From contig NZ_FTOQ01000022.1 of the NCBI RefSeq assembly GCF_900156805.1, positions 1 to 48,995 of the forward strand: 48,995 nt of DNA, written 5' to 3'. The first letter of the stretch is position 1; every line of letters starts with the position of its first letter. Under the pieces are notes generated by a model. That model was not told the DNA's origin, searched no databases, and saw nothing but the letters and a program-made list of their open reading frames with translations. The DNA comes from Roseivivax lentus (lineage in GTDB: Bacteria > Pseudomonadota > Alphaproteobacteria > Rhodobacterales > Rhodobacteraceae). A program made the translations under genes and the position numbers. Positions 1 through 48,995 of the stretch are shown piece by piece.

Positions 1-1
1 C

Positions 2-79
2 GTTGGCAATGTCTGCGATCTCTTCACTGAGGAAGAGTGCTACAACTTCTTCAAGGCCGCAGGCTATGAAACTGATTGA
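2..79 (+). CDS. IS630-family transposase, C-terminal end (partial)
   Basis: The first bases read as an open frame ending in TGA with the tail GNVCDLFTEEECYNFF followed by KAAGYETD. This CDLF-x-EEC-x-NFF-x-AAGY ending is typical of the C-terminus of IS630-family DDE transposases that move insertion sequences by cut and paste. Only 25 residues are in the window, so the catalytic DDE residues cannot be checked. The rest of the element lies to the left. I could not define its inverted repeat in the following 200 bases. Family recognition rests on this short tail alone. Confidence 0.6.
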   Translation, partial: VGNVCDLFTEEECYNFFKAAGYETD

Positions 80-250
80 ACGCAACTCGCTCTAAGGGCC
101 CGCGCATCCGTTTGACGGCAAGCGGAAAATGGAAGCGCTTTGCGACAGGTACTCTGCCCGCAGTCGCGCGGCCTCAAGTCGGATGGGGCTGCCCGTCGCC
201 CAAGCAGGACCGTTCGGCGGATTGGCGACAGTCTCGACCGTCCTCCAAAC

Positions 251-271
251 GGGGCCGCGCGTTGCGGCCCC
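251..271 (-). terminator. GC-rich hairpin after the lipid-synthase block
   Basis: GGGGCCGC and GCGGCCCC form a perfect 8-bp stem around a 5-base loop. On the minus strand it begins 12 bases after the stop of the TPR gene, the last gene of the block. The following bases on that strand (GTTTGG) are only weakly T-rich, so this is a probable rather than a textbook intrinsic terminator. Confidence 0.5.
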
Positions 272-283
272 ACTGTCGACTTG

Positions 284-1552
284 TCAGTTGGATTGGCGAC
301 CGAAGCCACCGCGCCCGAAGCCCTGAGCGCCACGGTTGCGCAGCTGCTCCATCATCATCTGACGCCGCCGCATGCGACGCTGCTGGCGGCGCTCGGCCAT
401 GTCCTTGAGCTGCTCGGCCGAGACCCCCTCCTCGCGGCGCTTCTGGGCTTTTGCGTGGAAGCTCTCGCGCAAGTTGGCGAATTCGGCCTCGTAGATCTGC
501 AGAACCGCCTTGCCATCGGGCGATTTCAGCACCGCCTTGGCCTGCTCGACCCGCGCTATTGCTTCCTCGCCCTCCGGCATGTGGATCATCGAGGAGCGGT
601 AGCTGTTCTCTGCATCTTCAAAGCGGCTCTCTGCAGCAAAGGCATCGCCGTAAAGACGCTGTACCACCGGCAGAAGGTTGCGCCGGTTCACCTGAGCAAG
701 CATGGCCCGCGCTTCGGTCAGCTTCTTTTGCGGGATGAGCGCGCGGGCCATGGCGATGCGCACATTGCTGAGCCCGCGCTGCGGCTCGGCAGCCTCCAGC
801 ACCTTGCCGAGCGCCATCTCTGCGGCGGCGTAATCCCGCGTGGCTATTTTGAGCGTGCCGAGAAGCTGCAAGAGCGGCCGGCTGTCCGGCGAATGAACAA
901 GGGTCTCTTCGACCACTTTGATTGCGGCACCGGTCTCGTCGTTCTGGAAATGCAGCCGCGCGAGCGCAGTCGCCGTACGCACGTCCTTGGGATGCGTGTC
1001 GAGCGCGTGGCGCAGATGCACCGCCGCACCGCCCGGATCGTCGCGCTTGGCCAGGAGCCGCGCCATCTGCCGGCGGATGGCGGCGGATTCGGGATTGAGC
1101 GAGATCGCGTGGCTCAGAACTTCGACCGCCTGATCGAGATGGTTCTGCTGCTCGTGCAGCGAGGCAAGCCCCGTCAGCGCCGGGATCGAGGTCGGGTCGG
1201 CCTGCAGCGCCTTCTGATAATGCGTCTCGGCGTATTCCGCATTGCCGCCGCGTAGCCCCACGCTCGCCGCCAAGAGCGGCCCCATGCGGTTCTTGGGATC
1301 GACCCGCATCAGTTGCTCGAGCACGGCCGCGGCCTGTTCGAGTTCGTTGCTGCGCAGATGGCTGATCGCGAGGGTCAGCATGATCCGCGTATTCTGGGGA
1401 TCGCGTGCGAGCATATCGGTCAGCTCGGCCTGCGCCTCTGCGGTGCGCCCGTCGCGCATAAGCCCCCGCACGAAATTCATGCGCTCGCTGTCATCCTGGG
1501 CAACCTGCGAAACATTGGGCCGCCATTGTTGCGCTTCTTCTGTGTTTGGCAT
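284..1552 (-). CDS. TPR-repeat protein, last gene of the lipid-synthase block
   Basis: The 422-residue protein is built almost entirely of tetratricopeptide repeats, with helical pairs containing patterns such as A-x-LTGLASL and LNPESAA from about residue 20 to 330. TPRs mediate protein-protein contacts, so a scaffold or assembly role is likely but not shown. The C-terminus is different: a basic, Met/Arg-rich helix (about residues 375-405) followed by a short Gly/Arg/Phe tail ending GFGRGGFGRQSN. There is no signal peptide. A GTG at 1561 is also possible, but the strong AAGGGAGG Shine-Dalgarno lies 8 bases before the ATG at 1552, so I chose that start. It sits 85 bases downstream of the propeller-SDR gene on the same strand and is probably cotranscribed. 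Specific function is not recognised. Confidence 0.85.
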   Translation of the reverse strand: MPNTEEAQQWRPNVSQVAQDDSERMNFVRGLMRDGRTAEAQAELTDMLARDPQNTRIMLTLAISHLRSNELEQAAAVLEQLMRVDPKNRMGPLLAASVGLRGGNAEYAETHYQKALQADPTSIPALTGLASLHEQQNHLDQAVEVLSHAISLNPESAAIRRQMARLLAKRDDPGGAAVHLRHALDTHPKDVRTATALARLHFQNDETGAAIKVVEETLVHSPDSRPLLQLLGTLKIATRDYAAAEMALGKVLEAAEPQRGLSNVRIAMARALIPQKKLTEARAMLAQVNRRNLLPVVQRLYGDAFAAESRFEDAENSYRSSMIHMPEGEEAIARVEQAKAVLKSPDGKAVLQIYEAEFANLRESFHAKAQKRREEGVSAEQLKDMAERRQQRRMRRRQMMMEQLRNRGAQGFGRGGFGRQSN

Positions 1553-1637
1553 CGCCGCCACCTCCCTTGAAAATGCTTTGAACCCGTTTCTGAGTTTTCG
1601 AGCTTAAATTATTGCGACTTAGAGCGTTTCGTTTCGA

Positions 1638-4256
1638 TCAAGTCGCGGAAAAAAGTTTGTCGGGCTCCTGCGAGGCAGTCTCGATCGCTTCGTGCACCGC
1701 GTGCCTCGGGCTCACGGTCGGCTCAGAAGGTGCAAGCGCCGGTGGCACCGGCATGGTGCGGCTGGCATGGCCCGGATCGGGCAGCGCGCCGTCCTTCTGG
1801 GCCGCCTCGACAAGGCGGCGGACGCCTTCGAAGACGTTGACCGACGGGGTGAAGCCCAGATGCGCCTTGGCGTTGCCGATCTCGTATTGGCGCATGTAGC
1901 GCCCCCAAATCCGTGTCTGGTCGGGGGTATGGTCGTCATGGGTGGCGTTGCCGATTGCGATCCGGGTCAGCCGCCCGACCGTGGCATAGGTCACCGTGTC
2001 GGGGCCGGCCACGTTGAACGTTCCGTCCTTGGCACCGGCTTCGAAACAGGTACGCAGTATCGCCTCGACCGCGTCGTCCACATAGACGAACTGACGGTGC
2101 TGCTCGCCCTGCTGGCCTTTGCCGAAACTGGGGTTCGGAGCCCGGTCGCGCACGATCGGGTCGAACAGAGGATCGCCGATCCCGTAGACCAGCGCAAAGC
2201 GCAGGATGGCGTGTTCGTAGCTGCCGCGCTTGGCGTAGTGGCGCACGAGGTTCTCGCCCGCGATCTTGGACATTCCGTAATCGGCGAGGTCGTGGCCGCC
2301 ATCGACCCGCAAAGCGTGGCTTTCGTGGATCGGCCATTCCTTTTCGTTGAACTGGTTCTGGTAGACCGCGACCGAGCTCGAGAACACCACCCGTTCGAGG
2401 GTCTCGGACCCGTCGCAGGCGCGCAGCAGGTCGTGGGTGCCCTGCACGTTGGTGCGCCGCAGATCCGGCACCGAACACGTCCCGGCGAGCCGTGCCGCCA
2501 TGTGCAGCACCACGCGCGCGTCTTTGACCAGCGCCGCCAGAGCATCTGTGTCCTCAAGCCCGCCGGTGACAACCTCGACCTCGTCGCGGCGCACGAGGTC
2601 GGTCTCGGTGCCGGGCATCACCAGCACCCGCACCCGGTAACCGCGGTCGAGAAGCCGCGGCAGAAGATGCTTGCCGATATAACCCGTGGCCCCTGTGATC
2701 GCGATGTCGCAGCCTTTATCCTGGGCCTTGCTCTCGACCTCGGTCTCGGCGGCTTTGGGCGCAGGCAGCTCGTAGGCCTCCTTCTCGGCATTGCCGATGA
2801 ACACCTCGGTGCCGCCATCGGGGTTCTGGTGGTATTCCCAGCGCGAGGCGAATTTCGCAGGACTCGGGCCGCCGAACGGGTTGGCGCTACCCAAGGCGAG
2901 GCCTTCGGGCGTCGAAACCATGGTCCGGCCGCCGTAATTGTAAGGGTTGTCCATGCCGTTGAGCGTGACCGGCATCCAGTTGACGCCGTCCTTGGTGCGC
3001 CACATCTCGAAGCCGCCGCCCACTTCCGTCAGCTGATCGAAACCGATCCCGTTCAGAAGGCGGCGCGATGTGGGCGACGGGCGGTGCGCGTATTGCAAAA
3101 AGACGCTCCAGTCGAAGGTGGTGACATAGAGCCAGCCGTCGTGCTCGCACATCCGCCAAGTATAACCCGCGAAGATGTTGTCGAAGCCGGGGCCAAGGCC
3201 CGAGAGTGGGTATTTCATCCCGTCCGGCGTGTCGCGGGGCATGCCCACCAGCAGATCCCAGCTGTCATCGGGCCAGATGCGGATGATCTCGCCCGCGCCG
3301 GGGCCGACGAGGTTGGTGCGGTCATAGCCGCCGTTCTGGATCGAGGAGCCCACATAGAGCGCGCCGTTGAACTCGCACATGCCCATGGCAATCTCGGACA
3401 GGGGGCCGCGATGCGCGCCGCGGTCGATCACCTTGCGCCATTGCAAGGGGCCGTCACCGCAGGGCGGCGTGGTCCAGATCTGGTAGCCTTCGAAATGGTT
3501 GAAAGTGCCCGCGTAGAGCTGGCCGTTCGCCTGGGTCATCATGAAGATGCCGTTGTTGTTCGGATCGCCGAAGCCCAGATCGCCCGCCACTTCCCAATTG
3601 CCGGGTTTGGGGTCTTTCGACCGCATCAGAACGCCGGTGCGGTTCGAGTTGAATTGGATGCCCTCGCCCGCGGGCGGGGCATAGAGATAGCCGTCGAAGG
3701 AGACGAGCTCGCGGAAGGTCGAGATCCGGTCATTGCCGATGCCGGGCTCGGAGGCAGGCTCGAAATTCAAGCCGTCCTCGGAGCGCAGCACATGCGCCGC
3801 GCAGCCGCGCAGCACCGTGGACATGGTCGAGACATAGAGGTTCGGTTTGCTGTCCGAGGCCCCCTGGAAGACCTTCATGCCGCGGTAGCCGAGATCGCGC
3901 GGGGCGGGCTCGCCCTGCTTGCCGGGGATCATCGGCGAGCGGTAAGCCATCTCCCAGCTGTCTTCGCCGGGCGTCCAACGCCAGATCTGACCCTGCATGT
4001 CGAGATCCTGCACCTTGTCGGGCACATCGACCGGCCAGGGATCGAGCGCGGGCGGGTCAATCGGCGGGAAGAGCTTGAGAAGCTTGAAGGAATTGCGGGT
4101 CATGCCGCAATAAAGCCGACCCTCGAAGAACTCCATGCCGTGCACATAGGCGTTGTCCGGATCGCCGACGCCGTTCTTGGCGATCTTGCGAAAGTGGCTG
4201 CTCGTCAGACCCGTCCCCTGGCCCGGCCTTTTGCCGTTTCCGCCATCATTAGCCAT
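1638..4256 (-). CDS. Beta-propeller / extended SDR (NAD-dependent epimerase) fusion protein
   Basis: The 872-residue protein has two parts. Residues about 1-500 contain repeated strand motifs such as FEGRLYCG, FDGYLYAPP, NGQLYAGTF, FNGALYVGS and HDGWLYVTT, spaced like blades of a Kelch- or sialidase-like beta-propeller. Residues about 515-830 form an extended short-chain dehydrogenase: the Rossmann motif GATGYIG near 522 and a YGMSK (YxxxK) catalytic pair near 660, as in nucleotide-sugar epimerases, 3-beta-hydroxysteroid dehydrogenases and related reductases. There is no signal peptide, so it is probably cytosolic. Its start overlaps the end of the upstream hydrolase gene by 8 bases, implying translational coupling. 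The oxidoreductase half is secure as a family. The substrate is unknown; modifying the synthase product is an inference from position. This combination of domains is unfamiliar to me. Confidence 0.85.
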   Translation of the reverse strand: MANDGGNGKRPGQGTGLTSSHFRKIAKNGVGDPDNAYVHGMEFFEGRLYCGMTRNSFKLLKLFPPIDPPALDPWPVDVPDKVQDLDMQGQIWRWTPGEDSWEMAYRSPMIPGKQGEPAPRDLGYRGMKVFQGASDSKPNLYVSTMSTVLRGCAAHVLRSEDGLNFEPASEPGIGNDRISTFRELVSFDGYLYAPPAGEGIQFNSNRTGVLMRSKDPKPGNWEVAGDLGFGDPNNNGIFMMTQANGQLYAGTFNHFEGYQIWTTPPCGDGPLQWRKVIDRGAHRGPLSEIAMGMCEFNGALYVGSSIQNGGYDRTNLVGPGAGEIIRIWPDDSWDLLVGMPRDTPDGMKYPLSGLGPGFDNIFAGYTWRMCEHDGWLYVTTFDWSVFLQYAHRPSPTSRRLLNGIGFDQLTEVGGGFEMWRTKDGVNWMPVTLNGMDNPYNYGGRTMVSTPEGLALGSANPFGGPSPAKFASRWEYHQNPDGGTEVFIGNAEKEAYELPAPKAAETEVESKAQDKGCDIAITGATGYIGKHLLPRLLDRGYRVRVLVMPGTETDLVRRDEVEVVTGGLEDTDALAALVKDARVVLHMAARLAGTCSVPDLRRTNVQGTHDLLRACDGSETLERVVFSSSVAVYQNQFNEKEWPIHESHALRVDGGHDLADYGMSKIAGENLVRHYAKRGSYEHAILRFALVYGIGDPLFDPIVRDRAPNPSFGKGQQGEQHRQFVYVDDAVEAILRTCFEAGAKDGTFNVAGPDTVTYATVGRLTRIAIGNATHDDHTPDQTRIWGRYMRQYEIGNAKAHLGFTPSVNVFEGVRRLVEAAQKDGALPDPGHASRTMPVPPALAPSEPTVSPRHAVHEAIETASQEPDKLFSAT

Positions 4257-5178
4257 TCATGTAACCTTCTTCTTCGGGTTCTTGTTCGATGGCGCGCGAC
4301 GCTGGCGCGTCCAGCGCGACGGCACGGTCGATCACCGCGGCGTCCTCGACGATTGCGTTCGTCAGCATATCCGGCCGCATGACCGGGAAATAATGACCAC
4401 CCTGCACGTCCAGGCAGCGCGCCTTGGGCAGAAGCCTGCGCAGCGCATCCCGCGTTTGGGTATAGCGCGATCGCTGGCCATAGATCACCGTGACCGGCAT
4501 GGGCAGCGCTGCGATGCGCTCGGGTTCGAGATCGGTCGTCTGGTTGACCTCTTTCCAGGCATGGGTCGAGGCCATCAGCCTGCGCCATTTGCGCATGCCG
4601 TGCGGCGCGGGCTGGCCCGGCTGCCAGTCGGCAAAGCGCTGCAGCGCTTCGCGGGCCCCGGTCTCGCCCTCGGGCATGTCGACGAGCTCTTCGAGGAAGG
4701 CCATCATCACTCGCGGCATGTCGCTTTCGATATGGATGCCGCGGAGGCTGAGCCGCCGGCGCAGAGCGGCCCAGGCGCGCGGATTGGGGCTGTGGAACTG
4801 CTCCTGCAGGCTTGGCACCCAGGCATCGGCCAGCGTCAGATGTGCGACGCGGCGGCCTTGTCCGACGGCTACCGCAAGGGCAATCGCGCCGCCATAGGAG
4901 TGGCCGACCAGCGCTGCCCGGGTGATGCCCAGATGGTCGAGCAGGTGCAGCACATCCTGCCCGAGATTCGCGGCTCCGTAGCCGCGTTCGGTCATGCCGG
5001 AAAAGCCGTGGCCCTTGAGATCGACCGCAGTGACCCGGAAATGCTGCGCCAGCCGCGGCGCAATCGCCCCCCACCAGAACGCGATATTGCTCGACAGGCC
5101 GTGGATCAGGACGATGTCCGACCCCTCGCCCATCTGCTGGTAGTGAAATCGCGTTCCATTGAGTTCGATCCGGGGCAT
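4249..5178 (-). CDS. Alpha/beta hydrolase
   Basis: The 309-residue protein is a single-domain alpha/beta hydrolase. The oxyanion region LIHGLSSN is near residue 24, the nucleophile elbow GHSYGGA near 92, and the probable catalytic His is in GGHYF near 260. Such enzymes hydrolyse esters, thioesters or lactones. Next to a polyketide/lipid synthase lacking an obvious thioesterase domain, release of the chain from an ACP is a reasonable but untested role. It begins 7 bases after the phosphohydrolase gene and overlaps the propeller-SDR gene. No signal peptide is visible, so it is likely cytosolic. The C-terminal 25 residues are acidic and low in complexity. Confidence 0.88.
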   Translation of the reverse strand: MPRIELNGTRFHYQQMGEGSDIVLIHGLSSNIAFWWGAIAPRLAQHFRVTAVDLKGHGFSGMTERGYGAANLGQDVLHLLDHLGITRAALVGHSYGGAIALAVAVGQGRRVAHLTLADAWVPSLQEQFHSPNPRAWAALRRRLSLRGIHIESDMPRVMMAFLEELVDMPEGETGAREALQRFADWQPGQPAPHGMRKWRRLMASTHAWKEVNQTTDLEPERIAALPMPVTVIYGQRSRYTQTRDALRRLLPKARCLDVQGGHYFPVMRPDMLTNAIVEDAAVIDRAVALDAPASRAIEQEPEEEGYMNG

Positions 5179-5185
5179 GGCGGGC

Positions 5186-6787
5186 TCAGAGGTAGCCCAG
5201 CGCCTTCAGACGCTCGCGGATCTGTGCCTCGGCATCGGCCGAGAGGGTCTCCTGCTTGCCCGCGCCTGCACCGGTCTTGTCGGCAGTATAGGCCGGCGGC
5301 GTTGCCTCGAGCGTCTCGGGTGCAAAGAGCCCTTGTGCCAGCTTGCCCTCCATCGAACGTGGGATCTCGAGTCCCATGGAATAGAGCACGGTTGGGGCCA
5401 CGTCCGCGATGAACATCGGCGCGACCTCTTCGCCCGCGCGCATCCCCGGGCCATAGCCGATGATGATGCCGTCGGGATGATGCGTCGCATACGGTATCTT
5501 GCGATCCTTGATCGGCGCATCGGCGCGCAGCACCGACAGGAAGGAGTAGTCCGCAAGCTGTAGGGTCAGATCCGGCGCGCCGGCCATCTCGGTGCCGGGG
5601 AAGGCCTGTTCGCGGGTGAAGACGTCCTTGACCACCGCCCGGCCCGTCTCGGGGTCACGCAGCGCCTTGAGCTGCACGGTGAGCTTGTCGCGGAAGGTCT
5701 CGTATTCCTCCGGCGCAACGCCACCTGGATCGTCCTCCGAGGCGACACGGATGAAAATCGCATTCGACGAGGAGGACAGCGAGTAAGCCTTGGTCGCGTC
5801 CCAATCGATCAGCGTGCTTGCCTCGGTGTTCTCGTCGAGCGCCACGCGGCCCTGATCGTCCATCGGCACATCGGGCTTCCACTGCAACAGACCGAGGCCC
5901 TCGAGCCAGGTATTGGCATAGAAGATCCGCTTGCCCGAGCGGGTGAATCCGTGATCCGACACGATGAGCACCCGCGCCTCGGGTCCAGCCTTCTCGATCA
6001 TCTCGCCGATATATCGGTCCACATCGCGGTAATAGGACAACGCCAGATCGCTGGCCTTTCTCGATGCCTCGGTGTCATAATCGTCGCGGGTCTCGGGATC
6101 GATCAGGTGGTAGCAGAGATGCTGAATCCGATCGACGCCGTCGAACAAGACCGAGGTCAGCTCCGCGGGCTCCTCGTCCATCAGCGTCATCAGGATCTCC
6201 TGCCAGCGGTTCTCGCGAGTGATGTGGAACTGCACCCAGTCCTGCAGGTCGTTCTCGGCCAGGCCCTGCACCGCCTTGCGCTCATGCTGCCAATCGGTGG
6301 ACATCTCGCGGGCTTTGAAGACGCCCTTTTCCTTGAGCATTTTGAAAGCGGCTTTCGGATAGATCGCGCGACCGAGATAGGACCACGGCACGTAGCCGGG
6401 GATCACCACACCGTCCACGGGTTTGACCGGGAACATCGTGGGATAATTGAGCGAGGTCACGCGCTGGCCCGCCTCGCTGGCGATCTGCCAGATGGTCGGC
6501 ACCTTGAGGTCCGCCGAGGTGGCGAGCGTGTAGGTCGGCTTGCCCGCCTTCCGGTCAACCTTGATGAAGTCGAAAATACCGTGATTCCCCGGCGTGCGGC
6601 CAGTCATCAGCGTGGCCCAGGCGGGCGGGGTCAGGGGGTGCATTGTCGAGCGCAGGATCGCCCTGCAACCGCCCACCATGATGCGCTTGAGATTGGGCAT
6701 GTGCCCTTCGGCCACCAGCGGATCGAGAATGTCGTAGGTCGCGCCGTCGAGGCCGATCAGAAGGGTTTTGACGCTGTGTTCAGGCAT
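5186..6787 (-). CDS. Alkaline-phosphatase-superfamily phosphohydrolase/phosphodiesterase
   Basis: The 533-residue protein belongs to the type I phosphodiesterase / nucleotide pyrophosphatase branch of the alkaline phosphatase superfamily. The N-terminal LLIGLDGATYD carries the first metal-binding Asp. TPPAWATLMTG, near residue 64, places the likely Thr nucleophile. VSDHGF, near 277, and the late HHPDG region supply further metal ligands. The family cleaves phosphate mono- or diesters and sometimes sulfate or phosphonate bonds. I start it at the ATG at 6787, which gives the canonical N-terminus MPEHSVKTLLIG; a longer frame upstream would run through the ACP gene. It overlaps the ACP gene by 8 bases. 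No signal peptide is seen, so a cytosolic substrate such as an activated lipid or nucleotide adduct is inferred. Confidence 0.87.
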   Translation of the reverse strand: MPEHSVKTLLIGLDGATYDILDPLVAEGHMPNLKRIMVGGCRAILRSTMHPLTPPAWATLMTGRTPGNHGIFDFIKVDRKAGKPTYTLATSADLKVPTIWQIASEAGQRVTSLNYPTMFPVKPVDGVVIPGYVPWSYLGRAIYPKAAFKMLKEKGVFKAREMSTDWQHERKAVQGLAENDLQDWVQFHITRENRWQEILMTLMDEEPAELTSVLFDGVDRIQHLCYHLIDPETRDDYDTEASRKASDLALSYYRDVDRYIGEMIEKAGPEARVLIVSDHGFTRSGKRIFYANTWLEGLGLLQWKPDVPMDDQGRVALDENTEASTLIDWDATKAYSLSSSSNAIFIRVASEDDPGGVAPEEYETFRDKLTVQLKALRDPETGRAVVKDVFTREQAFPGTEMAGAPDLTLQLADYSFLSVLRADAPIKDRKIPYATHHPDGIIIGYGPGMRAGEEVAPMFIADVAPTVLYSMGLEIPRSMEGKLAQGLFAPETLEATPPAYTADKTGAGAGKQETLSADAEAQIRERLKALGYL

Positions 6788-7073
6788 CGCTGGGCTCCTC
6801 GGCGCTGACCGCCACGAGGCCCGACAGGATGTCGCCCATATCCATGTCTTTGAGCAAACGGTCGCTTTCGCGCAGGTGCTGGAACAACCGGTCGCCAAGC
6901 TCGAAATGCTGCTGCAGCTCCGAGATCAGGTAAATGAGGCTGATCGATTCCATGCCGAGATCGAGAAGCTTGGTGTCGCGGTCGAACTCGACCACATCCG
7001 CCTCGAGATCCTCCGCGAGATCCTCGAAAATGCTACGCAGCGCAGCCTCGGCTGTCTCGATGGTGATTGCCAT
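6780..7073 (-). CDS. Stand-alone acyl carrier protein
   Basis: The 97-residue acidic protein matches a carrier protein. DLGMESISLIYL, near residue 46, contains the Ser that accepts 4'-phosphopantetheine, in an LG-x-ES context slightly different from the usual DSL. It would carry an acyl chain as a thioester between enzymes of this block; the PPTase domain of the adjacent synthase could activate it. Two in-frame ATGs exist (7079 and 7073). AAGGGA lies 8 bases before 7073 and only 2 before 7079, so 7073 is preferred. It lies 12 bases after the synthase stop and overlaps the next gene. It is clearly distinct from the two nearly identical ACPs inside the large synthase, which suggests a different partner or step. 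Confidence 0.88.
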   Translation of the reverse strand: MAITIETAEAALRSIFEDLAEDLEADVVEFDRDTKLLDLGMESISLIYLISELQQHFELGDRLFQHLRESDRLLKDMDMGDILSGLVAVSAEEPSDA

Positions 7074-7085
7074 ACACATGTTCCC

Positions 7086-10000
7086 TTAATGCGAAGCCGT
7101 CGCGGGCCGGGTGGCCAGGGCGACGACGAGTCCCTCTTTCAATCCCTCGATCAGGCGAACGGTCACGTTCTGCCCCGTCTGCCCGTCCCGAACCGTGACG
7201 GCCTTGCCGGCACGATCCACGTGGCGGACCTGCAGCCGGTCGAACATCGCGTCGATACCTTCGCCCAAGCTTTTGGCCGCCGCCTCTTTCGCGGTCCATA
7301 GGTACGCTACCGCCTGATCCCGGGGAAGCTCAAGCGCCGTCAGGACGTCGTTCTCCGCCGATGTGAAGGCCGTGGCGATAAAAGCATCGTTTCGCGGCGA
7401 GATATATTCGGCATCGATGCCGATCCCCGCGTAGCGCGCGGGATCGGCGGCCACGGCGAGCGCAACGGCGCCGGTATGGGTCAAGGAGATTCGCGGAGCC
7501 GCACCCCAATCCGCAGGCCAGCCCGCCGCCAGATACGGCGCGCCGCTATCGTGATTGGCAATGTTGAGATCGGCCGGAAAGACCGCCCCGTCGCGCCAGA
7601 CGCGGACCGCATCCTTGACCGCTACGCGACCGCGCAGCCAGCCGAAGCGCGCTGCAGCGGGGTTACCCGCCTGCGCCTGCCAGCGTTGAGTCTCTTCCGG
7701 CGAGAGGGTCAGCCCTGCCACAACGTCGGTCCAGATCCCGCCACTGCCGTCGAGCAGATCCTCGGTCAGGCAATCGGTCAGCGTCAGCGCAAGGCCGGGC
7801 AGGTCTGCAGGGGCGCTCAATGTCTCGGAGACGGCGTTTTGTGCCGGATCGAGCCGCGCGGCGAAGAAGCGCTCGGGCAGGTCGAAGCGCTTGTCCCACC
7901 AGCCCGAGATGCGGCATTGCAGATGTCCGTCGGCGGTCACCACGTCGATATCCGAGCGCATCTCGTCATTGCCGAGTAGCGTAATCGCCGACCGGCAGCG
8001 CGCCACCTCGCCCGGCGCGAGACGGTCGCGGAAGATCTCCAGCGCCTCAACCCGGAACGGGAAGATGTGGAACGCCTCATCGAGCATCTCGGCGGACCAG
8101 ACGCCGACGAGCTGACCCACCGCATCGAGGGTGATTGCGTCGATCTCGAAGGCGGGCGCGGGCATGCCCGCAAAGAGCTTGTCCTGGGCCATACCCACGA
8201 GATCTCCCTCGGCGGCATCCTCGGCCACGAGGTCCATATTGGCGACCGCTTGCAGCTTGGGTCCATGGAACATGATCCGCTCGTAGATCTCCGCTTGCGA
8301 CCAACGCACGTTGCGCACCGTGCCATGCGGCATCAGCGGCGCGATGGGCGGGGCGGCGCGGCGCGGCGCGAGACGGATATCAGCCTCGGCGATGACGGGC
8401 CGAATGGCCTCGGACCCGACGCGGCGGACGCGGGCGCGGATCGTGGTCTCTGCCCCGTCGCTGCGCATCTCGGCGGTCGCCTCGAGCCGAGTCTCGGCCC
8501 CGTCCGGCACCGTGATCCAGCGCGATGCGCGCACCTCGTCCATGCCTATCACCACGAGATCGGGGCGCAGCGCCGCGGCAGTCTCGGCCAGGATCTCCAT
8601 GGTGAAGGTCAGTGGCACGACGCTCTGGCCGTGGCGGTCCGGGTCCGCTTCGGACACGGCGCGCCCGAAGGAGTGATCGGCAAGGTACAGCGCACGCTCA
8701 TGGGTCAGCGACACGATGGCCGAGAGCGTCCGCCCGTCCGGGCCGTGGGTGATCTCGGACAGCATCGGGAAGCGGGTGCTGGCGGTTGCGGTACTTGGTG
8801 CGTCGGGAGCCGTCGGTGCGGCGGGCACCGTCGCCGCCCCACCAAGGAATGCCGACATGACCGCACGTTCCGTCGATACGAACTTCTCCATAGTCTGGAA
8901 ATAGCTCGCCATGAGCTGGTCCATGTCCCCCGACGCAACCCGGGACGCCGCTGCTGCCGGTTGGAGAGCATCAGGATAAGGCGGTGCTTCAGGGCTAGGC
9001 GGCGGGCTTGCAGGAGGCCCGGAGCGCTCGGCCGGCGCAGGCCGGGCGGCGCGCAGTCGCTCGGCAGTCTCGTCGCTGAGCGTCATCGGCTGCAGCCCGG
9101 TCTTGAGCGGCGTCGCGCGCGACACGGAAGCCGCTCGTTCATCGCAATCGCAAAGCGCCAGCAGATCAAGCGCCACACCCTCGACCGCAAGCTGCGCGCA
9201 CATGTGGTGAAGCTGCGCGAGCCCGGTCCTGCCGGGCGTGTCCGCAGACACCGCGAGATGCGGGGTTTTGCGCAGAATGTCATTGGCGAAGGCCGTCAAG
9301 TTGTTGCGCGGGCCGCATTCCACAAAGATCCGTGCGCCGTCCTCGTACATCTGCTGGATCGTCTCGGTGAAACGCACTCGCGCCGCCCATTGCCCGGCGG
9401 TCCAGTCCCGGATCTCGGAGGGGTCGTGCGGAAAGGGGGCGGCGTGCATGCAGGAATAGACCTGCAAGGCGGGCGGCTGGACATCCAGCCCGTCAAGGAA
9501 GCCGCGCATCCGGGTGCTGAAATCGGCGAAAGCCGGGCAGTGATAAGCGCGCTCGAAGGGCAGCCGTTCGCAATAACCGCCAAGCTCGCGGGCCATCGCC
9601 TCGACCTCGGCGGCGGCATCATCGCTCGTCGTCGCCACAACTTGCTGGCCAGGGCAATTGTCCATGCCGAGATGGATACCTGCGCGCCCCTCGATCCGGA
9701 CGGCCAGCGTTTCGCTGTCGACGGGACCGATGGTGAAAAGCGCCCCGCCCGCGATCTCGCCCGCGGTCTCGGCAGCGGCGTAGACTTCGTTCAGCGCGGC
9801 GATCTCGTGGCGCAGCTGGGCCGGGTCATCGCGACGGGTCACGCCTGCCAGGAATAGCGCGGAATATTCCCCAGTCGAATGGCCCACGGCCATATCGGCC
9901 GCGAGGCCGATCTGGTTGAAGAGCGTTGCCATCGCCATGTTGGCCGAGAAGATCGCCTCGGGCCCTACATCCATACGCCAGACCGCATCGTCGGTTTCTG

Positions 10001-11909
10001 CTTGCAGGGGGGGCGGGAAAAAAACGTCGCTGAGACGTTTGCGCGCCGGGTCCGAGTAGCGCACACCGTCGGCAACGTCGAACCAGTCGCGCATCCGCGG
10101 ATAATGCAGCATCAGCGGCGCAAGCATGTCGCGGAACTGGCTGCCTTCACCGGGGAACATGAAGGCCACTTTGCCGGTCTCGGCCAGCGGATCGGCGGAA
10201 AAATAAGCCCCGCGCCGGTCGCGGAGCCGGTCGCGGCTTTTGCCGAGCGCGGTCTCGATACGGTCGAGGTTATCGCCCGCGGTCGCCTTGTCGCCAGCCA
10301 CCACCGCAATGCGGCAGCGGCCCTCCTGCGGCGCTTCGGCCAGTTCCCGGGCCAGCGCGGCAAGGCTGGGCGCTGCTTCTATCCGGGAACGAAGCTCTGC
10401 GATGGCCGCCGGGGCTGCATCGCGATCGGCGGCGGAGATAACCAACATCTCGGTTTCGCGCGCCGCGGCAGGCTTGGGCTCGGCCTGCGGGCGGTATTCC
10501 TCGAGCACCGCATGGGCATTGATCCCGCCGAAGCCGAAGGCATTCACGCCGGCCCGCCGTGGCGTTTCGGCCCCATGCACCCATGGCCGCGTCTCGGTGT
10601 TGAGGTAAAAGTCGGTGCCTTCTATCCCGAGGCTGTCCGACGGGGTGTCCACCAGCGTCGGCGGCAGCACCCGATGATGCAGGGCGAGCGCGGCCTTGAT
10701 GAGACCTGCCGACCCCGACGCAGGCAGGCAATGGCCGATCATGGATTTTACCGTGCCGAGCGCACAGCGGCCGTCCAGATGGCCGAATTCGGCGGTCAGA
10801 GCCTCGATCTCGGTCGCGTCGCCGACGCTGGTCGCAGTGCCATGTGCCTCGATCAGGCCGACCGAGGCCGGATCGACCCCGGCCCCTTCATAGGCGCGCC
10901 GGATCGCCAGCCGCTCGCCTTCGAGGCGCGGGGCCAGGATCGACATGCCTTTGCCGTCGCTGGCCACACCGACGCCGCGCACCAGCGCATAGATCTTGTC
11001 GCCCGCCGCTTCGGCATCCGACAGCCGCTTGATGCAGAGAATGCCCACCCCCTCTGCCAGAAGCGTGCCGTCCGCATCCGCCGAAAAGGGCCGGATCTGG
11101 CCTTTGCGCGACAGCGCGCCAAGCTGGCTGAAGATCTGGAAGATCGGAGCCGGGGTCGAGGCGTGTACCCCCCCCACAAGCGCCATATCGCACTGGCCCG
11201 AGCGTAGATCTGCGATGCCGCGTTCGAGCGCAATCAGCGACGATGCGCAGGCTGCATCGACAATGTAATTCGTGCCGCGGAAATCGAGCCGGTTCGAGAT
11301 CCGGCCCGTCACGAGGTTCGGCACCAGTGCCGCGGCCATCTCAGAATTGAACGGCGGCAACGAGGCTTTCAGTTCGCCGCGGATCTGCGCCAATTCGGCG
11401 TCGGATGTCTCGGGATGCATCTGCCTCAGGATCGCCAGCACCCGGTCGACCATCACCCCGTGCTGCACCACGTTCGAGAAACCGCGGTTGATGTAGGTCC
11501 CCCGCCCGAGGATGACCGCCACCCGGTCTCCCGGCACGGGCCGGGCGTCGAATTCGGCATCGTCGACCGCATCCGCAGCGATCTCGAGCGCTAGAAACTG
11601 GTCCGGCTCGCCGCCATCGACCGAATTTGGCATGACCCCGTGGCGCAGTGGATCGAAACGCGCCAGATCGCCGAGGAAGCCACCGCGATTGGTATAGGTC
11701 CGGTCGTTTTCGGAACTGTCGGGATCGAAAAACAGATCGCTGCGCCAATCGGCGGGCGCGTCGGTCACCGCATCGACCTTGCCGACAATGTTCTGCCAGA
11801 ACTGCACGACATTGGGCGCCTTGGGATAGACGCAGCCCATGCCGACGATGGCGATAGGCTCCGGAGGGGTCACTGCCTCGGATGCCGAGATGTCACTCTG
11901 TTCGGTCAT
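7086..11909 (-). CDS. Lipid/polyketide synthase B: KS-AT-DH-phosphopantetheinyl transferase
   Basis: The 1607-residue multidomain protein starts with a ketosynthase (about 10-450). The active Cys is in DAACASSL near 218, and the His residues are in EAHGTATSVGD and VKSMIGH. An acyltransferase follows (about 575-880; FPGEGSQF, nucleophile GHSTGEYS near 676). A Pro/Ala linker leads to a double-hotdog dehydratase (about 1080-1380). It has the DHSFGR His, the VVPLTFTMEILAE stretch, FHGPKLQ, and the Asp in TLDAVGQL, so it looks active. The C-terminus (about 1410-1607) is a Sfp/AcpS-like phosphopantetheinyl transferase with GIDAEYIS and WTAKEAAAKSLGEG. In the Pfa systems that make polyunsaturated fatty acids, these activities sit on separate PfaB-, PfaC- and PfaE-like proteins; here they are joined. 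The start codon overlaps the stop of synthase A by one base (TAATG), so translation is coupled. Confidence 0.92.
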   Translation of the reverse strand: MTEQSDISASEAVTPPEPIAIVGMGCVYPKAPNVVQFWQNIVGKVDAVTDAPADWRSDLFFDPDSSENDRTYTNRGGFLGDLARFDPLRHGVMPNSVDGGEPDQFLALEIAADAVDDAEFDARPVPGDRVAVILGRGTYINRGFSNVVQHGVMVDRVLAILRQMHPETSDAELAQIRGELKASLPPFNSEMAAALVPNLVTGRISNRLDFRGTNYIVDAACASSLIALERGIADLRSGQCDMALVGGVHASTPAPIFQIFSQLGALSRKGQIRPFSADADGTLLAEGVGILCIKRLSDAEAAGDKIYALVRGVGVASDGKGMSILAPRLEGERLAIRRAYEGAGVDPASVGLIEAHGTATSVGDATEIEALTAEFGHLDGRCALGTVKSMIGHCLPASGSAGLIKAALALHHRVLPPTLVDTPSDSLGIEGTDFYLNTETRPWVHGAETPRRAGVNAFGFGGINAHAVLEEYRPQAEPKPAAARETEMLVISAADRDAAPAAIAELRSRIEAAPSLAALARELAEAPQEGRCRIAVVAGDKATAGDNLDRIETALGKSRDRLRDRRGAYFSADPLAETGKVAFMFPGEGSQFRDMLAPLMLHYPRMRDWFDVADGVRYSDPARKRLSDVFFPPPLQAETDDAVWRMDVGPEAIFSANMAMATLFNQIGLAADMAVGHSTGEYSALFLAGVTRRDDPAQLRHEIAALNEVYAAAETAGEIAGGALFTIGPVDSETLAVRIEGRAGIHLGMDNCPGQQVVATTSDDAAAEVEAMARELGGYCERLPFERAYHCPAFADFSTRMRGFLDGLDVQPPALQVYSCMHAAPFPHDPSEIRDWTAGQWAARVRFTETIQQMYEDGARIFVECGPRNNLTAFANDILRKTPHLAVSADTPGRTGLAQLHHMCAQLAVEGVALDLLALCDCDERAASVSRATPLKTGLQPMTLSDETAERLRAARPAPAERSGPPASPPPSPEAPPYPDALQPAAAASRVASGDMDQLMASYFQTMEKFVSTERAVMSAFLGGAATVPAAPTAPDAPSTATASTRFPMLSEITHGPDGRTLSAIVSLTHERALYLADHSFGRAVSEADPDRHGQSVVPLTFTMEILAETAAALRPDLVVIGMDEVRASRWITVPDGAETRLEATAEMRSDGAETTIRARVRRVGSEAIRPVIAEADIRLAPRRAAPPIAPLMPHGTVRNVRWSQAEIYERIMFHGPKLQAVANMDLVAEDAAEGDLVGMAQDKLFAGMPAPAFEIDAITLDAVGQLVGVWSAEMLDEAFHIFPFRVEALEIFRDRLAPGEVARCRSAITLLGNDEMRSDIDVVTADGHLQCRISGWWDKRFDLPERFFAARLDPAQNAVSETLSAPADLPGLALTLTDCLTEDLLDGSGGIWTDVVAGLTLSPEETQRWQAQAGNPAAARFGWLRGRVAVKDAVRVWRDGAVFPADLNIANHDSGAPYLAAGWPADWGAAPRISLTHTGAVALAVAADPARYAGIGIDAEYISPRNDAFIATAFTSAENDVLTALELPRDQAVAYLWTAKEAAAKSLGEGIDAMFDRLQVRHVDRAGKAVTVRDGQTGQNVTVRLIEGLKEGLVVALATRPATASH

Positions 11910-14900
11910 TATTCCGCCGCCCGGATATCCTTGTCACTGCGCGACAGCCCGTCGAAATCCCAGGCCCAGGGGCCATTGCCCCAGACCACTTCGGGCACGC
12001 GGTCGCGCTCCGAGGAAAGCTCGGCCTCGAGCGCGCGGCGGCCCAAATCGGGCTGGATCGCCTCGATCCCTAGGGCGGTGAACTGCTTCTTGATCTCATC
12101 CGAGACCATTCCGCCGGAGTCCCAAGGCCCCCAGCTCAACGCCACCACGCGGCCGGGCCAAACCGCGTCGAGCGTGCGGGCGAATTTCGACACAATCTCG
12201 TTCGCCGCACCGTAATCGCTCTGCCCGCGATTGCCGAAACGTCCGGCGACCGAGGTGAAGAAGGCAAGGAAGCGCAGCGCATCTGGGCGGAGCGCCTCGG
12301 CCAGATAGAACGCACTATGCGCCTTGGTGGTCATCACGCGGTCATAGCTGTCGAGCGTCTTGTCGACGATCAATCGGTCCTCGATGATCCCCGCCCCGTG
12401 AATGACGCCGTCGATCTGACCGTGGCGGGCATAGACATCGTCGATTACCGCCTTGAGCGCCGCGCGGTCGCGCACGTCGCAGGCATGGTATTCCACCTGC
12501 CCGCCGAAGGCTTTGATCCGGGCGAAGGTGTTGCGGATCTCGCGGGTTTTGAGAATGGCGCGGTGCTCGCTCTCAATTTCCGCGATGGCGCGGCGACCGC
12601 CACCCTTTGCGGGCATCTGCGCCAGCGCAGCGCGCAGCTTCACCGGATCTGTGATCACCGCGGTTTCGGGGGATTCAGCGCCTTCCGGCAAGGGCGAGGA
12701 GCCGAGGATGACGAAGCGCGCCTTGTAGCGCTCGGCGAGCCACAGGACGCATGTCGCGGTGATTCCGCGCGCGCCACCTGTGACCAGAACCGTCGCGCCG
12801 TCGTCCAGAAAGCCCGCGCCGACCGGGGTCTCGGGCAACGTCACCGCGCGCCGTTCGGCGGCGAGATGCCAACGCTGGCCCGCGCGCCAGCCGATCTCCA
12901 CATGGTCGTCGCCACGGCCCGCTTCGTCGAAGAGGATCTCTGCCACGGCGGATGCGGGCAGGCCGGGCTCCAGATCCACCGCGCGAACATGCGCGTCGGT
13001 CCATTCTTTGGCCAGCGTCTTGAGCACGCCCGGCGCGCCGGCCTGTGTCGGATCGGCAGGGGCTTCGGCACCGAAGCCAAATTGGCCGCCCATAGCTGTC
13101 ACCGCGACCACCCGCAGCCCGCACCTCTGCGAGATGACCGCACCGAGCGACGTCAGCAGCGCATAAAGCGTCCGCGTGCCCCCACGGATTGCGGCAATGG
13201 AGCCATCCGCATCGAGCCCGGACCCGGTGGCGCTCTGGAGGTCTGCGCAATGGAAAATCCCTGCGATTTCAGAGATATCTCCAATAACACGCGTAATGCT
13301 GTCGGAATCCTTTAGCGCGTCAGGATCAAGGCAGAGCGTCTTGCCGCCCGCCGCCTCGATCCGAACCGCCAGCGCGTCGGCAACGCCCTGCCTGTCGCGG
13401 GTGAGAAGGTAGCGACCGCCCTTTGTTACCCAGGCCTGCGGCACCGGGACCGTGGCCTTGACCGGGACCATCACATAGCGCGCATCGCCTGAAGGCATCG
13501 GGGCCTCTGTCTCTTTCGGTGCGGATAGAGGCACAACCGAGCCGGACTTGCACGTGACCGCCTCGGCCACGTCCATGAACCGCGCAACGATGCCGTCGAT
13601 GGTCTTTTCCTTGGCGACCGGTCCCATCTTCTCATGCGCCGCCTCACCTGCATCGGCGAGGAAGGCCAAGCGCAGGCTCGCAAGTATCTCGATCCGCTTG
13701 ATCGAGTCGATGCCGAGGTCGGCCTCGAGGTTCAAATCGGGGGCGAGCATGTCGGCGGGATAGCCGGTCCGGTCGGCGAGCAGTTCAAGGAGCTTCGCGG
13801 TGACCGACTCGCGTGAGGGCATGGCGGGTGCGACGGGTGCCGCTTCGGCAACGGGCGACGCCACAGGCGCCGGACCGGAGACCGCCTCGGCCACGTCCAT
13901 GAACCGCGCAACGATGCCGTCGATGGTCTTTTCCTTGGCGACCGGTCCCATCTTCTCATGCGCCGCCTCACCCGCATCGGCGAGGAAGGCCAAGCGCAGG
14001 CTCGCGAGGATCTCGACCCGCTTGATCGAGTCGATGCCGAGGTCGGCCTCGAGGTTCAGATCGGGGGCGAGCATGTCGGCGGGATAGCCGGTCCGGTCGG
14101 CGAGCAGTTCGAGGAGCTTTGCGGTGACCGACTCGCGGGTGGGCATGGCCTCGCCGGCTGTGACCTGGGCCGCGGCGGGCGCTGCGGGTTCGGGGGTCGC
14201 GATCGGTGCTACGGCGGCGGCCGTTTCCGGTGCGGCGACCGGAGCCGGTTGCTGGACCGGAACGGCCATCTGAGGCGTGGTCTGCAGAGACGACGCGGCA
14301 GGCGCGGCCAATATCGGTGTGGAACCTGACGACGCCGATTGCGCAGCAAGGAAGAGGCGCATCGTTTCGGCATGGGTGTCGAGCAGACGGCCCACCAATT
14401 CGTGGTGGCGCTGCATGATCTCGGCGGCCTGCGGCAGTGGCACGGTCGGCTGCGCGGCGGGCGGTGTCACCGCCGCGACCGGGCCGGGCTGCTCCGGTAC
14501 CGCGGAGGATGCCGGAGACGCGGCCGAAGCGGCAGGCGGAGTCTGGGTCATCGAAGCCTCGTGTTTGGCTGCCAACGGCACGTCGTCTTCGATCCTGGCC
14601 GAGAAGCCGATCCGCGGACGCGCTCCGTCCTTGGGCCGTGCCCCGCCGGGATCGAGCATCCAAATCATCTTGTGGGCGGGCGCATTGGATTTCGGTGCGG
14701 TCCAGTTGACCACGTCCAGATCGTCCTTGGCCCGGCGGGCGAACAGCTTGCTGAGCGCGAGCGGAAGACCCGCGGTGGACATCGCGCCGAGCGCGCTTAG
14801 AAGCTGCTGCATCGTGTCGCGGCCATTGATGTCGGTGGCGACCGCCAGATGCGTTTTGCCCTCGAGGATCTGTCCCGCGAGACGCGACAGGACCGCATTG

Positions 14901-17900
14901 GGCCCAACCTCGATGAAGAGCCGCGCGCCCGCTTCGTGCATGGCCGTGACCTCGCCCTGGAAGTTTACCGGGCTTGTGAGGTGGCGCGTGAGTTGCTCCG
15001 AAATCGCCGCTGGATCAGCGGGATATGGCGCGGCGGTCTCGTTCGAAAAAACCGGCGCGGCGGGGGCGGCGAGCGGCGTGGCAGCGATGGCCTCGGCCAG
15101 CCGGTCGCGCGCAGGGGCCACGAAATCCGAATGGAACGCGCAATGCACCGGCAGACGCCGAGTGCGGATACCCGCCGCGGCGAGTTTCTCTTCGGCGGCG
15201 GCAAGGGCCACGTCTGAGCCTGCGAGCACCGTCTGGCTCGGCGCGTTCAGATTGGCGATGGTCAGGCCCTCGAGACCTGACGTCGCCGCCTCGATCGTCG
15301 GCGCATCGGCACTCACGGCGGTCATGCAGCCGAGATCGTCGCCCCCTTCGCGGATGATCGCGTGGCCGCGCGCATGGGCAAGGCGCACCAGCGCCGCATC
15401 GTCCATGGCTCCGGCGGCGCAGAGCGCGGTCAGCTCACCGAAGCTGTGGCCCGCATAGGCCCCGGCGTCGGCTCCGAGATCACGCAAGAGCGACAGGATC
15501 GCGAGCGACACCGCGCCGATGGCAGGTTGCGCCCGGTCGGTCTGTTTCAGACGGGCTGCATGAGCCTTGCTCTCCTCCTCGGAGAAGGCTGGTCGCGGAA
15601 AGATCACCTCGGAGAGGGGCGCGTCAAGCTTGCCCTCAAGCTCCCGGCCAGCCCTTTCCAGAGACGCACGAACCTGCGGGAAGTGCATCGCGAGGCCCGC
15701 GGCCATGTCGGGATATTGCGAACCCTGCCCTGAGAACAGGAACGCGACTTGATCCTTGGTCAGCGGTGTACCCGTTGCCGCGAAGGCCCCGAGAGGGTCG
15801 ACTTCGCGCAGATCGCCGCCCGCGCCAAGCGTGCCTGCGGCACGGGCAAGCCGCGCGGCCGCGTCCGCATGGCTACCGCTCACAAGCGCGAACCGCGCAG
15901 GCGCCGAGGCATCGTAGCGCTTGGAGAGGCTTGCCGCGATATCGTGCAGGGGCGTGTCGCCATGGGTGCTGCCCAGCGCTTCGGCGGCGCGGGCGAGCGC
16001 CTGCGACAGCGCCTCATTATCCGCAGCCGAGAAAAGCAGTAGCTCATGCGACCAGTGCTTGCGGAAGGGTTCCTGGTGGCTCGGCAGGTAGCCACCGCGG
16101 TATTCCTCGAGCACGGCGTGGAAATTCGTGCCGCCGAAACCGAAGGCCGAGACGCCCGCGCGCCGCGGCGCATCGGAGGTCTTGAGCCAGGGCCGCGCCG
16201 CGCCCAGAACGTAGAACGGGCTTTCGGGGAAGTTCGCCGTAGGGCTCGGAGATTCGACATTGAGCGTGGGTGGCATCACCTTATGGTGAAGCGCGAGCGC
16301 CATCTTGACCATGCCCGCACAACCTGCAGCGGCCTTGGTGTGGCCGATCATCGACTTCACGGAGCCCACGCCGCAGAATTGCTTGTTCTCCGAGGCTTCG
16401 GAATAGACCGCTGACAGGCTCTCGATCTCGGTGCGGTCGCCGACCACGGTGCCGGTACCATGGGCCTCGACCAGCTCGACCGAGGCTGGCGAAATGCCCG
16501 CATGGGCGTAGGCCCGGCGCAAAGTCTCCTGCTGGCCTTCGGGGCGCGGTGCGGTCAGCGACAGATCGCGCCCGTCGGACGCCCCGGCCACACCGCGCAG
16601 GACGGCATAGATCCGGTCGCCCGCGGCTTCAGCCGCCGGCAGGGGCCGGAGTACGAGACTCACCAACCCTTCCGAGATCGCGATGCCGTCGGCGCTCTCG
16701 TCAAAGGTGCGGCAGCGCCCGCGCGGCGACAGCGCCCGGGTCTTGGAGAACGCGATAAAGTCGAATGGCGACATGAAGGCATCGACGCCCGCGACGATGG
16801 CCATGTCGGCAGCCCCCGTCTCCATTTCGCGCACGCCCGCGAGGACAGCGGCGAGCGACGAGCCGCAGGCGGCGTCCACGGTGAAGTTCACGCCGCCCAA
16901 ATCGAAGCGATTGGCCACGCGGCCCGCGATCACGTTGAGCAGGATGCCCGGGAAGCTGTCCTCGGTCCATTCCGGCAGCTTGTCACGCGCCACATCCGGC
17001 AGCTCACCCAGAAGCGCGCTGAGCGAGGAGCGTACGGCATATTGCTGCCCCATAGGCGCCGCGCCGCCGCCCACGCCGATCACGACGCAGGTGCGCCGGC
17101 GCAGGTCGGGGTCAGGAATGACACCGTCCTTGAACCCGGCATCTTCGAGCGCCTTGCGCACCATCTCTAGGGCTAGCATCTGCAGGGGTTCGATTTGGGC
17201 GACCGAATTGGGCGGGATGCCGTAGCGTATCGGGTCGAAGGCGATTTCGTCCACGAAACCGCCCCACTTGGAGTAGGCCTTGTCGGCGGCATCGCGGTCG
17301 GCATCGAAATAGCGCCGCCAATCCCAGCGCCGCTCGGGCACTTCGTCGATGGCATCCACCTTGTCGAGGATGTTTTCCCAGTATTGCGACAGCTCCGGAG
17401 CTTTCGGCAGGATCGTGGACATGCCGGTGATGGCGATGCGCAGTCCCTCGCTCGGCTCTTGCACCTCGGTCTCGGGCCCGAGCGCCTTGGCGGCGGAACG
17501 CAACATGTCGGTCGAGGCCTCGCTCACATCCAGATGTAGCGCGGCCATCGAAAGGTCGGCATGGTGCAATCCGGCCACTTGACCGATCATGTAGACGCCG
17601 GAGGCCAGCTGATCTTCGGGCGACACGACGATGTATTTCTCGACGCCCTCGCGGGTGCCGAAATCGGGGTTGCGGTCGATGCCCTTGGCCGCAACGCGCG
17701 AGCGGCCAATGCTGAGGTTCTCGAGTTTGTCGCGGATCGTGTCGGGGTCGAGTCCTTCGCCGATCATACGCGCCTTTTCGCGAGCGAATTCCTCGGCGAT
17801 AGGGCTTTGGACAACGCGGGTGGCATGGCCGACCCCGGATTCCAGAAGCACCGTTCCGGACATGCCGAGCACCAGTTCCTGATATTTCGGCACCACGGCC

Positions 17901-19525
17901 CCGGCGGCCACGGCCTCTTGCGTAAGAATATAGGCGCTGCCCATGAGAGCCCCGATCCGCGCGCCCTGCTGTGAGGCATCGGCCGCCAGCACCGACACCA
18001 TCGCCGCAGAGGCCGCGTCATGCAGACCGCCTGCGAACAGCAAGTCGCAATCCATCGGCTTGTCGCCGTAGAAGTCGCGCAGGCTGTCGAGCGCCTGTTG
18101 CCACAGAATAGCCGAGGTCCGCGGCCCCACATGGCCGCCGCATTCGCGGCCCTCGAAGATGAATCGCCGCGCGCCCTGTTGTAAAAACGCGGTCAGCAGG
18201 CCCGGCGAGGGCACGTGCAGGTAGGTCGGAATGCCCGCTTTCTCGAGCGCGAGCGCCTGTTCCGGGCGTCCTCCCGCGATCAGGGCGTAATCGGGCTTGG
18301 CCGCGAGGATGATCGCGAGTTGCTCTTCACGCAGCGCATCGTCGACAAAGCCAAGAATGCCGACACCCCAGGGCTTGTCGCCCAGCCTTTCCTTGGTCTC
18401 GCGCACGAGCTCCTGCGCCTCCTGCCCACGCATGAGCGCTAGGGCGAGAAAGGGCAGCGCACCATTCTCGGCCACCGCAAGCGCGAACTCGGCGCGGTCG
18501 CTGACGCGCGTCATCGGGCCCTGAACGATCGGGAAGCGCGTGCCATGCGCCCGGGCGAGCGGGGCTTCCGGGGAGAGCGGCGCAAGTGATGCGGCGATCT
18601 CGATCTGGCTGCGTGAACGCATCTCGAGTCTGCGAAGCGCGGCGCCGAGACGGCCATAACGGCGCAGCAGCCCGGCTGCGAGGGCGGCATCCTGGCCGGT
18701 GAGCCACGGCCCTGCGGCGGGATCTGCGGCCAGACGCCCGGCGATTTCGGCTCCGAGTTTCTCGGGCGCGCTGTGCGACACCGCTTCGAGCGCTTGTCCC
18801 GGTTTATGATCGGCGCGCCAGAAGATGCGGTAGCCGGTGGCCGAGTCGACCGCCAGCACGCGGGTTTCGCTGCCATCCATGCGCGACAGAATGCGGGTCA
18901 TGTCCTCCGGAGCACCCGCGGCCTCGAAAAGGGTCAGCTGCCAGTCGAGGATCACACCGGCGGCCCCGGCCACGCGGAAGGCCGCGATGGTGTCGGCCCC
19001 GACCCCACCCTGCACGAAACAGGGCAGATCAGTGCGGCTGAGAAGCCGCTGCAGCAAGATGAAGCTCGTCTCGTCGCCGACACGCCCGCCGGATTCGCTG
19101 CCCTTGGCGACGATAGCCTCGGGCGCGATGGCCTTGACCGAGGCAAGATCCGCCTCGGAAGTGACTTCCAGCCAGACAGACAAGCCCGGCGCTGCCTTGC
19201 GCAGAGCCCGCATCGTCTTGGCTCCGACCTTGTCCGCATCGCCTGCAATCAAGAGCGTGGAAAAGCCAGCTGCACTCGGGAACGGCGAGTCGAGAAGTGC
19301 GGGGAGCTGCATCGCATCGACCCGCAGGCCCCAGCCCGCGGGCGCGCCGGCAGAAAGCTGCGCCGCAAGATCCGCGGCCGCCGCCGTGTCGAGCGACAGA
19401 TATTGCGCATCGACCAGGCCGAGATGGCCTGCCCGGGCCGCGGCCACCGTCAGCGATGCGCCCGGCAGATTGGGCACCGTCGCGGCGACGATGGCGAAGG
19501 ACGATTCGCTCGACTGGGTTGACAT
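11909..19525 (-). CDS. Lipid/polyketide synthase A: ER-like barrels-KS-AT-ACP-ACP-KR
   Basis: The 2538-residue protein combines PfaD-like and PfaA-like parts. Residues about 1-660 form two nitronate-monooxygenase/enoyl-reductase-like TIM-barrel units; the second contains FPIVQGPM and EGRECGGHVGPRTS. The ketosynthase follows (about 695-1140; Cys in DAACGSSL, His in EAHGTGTVVGD and VKSMIGH). Next are an acyltransferase (about 1255-1570; SGQGSQYPDM, GHSFGEL) and a long Ala/Pro linker. Two almost identical carrier domains (about 1792-1882 and 1900-1990) each have LGIDSIKR, the signature of PUFA-synthase ACPs. Last is a ketoreductase (about 2240-2450; VTGGARGITA, SDYGAANE). The ATG at 19525 is preceded at 8 bases by GAGGAAG; the frame upstream of it is low in coding character. 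It is the core chain builder of the block. The product cannot be deduced. Confidence 0.93.
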   Translation of the reverse strand: MSTQSSESSFAIVAATVPNLPGASLTVAAARAGHLGLVDAQYLSLDTAAAADLAAQLSAGAPAGWGLRVDAMQLPALLDSPFPSAAGFSTLLIAGDADKVGAKTMRALRKAAPGLSVWLEVTSEADLASVKAIAPEAIVAKGSESGGRVGDETSFILLQRLLSRTDLPCFVQGGVGADTIAAFRVAGAAGVILDWQLTLFEAAGAPEDMTRILSRMDGSETRVLAVDSATGYRIFWRADHKPGQALEAVSHSAPEKLGAEIAGRLAADPAAGPWLTGQDAALAAGLLRRYGRLGAALRRLEMRSRSQIEIAASLAPLSPEAPLARAHGTRFPIVQGPMTRVSDRAEFALAVAENGALPFLALALMRGQEAQELVRETKERLGDKPWGVGILGFVDDALREEQLAIILAAKPDYALIAGGRPEQALALEKAGIPTYLHVPSPGLLTAFLQQGARRFIFEGRECGGHVGPRTSAILWQQALDSLRDFYGDKPMDCDLLFAGGLHDAASAAMVSVLAADASQQGARIGALMGSAYILTQEAVAAGAVVPKYQELVLGMSGTVLLESGVGHATRVVQSPIAEEFAREKARMIGEGLDPDTIRDKLENLSIGRSRVAAKGIDRNPDFGTREGVEKYIVVSPEDQLASGVYMIGQVAGLHHADLSMAALHLDVSEASTDMLRSAAKALGPETEVQEPSEGLRIAITGMSTILPKAPELSQYWENILDKVDAIDEVPERRWDWRRYFDADRDAADKAYSKWGGFVDEIAFDPIRYGIPPNSVAQIEPLQMLALEMVRKALEDAGFKDGVIPDPDLRRRTCVVIGVGGGAAPMGQQYAVRSSLSALLGELPDVARDKLPEWTEDSFPGILLNVIAGRVANRFDLGGVNFTVDAACGSSLAAVLAGVREMETGAADMAIVAGVDAFMSPFDFIAFSKTRALSPRGRCRTFDESADGIAISEGLVSLVLRPLPAAEAAGDRIYAVLRGVAGASDGRDLSLTAPRPEGQQETLRRAYAHAGISPASVELVEAHGTGTVVGDRTEIESLSAVYSEASENKQFCGVGSVKSMIGHTKAAAGCAGMVKMALALHHKVMPPTLNVESPSPTANFPESPFYVLGAARPWLKTSDAPRRAGVSAFGFGGTNFHAVLEEYRGGYLPSHQEPFRKHWSHELLLFSAADNEALSQALARAAEALGSTHGDTPLHDIAASLSKRYDASAPARFALVSGSHADAAARLARAAGTLGAGGDLREVDPLGAFAATGTPLTKDQVAFLFSGQGSQYPDMAAGLAMHFPQVRASLERAGRELEGKLDAPLSEVIFPRPAFSEEESKAHAARLKQTDRAQPAIGAVSLAILSLLRDLGADAGAYAGHSFGELTALCAAGAMDDAALVRLAHARGHAIIREGGDDLGCMTAVSADAPTIEAATSGLEGLTIANLNAPSQTVLAGSDVALAAAEEKLAAAGIRTRRLPVHCAFHSDFVAPARDRLAEAIAATPLAAPAAPVFSNETAAPYPADPAAISEQLTRHLTSPVNFQGEVTAMHEAGARLFIEVGPNAVLSRLAGQILEGKTHLAVATDINGRDTMQQLLSALGAMSTAGLPLALSKLFARRAKDDLDVVNWTAPKSNAPAHKMIWMLDPGGARPKDGARPRIGFSARIEDDVPLAAKHEASMTQTPPAASAASPASSAVPEQPGPVAAVTPPAAQPTVPLPQAAEIMQRHHELVGRLLDTHAETMRLFLAAQSASSGSTPILAAPAASSLQTTPQMAVPVQQPAPVAAPETAAAVAPIATPEPAAPAAAQVTAGEAMPTRESVTAKLLELLADRTGYPADMLAPDLNLEADLGIDSIKRVEILASLRLAFLADAGEAAHEKMGPVAKEKTIDGIVARFMDVAEAVSGPAPVASPVAEAAPVAPAMPSRESVTAKLLELLADRTGYPADMLAPDLNLEADLGIDSIKRIEILASLRLAFLADAGEAAHEKMGPVAKEKTIDGIVARFMDVAEAVTCKSGSVVPLSAPKETEAPMPSGDARYVMVPVKATVPVPQAWVTKGGRYLLTRDRQGVADALAVRIEAAGGKTLCLDPDALKDSDSITRVIGDISEIAGIFHCADLQSATGSGLDADGSIAAIRGGTRTLYALLTSLGAVISQRCGLRVVAVTAMGGQFGFGAEAPADPTQAGAPGVLKTLAKEWTDAHVRAVDLEPGLPASAVAEILFDEAGRGDDHVEIGWRAGQRWHLAAERRAVTLPETPVGAGFLDDGATVLVTGGARGITATCVLWLAERYKARFVILGSSPLPEGAESPETAVITDPVKLRAALAQMPAKGGGRRAIAEIESEHRAILKTREIRNTFARIKAFGGQVEYHACDVRDRAALKAVIDDVYARHGQIDGVIHGAGIIEDRLIVDKTLDSYDRVMTTKAHSAFYLAEALRPDALRFLAFFTSVAGRFGNRGQSDYGAANEIVSKFARTLDAVWPGRVVALSWGPWDSGGMVSDEIKKQFTALGIEAIQPDLGRRALEAELSSERDRVPEVVWGNGPWAWDFDGLSRSDKDIRAAE
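13556..14149 (-). repeat. Two near-identical ACP-coding repeats, period 324 bp
   Basis: The DNA at 13556-13825 and 13880-14149 is almost identical, with a 324-bp offset. It encodes the two tandem carrier domains of synthase A, whose protein sequences differ at only a few positions (for example SIKRV versus SIKRI). The intervening Ala/Pro linker is not part of the match. Near identity at the DNA level points to recent duplication or ongoing gene conversion. Tandem ACPs are usual in PUFA synthases, where copy number affects yield. Confidence 0.9.
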
Positions 19526-19933
19526 GCTGTCCACTTCCTCGCATCCGCAGGCGGCGTCGGGTGCGCTGTGGAAAGAGTGCTCGCACGGGCCGCGGCGCAA
19601 TACCACGTTCTATCCCGAAAGGCAGCGCGACCGCAGCGGTCACGGGGCCTCGAACCCAAGCTGTGCAGCGCTGTGCCTCAATCTCACCGAAACTGCGCTG
19701 CCTCTTCCCCGTGCTCCCTCGAACTCTCCCACGTACAGGCAAAAACTGAATAATCTGTGTCCTAGCTTATCCGCCCGGCCTGCGCCCTGTCCATAAACCT
19801 GGGTTAGAATCTCTCATGCTGAACATCGCAGCGGTGAAAATTGCCGCGATGCGGCGCGTTGCAGCAACACATTGCCCGTGCATGGGCTACCCATTTTGGA
19901 AACGTTAGCCTGCCATACACGCCAATTCCGGTC
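19526..19933. other. 408-bp gene-free interval with stacked inverted repeats
   Basis: No convincing gene lies between the sulfotransferase stop and the start of synthase A. The part nearest the sulfotransferase holds three small dyads in a row: 19824-19851 (CATCGC...GCGATG type), 19858-19868 (GTTGCAGCAAC) and 19874-19887 (GCCCGTGCATGGGC). The half nearest the synthase is less GC-rich and contains, on the minus strand, TGGACA followed after 18 bases by TAAGCT. This could be a sigma-70-like promoter, though it is a weak match. The simplest reading is that transcription of synthase A has its own control point, with possible termination or regulator binding upstream. Confidence 0.45.
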
Positions 19934-22417
19934 TCAGCGGAAGATCGAGAGCCCGTGCATCATCATCCCCATCACGAGACCGGACTGCGTATGGCCGCCT
20001 TCGGTAACGGAAAACAATGCGGGCTGCGCGAAGCTGCGCGCGCCGGGCAAGGCGGCTCCTTCCTGATCGACACGAAGCGCATGACCCCAGAGCGGCACAA
20101 CGCGAAGCTCCGGCTCTGTCCGGACCTCCAACGCAGTAAGGAACGGAAAGGAGCGCATGGACGATGCCTCCCAGACCGCGAGAGCCACATAGGCGACGAA
20201 GTTCCGGTCGCCGCGGTCGCGGGCGATGGTGATCGGGGAGGAAAACTCTGCCGTGGTCGCTTTGCTGGCAATCTCCGGCACCAAGCAATCGAGTGGGGAC
20301 AGCACAAGGTCGGGCACGATCTCGCCCTCCCGCATCGTGGCCTGCGCAAAGATCATCATCGCAAAGCGATGACATGCGAGAAGCGTGTCGGTGAGCTGGT
20401 CGATGGCCGGTGCCGCAGTAACTTTTGGGTCGTCGGGATGAAAGGCCACGCAACGCCATTGCCGGACCAGCCGGTCGCCCTCGTCCCGAGTGGCGGTGAA
20501 TTGATAGACCGCACCGTCCTCAGACGGGCCGATATCTTCCGGAAAGGAGTTGCAGAACACCACGAGCTTGCCGTCCTCGCGCAGCCGCGAGACTGGCGAG
20601 CCGCCCACCCTACCGTCGCCCACGGCCCCGATCACCTGGTGGGCGGGCATCGTGTCCAAGGTGATTCGTTCCGGCAGTTGCTCGATCCGGCTGTCCGCCG
20701 TGCCCGAAACCTGTAGGCGCAACAGACTGGTCGGCAAGGCGTCGGAGAATGACACATCGACGTGGGTGGCGAACTTGCCCTGAAAATAGGCGTGATCGCC
20801 ATGCAGCACGATCGACTGGCGCACCTTAAAAAAGCCCGGGATCCAGTCTCCGGCGTGATAAAGCCGGGTCGAGAGGTCCCGGATATCGAGCGTCGCACCG
20901 GTCAATGGGTCGAGTTTGCCGACATAGCCGTTGCGACTTCCGTAAACCAAGGCATTGTCGCGGCTGTAGCGCAGGCAGCGCGGAGTGCCGTGGTCGCGTG
21001 CGGCAGCGCCGAACACCGAAACGATGTCGCACGTCGGCCTGCGCCAGATCACCTTGCCGTCCAGATCGAGACACACAATCTCGACGCGATTTCCGGCGTA
21101 TATGCAGCGCCGCGTCCGACCATTCTCGAAGATCAGTCGCACCAGTAACAGCCCCCCGAGAAAGCGCCCCGGCAGGCCGTCCGACGGCATCGGCAATAGG
21201 TCCAGTTCGGATTGCCAGAGAACCTCGCCAGATTTCAGGTCGATCCCTTCGAGCGCAGGCTCCTGCGCGCTGTCGAACACCGCCACCGCGTAATCCGATG
21301 CTGTGAACGCCCCGAAATTGCCGCCGCCATAGCTTGGCTCGGGCTTATGTTGCACCGAATTGACCCGGCGCAGCGGCGGGAGCCCGACGCAGGAATTATC
21401 CAGAAGCGAGCCATGGGCCATCGGGAAGCCCTCGCCGTCGGGCTCGATTGCGGTCAGCTTGCCCCAGCTCCCGTCGAAGCCCTCAGGCAGCGCAGGCGCG
21501 GGCATCGGGTCGTCGGTATAGCCGAATCTCCGGGCGCGGTGGATGACTTCGGGCGTGAAGCCTTCCATGTCTCCCCGCCACGGTAGGCGCGCCGAGAGCG
21601 GAACCTTGGGTGGCGTGAAGGGACGTAGCTCGGGGCTTTCTAGAAAGCCCGGATCGTTCCCGAGTTCGGCATTATATGGCCCCGGCGTCGCGAAGGGCGA
21701 ACGTTCGGGATGTAGCATTGCCTCGATGGCAGCGTCAGAATCATCGATCTCCAGCCAAAGTGCGATTTTCCGCAAGACCCTCCGCGGGTCGGCCAGTAGG
21801 TCCTCGCCCCGGATAGTGCGATGGCTGTCGGGCGACAGTGATGCAAAGAAGCGGTCGATCCGGTCGTGGATATCCAGCCAGTGAAACTGCGGATCGAGCG
21901 TCGGCGGATTGGTGCACTGGTCCCACGCGCTGCCGCCCCAAGCGCGCAGACCAGCCAGATACCAGCCCGTCGCAACGATGGACTTGCCGTTGGAATAGGG
22001 GTGCCGCGCGATCCGCAGGTATTTCGCCCCGGTCGAGATCTGCGGCAGCCGCGCCAGAGAGGTGTCGGTCATAACGTGCAGCGGGCTCTTGTCGACGAGC
22101 CTGCGGGGATGGACCAGCCGCTCGGCATGATCGTAAAGCTGCCCGGTGGTCATATGGCCCCGCGCCTGCAGCCAGCGGTCGACATCGTCGACGGCTGCGG
22201 CCGTCTGCACCCCGTGATGCAGGTAGGCGAGCATCCGCAGAACCCCTGCCCGGAACGCCGTCATTCCCGGCAAGGTGTTGTACCACCGGCCTACCGTGTC
22301 GGAGGTCGCGAGGTTGGTTTCAGGCAGGCCGAATAACTCGGGATGCTGTCCGATCATCGACCCGATCACAGAGGTGAATGAGCGCCCTGGACCCAGAATG
22401 AAAATTGGCTCGCGCAT
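19934..22417 (-). CDS. Sulfotransferase fused to a PQQ-like beta-propeller
   Basis: The 827-residue protein opens with a sulfotransferase domain (about 1-280). ILGPGRSFTS matches the 5'-phosphosulfate-binding loop for PAPS, and RHPYSNGKS near residue 137 resembles the 3'-phosphate-binding segment. It would move sulfate from PAPS to a hydroxyl or amine. From about residue 300 the protein turns into beta-propeller sequence, with repeats of the type LDLDGKVIW, IDLKSGEVLW and KLDPLTGATL, like PQQ-binding-repeat proteins. Quinoprotein catalysis is not implied, and no signal peptide is present. The ATG at 22417 is chosen because it starts directly before the fold (MREPIFILG); the extension to 22468 is unlikely. 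A palindrome lies just upstream. It leads the synthase block and may sulfate the product; that is inference. Confidence 0.85.
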   Translation of the reverse strand: MREPIFILGPGRSFTSVIGSMIGQHPELFGLPETNLATSDTVGRWYNTLPGMTAFRAGVLRMLAYLHHGVQTAAAVDDVDRWLQARGHMTTGQLYDHAERLVHPRRLVDKSPLHVMTDTSLARLPQISTGAKYLRIARHPYSNGKSIVATGWYLAGLRAWGGSAWDQCTNPPTLDPQFHWLDIHDRIDRFFASLSPDSHRTIRGEDLLADPRRVLRKIALWLEIDDSDAAIEAMLHPERSPFATPGPYNAELGNDPGFLESPELRPFTPPKVPLSARLPWRGDMEGFTPEVIHRARRFGYTDDPMPAPALPEGFDGSWGKLTAIEPDGEGFPMAHGSLLDNSCVGLPPLRRVNSVQHKPEPSYGGGNFGAFTASDYAVAVFDSAQEPALEGIDLKSGEVLWQSELDLLPMPSDGLPGRFLGGLLLVRLIFENGRTRRCIYAGNRVEIVCLDLDGKVIWRRPTCDIVSVFGAAARDHGTPRCLRYSRDNALVYGSRNGYVGKLDPLTGATLDIRDLSTRLYHAGDWIPGFFKVRQSIVLHGDHAYFQGKFATHVDVSFSDALPTSLLRLQVSGTADSRIEQLPERITLDTMPAHQVIGAVGDGRVGGSPVSRLREDGKLVVFCNSFPEDIGPSEDGAVYQFTATRDEGDRLVRQWRCVAFHPDDPKVTAAPAIDQLTDTLLACHRFAMMIFAQATMREGEIVPDLVLSPLDCLVPEIASKATTAEFSSPITIARDRGDRNFVAYVALAVWEASSMRSFPFLTALEVRTEPELRVVPLWGHALRVDQEGAALPGARSFAQPALFSVTEGGHTQSGLVMGMMMHGLSIFR

Positions 22418-22460
22418 CGTATCCGCCTGAAATATCTTAATAAAAAAACTGACCAACGGA

Positions 22461-22482
22461 GAGGTCACGAATTTGTCACCTC
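22461..22482. promoter_or_regulatory. 22-bp imperfect palindrome upstream of the sulfotransferase
   Basis: The arms GAGGT-n-AC-n-AA and TT-n-GT-n-ACCTC pair at 18 of 22 positions around a central AATT. The site ends 44 bases before the sulfotransferase ATG on the minus strand, next to an A/T-rich stretch containing TTATTAAGATAT, a possible -10 region. The symmetry is that of a dimeric repressor or activator site. No candidate regulator gene adjoins it in this window. Confidence 0.5.
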
Positions 22483-22515
22483 AGCTCCTCTGCACCGCCA
22501 ACCAGTGTCGACGCC

Positions 22516-23454
22516 TCACCTGTACTTTTCGAAAAAGCGGATCATATGCTGACCGCCATTCAAATCGGATCGGGCCGGGCCGAGACCGCGGCGTTCTCCG
22601 AAGCCGCTCGCTTCCGATCCGGGCCAATAATGGCCTTGGCCGGGATAGATGCAGAAGAGCGTTTGACTGCCATTTCGGCACCCGCTGTATTCGGTACATT
22701 GCGCCCGGGAAATGAAGTTGCTTGGCTGGCTTCGCGCACAGCCGTTCATCTGGGACCACCACTGGATATTGTTCAGCACCGAAACCCGCGTGCCCGCCGA
22801 TGCAATCGAGCTTTCTCCGCCCTCGAGGGGAGCGACGGCATCGAGTTCCCCGTGCAAGTGCAAAAGCGGCACCGAGCGCGCCGGGCTGCAAGTGCTCGTC
22901 GAGAGCCTCGGTGCCCCGGCATAGACCGAGAAGGCAGCCAGTCGCTCGGGCACGTCGCAGGCCAGCCGGTAGGCCATCAGTGCACCGTTCGAATAGCCTG
23001 CGACGAACATCTTGCTCTGCGTCGGGACCATCGTTCCGATCTGGTCGGCCAATCGCGTGAGGAAGCCCACATCGTCGATATTGCGCGCTTGTGCCCGACC
23101 ACAGCATTCGCGCGCATTCCAGCTGCGGCGAAACCCGTCGGGATAGACGAAGACGAAGTTTTCGGAGCCGGGCTGCAGATGGAGTCGGCTGATCCGGGCC
23201 ATATCCTCGCCGGTGGCGAAACCGGGATGCAGGACCATCACCACCGGCCAGCGATCCCTCGCGGACGGCACGTCAGGCAGATAAACAGTCGCGGTGCGGT
23301 TCATCGATCCGATGCGCATGCTGACTTCGGTCTTCTGCCAGGCGGAGGCGGTCGTCCCCGCAGTCAGCAGGCTCAGGGCGAGAAGCATCGGGGTCGCCCG
23401 GTTCAGGGAGGTGGCGAAGGACCGGGTTGCGGCGGCTATCAACTGTCGAAACAT
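22516..23454 (-). CDS. Secreted PHB-depolymerase / feruloyl-esterase-like hydrolase
   Basis: The 312-residue protein resembles the LpqC / poly(3-hydroxybutyrate) depolymerase-like esterases. After a signal peptide of about 35 residues ending near TTASA, it has VMVLHPGFATG (oxyanion region) and the nucleophile elbow GYSNGALMAYR near residue 145. The late IYPGQGHYWPGS carries the probable catalytic His, near 285. Such enzymes hydrolyse polyesters or aromatic esters outside the cytoplasm. The ATG at 23454 has AAAAGGGA six bases upstream and gives a good signal peptide, so I prefer it over 23490. It lies 98 bases upstream of the sulfotransferase on the same strand and could be part of the same transcript, but the palindrome between them argues for a separate promoter. 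Confidence 0.85.
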   Translation of the reverse strand: MFRQLIAAATRSFATSLNRATPMLLALSLLTAGTTASAWQKTEVSMRIGSMNRTATVYLPDVPSARDRWPVVMVLHPGFATGEDMARISRLHLQPGSENFVFVYPDGFRRSWNARECCGRAQARNIDDVGFLTRLADQIGTMVPTQSKMFVAGYSNGALMAYRLACDVPERLAAFSVYAGAPRLSTSTCSPARSVPLLHLHGELDAVAPLEGGESSIASAGTRVSVLNNIQWWSQMNGCARSQPSNFISRAQCTEYSGCRNGSQTLFCIYPGQGHYWPGSEASGFGERRGLGPARSDLNGGQHMIRFFEKYR

Positions 23455-23640
23455 GCGTATTCCCTTTTCGAGCCGTATGGGGCGGAGCACGTCCGCCGCG
23501 CTTATTCAGACACAAACGGAAGCGCCTACGCGCATCAAGGTCTAATAGTTAACTCGGCGAATACCGAGCGCCGAAATCACGTTTCGACGAACGCAAATGG
23601 TTCGATGTCGCGCAAATCTCACCGGCGGCAGCGCACAAAC

Positions 23641-24459
23641 TCAATTGTCGAGCGTGCCGTCGATGATCTGATCCTCGAAGTCGCTCGGCCGTCCGCGAGC
23701 ACCAAAGCGGGGAGCTTGGGCCGAGCCGCCGGGAGCGACATCCTGACCAGCTGCCGGTTCGCCTGGGCTCGCTGCCGGGCCCTCGTTGCCCATCGCCATC
23801 CGCTGTCCGGCCATCAAACCCATGAGAAACGCGCGCCGCATCAATGGGTCGGCGCCAGGCGCGGCTTGACCCGCACCTGCCAGCGCCATGCCGCGTTGCC
23901 CAGCCGCGCCCATCGCGCCGCCCTGACCGCCAAACGCGCCGCCGCCAAACTGACCGCCGGCACCGGGACCACGACCCGCTCCCTGCTGGCCGCCGAAACG
24001 CCCCGCGCCCATCGAACTGCCTTGGCCGCCGAACGCGCCGCCATCGAACTGACCGCCGGCGCCGGGGCCGCGACCGGCTCCCTGCTGGCTGCCGAAACGC
24101 CCCGCGCCCGTCGCGCCGCCTTGGCCGCCAAACGCACCGCCGCCGAACTGACCGCCGGCGCCGGGACCACGACCCGCTCCCTGCTGGCCGCCGAAACGCC
24201 CCGCACCCATCGCGCCACCTTGGCCGCCGACCGCGCCGCCGCCGAACTGACCGCCGGCGCCGGGACCGCGACCGGCTCCCTGCTGACCGCCGAAGCGCCC
24301 CGCGCCTATCGCGCCGCCTTGGCCGCCAACGCGCCCGCCGCTGTCCGCGGAACGATTGTCGAAGCCGACAAAGCCGGCACCCGCATTGCCCTGTCGCAAG
24401 GCCTCTCGGTCGAAGTTCCGGTCTCCGGCTTTCGTCTGAGTGGGATTTTCGTCGGCCAT
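23641..24459 (-). CDS. Glycine-rich low-complexity protein with four 33-residue repeats
   Basis: The 272-residue protein begins MADENPTQTKAGDRN and has no signal peptide or membrane segment. Residues about 48-180 are four tandem copies of a 33-residue unit rich in Gly, Gln, Ala and spaced Arg/Phe (GAGRFGGQQGAGRGPG, then AGGQFGGGAFGGQGG). The composition is like disordered RGG/FG-type sequences. The C-terminus (about 185-272) is less repetitive, with a short Met/Leu-rich helix LMRRAFLMGLMAGQRM and an acidic end. The start at 24459 follows GGAG at six bases; the longer frame adds non-coding-like sequence. I recognise no family. The repeats also keep the opposite strand open, which produces a long spurious frame. 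Confidence 0.65.
   Translation of the reverse strand: MADENPTQTKAGDRNFDREALRQGNAGAGFVGFDNRSADSGGRVGGQGGAIGAGRFGGQQGAGRGPGAGGQFGGGAVGGQGGAMGAGRFGGQQGAGRGPGAGGQFGGGAFGGQGGATGAGRFGSQQGAGRGPGAGGQFDGGAFGGQGSSMGAGRFGGQQGAGRGPGAGGQFGGGAFGGQGGAMGAAGQRGMALAGAGQAAPGADPLMRRAFLMGLMAGQRMAMGNEGPAASPGEPAAGQDVAPGGSAQAPRFGARGRPSDFEDQIIDGTLDN
23923..24318 (-). repeat. Four tandem 99-bp in-frame repeats
   Basis: Units begin at 23923, 24022, 24121 and 24220, and a fifth partial copy starts at 24319, so the period is exactly 99 bp. The units are highly similar, with scattered substitutions. Because 99 is divisible by three, unit gain or loss by slippage or recombination would change protein length without a frameshift. 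They lie inside the glycine-rich protein gene. Confidence 0.93.
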
Positions 24460-24518
24460 GTCCTGCTCCGCTGCGTGTAATAACGGCCCAGTCCTAACAA
24501 TTCTATGGCGCAATGAGC

Positions 24519-24533
24519 ATGCTAAATTTGCAT
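24519..24533. promoter_or_regulatory. Palindrome between divergent genes
   Basis: ATGCTAAATTTGCAT is a 15-bp near-perfect dyad in the 212-bp region between the minus-strand glycine-rich gene and the plus-strand SDR gene. Its position fits a shared operator. No regulator is identified and chance cannot be excluded. Confidence 0.3.
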
Positions 24534-24671
24534 ACCGCACTTCTTTTCGCCGCCGCACGCGCGCGGAACGCGCCTCCGGCTCGGAGCAGGGCCCCTTGAT
24601 CATCCCTGCGTTCCATATGAGAAACCATTTCTCAGCGATCAAACGCGCATTCCAGGCAGGAAGTCGAATAC

Positions 24672-25460
24672 ATGAAGCCTTTTCTCACGGGCCGTGTCGT
24701 TCTGGTTACCGGCGCCAGCAAGGGCCTCGGTGCAGGCACAGCGCGGGTCATGGCGCGGGCCGGAGCCCATGTGGTGGCCACCGCGCGCGATGGCGACGCC
24801 CTCAATGCGGTCGTCGCGGACATCCGCAGCGAAGGGGCGCAGGCGGTCGCGATCCCCGCGGATCTTTCCGAAGATGCCTCGGTGGCGGCTCTGGTCGCGG
24901 CCACTACGCAAGCGGGGGGCAGGATCGACGCGTTGGTGAATATCGCTGGTCTAGCCGACGGGATCGGCACAAAGCTGTGGAATATACCGGTCGATACCGT
25001 GGAAAGGCTGAACGCCACCAACATCACGGGCGTATTTAATGTTCTGCGGCACGTGGTGCCGGTCATGCAGACGCAGCATGGCGGACGCTTGCTGTTCCTG
25101 TCCTCGCCAGCGACCTTCAACCCGCAACCGGAAACCGGAGCCTATGCCGCGACAAAGGCTGCTGTGAACCAGATCGTGCAAACGCTGGCGCTGGAATTGA
25201 ATGGCAGCGGAGTGACAGTCAACGCGTTCAATCCGGGGCCTGTCGACACGCCACTTTACGGCCAGATTTCCAGCGTGCTGAGCCGCGGCGGCATGAGCCC
25301 GGCGGGACGCCCGCCGGAACTCGCCGCGCAATTGCTGTTGTGGCTCTGCGCGCCCGAAACCGCCACGTTGAACGGCGAGTTCGTCCAGTGGGACAATCCC
25401 AACACCCTCGCGGCGATGGACGATTTCCAGCGCAGCTACCATGTCAGCCCGCGCGGCTGA
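24672..25460 (+). CDS. SDR-family oxidoreductase (FabG-like)
   Basis: The 262-residue classical short-chain dehydrogenase has the cofactor motif TGASKGLGAGTAR near residue 14, the NIAG segment near 90, and the catalytic pair YAATK near 158. It would reduce or oxidise a carbonyl/hydroxyl with NAD(P)(H); the substrate is unknown. The length is typical for FabG-like enzymes. GGCAGGAAG supplies the ribosome-binding site. It is divergent from the glycine-rich gene and convergent with the double-SDR gene, whose stop is only 9 bases away. It stands alone as a transcript. Confidence 0.9.
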   Translation: MKPFLTGRVVLVTGASKGLGAGTARVMARAGAHVVATARDGDALNAVVADIRSEGAQAVAIPADLSEDASVAALVAATTQAGGRIDALVNIAGLADGIGTKLWNIPVDTVERLNATNITGVFNVLRHVVPVMQTQHGGRLLFLSSPATFNPQPETGAYAATKAAVNQIVQTLALELNGSGVTVNAFNPGPVDTPLYGQISSVLSRGGMSPAGRPPELAAQLLLWLCAPETATLNGEFVQWDNPNTLAAMDDFQRSYHVSPRG

Positions 25461-25469
25461 CCGGGCGGC

Positions 25470-27233
25470 CTAGGCCATTTCCACCAGCGCCTCGCTCACC
25501 GACCAAAGATACGCCCCGGCCTCGCGGTTGGCAGTAGCGGGGGCGATATCGCTCAGTGAATCTTGGTCGACATAGATCCCCGTCAGTCCGCTCAGTTTCG
25601 GATCGATCAGCATGCTGGCCACGTAGGTCCCGGCCTTTTCGGGCGAGATCATGCGGTTGCGAGCCCGGTTCATCGCCGCGAGCTCAGGGCGGTCCTTGGC
25701 ACCCTCGCGGTTCAGGATCTCGGTGCGAACCATGCCGGGGCTGATCGTCGCGACGCGCGGACCCTCGGGGCCCAGGCGATCCGCCAAAGCATTGGAGAAC
25801 ATCATGTTGGCGAATTTCGCCCGGGCATAGGCTTCGAGTGGCTGATAATTCCGGCTCGAGAAGAGATCCGAGAAATCCAGCCCGGATCGGCGGTGGATTT
25901 CCGAACTGAGATTGACGATATGCCCCTCCGCAGGGATCGCATCGACAAGCAGTTTCGTTAGCAGGAAGGGGGCTAGGTAGTTAACCACGAAAGTGGCCTC
26001 GTAGCCGTCGGCGGTGGTCTTTCGCGCGGCAAAGACGGCACCCGCATTGTTGATCAGGGCGTCCACCCGGGCATGGCGCGCCAGGATCGTATCAGCCAAT
26101 TTGCGCACCTCTGACATCGCCGACAGATCGGCGGCGATGAACTCGCCCGGCATGCAGCTTGGCCGTTCCTCCAATTCCGAAAGCAATTCGGCCCCCGCCG
26201 TGGCATTCCGGCCCACTGCCACCACATGGGCCCCGCAGCGCGACAGTATCACCGCCAGTTCCCGCCCGATGCCGGAGGTCGCGCCGGTCACCACACAGAC
26301 CTTGCCGGCAAGCGGACGCGAGCGGCTCTCGAGCGCGGCGATCACCGCGGGTACTTTCGGGGTGTTGTCGGGCACCAGCCCGTCGGCGCGCAGGCCGAAA
26401 ACGATCTCTTGCGCGCATTCAGCGAGCCCTATCCAGGCCGATCGCCGCGGTCGAAAATCCAGAAGACGGCTGGCCTTGTCAGTGGCCAGAACTGGCTGCT
26501 CGAGCGGGTATTCCGGGCGCACACGGTCGTCGGTCGGGTCCTCTTCTGACAAGAGACGGCCGAGCCGTTGGAGCTCGTATGCAAGAACATCGGGGCCAAT
26601 CCCCATCGGGTCCGCGATGTTGAAGACATGACCGCCCGCGGCGGGCACGCGAGCAGCGGCGATCAAAGCGCTCGACAAATCGTCGGGATGAAGCCGCTGC
26701 AGCGGCAGCGGTGCAGCGGCGGCAGTGCCTTCGAACATGATCGCGCGCAAAGGGGCCAGTGCCGCCGGATCGGTCCGGTCGTAGAGGTCCGGCACCCGCA
26801 GGATCACCCGTTCGGTCGCGGTCGTCGCACCCGCCTGGAAAGCCTGCTCGGCCCCGAGCGCGATGCGCGCGGCTTCAGGCACGCCGTCCTCGTCTCGATA
26901 CAGCGGTGCGGTTTCACGCACAGGACCGCGGCTGCCCGCCGCGTCGGCATAGACCTCTGCGCTCGACAACAGCACGGCCCGAGAGACGCCCGCGGCTTCG
27001 GCGGCGGCCAGCCGTTGACGGATCCGGTCCTCCCGCGCAGCACGGGGCAGATCGGCGTGGAGTTCCAGAACGAAAAGCACATCGGCATCGCGCAACCGGG
27101 CCTTGAGCGCGGCGGCGTCGCCCACCTCCGCGACGCCCGTATCCAGCGCCTCCACTTCCCAGCGCATTTGGGCCAGGGCGTCGGCCAGCCGGGCCCCGAT
27201 CCCGCATCCCGCATTCGTTATTATGCCCTTCAT
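25470..27233 (-). CDS. Double-SDR fusion: epimerase-like plus classical SDR
   Basis: The 587-residue protein joins two Rossmann-fold enzymes. Residues about 1-290 are epimerase-like in layout (VLLSSAEVYADA, LHPDDLSSAL, HVFNIADPMG), but the glycine motif is degenerate: ITNAGCGIG replaces TGxxGxxG. Residues about 305-587 are a classical SDR of the retinol-dehydrogenase type, with VVTGATSGIGREL, NNAGAVFA and the active pair YARAK. The C-terminal half looks active; the N-terminal half may bind a different ligand or be regulatory. GGAGGGATGCAATG gives a strong ribosome-binding site and fixes the start. Thirty-seven bases separate it from the epimerase gene upstream on the same strand, with which it is probably cotranscribed. 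Substrates are unknown. Confidence 0.85.
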   Translation of the reverse strand: MKGIITNAGCGIGARLADALAQMRWEVEALDTGVAEVGDAAALKARLRDADVLFVLELHADLPRAAREDRIRQRLAAAEAAGVSRAVLLSSAEVYADAAGSRGPVRETAPLYRDEDGVPEAARIALGAEQAFQAGATTATERVILRVPDLYDRTDPAALAPLRAIMFEGTAAAAPLPLQRLHPDDLSSALIAAARVPAAGGHVFNIADPMGIGPDVLAYELQRLGRLLSEEDPTDDRVRPEYPLEQPVLATDKASRLLDFRPRRSAWIGLAECAQEIVFGLRADGLVPDNTPKVPAVIAALESRSRPLAGKVCVVTGATSGIGRELAVILSRCGAHVVAVGRNATAGAELLSELEERPSCMPGEFIAADLSAMSEVRKLADTILARHARVDALINNAGAVFAARKTTADGYEATFVVNYLAPFLLTKLLVDAIPAEGHIVNLSSEIHRRSGLDFSDLFSSRNYQPLEAYARAKFANMMFSNALADRLGPEGPRVATISPGMVRTEILNREGAKDRPELAAMNRARNRMISPEKAGTYVASMLIDPKLSGLTGIYVDQDSLSDIAPATANREAGAYLWSVSEALVEMA

Positions 27234-27270
27234 TGCATCCCTCCGAGTGTCGCGTGCAGGCTCGCTGTGT

Positions 27271-28233
27271 TCATTCGACCGGCATGTAGGCCGGGAAGTT
27301 GACCGAGGTGGACGCGTAGAATTCCAACCGCCCCAGGATTTCCTGAATGCAGTTCTTGGCCGTCATGCGCGGACGCCATCCGGCGGCGCGCAGCTTTGCG
27401 GGATAGAACTTCGGCACGCCGACATTGTGGCGCGCGGCGAGCTCGGCATAGGGATTGTCCTCGCGCCCGACATTCATGATTTCCCACATCAGCGACAACA
27501 CGTCATAGGCGGTGATCGGCTCTTCGCCAGCGACCAATATAGACTGATTGCGCAGGTCGGGATGGTCGGCGGCCAGGAGTGCCGCCGTGCCTATATCGGT
27601 GCCGTGGGTCCATTGCATCGTGTCCCACATCCGACGCAGCCCGTCGGCGGCCTCGGGATTGCGGATTAGCTGGGTCACGAGATTGTCGACGAAGGGGCTC
27701 TTGCGGCCGGAGATGATCGAGGGGCGCAGCATCGCGAAATCGAAGGCCCCGGTTTCGGCCGCCTCAAACACCGCGTCTTCGGCCCGGATGAGGCTTTCGC
27801 CCAAGGCCTGTTGGGAGGGGTTGCCGTGCGCTTCGCGCTGCGCGTCGTCGGTCAGCGGCCAGAGATTCGGCATCCGGTGCGGCACGTAGACATTGTTCGA
27901 CGAAACCATGACGAAGCGCGAGACCGCGCCGCGGCATGCCTTCACCAGGTTGCGCGTGCCGCGCGCATTCACGTGCTCCAACATGTCCGGATCAATGGCC
28001 GGCGGCGGGCTGATGAGCGCGGTGTGGAAGACCAGCTCGATCCCATCGAGCGCCTCGTCCAGCGCATCGCGATCTGCCAGATCGCCCGGGACCATCTCGA
28101 TCCGGTCGCGATAATTGATGCGGTGCATCGAGTCGGGCAGCGTGAAGACGCGGACGTCGTGATCGGTTCGCATCAACGCTTCCAGCACATATTGACCGAC
28201 GGCACCGGTCGGGCCGGTCACCAAAACTTTCAT
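27271..28233 (-). CDS. NAD(P)-dependent epimerase/dehydratase family protein
   Basis: The 320-residue extended SDR has the N-terminal motif VTGPTGAVGQYV and the VFHTALISPP segment typical of epimerase/dehydratases. The usual YxxxK is not obvious: the region after MVSSNNVYVPHRMPNLWPL is altered, with a possible Tyr in NNVYV, so catalysis may differ or be lost. The ATG at 28233 is immediately followed by the Rossmann strand and preceded by GAGGAA; the longer frame to 28440 is not coding-like. It probably forms an operon with the double-SDR gene. Substrate unknown; redox or epimerisation of a sugar- or steroid-like compound is the family expectation. Confidence 0.83.
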   Translation of the reverse strand: MKVLVTGPTGAVGQYVLEALMRTDHDVRVFTLPDSMHRINYRDRIEMVPGDLADRDALDEALDGIELVFHTALISPPPAIDPDMLEHVNARGTRNLVKACRGAVSRFVMVSSNNVYVPHRMPNLWPLTDDAQREAHGNPSQQALGESLIRAEDAVFEAAETGAFDFAMLRPSIISGRKSPFVDNLVTQLIRNPEAADGLRRMWDTMQWTHGTDIGTAALLAADHPDLRNQSILVAGEEPITAYDVLSLMWEIMNVGREDNPYAELAARHNVGVPKFYPAKLRAAGWRPRMTAKNCIQEILGRLEFYASTSVNFPAYMPVE

Positions 28234-28610
28234 CTCAAATTCCTCAGCCGCGCCTCCGGAAACCGCGGCCACTTGGGCAGATCCGGCTATCGAGTGCAAC
28301 CGTTGACTTGCAGTCTGCATCTCTCTTGGAGGCAAGCGCGGCATGGACGCGCGCGGCGGCGACGGATCGTTCTCGGCGAGCGCTCGGAAAATCCGTATTG
28401 CCCGCGCAGCGGCGTTTGGACAGACCTCCAGGCGGCGCATCTCGTTGTCCCGTCCGAATTGTGCATGCGAGCCAAGCGCCGAGCCGGGGCCGTCTTTGCG
28501 GGGCTGCAGCGCGCTTCTATGGCCCGCTGCGCGACCGCCCGCGCCGCGTCGCCGCAGTTGGCAATTCGCCGGCGGCCCGATATGACCTTAAGGAAAGAGA
28601 GGTGGTCAGG
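28234..28610. other. 377-bp divergent intergenic region before pcaC
   Basis: The gap separates the minus-strand epimerase from plus-strand pcaC and must hold both promoters. Open frames here have no recognisable protein similarity. In particular there is no trace of pcaD or pcaQ, which often precede pcaC in related bacteria. Close to pcaC is ACC-TTAA-GG within TATGACCTTAAGGAA. This resembles the ACC-N4-GG core of PcaQ sites, but it is only about 20 bases from the start codon, overlaps the ribosome-binding site, and is probably coincidental. Confidence 0.4.
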
Positions 28611-28994
28611 GTGAGCGAGCGATACGAGACCGGAATGCGCGTCCGCCGTCAGGTTCTGGGCGATGCCCATGTGGACCGCGCGGAGGCCGAGAAGACCCCG
28701 CTCGACGCGGCGTTCCAGAGCCTCATCACCGAAAGCGCCTGGGGCACGGTCTGGGCCTCCGACGCGATCAGCCTGCGCGAGCGGTCGATGCTGACCCTGG
28801 CGCTTCTGGCCGCCACCGGAAACTTCGAGGAAATCCCCATGCACATCCGCGCCACGGCCCGCACCGGCGCCACCCGCGAGGACGTGATGGAGGTCTTCCA
28901 GCATGTCGCGATCTATGCCGGGGTGCCGCGCGCAAACCACGCGCTGAAGCTGGCCCGGGCGACCTATGCGGAGATGGAGCGCGGCGATGAGTGA
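28611..28994 (+). CDS. pcaC: 4-carboxymuconolactone decarboxylase
   Basis: The 127-residue protein matches PcaC throughout: [13 protein letters not shown] near the N-terminus, then [15 protein letters not shown] and the [10 protein letters not shown]-x-QH segment with the conserved His. It decarboxylates gamma-carboxymuconolactone to beta-ketoadipate enol-lactone in the protocatechuate branch of the beta-ketoadipate pathway. The GTG at 28611 gives the usual N-terminus ([16 protein letters not shown]) and usual length, and AGGAAAGAGAGG lies upstream; a longer frame from 28308 is not supported. It overlaps pcaH by 8 bases, so the genes are translationally coupled. It is cytosolic. Confidence 0.93.
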
Positions 28995-29712
28995 CGCGCC
29001 CTTTGTCGCCCGGGACCGGGCCTGGCACCCGCCGGCGCTGAGCCCGGCCTACCGGACCTCTGTCAGCCGCTCGCCCCGGCACGCGCCGATCAGCTTTCCC
29101 CAGACCCTGTCGGAAACCACGGGGCCAGTCTTCGGGCACGATCTGCCGGGACCGCGCGACAATGACCTGATCCACAATTTCGCGGCCCCCGGCGCGGCCG
29201 CGATCGGGCCGCGCATCATCGTGCATGGCCGGGTGACCGAAGAGACGGGGCGCCCGGTGCCCGGTGCCCTTCTGGAGGTCTGGCAGGCCAATGCGGGCGG
29301 GCGGTACCGGCACCGCAAGGAGGGCTATATCGCGCCGCTCGATCCGAATTTCGGCGGCTGCGGGCGCGTGATCACCGACGCGGACGGCGCCTATCACCTG
29401 CGCACCGTGCAGCCCGGCGCCTATCCCTGGCCCAATGGCGGCAACGATTGGCGCCCCGCCCATATCCACTTTTCCGTCTTCGGGTCGGGCTTCGGCCAGC
29501 GGCTCATCACCCAGATGTATTTCGAGGGCGATCCGCTGATCTGGCGCTGCCCCATCTTGCAGGCGATCCCGTCGGAGGCGGCGGTGAAGACGCTGATCGC
29601 GACGCTCGACATGCGGGCGTCGGTGCCGATGGATTGCCTCGCCTATCGCTTCGACATCGTCCTGCGCGGGCGGCGCCAGACCCTGTTTGAGAACCGCATG
29701 GAGGGGGGCTGA
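28987..29712 (+). CDS. pcaH: Protocatechuate 3,4-dioxygenase beta subunit
   Basis: The 241-residue protein is the iron-binding subunit of the intradiol dioxygenase that opens the protocatechuate ring to 3-carboxy-cis,cis-muconate. Visible ligands are the two Tyr (in [10 protein letters not shown] and PGAYPWPNG) and the two His of RPAHIHF, spaced as expected for the non-haem Fe(III) site. The N-terminal [15 protein letters not shown] is characteristic of the beta chain. The start at 28987 overlaps the pcaC stop. pcaG follows after 3 bases and supplies the alpha chain. Confidence 0.95.
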
Positions 29713-29715
29713 GCG

Positions 29716-30315
29716 ATGTCCGGCGCCGCTGATCGACCCGCCGATCTCAAGGAAAGCCCGAGCCAGACGGCCGGGCCCTACGTGCATATCGGCTGCCTGC
29801 CGAACCATGCGGGCCTCGGCGGACCCTGGGCCGAGGATCTGGGCGCCCGGCCCTTCGCCGACGACGCGCCGGGCACGCGGGTGGTTGTGACGGGTTGCCT
29901 CCTCGACGGCACCGGCACGCCGCTGCGCGACGCCATGGTGGAGATCTGGCAGGCCGATGCGGCGGGGCGCTATGCAGGCGGCGGCGCGGCGGGCTTCGCG
30001 CGCCGGGCCAGCGATGCCGAGACCGGGCTGTGGCGGCTCGAGACCATCAAGCCGGGTGCCGTGCCAGGCCCCGATGGCCGCATCCAGGCGCCGCATCTGA
30101 CGCTCTGGATCGTGGCGCGCGGCATCAATCTGGGGCTCCATACGCGGATGTATTTCCCCGACGAAACCGCCGCCAACGCCGCCGATCCGGTGCTGGGGCG
30201 GATCGAGCAGACGGCGCGCGCCCGGACGCTTGTCGCCGAGGCCCGGGGCGACGGCGTCTACCATTTCGATATCCACCTCCAGGGCGAGAAAGAGACGGTG
30301 TTCTTCGATGTCTGA
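29716..30315 (+). CDS. pcaG: Protocatechuate 3,4-dioxygenase alpha subunit
   Basis: The 199-residue partner of PcaH has the same fold (LLDGTGTPLRDAMVEIWQAD near residue 60). As is usual for alpha chains it lacks the HxH iron ligands: the corresponding segment reads APHLTLWIVARG. The length is typical. It overlaps the following DUF849 gene by 8 bases. PcaG and PcaH assemble as alpha-beta units of the cytosolic dioxygenase. Confidence 0.94.
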   Translation: MSGAADRPADLKESPSQTAGPYVHIGCLPNHAGLGGPWAEDLGARPFADDAPGTRVVVTGCLLDGTGTPLRDAMVEIWQADAAGRYAGGGAAGFARRASDAETGLWRLETIKPGAVPGPDGRIQAPHLTLWIVARGINLGLHTRMYFPDETAANAADPVLGRIEQTARARTLVAEARGDGVYHFDIHLQGEKETVFFDV

Positions 30316-31153
30316 TGTCAGCGGCAAACCCTGCATTCTCTGCGTGGCGATCACCGGCTCGGTGCCCACCAAGGCCGACAATCCCGCGGTGCCGATCACC
30401 GTCACCGAGCAGGTCGAATCGACCCAGGAGGCGTTCGAGCTGGGCGCGGCGATCTGCCATGCCCATGTGCGCAACGACGACGGCACGCCGTCTTCGGACC
30501 CCGACCGTTTCGCGGCGCTGAAGGAGGGTCTGGAGAAGCATTGCCCGGGTATGATCATCCAGTTCTCGACCGGCGGTCGGTCAGGGGCCGGGCAGGCGCG
30601 CGGCGGCATGCTGCCGCTGCGGCCGGACATGGCCTCGCTCTCGGTGGGCTCGAACAATTTCCCCACGCGAGTCTATGAGAACCCGCCGGACCTGGTGGCG
30701 TGGCTCTCCGACGAGATGCGGAAATACGCGGTCACGCCCGAGATCGAGGCCTTCGATCTGAGCCATATCCTGCAGGCCATCCGCATGCACGAGGCGGGCC
30801 TGCTGCATGGCCGGCTATACGTGCAGTTCGTGATGGGCGTGAAGAACGCCATGCCCGCGGATCGCGAGGTGTTCGACTTCTACGTGCGGATGATGCGGAC
30901 CCGCGCCCCCGAGGCGGCCTGGTGTGCCGCGGGGATCGGGCCGAACCAGGTGGTGGTGAACGAATGGGCGATCGCGGCGGGGGGCCATACCCGTGCGGGG
31001 CTCGAGGATAATATCCGGCTCGACCGGGACACGCTGGCGCCGTCGAACGCCGCGCTGATCGCGCGGGCGGTGGATCTCTGCGCCAGATACGAGCGCCCGG
31101 TGGCCAGCCCCGCCGAGGCACGCGCGATCTTGGGACTGGCGCCCGCCGCCTGA
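30308..31153 (+). CDS. Beta-keto acid cleavage enzyme (BKACE, DUF849 family)
   Basis: The 281-residue protein matches the DUF849/BKACE family, whose founding member is 3-keto-5-aminohexanoate cleavage enzyme. It has CHAHVRNDDG (metal-binding His pair), QFSTGGRSG, and the C-terminal GGHTRAGLEDN-x-RLDRDTLAPSNA. Family members condense a beta-keto acid with acetyl-CoA to give acetoacetate and a shortened acyl-CoA. Position directly after pcaG, with an 8-base overlap, suggests a step in aromatic catabolism. Cleavage of beta-ketoadipate to succinyl-CoA would bypass pcaIJF, but this is inference. The start at 30308 gives the normal N-terminus. Confidence 0.88.
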   Translation: MSDVSGKPCILCVAITGSVPTKADNPAVPITVTEQVESTQEAFELGAAICHAHVRNDDGTPSSDPDRFAALKEGLEKHCPGMIIQFSTGGRSGAGQARGGMLPLRPDMASLSVGSNNFPTRVYENPPDLVAWLSDEMRKYAVTPEIEAFDLSHILQAIRMHEAGLLHGRLYVQFVMGVKNAMPADREVFDFYVRMMRTRAPEAAWCAAGIGPNQVVVNEWAIAAGGHTRAGLEDNIRLDRDTLAPSNAALIARAVDLCARYERPVASPAEARAILGLAPAA

Positions 31154-31171
31154 GGCGCGTGGCGCGTCAGG
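31149..31171. terminator. Hairpin between convergent genes
   Basis: CCTGAGGCGC and GCGCGTCAGG pair at all but one position around a GTG loop. It overlaps the last bases of the DUF849 gene and ends 9 bases from the haem oxygenase stop on the other strand. There is no clear T-tract on either side, so it is a candidate bidirectional terminator only. Confidence 0.4.
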
Positions 31172-31179
31172 GGCATGGC

Positions 31180-31839
31180 TCATCGGCCGGGGCCGGCCTC
31201 TTCGCGGGCGGACAGGCGCCGCGGGGTGATGGGCGTGGCGGCGGACACATCCGCGTGCGGGCCCGTGCAGATGGCCGTCATCACGCGACCGAAGGCCGCG
31301 AAGGTCTGATCCGCCGCCGAGACCAGCGCAACATATCCCTCCGCCGCCTGCCCGTGTCGGTCCAGCTCGCCCGTCAGGGCCGCCCAGAGCCGACGGTCGT
31401 GCCCCGCGCCGAAGAAGTGCCGCGGCGCCTGCGGCAGCGCCGCCGCGATATCGCGGTCGATCAGCGCCGCGCCGAAACGGGCGCCGTGCAGGACATAAAG
31501 CGCCCCCAGCGCCGCGCGCGGCGTCTCGGGCATCGGCAGCGGCAGTCCCGGCGGCAGGCGCAGGGAGGCCTGCAGGCCGCGCAGATCGGCCCGGAGCGCG
31601 GCCAGTCCGCGGTCGAGCGACAGCGGCTCGAACACGCACAGGCTGCGGCGTCGCTGCTCCACCGCCTCGAAGAAGACCAGATAGCCGCGCAGGAGCATCG
31701 CGTATTCGGACAACGTCAGGTCGGGGGCCTGCAGGCGGCAAAGCCAGGGATGGACATGCAGCGCCTCATGCGCGGCGCGCGTGGCGGCGGCGATCCGGGC
31801 CCGCACCGTGCCGCGATCCCGACCGTCGGGGCCGCTCAT
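31180..31839 (-). CDS. bphO: Haem oxygenase (BphO-type)
   Basis: The 219-residue protein has the bacterial haem-oxygenase layout. The proximal His is in TRAAHEALH near residue 19, and the late segment GALYVLHGARFGAALI near 110 resembles the distal-helix region. It opens haem to biliverdin, releasing iron and CO. The start codon overlaps the stop of the phytochrome gene (ATGA), which is strong evidence that it provides the biliverdin chromophore for that photoreceptor. The ORF could be extended upstream, but that would run into the kinase gene. Confidence 0.88.
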   Translation of the reverse strand: MSGPDGRDRGTVRARIAAATRAAHEALHVHPWLCRLQAPDLTLSEYAMLLRGYLVFFEAVEQRRRSLCVFEPLSLDRGLAALRADLRGLQASLRLPPGLPLPMPETPRAALGALYVLHGARFGAALIDRDIAAALPQAPRHFFGAGHDRRLWAALTGELDRHGQAAEGYVALVSAADQTFAAFGRVMTAICTGPHADVSAATPITPRRLSAREEAGPGR

Positions 31840-34085
31840 GCCGCATGCTCCGCCCGGACCGGGTTCGGCAGCGAGACGACGAACCGCGCGCCGCCGGAAT
31901 AGGCGGTGTCGAGCGATATCTTCCCGCCATGCTGCTGCACGATCCGTTCGCAGATCGACAGGCCCAGCCCGGAGCCCTCGATCTTGCTTTGCGGATGCAG
32001 GCGTTGCATCGCCTGGAACACCCGCTTGGCGTATTCCTCGGGGATGCCGATGCCGTTGTCGCACACCTCGACGCTCTGGAACCCCGCCGGGCCTTCGGTC
32101 GGACCGATGCGGACCCGGGGCGCGCGGTCGGGATCGCGGTATTTCAGCGCGTTGCTGCCGAGGTTGAGAAACAGCCGCATCAGCAGATGGAGGTTGCCGC
32201 GCACAAGCGGCATCTGCGCGATTTCGAAATCGGCCTCCGCCTCCTCGATCTGGACGCCCAGCAGGTCGCGGGCGTCGCGCGCCGCGCGCGTGGGATCGAC
32301 ATCGGTGAAGCTGTGCTTCTGTCCGGTGACCATCTCGAGTTCCAGCAGCCCCGAGGTCAAATCCGTGAGGCGCGCGGCGTAGATCTTGGCCATGGCGTGG
32401 TTCTCGCGCACCGCCTCGGGTTCGAACCCGTCCTCGTGCATGAAGGAGAGCGCGTTGCTGATCCCGCGCAGCGGCGCGCGCAGGTCATGGGCGGCGGTCG
32501 CCGCGAATTTCTTCAGCGTGGCGTTTTCATCCTTCAGCAGCAGTTGCGCGGTGACGATGTCGAGGAATTCCTTGAAGATTTCCCGCGCGCTTTCCAGCTC
32601 GTCGGGCATCCAGGGCTTGCTTTCCTCGCAATGCTCCTCTTCCCAGCGGGCGAAGCTTTGCCGCGGCAGAAGCTGCGCGACGGGATCGGCGTCGGGCACG
32701 ATCACGGCGGCCTTGCGCGGCTTGCCCGCCCAGGCGACCTTCTGGGTGATCGGGCCGCGGAACCAGATCAGCTGGCAGACCCGGTGGGTGGCGATCGGCT
32801 GGATCAGCACGCCGCAGGCGGTGTCCATGTGATCGCGCGCAGGCGGAAAATCGCGGTGGAACGCCGTGGTCTGGAACTGGTCGGACGTCTCGCGCTGCTT
32901 GATCGCCCATTGGATCATCTCGCGGATGATGTCGGGCGGCGGGGTCCGACCGGAAAAATGCAGGTTGCTGCCGTATTGGAACGCGAAGCCGTCGGCATCG
33001 AGGAATTCCTGCAGGACCGGGACCAGCGTGGCGACCACATCCTCCACCTCGCCGGAATTGCGCAGGGCCGCGGCGAAGGCGTTCTCGATCCGGCGCAACT
33101 CGGTGATCTTGTCGGCGATCTTGGTGCGTTCGTGCTGGTCGTGGCGCAGCATCAGCGCGGTGCCGATCTCGTGTATGAGGCTCCAGGAATCGAAGGGGAC
33201 GATGCCCGGCTCGGTGTGATGCGCGGCGATCAGGCCCCAAAGCGCGCCGCGATGCATCAGCGAGCACCCGAAGGAGGCCTGCAGACCCATGTTGCGCAGA
33301 TACGCGGTATGCATCCGCGAGACCGACCGCGACACCGCCCAGGTCAGGTCGATGGGGCCGCCGGTGCGGTGCAGCACCCGGATCGGGATGGCGTCGTCGA
33401 ACACGGAGCCGATCGCGCGGTAGGGCACCATGGTCATGATCTCGCGCACCTGCTTGGGGATATCGCCGGCGGGAAAATGCAGCCCGAGATAGGAATCCAC
33501 CTCCGGCACGCGGCTTTCGGCGATGGTCTCGCCGGACCAGTCGGGCAGGAAGCGGTAGATCTTGACGCGCGCAAAGCCGGTCAAGCTGCGCACCGCGTCC
33601 ACGGCGATCTGCATCGCGTCCTCGAAACTGTCGGAATGCAGGATCTGCGCGCTGGTCTTGCCGACGAGGCGCATATTGGTGCGCGACACGCGCGGCGACG
33701 GCATGTTGTTGGGCAGGAACTCGATGATTCGCAGCCCGGCATGGCAATGGGTGACGGTGTCGAAGCTGACACCCTCGCGCGTCACGATATAATCCAGCAC
33801 CTCATGCAGAAGCTGCGGGCCGTTGCTGAGCAGCGCGAGTTCCCTGTGCAGCTCCGGATCGAGGTCGGCGAGCGTCATCGACATCATCGCCTCGGGCGCA
33901 ACTCCTAGAAAATCCGAAATATTTTCCGACGCGGCCACCACGCGATAGCTGTCCTGATCGAGCGCGATCAGCGCACCGATATTCTGGATCATGCCGGAGA
34001 AATGGATCTGTTCGCTGTCGCAATTGTCGAGCGTCGTGCGATCCGTGCGGGTGAAGAATTCCGACAGGGATTTCGGTGCATTCAT
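31836..34085 (-). CDS. bphP: Bacteriophytochrome histidine kinase
   Basis: The 749-residue red/far-red photoreceptor has the order PAS-GAF-PHY-HisKA-HATPase. The biliverdin-binding Cys is in DNCDSEQIHF near residue 21. The GAF domain has PAGDIPKQVRE, near 210; the serine usual in PASDIP is Gly here. The phosphoacceptor His is in AAHDLRAPLRG, near 530. The ATP-binding lid residues are NALKY, DNGIGIP and GSGLGLSI. The start at 34085 places the Cys at its usual distance; the longer frame is unlikely. It is soluble. The haem oxygenase follows directly. No response regulator is adjacent, so its phosphorelay partner is elsewhere. The promoter lies in the 212-bp divergent region shared with the LacI-type gene. 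Confidence 0.93.
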   Translation of the reverse strand: MNAPKSLSEFFTRTDRTTLDNCDSEQIHFSGMIQNIGALIALDQDSYRVVAASENISDFLGVAPEAMMSMTLADLDPELHRELALLSNGPQLLHEVLDYIVTREGVSFDTVTHCHAGLRIIEFLPNNMPSPRVSRTNMRLVGKTSAQILHSDSFEDAMQIAVDAVRSLTGFARVKIYRFLPDWSGETIAESRVPEVDSYLGLHFPAGDIPKQVREIMTMVPYRAIGSVFDDAIPIRVLHRTGGPIDLTWAVSRSVSRMHTAYLRNMGLQASFGCSLMHRGALWGLIAAHHTEPGIVPFDSWSLIHEIGTALMLRHDQHERTKIADKITELRRIENAFAAALRNSGEVEDVVATLVPVLQEFLDADGFAFQYGSNLHFSGRTPPPDIIREMIQWAIKQRETSDQFQTTAFHRDFPPARDHMDTACGVLIQPIATHRVCQLIWFRGPITQKVAWAGKPRKAAVIVPDADPVAQLLPRQSFARWEEEHCEESKPWMPDELESAREIFKEFLDIVTAQLLLKDENATLKKFAATAAHDLRAPLRGISNALSFMHEDGFEPEAVRENHAMAKIYAARLTDLTSGLLELEMVTGQKHSFTDVDPTRAARDARDLLGVQIEEAEADFEIAQMPLVRGNLHLLMRLFLNLGSNALKYRDPDRAPRVRIGPTEGPAGFQSVEVCDNGIGIPEEYAKRVFQAMQRLHPQSKIEGSGLGLSICERIVQQHGGKISLDTAYSGGARFVVSLPNPVRAEHAA

Positions 34086-34238
34086 GATTCGTTCGCCGTT
34101 TTTCCTAACAACCTTCCGGCCAAACAAGCGCCACAAGTCTTAAGATCTGGCGAAACACGGCCCTCCGCGGCCCGTCGCGCCCGGAATCGCGCCGCCCGCC
34201 CCCGGCACAGCACTTCTCCGACATGGCGCCGAAAAATC

Positions 34239-34254
34239 CTTTGCGCGCGTAAAG
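34239..34254. promoter_or_regulatory. LacI-type operator in front of the regulator gene
   Basis: CTTTGCGCGCGTAAAG is a 16-bp dyad with one mismatched pair and a central CG, the usual architecture of LacI-family operators. It lies 43 bases before the regulator ATG, so autoregulation is likely. The same core, CGCGCGTAAA, recurs in front of the polyol operon. Confidence 0.6.
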
Positions 34255-34297
34255 AAATCAGCAATACTTTGAAAAAGATTTCCGCCCGGGAGCCGGC

Positions 34298-35332
34298 ATG
34301 AGCCACATCAAACTGCGCAACATGGAGGAATTCGCCACGGCGAGCGGCATCTCGCGGCCGACCCTGTCGAAGTATTTCAACGACCCCGACAGCGTGCGGC
34401 CCTCGACGCGCGCGCGGATCGAAGCGGCGCTCGAGACCTACGATTACCGCCCGAATATCTACGCGGTGAACCAGAACCGCAAACTGACCAAGAATGTCGG
34501 CATCGTGGTGCCGTTCCTGGCCGATCCGTTCTTCGCCGAGATCGCCCGCAACATCGAGGAACGCTGCCTCGAGGCCGGTTTCCAGCCCTCGCTCTTCAGC
34601 CCCTATGGCAAGCCCGAGGTGGAAAACGCGATCCTCGACAACCTGCGCGCGATGAAGCCCGCGGGCGTGCTTCTGGCGCCGCTGGGACGGCGCAGTTCGG
34701 ACCGCAAGATCATCGAGGATTTCTGCCGCGACGTGCCCACGATCCTGTTCGACAGCAATATCGAGGGCCTGGGCGAGGCCTTCGTCGGGTCGGACAATGC
34801 GAGCTTCGTCGCGCAGACGGTGGATTACCTGCACCGCACCGGCGACGCGCCGTGTTTCTTCGAGATGGCGCAACCCGCCAACCCCAACGCCGTGCGCCGC
34901 CGGGACGCCTATGTGGCGAAGATGATCGAGATCGGGCTGACCCCGCATGTGCTGCAGGCCGAGGGCACCGGCTGGGCCTTCGAGGAAATCGGCAAGCGGG
35001 GCGCGCTGAAGCTTCTGCGCGCGAATGCGCTGCCCACCCGGACCGTGCTCTGTTCGAACGACCGGCTGGCGATCGGGTTTCTGTCGGCCTGCTACGATCT
35101 GGGGCTGAAGGTCGGACACGGCGCCGATTGCGACCTGCGGGTCGCCTCGAACGACGATCATCCCTATGCGCGCTATACCTGCCCCGCCCTGACCACCGCC
35201 GCGCATGATTACGAAGCTGTCTCGCGCCTCGCGGTGGAGATGTTGCTGAAACTGATTCTTTCCGGCGGCATGCTGGAGAAGCGCACCGAAACGCTGGTTC
35301 CGGCACGGCTCGTGCTGCGGCAATCGGCTTGA
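34298..35332 (+). CDS. LacI-family transcriptional regulator of the polyol operon
   Basis: The 344-residue protein has an N-terminal LacI helix-turn-helix (MEEFATASGISRPTLSKYF, near residue 5-25; hinge region near 50). A periplasmic-binding-protein-like effector domain follows (NVGIVVPFLADPFFAEIARN; SNDRLAIGFLSACYDLG). It probably binds a polyol or derived sugar and represses the smo/mtlK genes that begin 126 bases downstream on the same strand. Shared palindromes upstream of itself and of the binding-protein gene support this. The ATG at 34298 is the only start that keeps the HTH at the N-terminus. Ligand identity is inferred from context. Confidence 0.9.
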   Translation: MSHIKLRNMEEFATASGISRPTLSKYFNDPDSVRPSTRARIEAALETYDYRPNIYAVNQNRKLTKNVGIVVPFLADPFFAEIARNIEERCLEAGFQPSLFSPYGKPEVENAILDNLRAMKPAGVLLAPLGRRSSDRKIIEDFCRDVPTILFDSNIEGLGEAFVGSDNASFVAQTVDYLHRTGDAPCFFEMAQPANPNAVRRRDAYVAKMIEIGLTPHVLQAEGTGWAFEEIGKRGALKLLRANALPTRTVLCSNDRLAIGFLSACYDLGLKVGHGADCDLRVASNDDHPYARYTCPALTTAAHDYEAVSRLAVEMLLKLILSGGMLEKRTETLVPARLVLRQSA

Positions 35333-35376
35333 AGGACCGGAAATATACGAATGGAACCAATGACCTGACACCAAAA

Positions 35377-35390
35377 TTATCGCGCGTAAA
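35377..35390. promoter_or_regulatory. Operator-like site in front of smoE
   Basis: TTATCGCGCGTAAA shares the core CGCGCGTAAA and a partial dyad with the site before the regulator gene. A second arm, CGCGCGATA at 35403-35411, forms a spaced inverted repeat with TATCGCGCG at 35378-35386. The pair lies 48-81 bases before the smoE start, where repressor binding would block transcription. Confidence 0.55.
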
Positions 35391-35458
35391 TTTTTGATTG
35401 ACCGCGCGATAGAAAGTAGCTCATGATCGTCAAGCATTCACCAAGGGAGGACATCCGG

Positions 35459-36775
35459 ATGCCCATCAAGAACGCACTTCGTGCGGCCACGGCGCTCGGC
35501 CTTTTGACGGCCACCGGCGCATTCGCCGAATCTCACAGCCCCACCATTACCATCGCGACCGTGAATAATGGCGACATGATCCGCATGCAGGGCTATACCG
35601 ACACCTTCACCGAGCAGACCGGCATCAATGTCGAGTGGGTCACGCTCGAGGAGAACGTGCTGCGCCAGCGTGTCACCACCGACATCACCACCAAGGGTGG
35701 CCAGTTCGACATCACCACGATCGGCATGTACGAAGCGCCAATCTGGGGCGCCAACGGCTGGCTCGTGCCGCTGGACGACCTGTCCGCGGAATACGACGTC
35801 GACGACATCCTCCCGGCCATGCGCTCGGGCCTCAGCCATGACGGCACGCTGTACGCGGCACCGTTCTACGGCGAATCCTCCATGATCATGTATCGCACCG
35901 ACCTGATGGAAGCAGCGGGCCTCGAAATGCCCGACGCACCCACCTGGGAATTCATCCGCGAAGCGGCTGCAGCGATGACCGACCGCGACGCCGACATCAA
36001 CGGCATCTGCCTGCGCGGCAAGGCCGGCTGGGGTGAAGGCGGTGCCTTCATCAACACCATGGCCAACTCCTTCGGCGCGCGTCCGGTCAACGAAAACTGG
36101 GAGCCGCAGCTCGACAGCGAGGCATGGGCCGAGACGCTCACCTTCTTCACCGAGATGATGGCGGAATCCGGCCCCACGGGCTACGCCACCAACGGCTTCA
36201 ACGAGAACCTGTCGCTGTTCCAGCAGGGCAAGTGCGGCATGTGGATCGACGCGACCGTCGCGGCCTCTTTCGTGACCAACCCCAACGATTCCGAAGTGGC
36301 CGACAGCGTGGGCTTCGCGCTGGCGCCGAACAAGGACGGTGTCGACAAGAAGGCCAACTGGCTCTGGGCCTGGGCACTCGCCATCCCGGCGGGCACCGCG
36401 CAGGAAGATGCGGCCAAGCAGTTCATCGAGTGGGCCACCTCGAAGGATTACATCGAGCTCGTCGCCGAGAACGAAGGCTGGGCAAACGTGCCCCCGGGTG
36501 CGCGCACCTCGCTTTACGAGACGGCCGAGTATCAGGAAGTGCCCTTCGCGCAGAAGACGCTCGACTCGATCAACGCCGCCGATCCCAACAACCCGACCGT
36601 CGAGCCGGTGCCCTATACCGGTATCCAGTTCGCCGCGATCCCGGAATGGGCCGGCATGTGGGGCCAGGTGAGCCAGGAATTCTCGGCTGCCTATGCAGGT
36701 CAGCAGTCGATCGAGGAAGCGCTCGAAAAAGGTCAGGCCATCATGACCGAAGAACTGGAAGCCGCGGGTTACTAA
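35459..36775 (+). CDS. smoE: Polyol ABC transporter, periplasmic binding protein
   Basis: The 438-residue protein begins with a signal peptide (residues 1 to about 24, ending TGAFAES) and is an extracellular solute-binding protein of family 1. GMYEAPIWGANGWL and YAAPFYGESSMIMYR are typical of the sorbitol/mannitol-binding SmoE of Rhodobacter. It captures polyols in the periplasm for the SmoFGK importer. GGGAGG lies upstream of the ATG at 35459, which is preferred over 35423 because it starts the signal peptide. It is followed by a hairpin before smoF. Confidence 0.9.
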   Translation: MPIKNALRAATALGLLTATGAFAESHSPTITIATVNNGDMIRMQGYTDTFTEQTGINVEWVTLEENVLRQRVTTDITTKGGQFDITTIGMYEAPIWGANGWLVPLDDLSAEYDVDDILPAMRSGLSHDGTLYAAPFYGESSMIMYRTDLMEAAGLEMPDAPTWEFIREAAAAMTDRDADINGICLRGKAGWGEGGAFINTMANSFGARPVNENWEPQLDSEAWAETLTFFTEMMAESGPTGYATNGFNENLSLFQQGKCGMWIDATVAASFVTNPNDSEVADSVGFALAPNKDGVDKKANWLWAWALAIPAGTAQEDAAKQFIEWATSKDYIELVAENEGWANVPPGARTSLYETAEYQEVPFAQKTLDSINAADPNNPTVEPVPYTGIQFAAIPEWAGMWGQVSQEFSAAYAGQQSIEEALEKGQAIMTEELEAAGY

Positions 36776-36789
36776 ACCCGGCACTTCCC

Positions 36790-36822
36790 GGGGGTGGGCG
36801 GCCTTCCGCCCCCCCTTCCCCA
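36790..36822 (+). terminator. Intercistronic hairpin between smoE and smoF
   Basis: A G-run with GGGCGG pairs with CCGCCC and the following C-run around a short CCTT loop. It lies 14 bases after the binding-protein stop. Hairpins here commonly stabilise the upstream mRNA or partly terminate transcription, so that the binding protein is made in excess of the permeases. No T-tract follows, which favours stabilisation or attenuation over full termination. Confidence 0.5.
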
Positions 36823-36889
36823 GCGTGACCAGTATCACCGTTGTTTTTCCTCACGGGTACATTCCGCCCGAACAGAGAGGTCTTGCGTC

Positions 36890-37756
36890 ATGGCTACCCA
36901 ACATTCCCGATCCGCCGCGCGCTTCATGATGGCCCCAGCCGTTATCCTGCTTCTGGGCTGGATGCTGGTGCCGCTGACGATGACGCTTTACTTCTCGTTC
37001 AAGAGCTATCTGCCGCTCAGGGGTGGCGATCTGGGCTGGACGGGCTTTGACAACTACGTCCGCTTCGTCACGTCGAGCGCCTTCTGGCCGTCGGTGATCA
37101 CCACACTGGTGATCGTGGGGGGTGTGCTCGTCATCACCGTCTGCCTGGGCATCCTTCTGGCCATGCTTCTCGACCAGCCGATGTGGGGCCAAGGCATCGT
37201 CCGTATCCTCGTCATCGCGCCCTTCTTCGTCATGCCGACCGTTTCGGCACTGGTGTGGAAGAACATGTTCATGGATCCCACGAACGGGCTCTTGTCGCAT
37301 CTGTGGCGCTTTTTCGGGGCCGAACCGGTCGCGTGGCTTTCGGAGGTGCCGACCACATCCATCGTGATGATCGTGTCCTGGCAATGGCTGCCTTTCGCGA
37401 CGCTGATCCTGTTGACCGCGATCCAGTCGCTCGACAGCGAGCAGCTGGAGGCCGCCGAGATGGACGGAGCGCCGCATCTCAGCCGGTTCTTCTACATCAT
37501 CCTGCCGCACCTTGCGCGGGCCATCACCATCGTGGTGCTGATCCAGACGATCTTTCTACTGTCGATCTTCGCCGAGATTTTCGTGACCACTGGCGGGGCC
37601 TTCGGGACCCGGACCCTGACCTACCTGATCTACCAGCGCGTGCTGGAAAGCCAGAATGTCGGCCTCGGGTCTGCCGGGGGTGTCTACGCCATCATTCTCG
37701 CCAATATCGTTGCCATCTTCCTGATGCGCATCGTCGGCAAGAACATGGACGCGTGA
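36890..37756 (+). CDS. smoF: Polyol ABC transporter permease 1
   Basis: The 288-residue membrane protein has about six transmembrane segments, the first being FMMAPAVILLLGWMLVPL. The coupling-loop EAAEMDGAPHLSRFFYIILP motif (EAA-x3-G) near residue 185 contacts the ATPase. It forms the channel with SmoG. The ATG at 36890, after GAGAGGTCTTGCGTC, is chosen over an upstream frame that would run through the hairpin. It lies 13 bases before smoG. The family is the MalF-like permeases for sorbitol/mannitol. Confidence 0.9.
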   Translation: MATQHSRSAARFMMAPAVILLLGWMLVPLTMTLYFSFKSYLPLRGGDLGWTGFDNYVRFVTSSAFWPSVITTLVIVGGVLVITVCLGILLAMLLDQPMWGQGIVRILVIAPFFVMPTVSALVWKNMFMDPTNGLLSHLWRFFGAEPVAWLSEVPTTSIVMIVSWQWLPFATLILLTAIQSLDSEQLEAAEMDGAPHLSRFFYIILPHLARAITIVVLIQTIFLLSIFAEIFVTTGGAFGTRTLTYLIYQRVLESQNVGLGSAGGVYAIILANIVAIFLMRIVGKNMDA

Positions 37757-37769
37757 GGAGGACCTGACC

Positions 37770-38600
37770 ATGGCACGTGCCGTCACATCACAACGCAAGG
37801 CGATCAATACCGCCATCGCCTGGACCATCGGGTTCCTGATCTTCTTCCCGATCCTCTGGACCATCCTGACCTCGTTCAAGACCGAGGGCACCGCGATCGC
37901 CGATCCGCCCGTGTTCCTGTTCTTCGACTGGACGCTGGAGAATTACGCGGTCGTGCAGGAACGCTCAAACTACATGCGGTTCCTGTGGAACTCGGTCATC
38001 ATCGCGGGCGGCTCCACGCTCTTGGGTGTGATCGTCGCGGTGCCTGCCGCCTGGGCCATGGCCTTCGTGCCCTCGCGGCGGACCAAGGACATCCTGCTGT
38101 GGATGCTCTCGACGAAGATGTTGCCCGCGGTCGGCGTGCTCTACCCGATCTACCTGATCTGCATCGAGTTGGGCGTGCTCGACAACCGTGCGGCGCTGGT
38201 GATCATCCTGATGCTCATCAACCTGCCGATCATCGTCTGGATGCTCTATACCTACTTCCGCGAAATCCCGGGCGAGATCCTGGAAGCCGCGCGGATGGAC
38301 GGGGCGAGCCTGCGCAACGAGATCCTTTACGTGCTGACGCCGATGGCGATCCCGGGCATCGCCTCGACAGTGCTTCTGAACTTCATCCTCGCCTGGAACG
38401 AGGCGTTCTGGACGCTGAACCTGACCGCCGTCGATGCGGCGCCGCTCACCGCCTTCATCGCCAGCTATTCCAGCCCCGAGGGTCTGTTCTTCGCCAAGCT
38501 CAGCGCGGCCTCGACCATGGCCATCGCGCCGATCCTCATCCTCGGCTGGTTCAGCCAGAAGCAACTCGTCCGCGGCCTGACCTTCGGCGCCGTCAAGTAA
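37770..38600 (+). CDS. smoG: Polyol ABC transporter permease 2
   Basis: The 276-residue MalG-like inner-membrane permease has an N-terminal membrane helix (AWTIGFLIFFPILWTI) and the coupling motif EAARMDGASLRNEI near residue 172. GAGGAGG precedes the start. Together with SmoF it makes the transmembrane pore, and with SmoK the full importer. It is followed after 51 bases by smoK. Confidence 0.9.
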   Translation: MARAVTSQRKAINTAIAWTIGFLIFFPILWTILTSFKTEGTAIADPPVFLFFDWTLENYAVVQERSNYMRFLWNSVIIAGGSTLLGVIVAVPAAWAMAFVPSRRTKDILLWMLSTKMLPAVGVLYPIYLICIELGVLDNRAALVIILMLINLPIIVWMLYTYFREIPGEILEAARMDGASLRNEILYVLTPMAIPGIASTVLLNFILAWNEAFWTLNLTAVDAAPLTAFIASYSSPEGLFFAKLSAASTMAIAPILILGWFSQKQLVRGLTFGAVK

Positions 38601-38651
38601 CGAAGCACGCGCGCTCGAGTAGCGAAGCGGTAGCGCAAAAAGGAAGAACAC

Positions 38652-39652
<1,001 letters not shown>

Positions 39653-39656
<4 letters not shown>

Positions 39657-40426
39657 GGCGGCTGGAGGGCAAATCCGCGCTGATCACCGGCGCCGCCCGC
39701 GGCATCGGCAAGGAATTCGCCCGGGCCTATGTCAACGAGGGCGCGCGCGTGGCGATCGGGGATATCAACGAGGACGCCGCGCGCGAAGCCGCCGAAGAGA
39801 TCGGCCCGGGCGCCTATGTCGTTCCGCTCGACGTGACGCGGCAGGAAAGCATCGACGCCGCCGTCGCGGGCGTGGTGGCGGAGGCGGGCAAGCTCGACAT
39901 CCTCATCAACAACGCGGCCCTCTTCGATGCCGCCGAGACGGTGGACATCACCCGTGACAGCTATGACCGGCTATACGCGGTGAACGTCGAGGGCACGCTC
40001 TTCACCATGCAGGCGGCGGCCCGGCAGATGATCGCGCAGGGTGAGGGCGGCAAGATCATCAACATGGCGAGCCAGGCCGGGCGGCGCGGAGAGCCCCTGG
40101 TGCTGGTCTATTGCTCGACCAAGGCGGCGGTGATCTCGATGACGCAATCGGCCGGGCTGAACCTGATCCAGCACGGCATCAACGTGAACGCCATCGCGCC
40201 CGGAGTGGTGGACGGCGAGCATTGGGTGCATGTGGACAGCATGTTCGCCAAGCTCGAGGGCAAGAAACCCGGCCAGAAGAAGGCCGAGGTCGAGGCCGGC
40301 GTGCCCGCGGGCCGCTTCGCGGTGCCCGCCGATCTGACCGGAATGGCGGTTTTTCTCGCCTCGTCCGAGGCCGATTACATCGTCTCGCAGACCTATAACG
40401 TGGATGGCGGCCAGTGGATGAGCTGA
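39653..40426 (+). CDS. smoS: Sorbitol dehydrogenase (SDR type)
   Basis: The 257-residue classical SDR has [12 protein letters not shown] near residue 11, INNAALF near 83 and the active pair YCSTK near 153. It closely fits the Rhodobacter SmoS that oxidises D-sorbitol to D-fructose (and galactitol to tagatose) with NAD. It overlaps smoK by four bases and the stop lies 17 bases before mtlK. The substrate is assigned from sequence type and operon context. Confidence 0.88.
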
Positions 40427-40443
40427 AGACGGAGGCGCGCGCG

Positions 40444-41907
40444 ATGCGACTGAGCAACGACACCCTGAAAGACCTTCCGGACGGCATCGAGGGGCCGCGC
40501 TACGACCGGTCCGGGCTGACCCCCGGCATCGTGCATATCGGGCTCGGCAATTTTCACCGCGCGCACCAGGCGTGGTATCTGCACCGGCTGATGCAGGCGG
40601 GCCTGGCGCATGACTGGGCGATCATCGGCGCCGGCGTGCGCGCGCCCGACGCCGCCATGCGCGAAAAGCTTCTGGCGCAGGATTGCCTGACCACGCTCAT
40701 CGAACTCGACCCCAAAGGCATCCGCGCCGAGGTCACCGGCAGCATGATCGACTTCCTGCCCATCGCCGTGGACAACGCGCCCCTGATCGCGCAGATAGCC
40801 GATCCCGCCATCCGCATCGTGTCGCTGACCGTGACCGAGGGCGGCTATTACCGCGACGCCGCCGATGGCAGCTTCGCCGCGGCGCATCCCGACATGGTGC
40901 ACGATATCGCGCACCCCGCGACCCCGCGCACCGCCTTCGGCGCCATCGTGGCCGCCCTTGCCCAGCGGCGGGCGGCGGGCCACGGCCCCTTCACCGTGCA
41001 GAGCTGCGACAACCTGCAGGGCAATGGCGATATCGTGCGCGACACGGTGCTGTCGCTGGCGCGCGGCACCGATCCGGGGCTCGCGGACTGGATCGCCGCA
41101 GAGGCGACCTTCCCCAACTCGATGGTCGATTGCATCGTCCCCGCGACCGGCCCGTCGGAAATCGCCCGCGCGCAGGCGCTGGGGATCGACGACGCCGCCC
41201 CCGTCACCCACGAGAATTTCCGCCAATGGGTGATCGAGGATGCCTTCTGCGCGGGCCGCCCGCCCTGGGAAGAGGCCGGCGCGACGCTGACCAACGACGT
41301 TCACACCTACGAATCGATGAAGCTGCGGCTCCTGAATGCCGGGCACCAGGTCCTGTCCAACGCGGGCGAGGTGCTGGGCGTCGAGACGATCTCGGGCTGC
41401 ATGGCCCATCCGCTGATCGGGCCTTACTTCGCCAAGGTGCTGACCGAGGAGGTCGCGCCGCATGTGCACGCGGTGCCCGGCATGACGCCCGAGGCCTATA
41501 TCGAGCTGATCGCCGCGCGATTCGCCAATCCCAAGATCCGCGACACCGTGCGCCGCGTGGCCTTCGACGGCGGATCGCGGCATCCGGGCTTCGTGCTGCC
41601 GACGCTGCGCGACGCGGTGGCGGCGGGCACGCCGGCGGAGGGCCTCGCGCTGGTCGAGGCGCTCTGGGCGCGGATGTGCGCGGGCACGCGCGCCGACGGC
41701 TCCGTGATCGAACCCAACGATCCCGACTGGGACGTCCTGCAGGCGACGGCGCTGGCGGCGCGCGACGATCCGGGCAAGTGGCTGGCGCAGACGCAGTATT
41801 ACGGCACCCTCGGTGAGGCGCCCGCCTTCGCGGAGGCCTTCGGGCGGCATCTTACCGCGCTCTGGCGGGATGGCTGCGAGGCGACGCTGCGCGCCTATCT
41901 GGGTTAG
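40444..41907 (+). CDS. mtlK: Mannitol 2-dehydrogenase
   Basis: The 487-residue long-chain polyol dehydrogenase has HIGLGNFHRAHQAWY (NAD-binding strand) near residue 33. The family signature K-x4-N-x2-H is present in MKLRLLNAGHQVL near 290, with the catalytic Lys. It oxidises mannitol to fructose and also acts on arabitol and sorbitol in related bacteria. ATG at 40444 gives the usual N-terminus; an ATG at 40414 would overlap smoS. It is the last gene of the polyol operon seen here. Xylulokinase and fructokinase genes, which often follow, are absent. Confidence 0.92.
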   Translation: MRLSNDTLKDLPDGIEGPRYDRSGLTPGIVHIGLGNFHRAHQAWYLHRLMQAGLAHDWAIIGAGVRAPDAAMREKLLAQDCLTTLIELDPKGIRAEVTGSMIDFLPIAVDNAPLIAQIADPAIRIVSLTVTEGGYYRDAADGSFAAAHPDMVHDIAHPATPRTAFGAIVAALAQRRAAGHGPFTVQSCDNLQGNGDIVRDTVLSLARGTDPGLADWIAAEATFPNSMVDCIVPATGPSEIARAQALGIDDAAPVTHENFRQWVIEDAFCAGRPPWEEAGATLTNDVHTYESMKLRLLNAGHQVLSNAGEVLGVETISGCMAHPLIGPYFAKVLTEEVAPHVHAVPGMTPEAYIELIAARFANPKIRDTVRRVAFDGGSRHPGFVLPTLRDAVAAGTPAEGLALVEALWARMCAGTRADGSVIEPNDPDWDVLQATALAARDDPGKWLAQTQYYGTLGEAPAFAEAFGRHLTALWRDGCEATLRAYLG

Positions 41908-41919
41908 GAAACGGGCACG

Positions 41920-41944
41920 GGAATTCGGCACCGGAATTCGGCAC
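41920..41944. repeat. Short direct repeat after mtlK
   Basis: GGAATTCGGCAC occurs twice with a 13-base period (41920-41931 and 41933-41944), just after the mtlK stop. No function is evident; it looks like a slippage product in the 166-bp gap before pqqA. Confidence 0.6.
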
Positions 41945-42073
41945 GGACCGGCCCCTCCGGCGGCGAATCGCCCAACGCCCGCCGCAGCCTCCCGCGCCCC
42001 AGACCAAAGTCCCACAGACGCCCCGCCCCGCGGCGCGTAGCGTGATCGGACAACAATCCCGGAGGAGAAATAA

Positions 42074-42175
42074 ATGGCCTGGACCAAACCCGTCATCCGC
42101 GAAATCGAGTGCGGCATGGAAATCAACATGTACGGCCCCGAGGGCGAAGACCGCGGCACCGACCCGCTGTTCTGA
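42074..42175 (+). CDS. pqqA: PQQ precursor peptide PqqA
   Basis: The 33-residue peptide contains EINMY, the E-x3-Y motif whose Glu and Tyr are cross-linked by PqqE and become the PQQ skeleton. The surrounding MAWTKPVIREIECG and the tail after GPEGEDRG are typical of PqqA. GGAGGAGAAATAA provides a strong ribosome-binding site. It lies 23 bases upstream of pqqB. It is short enough to be missed by gene callers. Confidence 0.95.
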   Translation: MAWTKPVIREIECGMEINMYGPEGEDRGTDPLF

Positions 42176-42198
42176 GACGGCCATCGCGGAGAATTTCC

Positions 42199-43095
42199 AT
42201 GAGCCTCCGCGCCATTATTCTCGGGGCAGCCGCCGGTGGTGGGCTGCCCCAATGGAATTGCGGTTGCGAGATGTGCAATCTCGCGCGGCGCGGCGAAATC
42301 CCGCCGCAATCGCAATCCTCCATCGCCGTCTCGGCCAACGGGGCCGATTGGGCGATCATCAACGCCTCGCCCGATCTGCGTGAACAGCTGGCCCGCGCCC
42401 CGGCCCTGCATCCGACCGGTCTGCGGGAAAGCCCCGTGCGCGCGGTGCTCGTCACCAATGGCGATATCGACCATATCGCGGGGCTTCTGACCCTGCGCGA
42501 ACAGCAGCGTTTCACGCTGTTCGCCACGCGGGAAATCCATGCCGTCCTGGCCGCCAACCCGGTCTTTGACGCGCTGAACCCCGATTTCGTGACCCGCACC
42601 ACCATCGCGCTCGACACACCTTTCGAACTGGTGCCGGGGGTGATCGCCACGCTCTATGCGGTGCCGGGCAAAGTGCCGCTCTACCTCGAAGGGGACACCG
42701 TCGAGACCGAGCTCGAGGGCGAGCAGACCGTCGGCGTCGCGCTGCAGGGCGCGGCCTCCAGCGTGCATTACATTCCCGGATGCGCGGCGCTGCGGGACGA
42801 TCTCAGGGCGCGGCTCGACGGGGCGGATGCGGTGCTCTTCGACGGCACGCTCTGGCGCGACGACGAGATGATCGCGGCGGGGCTCAGCCAGAAGACCGGC
42901 GCGCGGATGGGACACATGTCCATGTCGGGGCCCGAGGGCTCCATCGCGGCCTTCGCGGGGCTGCGCGTCGGTCGGAAGATCTTTGTCCACATGAACAACA
43001 CGAACCCGGTCTGGAACCCGGCCTCGCCGGAGCGCGCGGAGGCCGAGGCCGCGGGCTGGCGTATCGCCGAGGACGGGTGGGAGAGCGAGCTGTGA
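42199..43095 (+). CDS. pqqB: PQQ biosynthesis protein PqqB
   Basis: The 298-residue metallo-beta-lactamase-fold protein has the N-terminal ILGAAAGGGLPQWNC with a Cys pair in CGCEMC, NGDIDHIAGLL near residue 91, and HMSMSGPEGSI near 238. PqqB acts in the hydroxylation of the cross-linked Glu-Tyr intermediate. The ATG at 42199 starts the family N-terminus and follows GGAGAATT. It overlaps pqqC by four bases (GTGA). Length is normal. Confidence 0.93.
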   Translation: MSLRAIILGAAAGGGLPQWNCGCEMCNLARRGEIPPQSQSSIAVSANGADWAIINASPDLREQLARAPALHPTGLRESPVRAVLVTNGDIDHIAGLLTLREQQRFTLFATREIHAVLAANPVFDALNPDFVTRTTIALDTPFELVPGVIATLYAVPGKVPLYLEGDTVETELEGEQTVGVALQGAASSVHYIPGCAALRDDLRARLDGADAVLFDGTLWRDDEMIAAGLSQKTGARMGHMSMSGPEGSIAAFAGLRVGRKIFVHMNNTNPVWNPASPERAEAEAAGWRIAEDGWESEL

Positions 43096-43847
43096 CAGCC
43101 ACGAAAGCAGAATTCGAGGCGCGGCTGCGCCAGATCGGCGCGGAGCGCTATCACGACAAGCACCCCTTTCACGCCATGCTGCATTCGGGCGGCTGCACGC
43201 CGGATCAGGTCCGCGCCTGGGTCATCAACCGCTTTGCCTATCAATCGGCGATCCCCCGGAAGGACGCGGCCTTCATGAGCCGCGTGGACGATCCGGCGCT
43301 GCGCCGCGCCTGGCGGTCCCGCATCGAGGATCACGACGGCACCGCCGAGAACGAGGGCGGCATCGAACGCTGGCTGCGGCTGGCCGATGCGGTGGGGCTC
43401 GACCGGGATTACGTGGCCGTCAAGACCGGGATCCTGCCCGCGACCACCTTCGCGGTCGAGGCCTATGTGCGCTTCGTCCGCGACAAGTCGCTTCTGGAGG
43501 CCGTGGCGGCCTCGCTCACCGAACTCTTCGCGCCGAAGATCCATGCCGACCGGATCAAGGGCCTTCTGGCGCATTACGAGTTCGCCGACGACACCAGCCT
43601 GTCCTATTTCCGCAAGCGGCTGGACGAGGCCCCGAAGGACGTGGCCTTCGGGCTGGGCTGGGTTCTCGATCATGCCGATACGGCGGAAAAGCAGGATGCC
43701 GCGGCGCAGGCGCTGATCTTCAAGACCGACGTGCTCTGGGCGCAGCTCGACGCGCTCTATTCGGCCTATGTGACGCCCGCGCGCATTCCGCCCGGCGCCT
43801 GGCAGCCCGGCACCCATCTGCGCGTGCCCGAGGCGCGCGCGTCATGA
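43092..43847 (+). CDS. pqqC: PQQ synthase PqqC
   Basis: The 251-residue protein carries out the final cofactor-free oxidation and ring closure to PQQ. The family core is visible: YHDKHPFHAMLHSGG, VINRFAYQSAIPRKDAAF, RIEDHDG and the late SYFRKRLDEAPKDV. The GTG at 43092 gives the normal start and overlaps the pqqB stop; no upstream ATG in frame fits. It overlaps pqqD by four bases. Confidence 0.94.
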   Translation: MTATKAEFEARLRQIGAERYHDKHPFHAMLHSGGCTPDQVRAWVINRFAYQSAIPRKDAAFMSRVDDPALRRAWRSRIEDHDGTAENEGGIERWLRLADAVGLDRDYVAVKTGILPATTFAVEAYVRFVRDKSLLEAVAASLTELFAPKIHADRIKGLLAHYEFADDTSLSYFRKRLDEAPKDVAFGLGWVLDHADTAEKQDAAAQALIFKTDVLWAQLDALYSAYVTPARIPPGAWQPGTHLRVPEARAS

Positions 43848-44125
43848 GCCTCTCCGCCGACACCGTGCCCGCGCTGCCGCGCGGCGTGCGCCTGCACCAC
43901 GACCATGTCCGCGACCGCTGGGTGCTGCTGGCGCCGGAACGCACGATCAGCCTCGATCCGGTGGGCCATGCGATCCTGTCCGAGGTCGACGGCACGACGC
44001 CTTTCGGCGGCATCGTCGACACGCTGGCCGCGAAATACAGCGCCCCCGCCGCGCAGATCGCCACCGATGCGGGCGAGTTCCTGCAGGGGCTCGCGGACCG
44101 GCGCATCGTGGATTTGCGGCCATGA
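43844..44125 (+). CDS. pqqD: PQQ peptide chaperone PqqD
   Basis: The 93-residue protein binds PqqA and presents it to the radical-SAM enzyme PqqE. RGVRLHHDHVRDRWVLLAPE, then ISLDPVGHAILSEVDG and the C-terminal FLQGLADRRIV, match the winged-helix RiPP recognition fold. Four-base overlaps on both sides (pqqC, pqqE) show coupled translation. Confidence 0.93.
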   Translation: MSLSADTVPALPRGVRLHHDHVRDRWVLLAPERTISLDPVGHAILSEVDGTTPFGGIVDTLAAKYSAPAAQIATDAGEFLQGLADRRIVDLRP

Positions 44126-45201
44126 GCATTCCCGCACCCATGGCCATGCTCGCGGAGCTGACGCATCGCTGCCCGCTCTCCTGCCCCTATTGTTCGAACC
44201 CGGTGGAGTTGACCCGCAAGGAGGCGGAGCTGACGACCGGGGACTGGCTCGACGCCTTCCGCCAGGCCGCCGAGCTGGGCGTGCTGCAATTGCACCTGTC
44301 GGGCGGCGAGCCCGTCAGCCGCCGCGACCTGCCCGAGCTGGTGGCGGGTGCGCGGGCGGCCGGGCTTTATACCAACCTCATCACCTCGGGGATCGGGCTC
44401 GGCGAGGCGCGGCTCGATGCGCTGGAGGCGGCGGGGCTCGACCACGTCCAGCTGTCGCTACAGGGCACCGATGCGGCGATGGCCGACCGGATCGGCGGCT
44501 ACCGGGGCGGCTTCGACCGCAAGATGCAGGTCGCGGGCTGGATGAAGGAGCGCGGGATCCCCATGACGCTCAACACCGTGCTGCACCGGCAGAACCTGCA
44601 CCAACTGCCGCGCGCCATCGAGATGGCGCAGGAGATGGGCGCGCGGCGGATCGAGGTGGCAGTGGTGCAGTTCCATGGCTGGGCGCTGCCCAATCGGGCC
44701 GCGCTGATGCCCACCCGCGCGCAATCGGACGAGGCCACGCGGATCGTGACCGAAGCGCGCGCGCGGCTGAAGGGCAAGCTGGTGCTCGATTACGTGCCCG
44801 CGGATTACCACACCGAGAAACCCAAACGCTGCATGGGGGGCTGGGGCATGGTGGGGTTGAACATCACGCCCGAAGGCACCGTGCTGCCCTGTCACGCCGC
44901 CGAGACCATCCCGCATCTGCGCTTCGAGACCATCCGCGAGACACCGCTGCGCGACATCTGGTATGACAGCGCCGCCTTCAACGCCTATCGCGGGGATGCG
45001 TGGATGCAGGAGCCCTGCCGGTCCTGCGATCTGAAGAAGGTCGATTTCGGCGGTTGCCGGTGCCAGGCCATGGCGCTGGCAGGCGATCCCGCCGCGACCG
45101 ATCCGGTCTGCCGCAAATCGCCTCTGCATGCGGAGATCCAGAGCTGCGCCGAGGAAGTCGCGACCAGCGCCACGGCGGATTTTTCCTACCGCATGATGTG
45201 A
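44122..45201 (+). CDS. pqqE: Radical-SAM PqqA-crosslinking enzyme PqqE
   Basis: The 359-residue radical-SAM enzyme joins Glu and Tyr of PqqA by a carbon-carbon bond. The SAM-cluster motif C-x3-C-x2-C is in HRCPLSCPYCSNP near residue 17. The LSGGEP segment follows. The C-terminal SPASM region has Cys in LPCHAAETIP and in CRSCDLKKVDFGGCRC for auxiliary iron-sulfur clusters. Length and order are typical. The protease genes pqqF/G are not in the window. Confidence 0.95.
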   Translation: MSIPAPMAMLAELTHRCPLSCPYCSNPVELTRKEAELTTGDWLDAFRQAAELGVLQLHLSGGEPVSRRDLPELVAGARAAGLYTNLITSGIGLGEARLDALEAAGLDHVQLSLQGTDAAMADRIGGYRGGFDRKMQVAGWMKERGIPMTLNTVLHRQNLHQLPRAIEMAQEMGARRIEVAVVQFHGWALPNRAALMPTRAQSDEATRIVTEARARLKGKLVLDYVPADYHTEKPKRCMGGWGMVGLNITPEGTVLPCHAAETIPHLRFETIRETPLRDIWYDSAAFNAYRGDAWMQEPCRSCDLKKVDFGGCRCQAMALAGDPAATDPVCRKSPLHAEIQSCAEEVATSATADFSYRMM

Positions 45202-45363
45202 CGCTGTGCTGCCCGGTGACGTTCGAAGACGCGGCACCGACCGGGGGCTCGCAGGCCAGGGGCGCCCCCCAGCGCGGGCGATTGGCGCTGGATCGCGTGT
45301 GCCCTGGCCCGCCCCGTGGGCATTCCGACCGCCTGATGGCGCGGCCGACATCGAGGACCGATC

Positions 45364-45675
45364 ATGATCCGACATCTCGTCTTTCTGAAATACGCCGACA
45401 CGGTTTCGCAGGACGCGAAAGACGCGCTGATGGGCGATCTCGCGGCTCTTGCGGACGCACTCGACGGCATCGAGGCCTTCTGCGCGCGGCCGAACATATC
45501 GCCGGAGACGCCGCTCACGCATGGCCTGTCCGAAATGTTCTGGATCGATTTCCGCGACGCCGCGGCGCGCGATGCCTATCTCGCGAACGAGACCCATAAG
45601 ACCATCGGCGCGCGGCTCCTGGCCAGCCTTGAGGGCGGGACCAACGGCATCTTCGTCTGCGACGTCGCTTTGTGA
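45364..45675 (+). CDS. Dabb-domain (stress-responsive A/B barrel) protein
   Basis: The 103-residue protein begins MIRHLVFLKYADTVSQ and has the dimeric alpha/beta-barrel (Dabb) pattern with FWIDFRDAAARDAYL and a late H-K pair. Such proteins are found in diverse catabolic settings and often have no assigned reaction. It follows pqqE after 162 bases and may be a separate transcript. GAGGACCGATC precedes the start. Function unknown. Confidence 0.75.
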   Translation: MIRHLVFLKYADTVSQDAKDALMGDLAALADALDGIEAFCARPNISPETPLTHGLSEMFWIDFRDAAARDAYLANETHKTIGARLLASLEGGTNGIFVCDVAL

Positions 45676-45918
45676 AGCTGTGGCCGGGCACCGGGCGCGC
45701 CGCAGGCCCGCGCCTGGCAGCGCCCTAACGAAAGGCTGTCGGAGCGGCCAATTTTTGACAAAGATCCCAATCTTCGCGCTGAAAAATACAATTAAATCAA
45801 TGCGGCATTGGCAAGCCTCTATTTTTTGGCGGCGTATTTCGCCAAAGAGTCGGGTATCAGAACGCCAAACTTTTCTGGCCGAGCAAACTGGAGGGAGAAG
45901 CCGCAAAATCCACGCATG

Positions 45919-45943
45919 AAAAAAGCCGCCCCGAGGGACGGCT
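45919..45943 (-). terminator. Intrinsic terminator after tniQ
   Basis: On the minus strand AGCCGTCC and GGGCGGCT form an 8-bp stem with a CTCG loop and one G-T pair, followed by six T. It starts 30 bases after the tniQ stop, where an intrinsic terminator for tniB-tniQ is expected. Confidence 0.85.
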
Positions 45944-45972
45944 TCTTGGCATTCATTTATGTAGTGAAAAGT

Positions 45973-47814
45973 CTACAAGTCAGCCCGACGATAGAATGCT
46001 GCGTTCAGGAGATTGCGCGGAACAATTGTTGAGACTCCATTCTCGCGGAGCCGCTTACTCATCGCCTTCGCCGATATTCCTCGTTCGTTCGCGAGATCTC
46101 CGAGTTTCACATAACGCTTCTTGAAGCGTTCAACCTCGGCAGGTGCGTAGCGGTGCTTGGCCTTGCCCTTTGAGTTCCTAATTTCGACCGCTTTCAGGAA
46201 AGGTTGGCCATCCCGATCCAAGTTTTTGCGAAGTTGGGAAGGGCCTGAAGAGAAAATCTCCAGCTCGTTTGCAACCTCTCTGGCCGAAAGACCGGATTGT
46301 TCGTCCGCCCTATCGACGGCACTTCTTACCTCAGACGGATCAACAAGAACCGAACGAAAGCCATTCTCAAGGTCAAGAAGCTCGATATTCGAGAGTTGAC
46401 CATCAAGGACCATGCGCACAATGTCTACGACTGGTACCCGAACCAATTCTGAAGCGGTGATTACGTCGATCATCTGCTGGTCAGGGGCCGAAACTTCACG
46501 CCCGTGACGTCGGAACTTCGAAAGGAATGCTTCGATATCCTCAATCGCGACATTGGTTAGTACGCCACCATGAAACCGCTCCGATGTGACGAGCTGAGGC
46601 AAGATCCCCTCCCTAACCAGGAGCTCTGCCTGCCTGCGATTACAGTTCAAGTACTTGGGGACTTGCTTCACCGGGATTGAGTGCTTGATCTTCTGTACAA
46701 GAATTCCAGCCTGCCTGGCGTCTGCGGTGCTCCATGGGTCGACGTCTTGCTCTTCCTGCTCCTGAATAAGGCCGCTCCGAACAAGCGCACGACTGAGCGT
46801 CTTGGGATGCAATCCACTCTCTCGGGAAAGACTCGACACTGAATGCCGTCGACGCTGCGTTACGCACTCTCCGAAAAGCCGTGTTCCTGGTCCAATCGGA
46901 AACGCATCGAGAATGTGTTCCCGGAGAACGTGCCGGATCGGGCCTCGGTCCTGTCCACCTTTGTTGAATTGAAGCCATTGATAGAGTCGACCGAAAATCG
47001 CCTGCGGCCCTCCGCCACGTGCATATTTTCCGGCTGACTTTCTCTGGATCTGATCAAGTGCGGCCCTGATACCTTTGACGCCCTGTGAGGTCGCCTCGAA
47101 ACCGACGGCTCCAGCGCAGTGCCAGTCGGCTGGGACCAAACGATCCAAGTCGCAATGCGCCCCATATTCCATGCAAGCACCAAGCATTTCGCATGCTTTC
47201 GCCGCTTGATCGATGGGCTGCTCGTCGAGCCACATGGGGCCCGACGCGCCAGCAAGCCGGCGCTCCACATATTCTTGAAGCTCTGAATGCATCATTGCCC
47301 CAGCGGCCGGCACCTGCTGCTTCAGAGCCCAATCTTCGGGTGCAACTATCTCCATGTCCTGAAACTGCTCGGAAAAGTTTTCCCGGGGTCTTCGTAAAAC
47401 CTCACAGCCATGACGATGACAGGCCCGAACGGTACGGAACATCCAGCTCAAGCGACCGACACGCATTCCAAGGCTTGCACCCTCTGTGTCACGGTCTTCA
47501 AGAAGGCACTGAGGGCAATAGCTGACTTGCGTGCGACACATAAACAGCGAACTGAAACACTCCCCGCGGTGAGACAGATTGCGGTCACCTTCTCTCCGGA
47601 TGCAGCACTTCTCAATACGCGCCTCCGGGACACCGGTCAGGTCGGCAAGCCGCGTCACGCCATATTCCGTACCATCGACGACGTCTTGCCTGCTCAGTTG
47701 AATCAAACTCAGAAAATAGTGGCTGCTCATGTTGGCGTGATAGCGCGCGATCCGCGCTGTCCATGAGACAAGCGTCTCGTGGGGCATAAGGGGAAGGACG
47801 GGCACCAAGTGCAT
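45973..47814 (-). CDS. tniQ: TniQ-family transposition protein
   Basis: The 613-residue protein starts with the TniQ region (PLMPHETLVSWTARIARYH). A zinc-binding part follows with SYCPQCLLEDRD near residue 99 and CHRHGCEVL near 131. The long C-terminal part contains helix-turn-helix-like segments (SLSRESGLHPKTLSRAL near 328; LGDLANERGISAKAMSKRL near 578), probably for DNA target recognition. TniQ proteins link the TniA/TniB transposition machinery to a chosen target. It starts 4 bases after the tniB stop with GGGGGTGACACA as binding site, so the two are cotranscribed. The protein is longer than the roughly 400 residues typical of Tn5053 TniQ. Confidence 0.85.
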   Translation of the reverse strand: MHLVPVLPLMPHETLVSWTARIARYHANMSSHYFLSLIQLSRQDVVDGTEYGVTRLADLTGVPEARIEKCCIRREGDRNLSHRGECFSSLFMCRTQVSYCPQCLLEDRDTEGASLGMRVGRLSWMFRTVRACHRHGCEVLRRPRENFSEQFQDMEIVAPEDWALKQQVPAAGAMMHSELQEYVERRLAGASGPMWLDEQPIDQAAKACEMLGACMEYGAHCDLDRLVPADWHCAGAVGFEATSQGVKGIRAALDQIQRKSAGKYARGGGPQAIFGRLYQWLQFNKGGQDRGPIRHVLREHILDAFPIGPGTRLFGECVTQRRRHSVSSLSRESGLHPKTLSRALVRSGLIQEQEEQDVDPWSTADARQAGILVQKIKHSIPVKQVPKYLNCNRRQAELLVREGILPQLVTSERFHGGVLTNVAIEDIEAFLSKFRRHGREVSAPDQQMIDVITASELVRVPVVDIVRMVLDGQLSNIELLDLENGFRSVLVDPSEVRSAVDRADEQSGLSAREVANELEIFSSGPSQLRKNLDRDGQPFLKAVEIRNSKGKAKHRYAPAEVERFKKRYVKLGDLANERGISAKAMSKRLRENGVSTIVPRNLLNAAFYRRADL

Positions 47815-47818
47815 TGTG

Positions 47819-48811
47819 TCACCCCCTATCCAGCTTTTTGCGCTGCCGCTGAATACGAGCGGATTCATACTCGTCGGCTTGCTGGTCGAGCCTGATATCG
47901 AGCCAGTCGTGCGCCAAGAAAACATTGTTTTCCGGGGAACACCCCTCTTGCATTGCCCAGGCTTCAGAAAAGTGGCTGAGACTAAGCGTGCGATCACCGT
48001 CGTAGAGCGCGCATTCGATCGCGTTGATCACCGTCTCCACGGCCCTACCGAAGCGCTTTCGACTTGCATGGATAAGCCGGGCTGGGAGGTCATCTGGAAG
48101 CTTCAGACGCATGCTGACCGCGTCACAGTAATCCTCGATCAGGCCTGTGACGTTTCCCTCGTCCGCACCAAACTCGAGATCGCCAGGCATGATCTTTGTG
48201 AAACGCCGGTCGACCTGAACATCGAAGTTCGTGATTTCTGCAAGGCGCTCAGTTCCACTCAGGATTGGGATTACTGCTCCGGGACCCTGCATCAATGACT
48301 TGATCATCCGGAGTGTGTGTTCCGTCTCACTCGCAGATTTTGCCAGGATGAGGTCATGGGCCTCGTCAATCCACAGGACGACCTTGCCCTCACGCGCCAG
48401 CCTGAAGCGCACCAGATCCCAGATATCAGCGGTAGGCGTCTTATCCCGCACATCGCTCAGTCCAAGCTGTGCCAAAATGGCTCGACCAACGCTTTTGAGA
48501 CTGGCCGGGCTTGGAACTTCGACCTTCAAGTATCGCGGCCTCTCGGTTTCAGGGTTGAACCCCAAAACAGATGTTTCCTCGAGGACGTACCTGACGGCAG
48601 TCGTCTTTCCACCGCCAGGAGCCTCAATCAAAGCGATCCCCTTGGTCTCCTGAGTGTGCCCGTCGCGAACGGGCACTGGAAGTTGATTTCCATCGTGATC
48701 GACAGTGAGAAGACGATCGAGCTGACGGCGGAGTTTTACGTCGCGCTCCGTCTGGACGTGCAAGGACCGTAGCCTTTGCACCGCAGAGACGACGTTGCGG
48801 GAATCGCCCAT
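47819..48811 (-). CDS. tniB: TniB-type AAA ATPase of a transposon
   Basis: The 330-residue AAA+ ATPase has Walker A EAPGGGKTTAV near residue 60, Walker B VVLWIDEAHDL near 145 and the sensor segment PILSGTERLAEI. It is the target-immunity and activation ATPase (TniB/TnsC/MuB-like) that works with a DDE transposase and TniQ. AAAAGGGAGGGGCAGAGTG precedes the ATG at 48811, fixing the start. The frame stays open upstream to 48937, where it runs into IS-end sequence. Confidence 0.88.
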   Translation of the reverse strand: MGDSRNVVSAVQRLRSLHVQTERDVKLRRQLDRLLTVDHDGNQLPVPVRDGHTQETKGIALIEAPGGGKTTAVRYVLEETSVLGFNPETERPRYLKVEVPSPASLKSVGRAILAQLGLSDVRDKTPTADIWDLVRFRLAREGKVVLWIDEAHDLILAKSASETEHTLRMIKSLMQGPGAVIPILSGTERLAEITNFDVQVDRRFTKIMPGDLEFGADEGNVTGLIEDYCDAVSMRLKLPDDLPARLIHASRKRFGRAVETVINAIECALYDGDRTLSLSHFSEAWAMQEGCSPENNVFLAHDWLDIRLDQQADEYESARIQRQRKKLDRG

Positions 48812-48907
48812 CACTCTGCCCCTCCCTTTTTGGAAACGAGCCAGGACTTCGATCTCTGGCCCCCGGGAACTACGCGCCTTTAAGTTTCTTCGTCTTTGGT
48901 TGTTGGA

Positions 48908-48995
48908 TGTCACCGAGAACTGACCCGGCATTGTCACCGAGAACTGACCCGCCCTTTCGTTATGTTTGCTGGTTCATGATGGGGTCAATGCTGGT
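48908..48995 (+). mobile_element. Probable end of an IS21-family element (partial)
   Basis: TGTCACCGAGAACTGACCC occurs twice (48908-48926 and 48932-48950, 24-base period), as in the multiple terminal repeats of IS21-family elements. An ATG at 48976 opens a frame (MMGSML) running off the window that could be the transposase istA. The element would continue to the right. It lies where tniA is expected, so it probably interrupted the transposon. Confidence 0.45.

Follow-up and report, generated by a model that had tools for sequence, protein, structure and literature searches.

The window analysed here, 48,995 nucleotides in length, is a whole contig (C46) of the marine bacterium Roseivivax lentus. 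Eight minus-strand genes between positions 284 and 22468 together cover every part listed in an initial annotation of this DNA, and open reading frames (ORFs), Pfam domains, motifs and structure matches confirmed that all of them are encoded on one strand (Table 1). Seven of these genes (synthase A, synthase B, ACP, AlkP, alpha/beta hydrolase, propeller-SDR and TPR) form a tight row, in which the ORFs from A through propeller-SDR overlap or almost touch. The sulfotransferase had been placed in one block with the synthases; it does share their strand, but its gene is located 327 bases upstream of synthase A and outside the tight row starting with A. On the downstream side, the last gene (TPR) lies 283 bases from the contig end, so that the border visible here is set by the assembly and may not be the true end of the cluster. 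The GC content at the third codon position was coding-like, with values of 0.76-0.84 across six ORFs as listed and the longer AlkP frame (all genes but the 99-aa ACP).

Table 1. Predicted features of the cluster and its upstream neighbour
Feature	Position	Strand	Evidence
TPR protein, last gene before contig end	284..1561	-	Pfam TPR families
Kelch-like beta-propeller (aa 1-500) fused to extended SDR	1638..4256	-	PF01370 3.8e-33; AlphaFold2; Foldseek
Alpha/beta hydrolase, possible releasing hydrolase	4249..5178	-	PF00561 1e-23; alignment A5
AlkP-superfamily type I phosphodiesterase-like protein	5186..6784 from its ATG; listed frame 5186-6898	-	PF01663 5.6e-41 (longer frame)
Free-standing acyl carrier protein, 99 aa	6780..7079	-	PF00550 1.5e-7
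Synthase B: KS, AT, PS-DH-like region, C-terminal PPTase	7086..11909	-	Pfam; motifs
Synthase A: ER-like barrels, KS, AT, ACP, ACP, KR	11909..19606	-	Pfam; TIGR02813; motifs
Sulfotransferase (~aa 20-330 of long ORF) fused to BamB/PQQ-type beta-propeller	19934..22468, likely start 22417	-	PF13469 7.2e-15
Possible accessory: PHB-depolymerase-like esterase, probably secreted, directly upstream of sulfotransferase	22516..23490	-	NF050058; N-terminus by eye

Synthases and tailoring genes

Based on Pfam, synthase A comprises NMO (two stretches), KS, AT, PP-binding (two stretches) and KR domains, while KS, AT, PS-DH (3.4e-6) and ACPS were assigned to synthase B. With 1101.3 bits against TIGR02813 (PfaA; cut-off 1010.1), synthase A was classified as a PfaA-type KS-AT-ACPn-KR protein. 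A pattern search recovered the motifs of the KS, AT and ACP domains (two each), the KR and the PPTase, and gave no match for the DH histidine motif in synthase B; H1215 and D1262 of this protein are identical across 11 aligned records, three of them aligned via a second, weaker match. Each synthase has a single KS with the active-site Cys retained, and no KS-CLF pair was seen in A/B by Pfam and motif search. At E<=1e-3, a Pfam search run without a positive control detected no FabA-type dehydratase in A or B, but PS-DH instead. Because no FabA-type dehydratase was found and the Cys is kept in both KS, this is not a typical PUFA synthase. It belongs to the secondary-lipid synthases in the broad sense, as a PfaA-like KS, tandem ACPs, KR, PPTase and ER are combined in one cluster. 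Together, these domain assignments demonstrate, at the level of predicted proteins, a machinery for iterative chain building, with KS, AT and ACP domains in duplicate, a free ACP, KR, a PKS-type DH-like region, ER-like barrels and a PPTase, accompanied by tailoring genes.

Pfa and secondary-lipid synthase clusters, as described in the parts of Shulse and Allen 2011 (PMC3098273) considered here, have in common with the locus a PfaA-related KS-AT-ACPn-KR protein, an NMO-type ER, a second KS protein and a PPTase. In contrast to these clusters, the ER-like barrels of the window are N-terminal on A, the PPTase is fused to B, a PKS-type DH replaces the FabA-type enzyme and no CLF was seen. Judging from the same parts of that paper, its Type O group (Dinoroseobacter, Parvularcula, Gloeobacter) could be kin of the window cluster; the word "sulfotransferase" is nowhere used in the main text. 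The hgl (heterocyte glycolipid) clusters likewise combine a Pfa-related synthase with tailoring genes and a long-chain lipid, but carry a sugar head group, and the sections of PMC11804610 considered mention no sulfotransferase or propeller. In a plasmid cluster of Streptomyces sp. NBC_00984 (L007), A, B, ACP and alpha/beta hydrolase are ordered as in the window, whereas a glycosyltransferase and a methyltransferase come next and AlkP, propeller and sulfotransferase are not annotated.

Regarding the tailoring genes, S94 and H262 of the alpha/beta hydrolase are invariant and D118 is nearly so among ten aligned proteins (A5). Its profile yielded 421 PDB matches at E<=1e-5, of which the best 60 were compared; no close kinship to the CurM thioesterase was seen among the best 60 of 77 and the best 60 of 421 matches. 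AlkP homologs occur in related clusters, and a TPR gene with 40-42% identity takes the equivalent position in Actibacterium. The upstream esterase scored 118.6 bits against NF050058, under the cut-off of 150, its N-terminus appears signal-like by eye, and relatives are found in 18/47 propeller loci.

The sulfotransferase and the two propellers

PF00685 as query matched three sites of the genome outside the window and none inside it, because the sulfotransferase gene belongs to PF13469. PDB sequence matches at E<=1 were restricted to 4gox (3.5e-16) and 4gbm (3.9e-15). A Foldseek search with the predicted fold returned the same entries first (4gbm, TMt 0.83; 4gox, 0.77), then BamB and others, and other sulfotransferases stayed at TMt <0.5 among the 50 best matches listed. 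By sequence and predicted fold, the sulfotransferase is thus, among solved structures, closest to those of curacin (CurM) and olefin synthase (OLS) biosynthesis. Both the PAPS loop (GRSFTS) and DKSP are present.

Both propeller fusions proposed earlier were recovered. The SDR-linked domain was modelled by AlphaFold2 with a pLDDT of 90.1 and matched Kelch-type propellers in Foldseek; its family had no Pfam match in the scanned proteins. The model of the sulfotransferase-linked domain is of low confidence, yet it matches BamB/PQQ propellers, and the Actibacterium ortholog has a PQQ_2 match at 1.3e-6. The window carries a second, unrelated propeller fold joined to a sulfotransferase alongside the SDR-linked one. 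Treating both propellers as one family was unsupported, with a probability of 0.2% in a profile comparison that used a two-row profile on one side. The C-terminal propeller domain of the sulfotransferase fusion was found in 0/47 propeller loci. The fused form is the sole sulfotransferase match in the window genome and in that of A. mucosum; a single unfused sulfotransferase lies near the cluster in each of A. atlanticum and A. lipolyticum.

Across 19 loci, with L048, L050 and L086 left out of the count, 35 sulfotransferase-family genes were compared. The RS of the PAPS loop is missing in 14/35, and at this position two further genes (A. atlanticum, A. lipolyticum) read KS. One loop-bearing and one loop-less sulfotransferase are combined in 12/19 loci, a recurring pair that would fit a two-part tailoring enzyme, while in 2/19 (Sinimarinibacterium, Oceanococcus) the sole sulfotransferase is loop-less. 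Where a loop-bearing sulfotransferase is present, it is mostly the only one of its kind in the locus; two each are found in L049, L057, L068 and L077. The idea that several sulfotransferases mean several sulfations was dropped, since many of the extra copies are without the PAPS loop and multiple family members therefore do not show multiple sulfations.

In the CurM/OLS pathways, the sulfate is lost, i.e. it serves as a leaving group, and the sulfotransferase is part of the PKS alongside a thioesterase, according to the parts of PMC3903477 considered; the window sulfotransferase, in contrast, is a separate fusion with a PQQ-type propeller and would act, if at all, in trans. The swf cluster of sponge symbionts, as covered in parts of PMC3908369, also combines a fatty/polyketide synthase (mono-modular in swf) with a sulfotransferase gene; its product is unknown, and the authors consider an alkyl sulfate. 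There, however, a single KS-AT-DH-ER-KR-ACP protein occurs, the sulfotransferase forms a fusion with a thioester reductase, 2/3 clusters carry a radical SAM gene, and these parts mention no propeller, AlkP or second synthase. With two synthases and a sulfotransferase-propeller fusion, the window differs from the swf type, which is defined by a single-module SwfA and a thioester reductase-sulfotransferase fusion.

Conservation and spread of the cluster

The gene order proposed for comparison with other genomes proved to be conserved: Actibacterium mucosum and A. lipolyticum show the identical order A-B-ACP-AlkP-ABH-propeller/SDR-TPR, with identities of 66% (A KS-AT), 64-66% (B KS-AT), 68-69% (AlkP) and 84-85% (propeller), and the cluster is found elsewhere in rearranged form. 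In A. mucosum, the only sulfotransferase match lies on a different contig from A/B. Relatives of the cluster occur in other proteobacteria, cyanobacteria, planctomycetes and Desulfobulbaceae, and the propeller is in other loci fused to a methyltransferase or adjoins a sulfotransferase. Tritonibacter multivorans CECT 7557, Roseivivax halotolerans JCM 10271 and Actibacterium lipolyticum CECT 8621 are among the named strains with a related cluster. The A-KSAT tree used 15/26 searched records (the rest had no long A match, or one scoring better as B), alignment A3 comprised 38/46 extracted propellers, the window and three L029 copies, and alignment A4 comprised 25/35 extracted sulfotransferases, the window, L154 and two sequences from L029.

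A genus search of nine genomes including the own revealed the A+B pair in 4/9 and a window-type sulfotransferase in the same four; in the remaining five, nothing B-like scored better than 5e-75 and the sulfotransferase search was empty at 1e-5. Among 16 other genomes reached via propeller loci, a B-like synthase was present in 16/16 (best E 4.2e-214 or lower) and a sulfotransferase in 14/16, the match being absent in Halioglobus and one fragmented MAG. In 248 same-family genomes including the own, the propeller was detected in 7, the sulfotransferase in 8 and the DH-PPTase part of B in 7, using propeller and sulfotransferase profiles derived from copies within such clusters, partly of these very genomes, which favours cluster-type matches. 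Overlaps were 6 (propeller/sulfotransferase), 6 (propeller/B) and 5 (sulfotransferase/B), corresponding to Fisher p values of 6e-10, 1.6e-10 and 1.5e-7 or, leaving out the own genome, 1.7e-8, 4.9e-9 and 3.4e-6. Propeller, sulfotransferase and synthase B hence co-occur far above chance in this sample. Exceptions are G446 and G539 (sulfotransferase without propeller or B), G314 (lacking only B), G621 (lacking only the sulfotransferase) and G548 (B only). The suggested association of a secondary-lipid synthase with a sulfotransferase is thus borne out by linkage and co-occurrence recurring over genera and phyla.

At broader scale, the class samples contained the propeller in 1/385 genomes (the own) and the sulfotransferase in 2/289 (the own and one distant match, 29%). 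Within an incomplete gene table, the A relatives of Streptomyces, Methylosinus and Beijerinckia have no annotated sulfotransferase nearby. No plasmid-borne propeller was detected in 72,556 records at E<=1e-3; the DH-PPTase part matched five plasmid records and the sulfotransferase query three. Literature searches found no description of such a cluster, and a term search in the parts of a PUFA-synthase hybrid survey considered (PMC13291983) gave no match.

Possible products and pathway

We tentatively read the cluster as an iterative lipid synthase with a sulfated chain, forming a specialised sulfated lipid, and give this slightly less than an even chance. The PPTase of B would activate the ACPs, on whose tandem copies A and B would lengthen a malonyl-derived chain, with keto groups reduced to a variable degree so that hydroxyls or double bonds remain. 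The sulfotransferase would sulfonate a hydroxyl of the ACP-held chain from PAPS, the SDR may act on a keto or hydroxyl group, chain release would fall to the alpha/beta hydrolase, and the AlkP-type protein may form or cleave an ester of phosphate or sulfate on the product or head group. In this reading, the final product would keep its sulfate; the loss of sulfate in the pathways of the nearest characterised sulfotransferases and the related clusters with only a loop-less family member speak against this.

Sulfation could instead be transient, following the curacin/olefin-synthase logic in trans: a terminal beta-hydroxyacyl-ACP would be sulfonated and released by the alpha/beta hydrolase with decarboxylation and sulfate loss, giving a long-chain terminal alkene. 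Such a route is suggested by the nearness of the sulfotransferase domain to CurM/OLS in sequence and predicted fold and by the hydrolase within the same row, whose likely triad Ser94-Asp118-His262 places the acid shortly after the nucleophile, as in the CurM thioesterase. Usually one loop-bearing sulfotransferase per such locus would also match a single terminal step, but L049, L057, L068 and L077 have two. Also against this route, the best 60 of 421 PDB matches to the hydrolase do not include the CurM thioesterase, and the Streptomyces NBC_00984 hydrolase stands beside A/B/ACP without an annotated sulfotransferase; we consider the alkene unlikely.

It also appears quite unlikely that the sulfotransferase-propeller is a neighbouring gene with another role (e.g. 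envelope glycan or head-group sulfation) outside the synthase pathway. Relatives of its sulfotransferase domain are linked to or co-occur with the propeller and B elsewhere, and fused (window, A. mucosum) and unfused (A. atlanticum, A. lipolyticum) members occur as if interchangeable; the 327-base gap to A, the separate contig of the A. mucosum ortholog, the lack of the C-terminal domain in all 47 propeller loci and the two related clusters with a loop-less sulfotransferase only point the other way. A conventional PUFA (Pfa) synthase cluster accompanied by bystander genes, to which the PfaA model score of A and the PfaA/PfaD-like ER, tandem ACPs and KR would conform, is highly improbable in view of the PKS-type DH match in place of a FabA-type dehydratase at E 1e-3 in A/B and the Cys kept in the second KS, with no KS-CLF pair seen.

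Within the sulfated-lipid reading, the propellers probably bind the long chain, or the carrier on which it sits, so that the tailoring enzyme fused to them or encoded alongside can act on it. Extending this to the multi-phylum family, where SDR, methyltransferase and sulfotransferase each have a propeller, fused or as a partner gene, is more doubtful: the propellers might be presenting modules that allow site-specific tailoring in trans by a module-less iterative synthase. With several tailoring-enzyme partners, a role of the propeller in carrier-bound chemistry is open to direct test. The cluster links curacin/olefin-type sulfotransferases to Pfa-like lipid synthases in a combination that recurs in unrelated bacteria, and its product could be a new sulfated lipid class or reveal a route by which bacteria form long terminal alkenes. 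Carriers of cluster relatives include named culture-collection strains.

Gene order and limits of the cluster

The genome comprises 4.44 Mb in 46 contigs, one of which (C46, 48,995 bases) is the window in its entirety. Every part named in the initial annotation was recovered by ORF and Pfam scans on the minus strand (see table), and codon composition was coding-like in all seven frames tested. From synthase A through the propeller-SDR fusion, adjacent ORFs overlap or lie at most 8 bases apart, and judged by this layout the row is a predicted operon. The TPR gene follows after a gap of 76 bases and, since the contig ends 283 bases past it, the downstream limit of the cluster is not fixed by the window.

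Cluster genes in order of transcription and further features of contig C46
Feature	Coordinates	Strand	Transcription order
Sulfotransferase-propeller	22468-19934	minus	1
Synthase A	19606-11909	minus	2
Synthase B	11909-7086	minus	3
ACP	7079-6780	minus	4
AlkP	6784-5186	minus	5
Alpha/beta hydrolase	5178-4249	minus	6
Propeller-SDR	4256-1638	minus	7
TPR	1561-284	minus	8 (last gene before contig end)
Glycine-rich-repeat ORF	23641-24642	minus	
Phytochrome and sugar ABC genes	31836-37756		
Radical SAM/SPASM protein	44122-45201		
TniQ and TniB	45973-48937		

The glycine-rich-repeat ORF, which has no Pfam match, separates the cluster from its neighbours. The TniQ and TniB transposition genes, at the far contig end, fall in a low-GC stretch (0.555 at 46-48 kb vs 0.62-0.71 elsewhere in the window); no tie to the cluster was seen for the radical SAM/SPASM protein.

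Synthase domains and the predicted chain

Pfam assigned two NMO-type stretches, KS, AT, two ACPs and KR to synthase A, which exceeds the cut-off of the PfaA model, and KS, AT, a PKS-type DH match and a C-terminal PPTase to synthase B. The motif scan of the synthases found motifs for the KS and AT of each protein, the KR, the two ACPs and the PPTase, and no match to the DH histidine pattern. H1215 and D1262 of B are nevertheless identical across 11 aligned records (three of them aligned via a second, weaker match), and the DH-like region of B is regarded as a putative, unproven dehydratase. Two hallmarks of PUFA synthases were not found: at E<=1e-3 Pfam detected no FabA-type DH in A or B, and B's KS retains its cysteine. 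A product chain that carries some hydroxyls or has saturated stretches would therefore be as likely as a polyene.

In other Roseivivax and Tritonibacter loci (L034, L032, L150/L151), a stretch on the C-terminal side of the KR in A has a weak match to B's DH region, as in PfaA; the window's synthase A stops shortly after its KR.

In the open-licence papers searched, no description of this cluster was found. Closest among published cases is the swf cluster, a sponge-symbiont synthase cluster with a sulfotransferase gene, whose product is unknown (PMC3908369).

The sulfotransferase and the proposed role of sulfate

Matches of the window's sulfotransferase to PDB sequences at E<=1 were confined to the olefin-synthase enzyme 4gox (3.5e-16) and that of CurM, 4gbm (3.9e-15). 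The same two headed the Foldseek matches of the predicted structure (4gbm, TMt 0.83; 4gox, 0.77), with the remaining sulfotransferases among the 50 matches listed all scoring below 0.5. The model (overall pLDDT 70) was confident for the sulfotransferase domain and not for the C-terminal half, which matched BamB/PQQ and other propellers. The window's enzyme retains its PAPS loop and DKSP motif. In the searches run, the fused form had one full-length ortholog, in Actibacterium mucosum (43% identity), on a contig different from that of its A and B; in A. atlanticum and in A. lipolyticum, the cluster has instead a single unfused member of the family nearby, with the loop PKSYTS where P[GP]RS[FY]TS is the usual form.

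Concerning mechanism and ALTERNATIVES, we tentatively favour, with somewhat less than even confidence, an iterative lipid synthase whose chain would be sulfated while on a carrier. Sulfate could also serve as a leaving group and yield a terminal alkene; we consider this unlikely and retain it because the nearest known sulfotransferases work by that route (PMC3903477). A bystander sulfotransferase acting outside the synthase pathway appears rather improbable. Among nine genomes of the genus, the A+B pair and the sulfotransferase were found in four and neither in five. Of the genomes behind 17 propeller loci, 16 were searchable: all encoded a B-like synthase, which by coordinates shared a contig with the propeller and lay within 45 kb of it in 14, and 14 encoded a sulfotransferase, on the propeller's contig in 13. 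Across 248 family genomes (one per genus, own included), the propeller occurred in 7, the sulfotransferase in 8 and the B DH-PPTase in 7, with overlaps of 6, 6 and 5; the p-values for this co-occurrence, calculated both with the own genome and leaving it out, assume independence among genomes, and cluster copies were the source of the profiles.

A simple motif test on the PAPS loop sorted 35 sulfotransferase-family genes from 19 loci, three further loci falling outside the extraction filter, into RS (19), KS (2) and neither (14). At least one RS-bearing gene together with a loop-less one was present in 12/19 loci (e.g. L055, L059, L056, L060), and two loci had only a loop-less gene. L029:14845-15657 is a further example of a loop-less gene that accompanies a loop-bearing one. 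The loop-less copy adjoins B in three Roseivivax clusters, and that of genome G293 scored below the PF13469 cut-off (1.3e-4). Such frequent loop-less copies argue against treating all members of the family as active enzymes; beside a loop-bearing gene, they are probably pseudo-enzyme partners kept across genera.

Propeller relatives and spread of the cluster

The SDR-fused propeller had no Pfam match at E<=1e-3; its model (pLDDT 90.1) resembles Kelch, sortilin and GH74 propellers in Foldseek. A propeller-alignment scan of named genomes gave 47 loci. Within 10 kb on each side, many loci being shorter or ended by a contig border, we counted alpha/beta hydrolase (24), AlkP (22), sulfotransferase (22), esterase (18) and KS-AT of the A/B kind (14; the A and B queries cross-match). 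Propeller and sulfotransferase-family genes were both present in 22/47 loci, and in 12 of these as same-strand neighbours within 300 bases. Ten fused or longer propeller ORFs contained a methyltransferase (five), an SDR (one, Actibacterium), a FlgD-Ig-type tail (two Poribacteria, one with a Por_Secre_tail match) or no match (two).

Weaker relatives (29-37%; L073, L074, L078, L080-L085, L088) belong to Poribacteria and Hydrogenedentota, and other cluster queries had no match there. The distant propellers taken together (L073, L074, L078-L085, L087, L088), nearly all without other cluster matches, also include a Nitrospiraceae and a Phycisphaerae bacterium. A second AlkP-superfamily protein (AlkP2; L030:10756-11670 and relatives) matches the sulfatase family (PF00884, 4.7e-10) and was present in 9/14 mapped stretches and absent from the window. 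Sulfatases carry a modified Cys or Ser at a motif position where AlkP2, read by eye, has Thr.

A tree built from 15 A KS-AT sequences grouped the window with Actibacterium (100/100), apart from congeneric Roseivivax copies (46-48% identity), and paired Fischerella with Panacagrimonas, a gammaproteobacterium (100/99). We take horizontal spread as the simplest reading. The tree also set the window and Actibacterium, together with Streptomyces, Beijerinckia and Methylosinus, against the other propeller-bearing clusters (100/99), and no propeller was seen in the listed cluster neighbourhoods and plasmid records of these three. The accessory set may thus either have been lost there or have joined the synthase more than once. 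Phytochrome (75%) and sugar-transport genes (solute-binding protein 97%) lie near both the window cluster and that of G293 (L030), which therefore look like two diverged versions at one chromosomal place.
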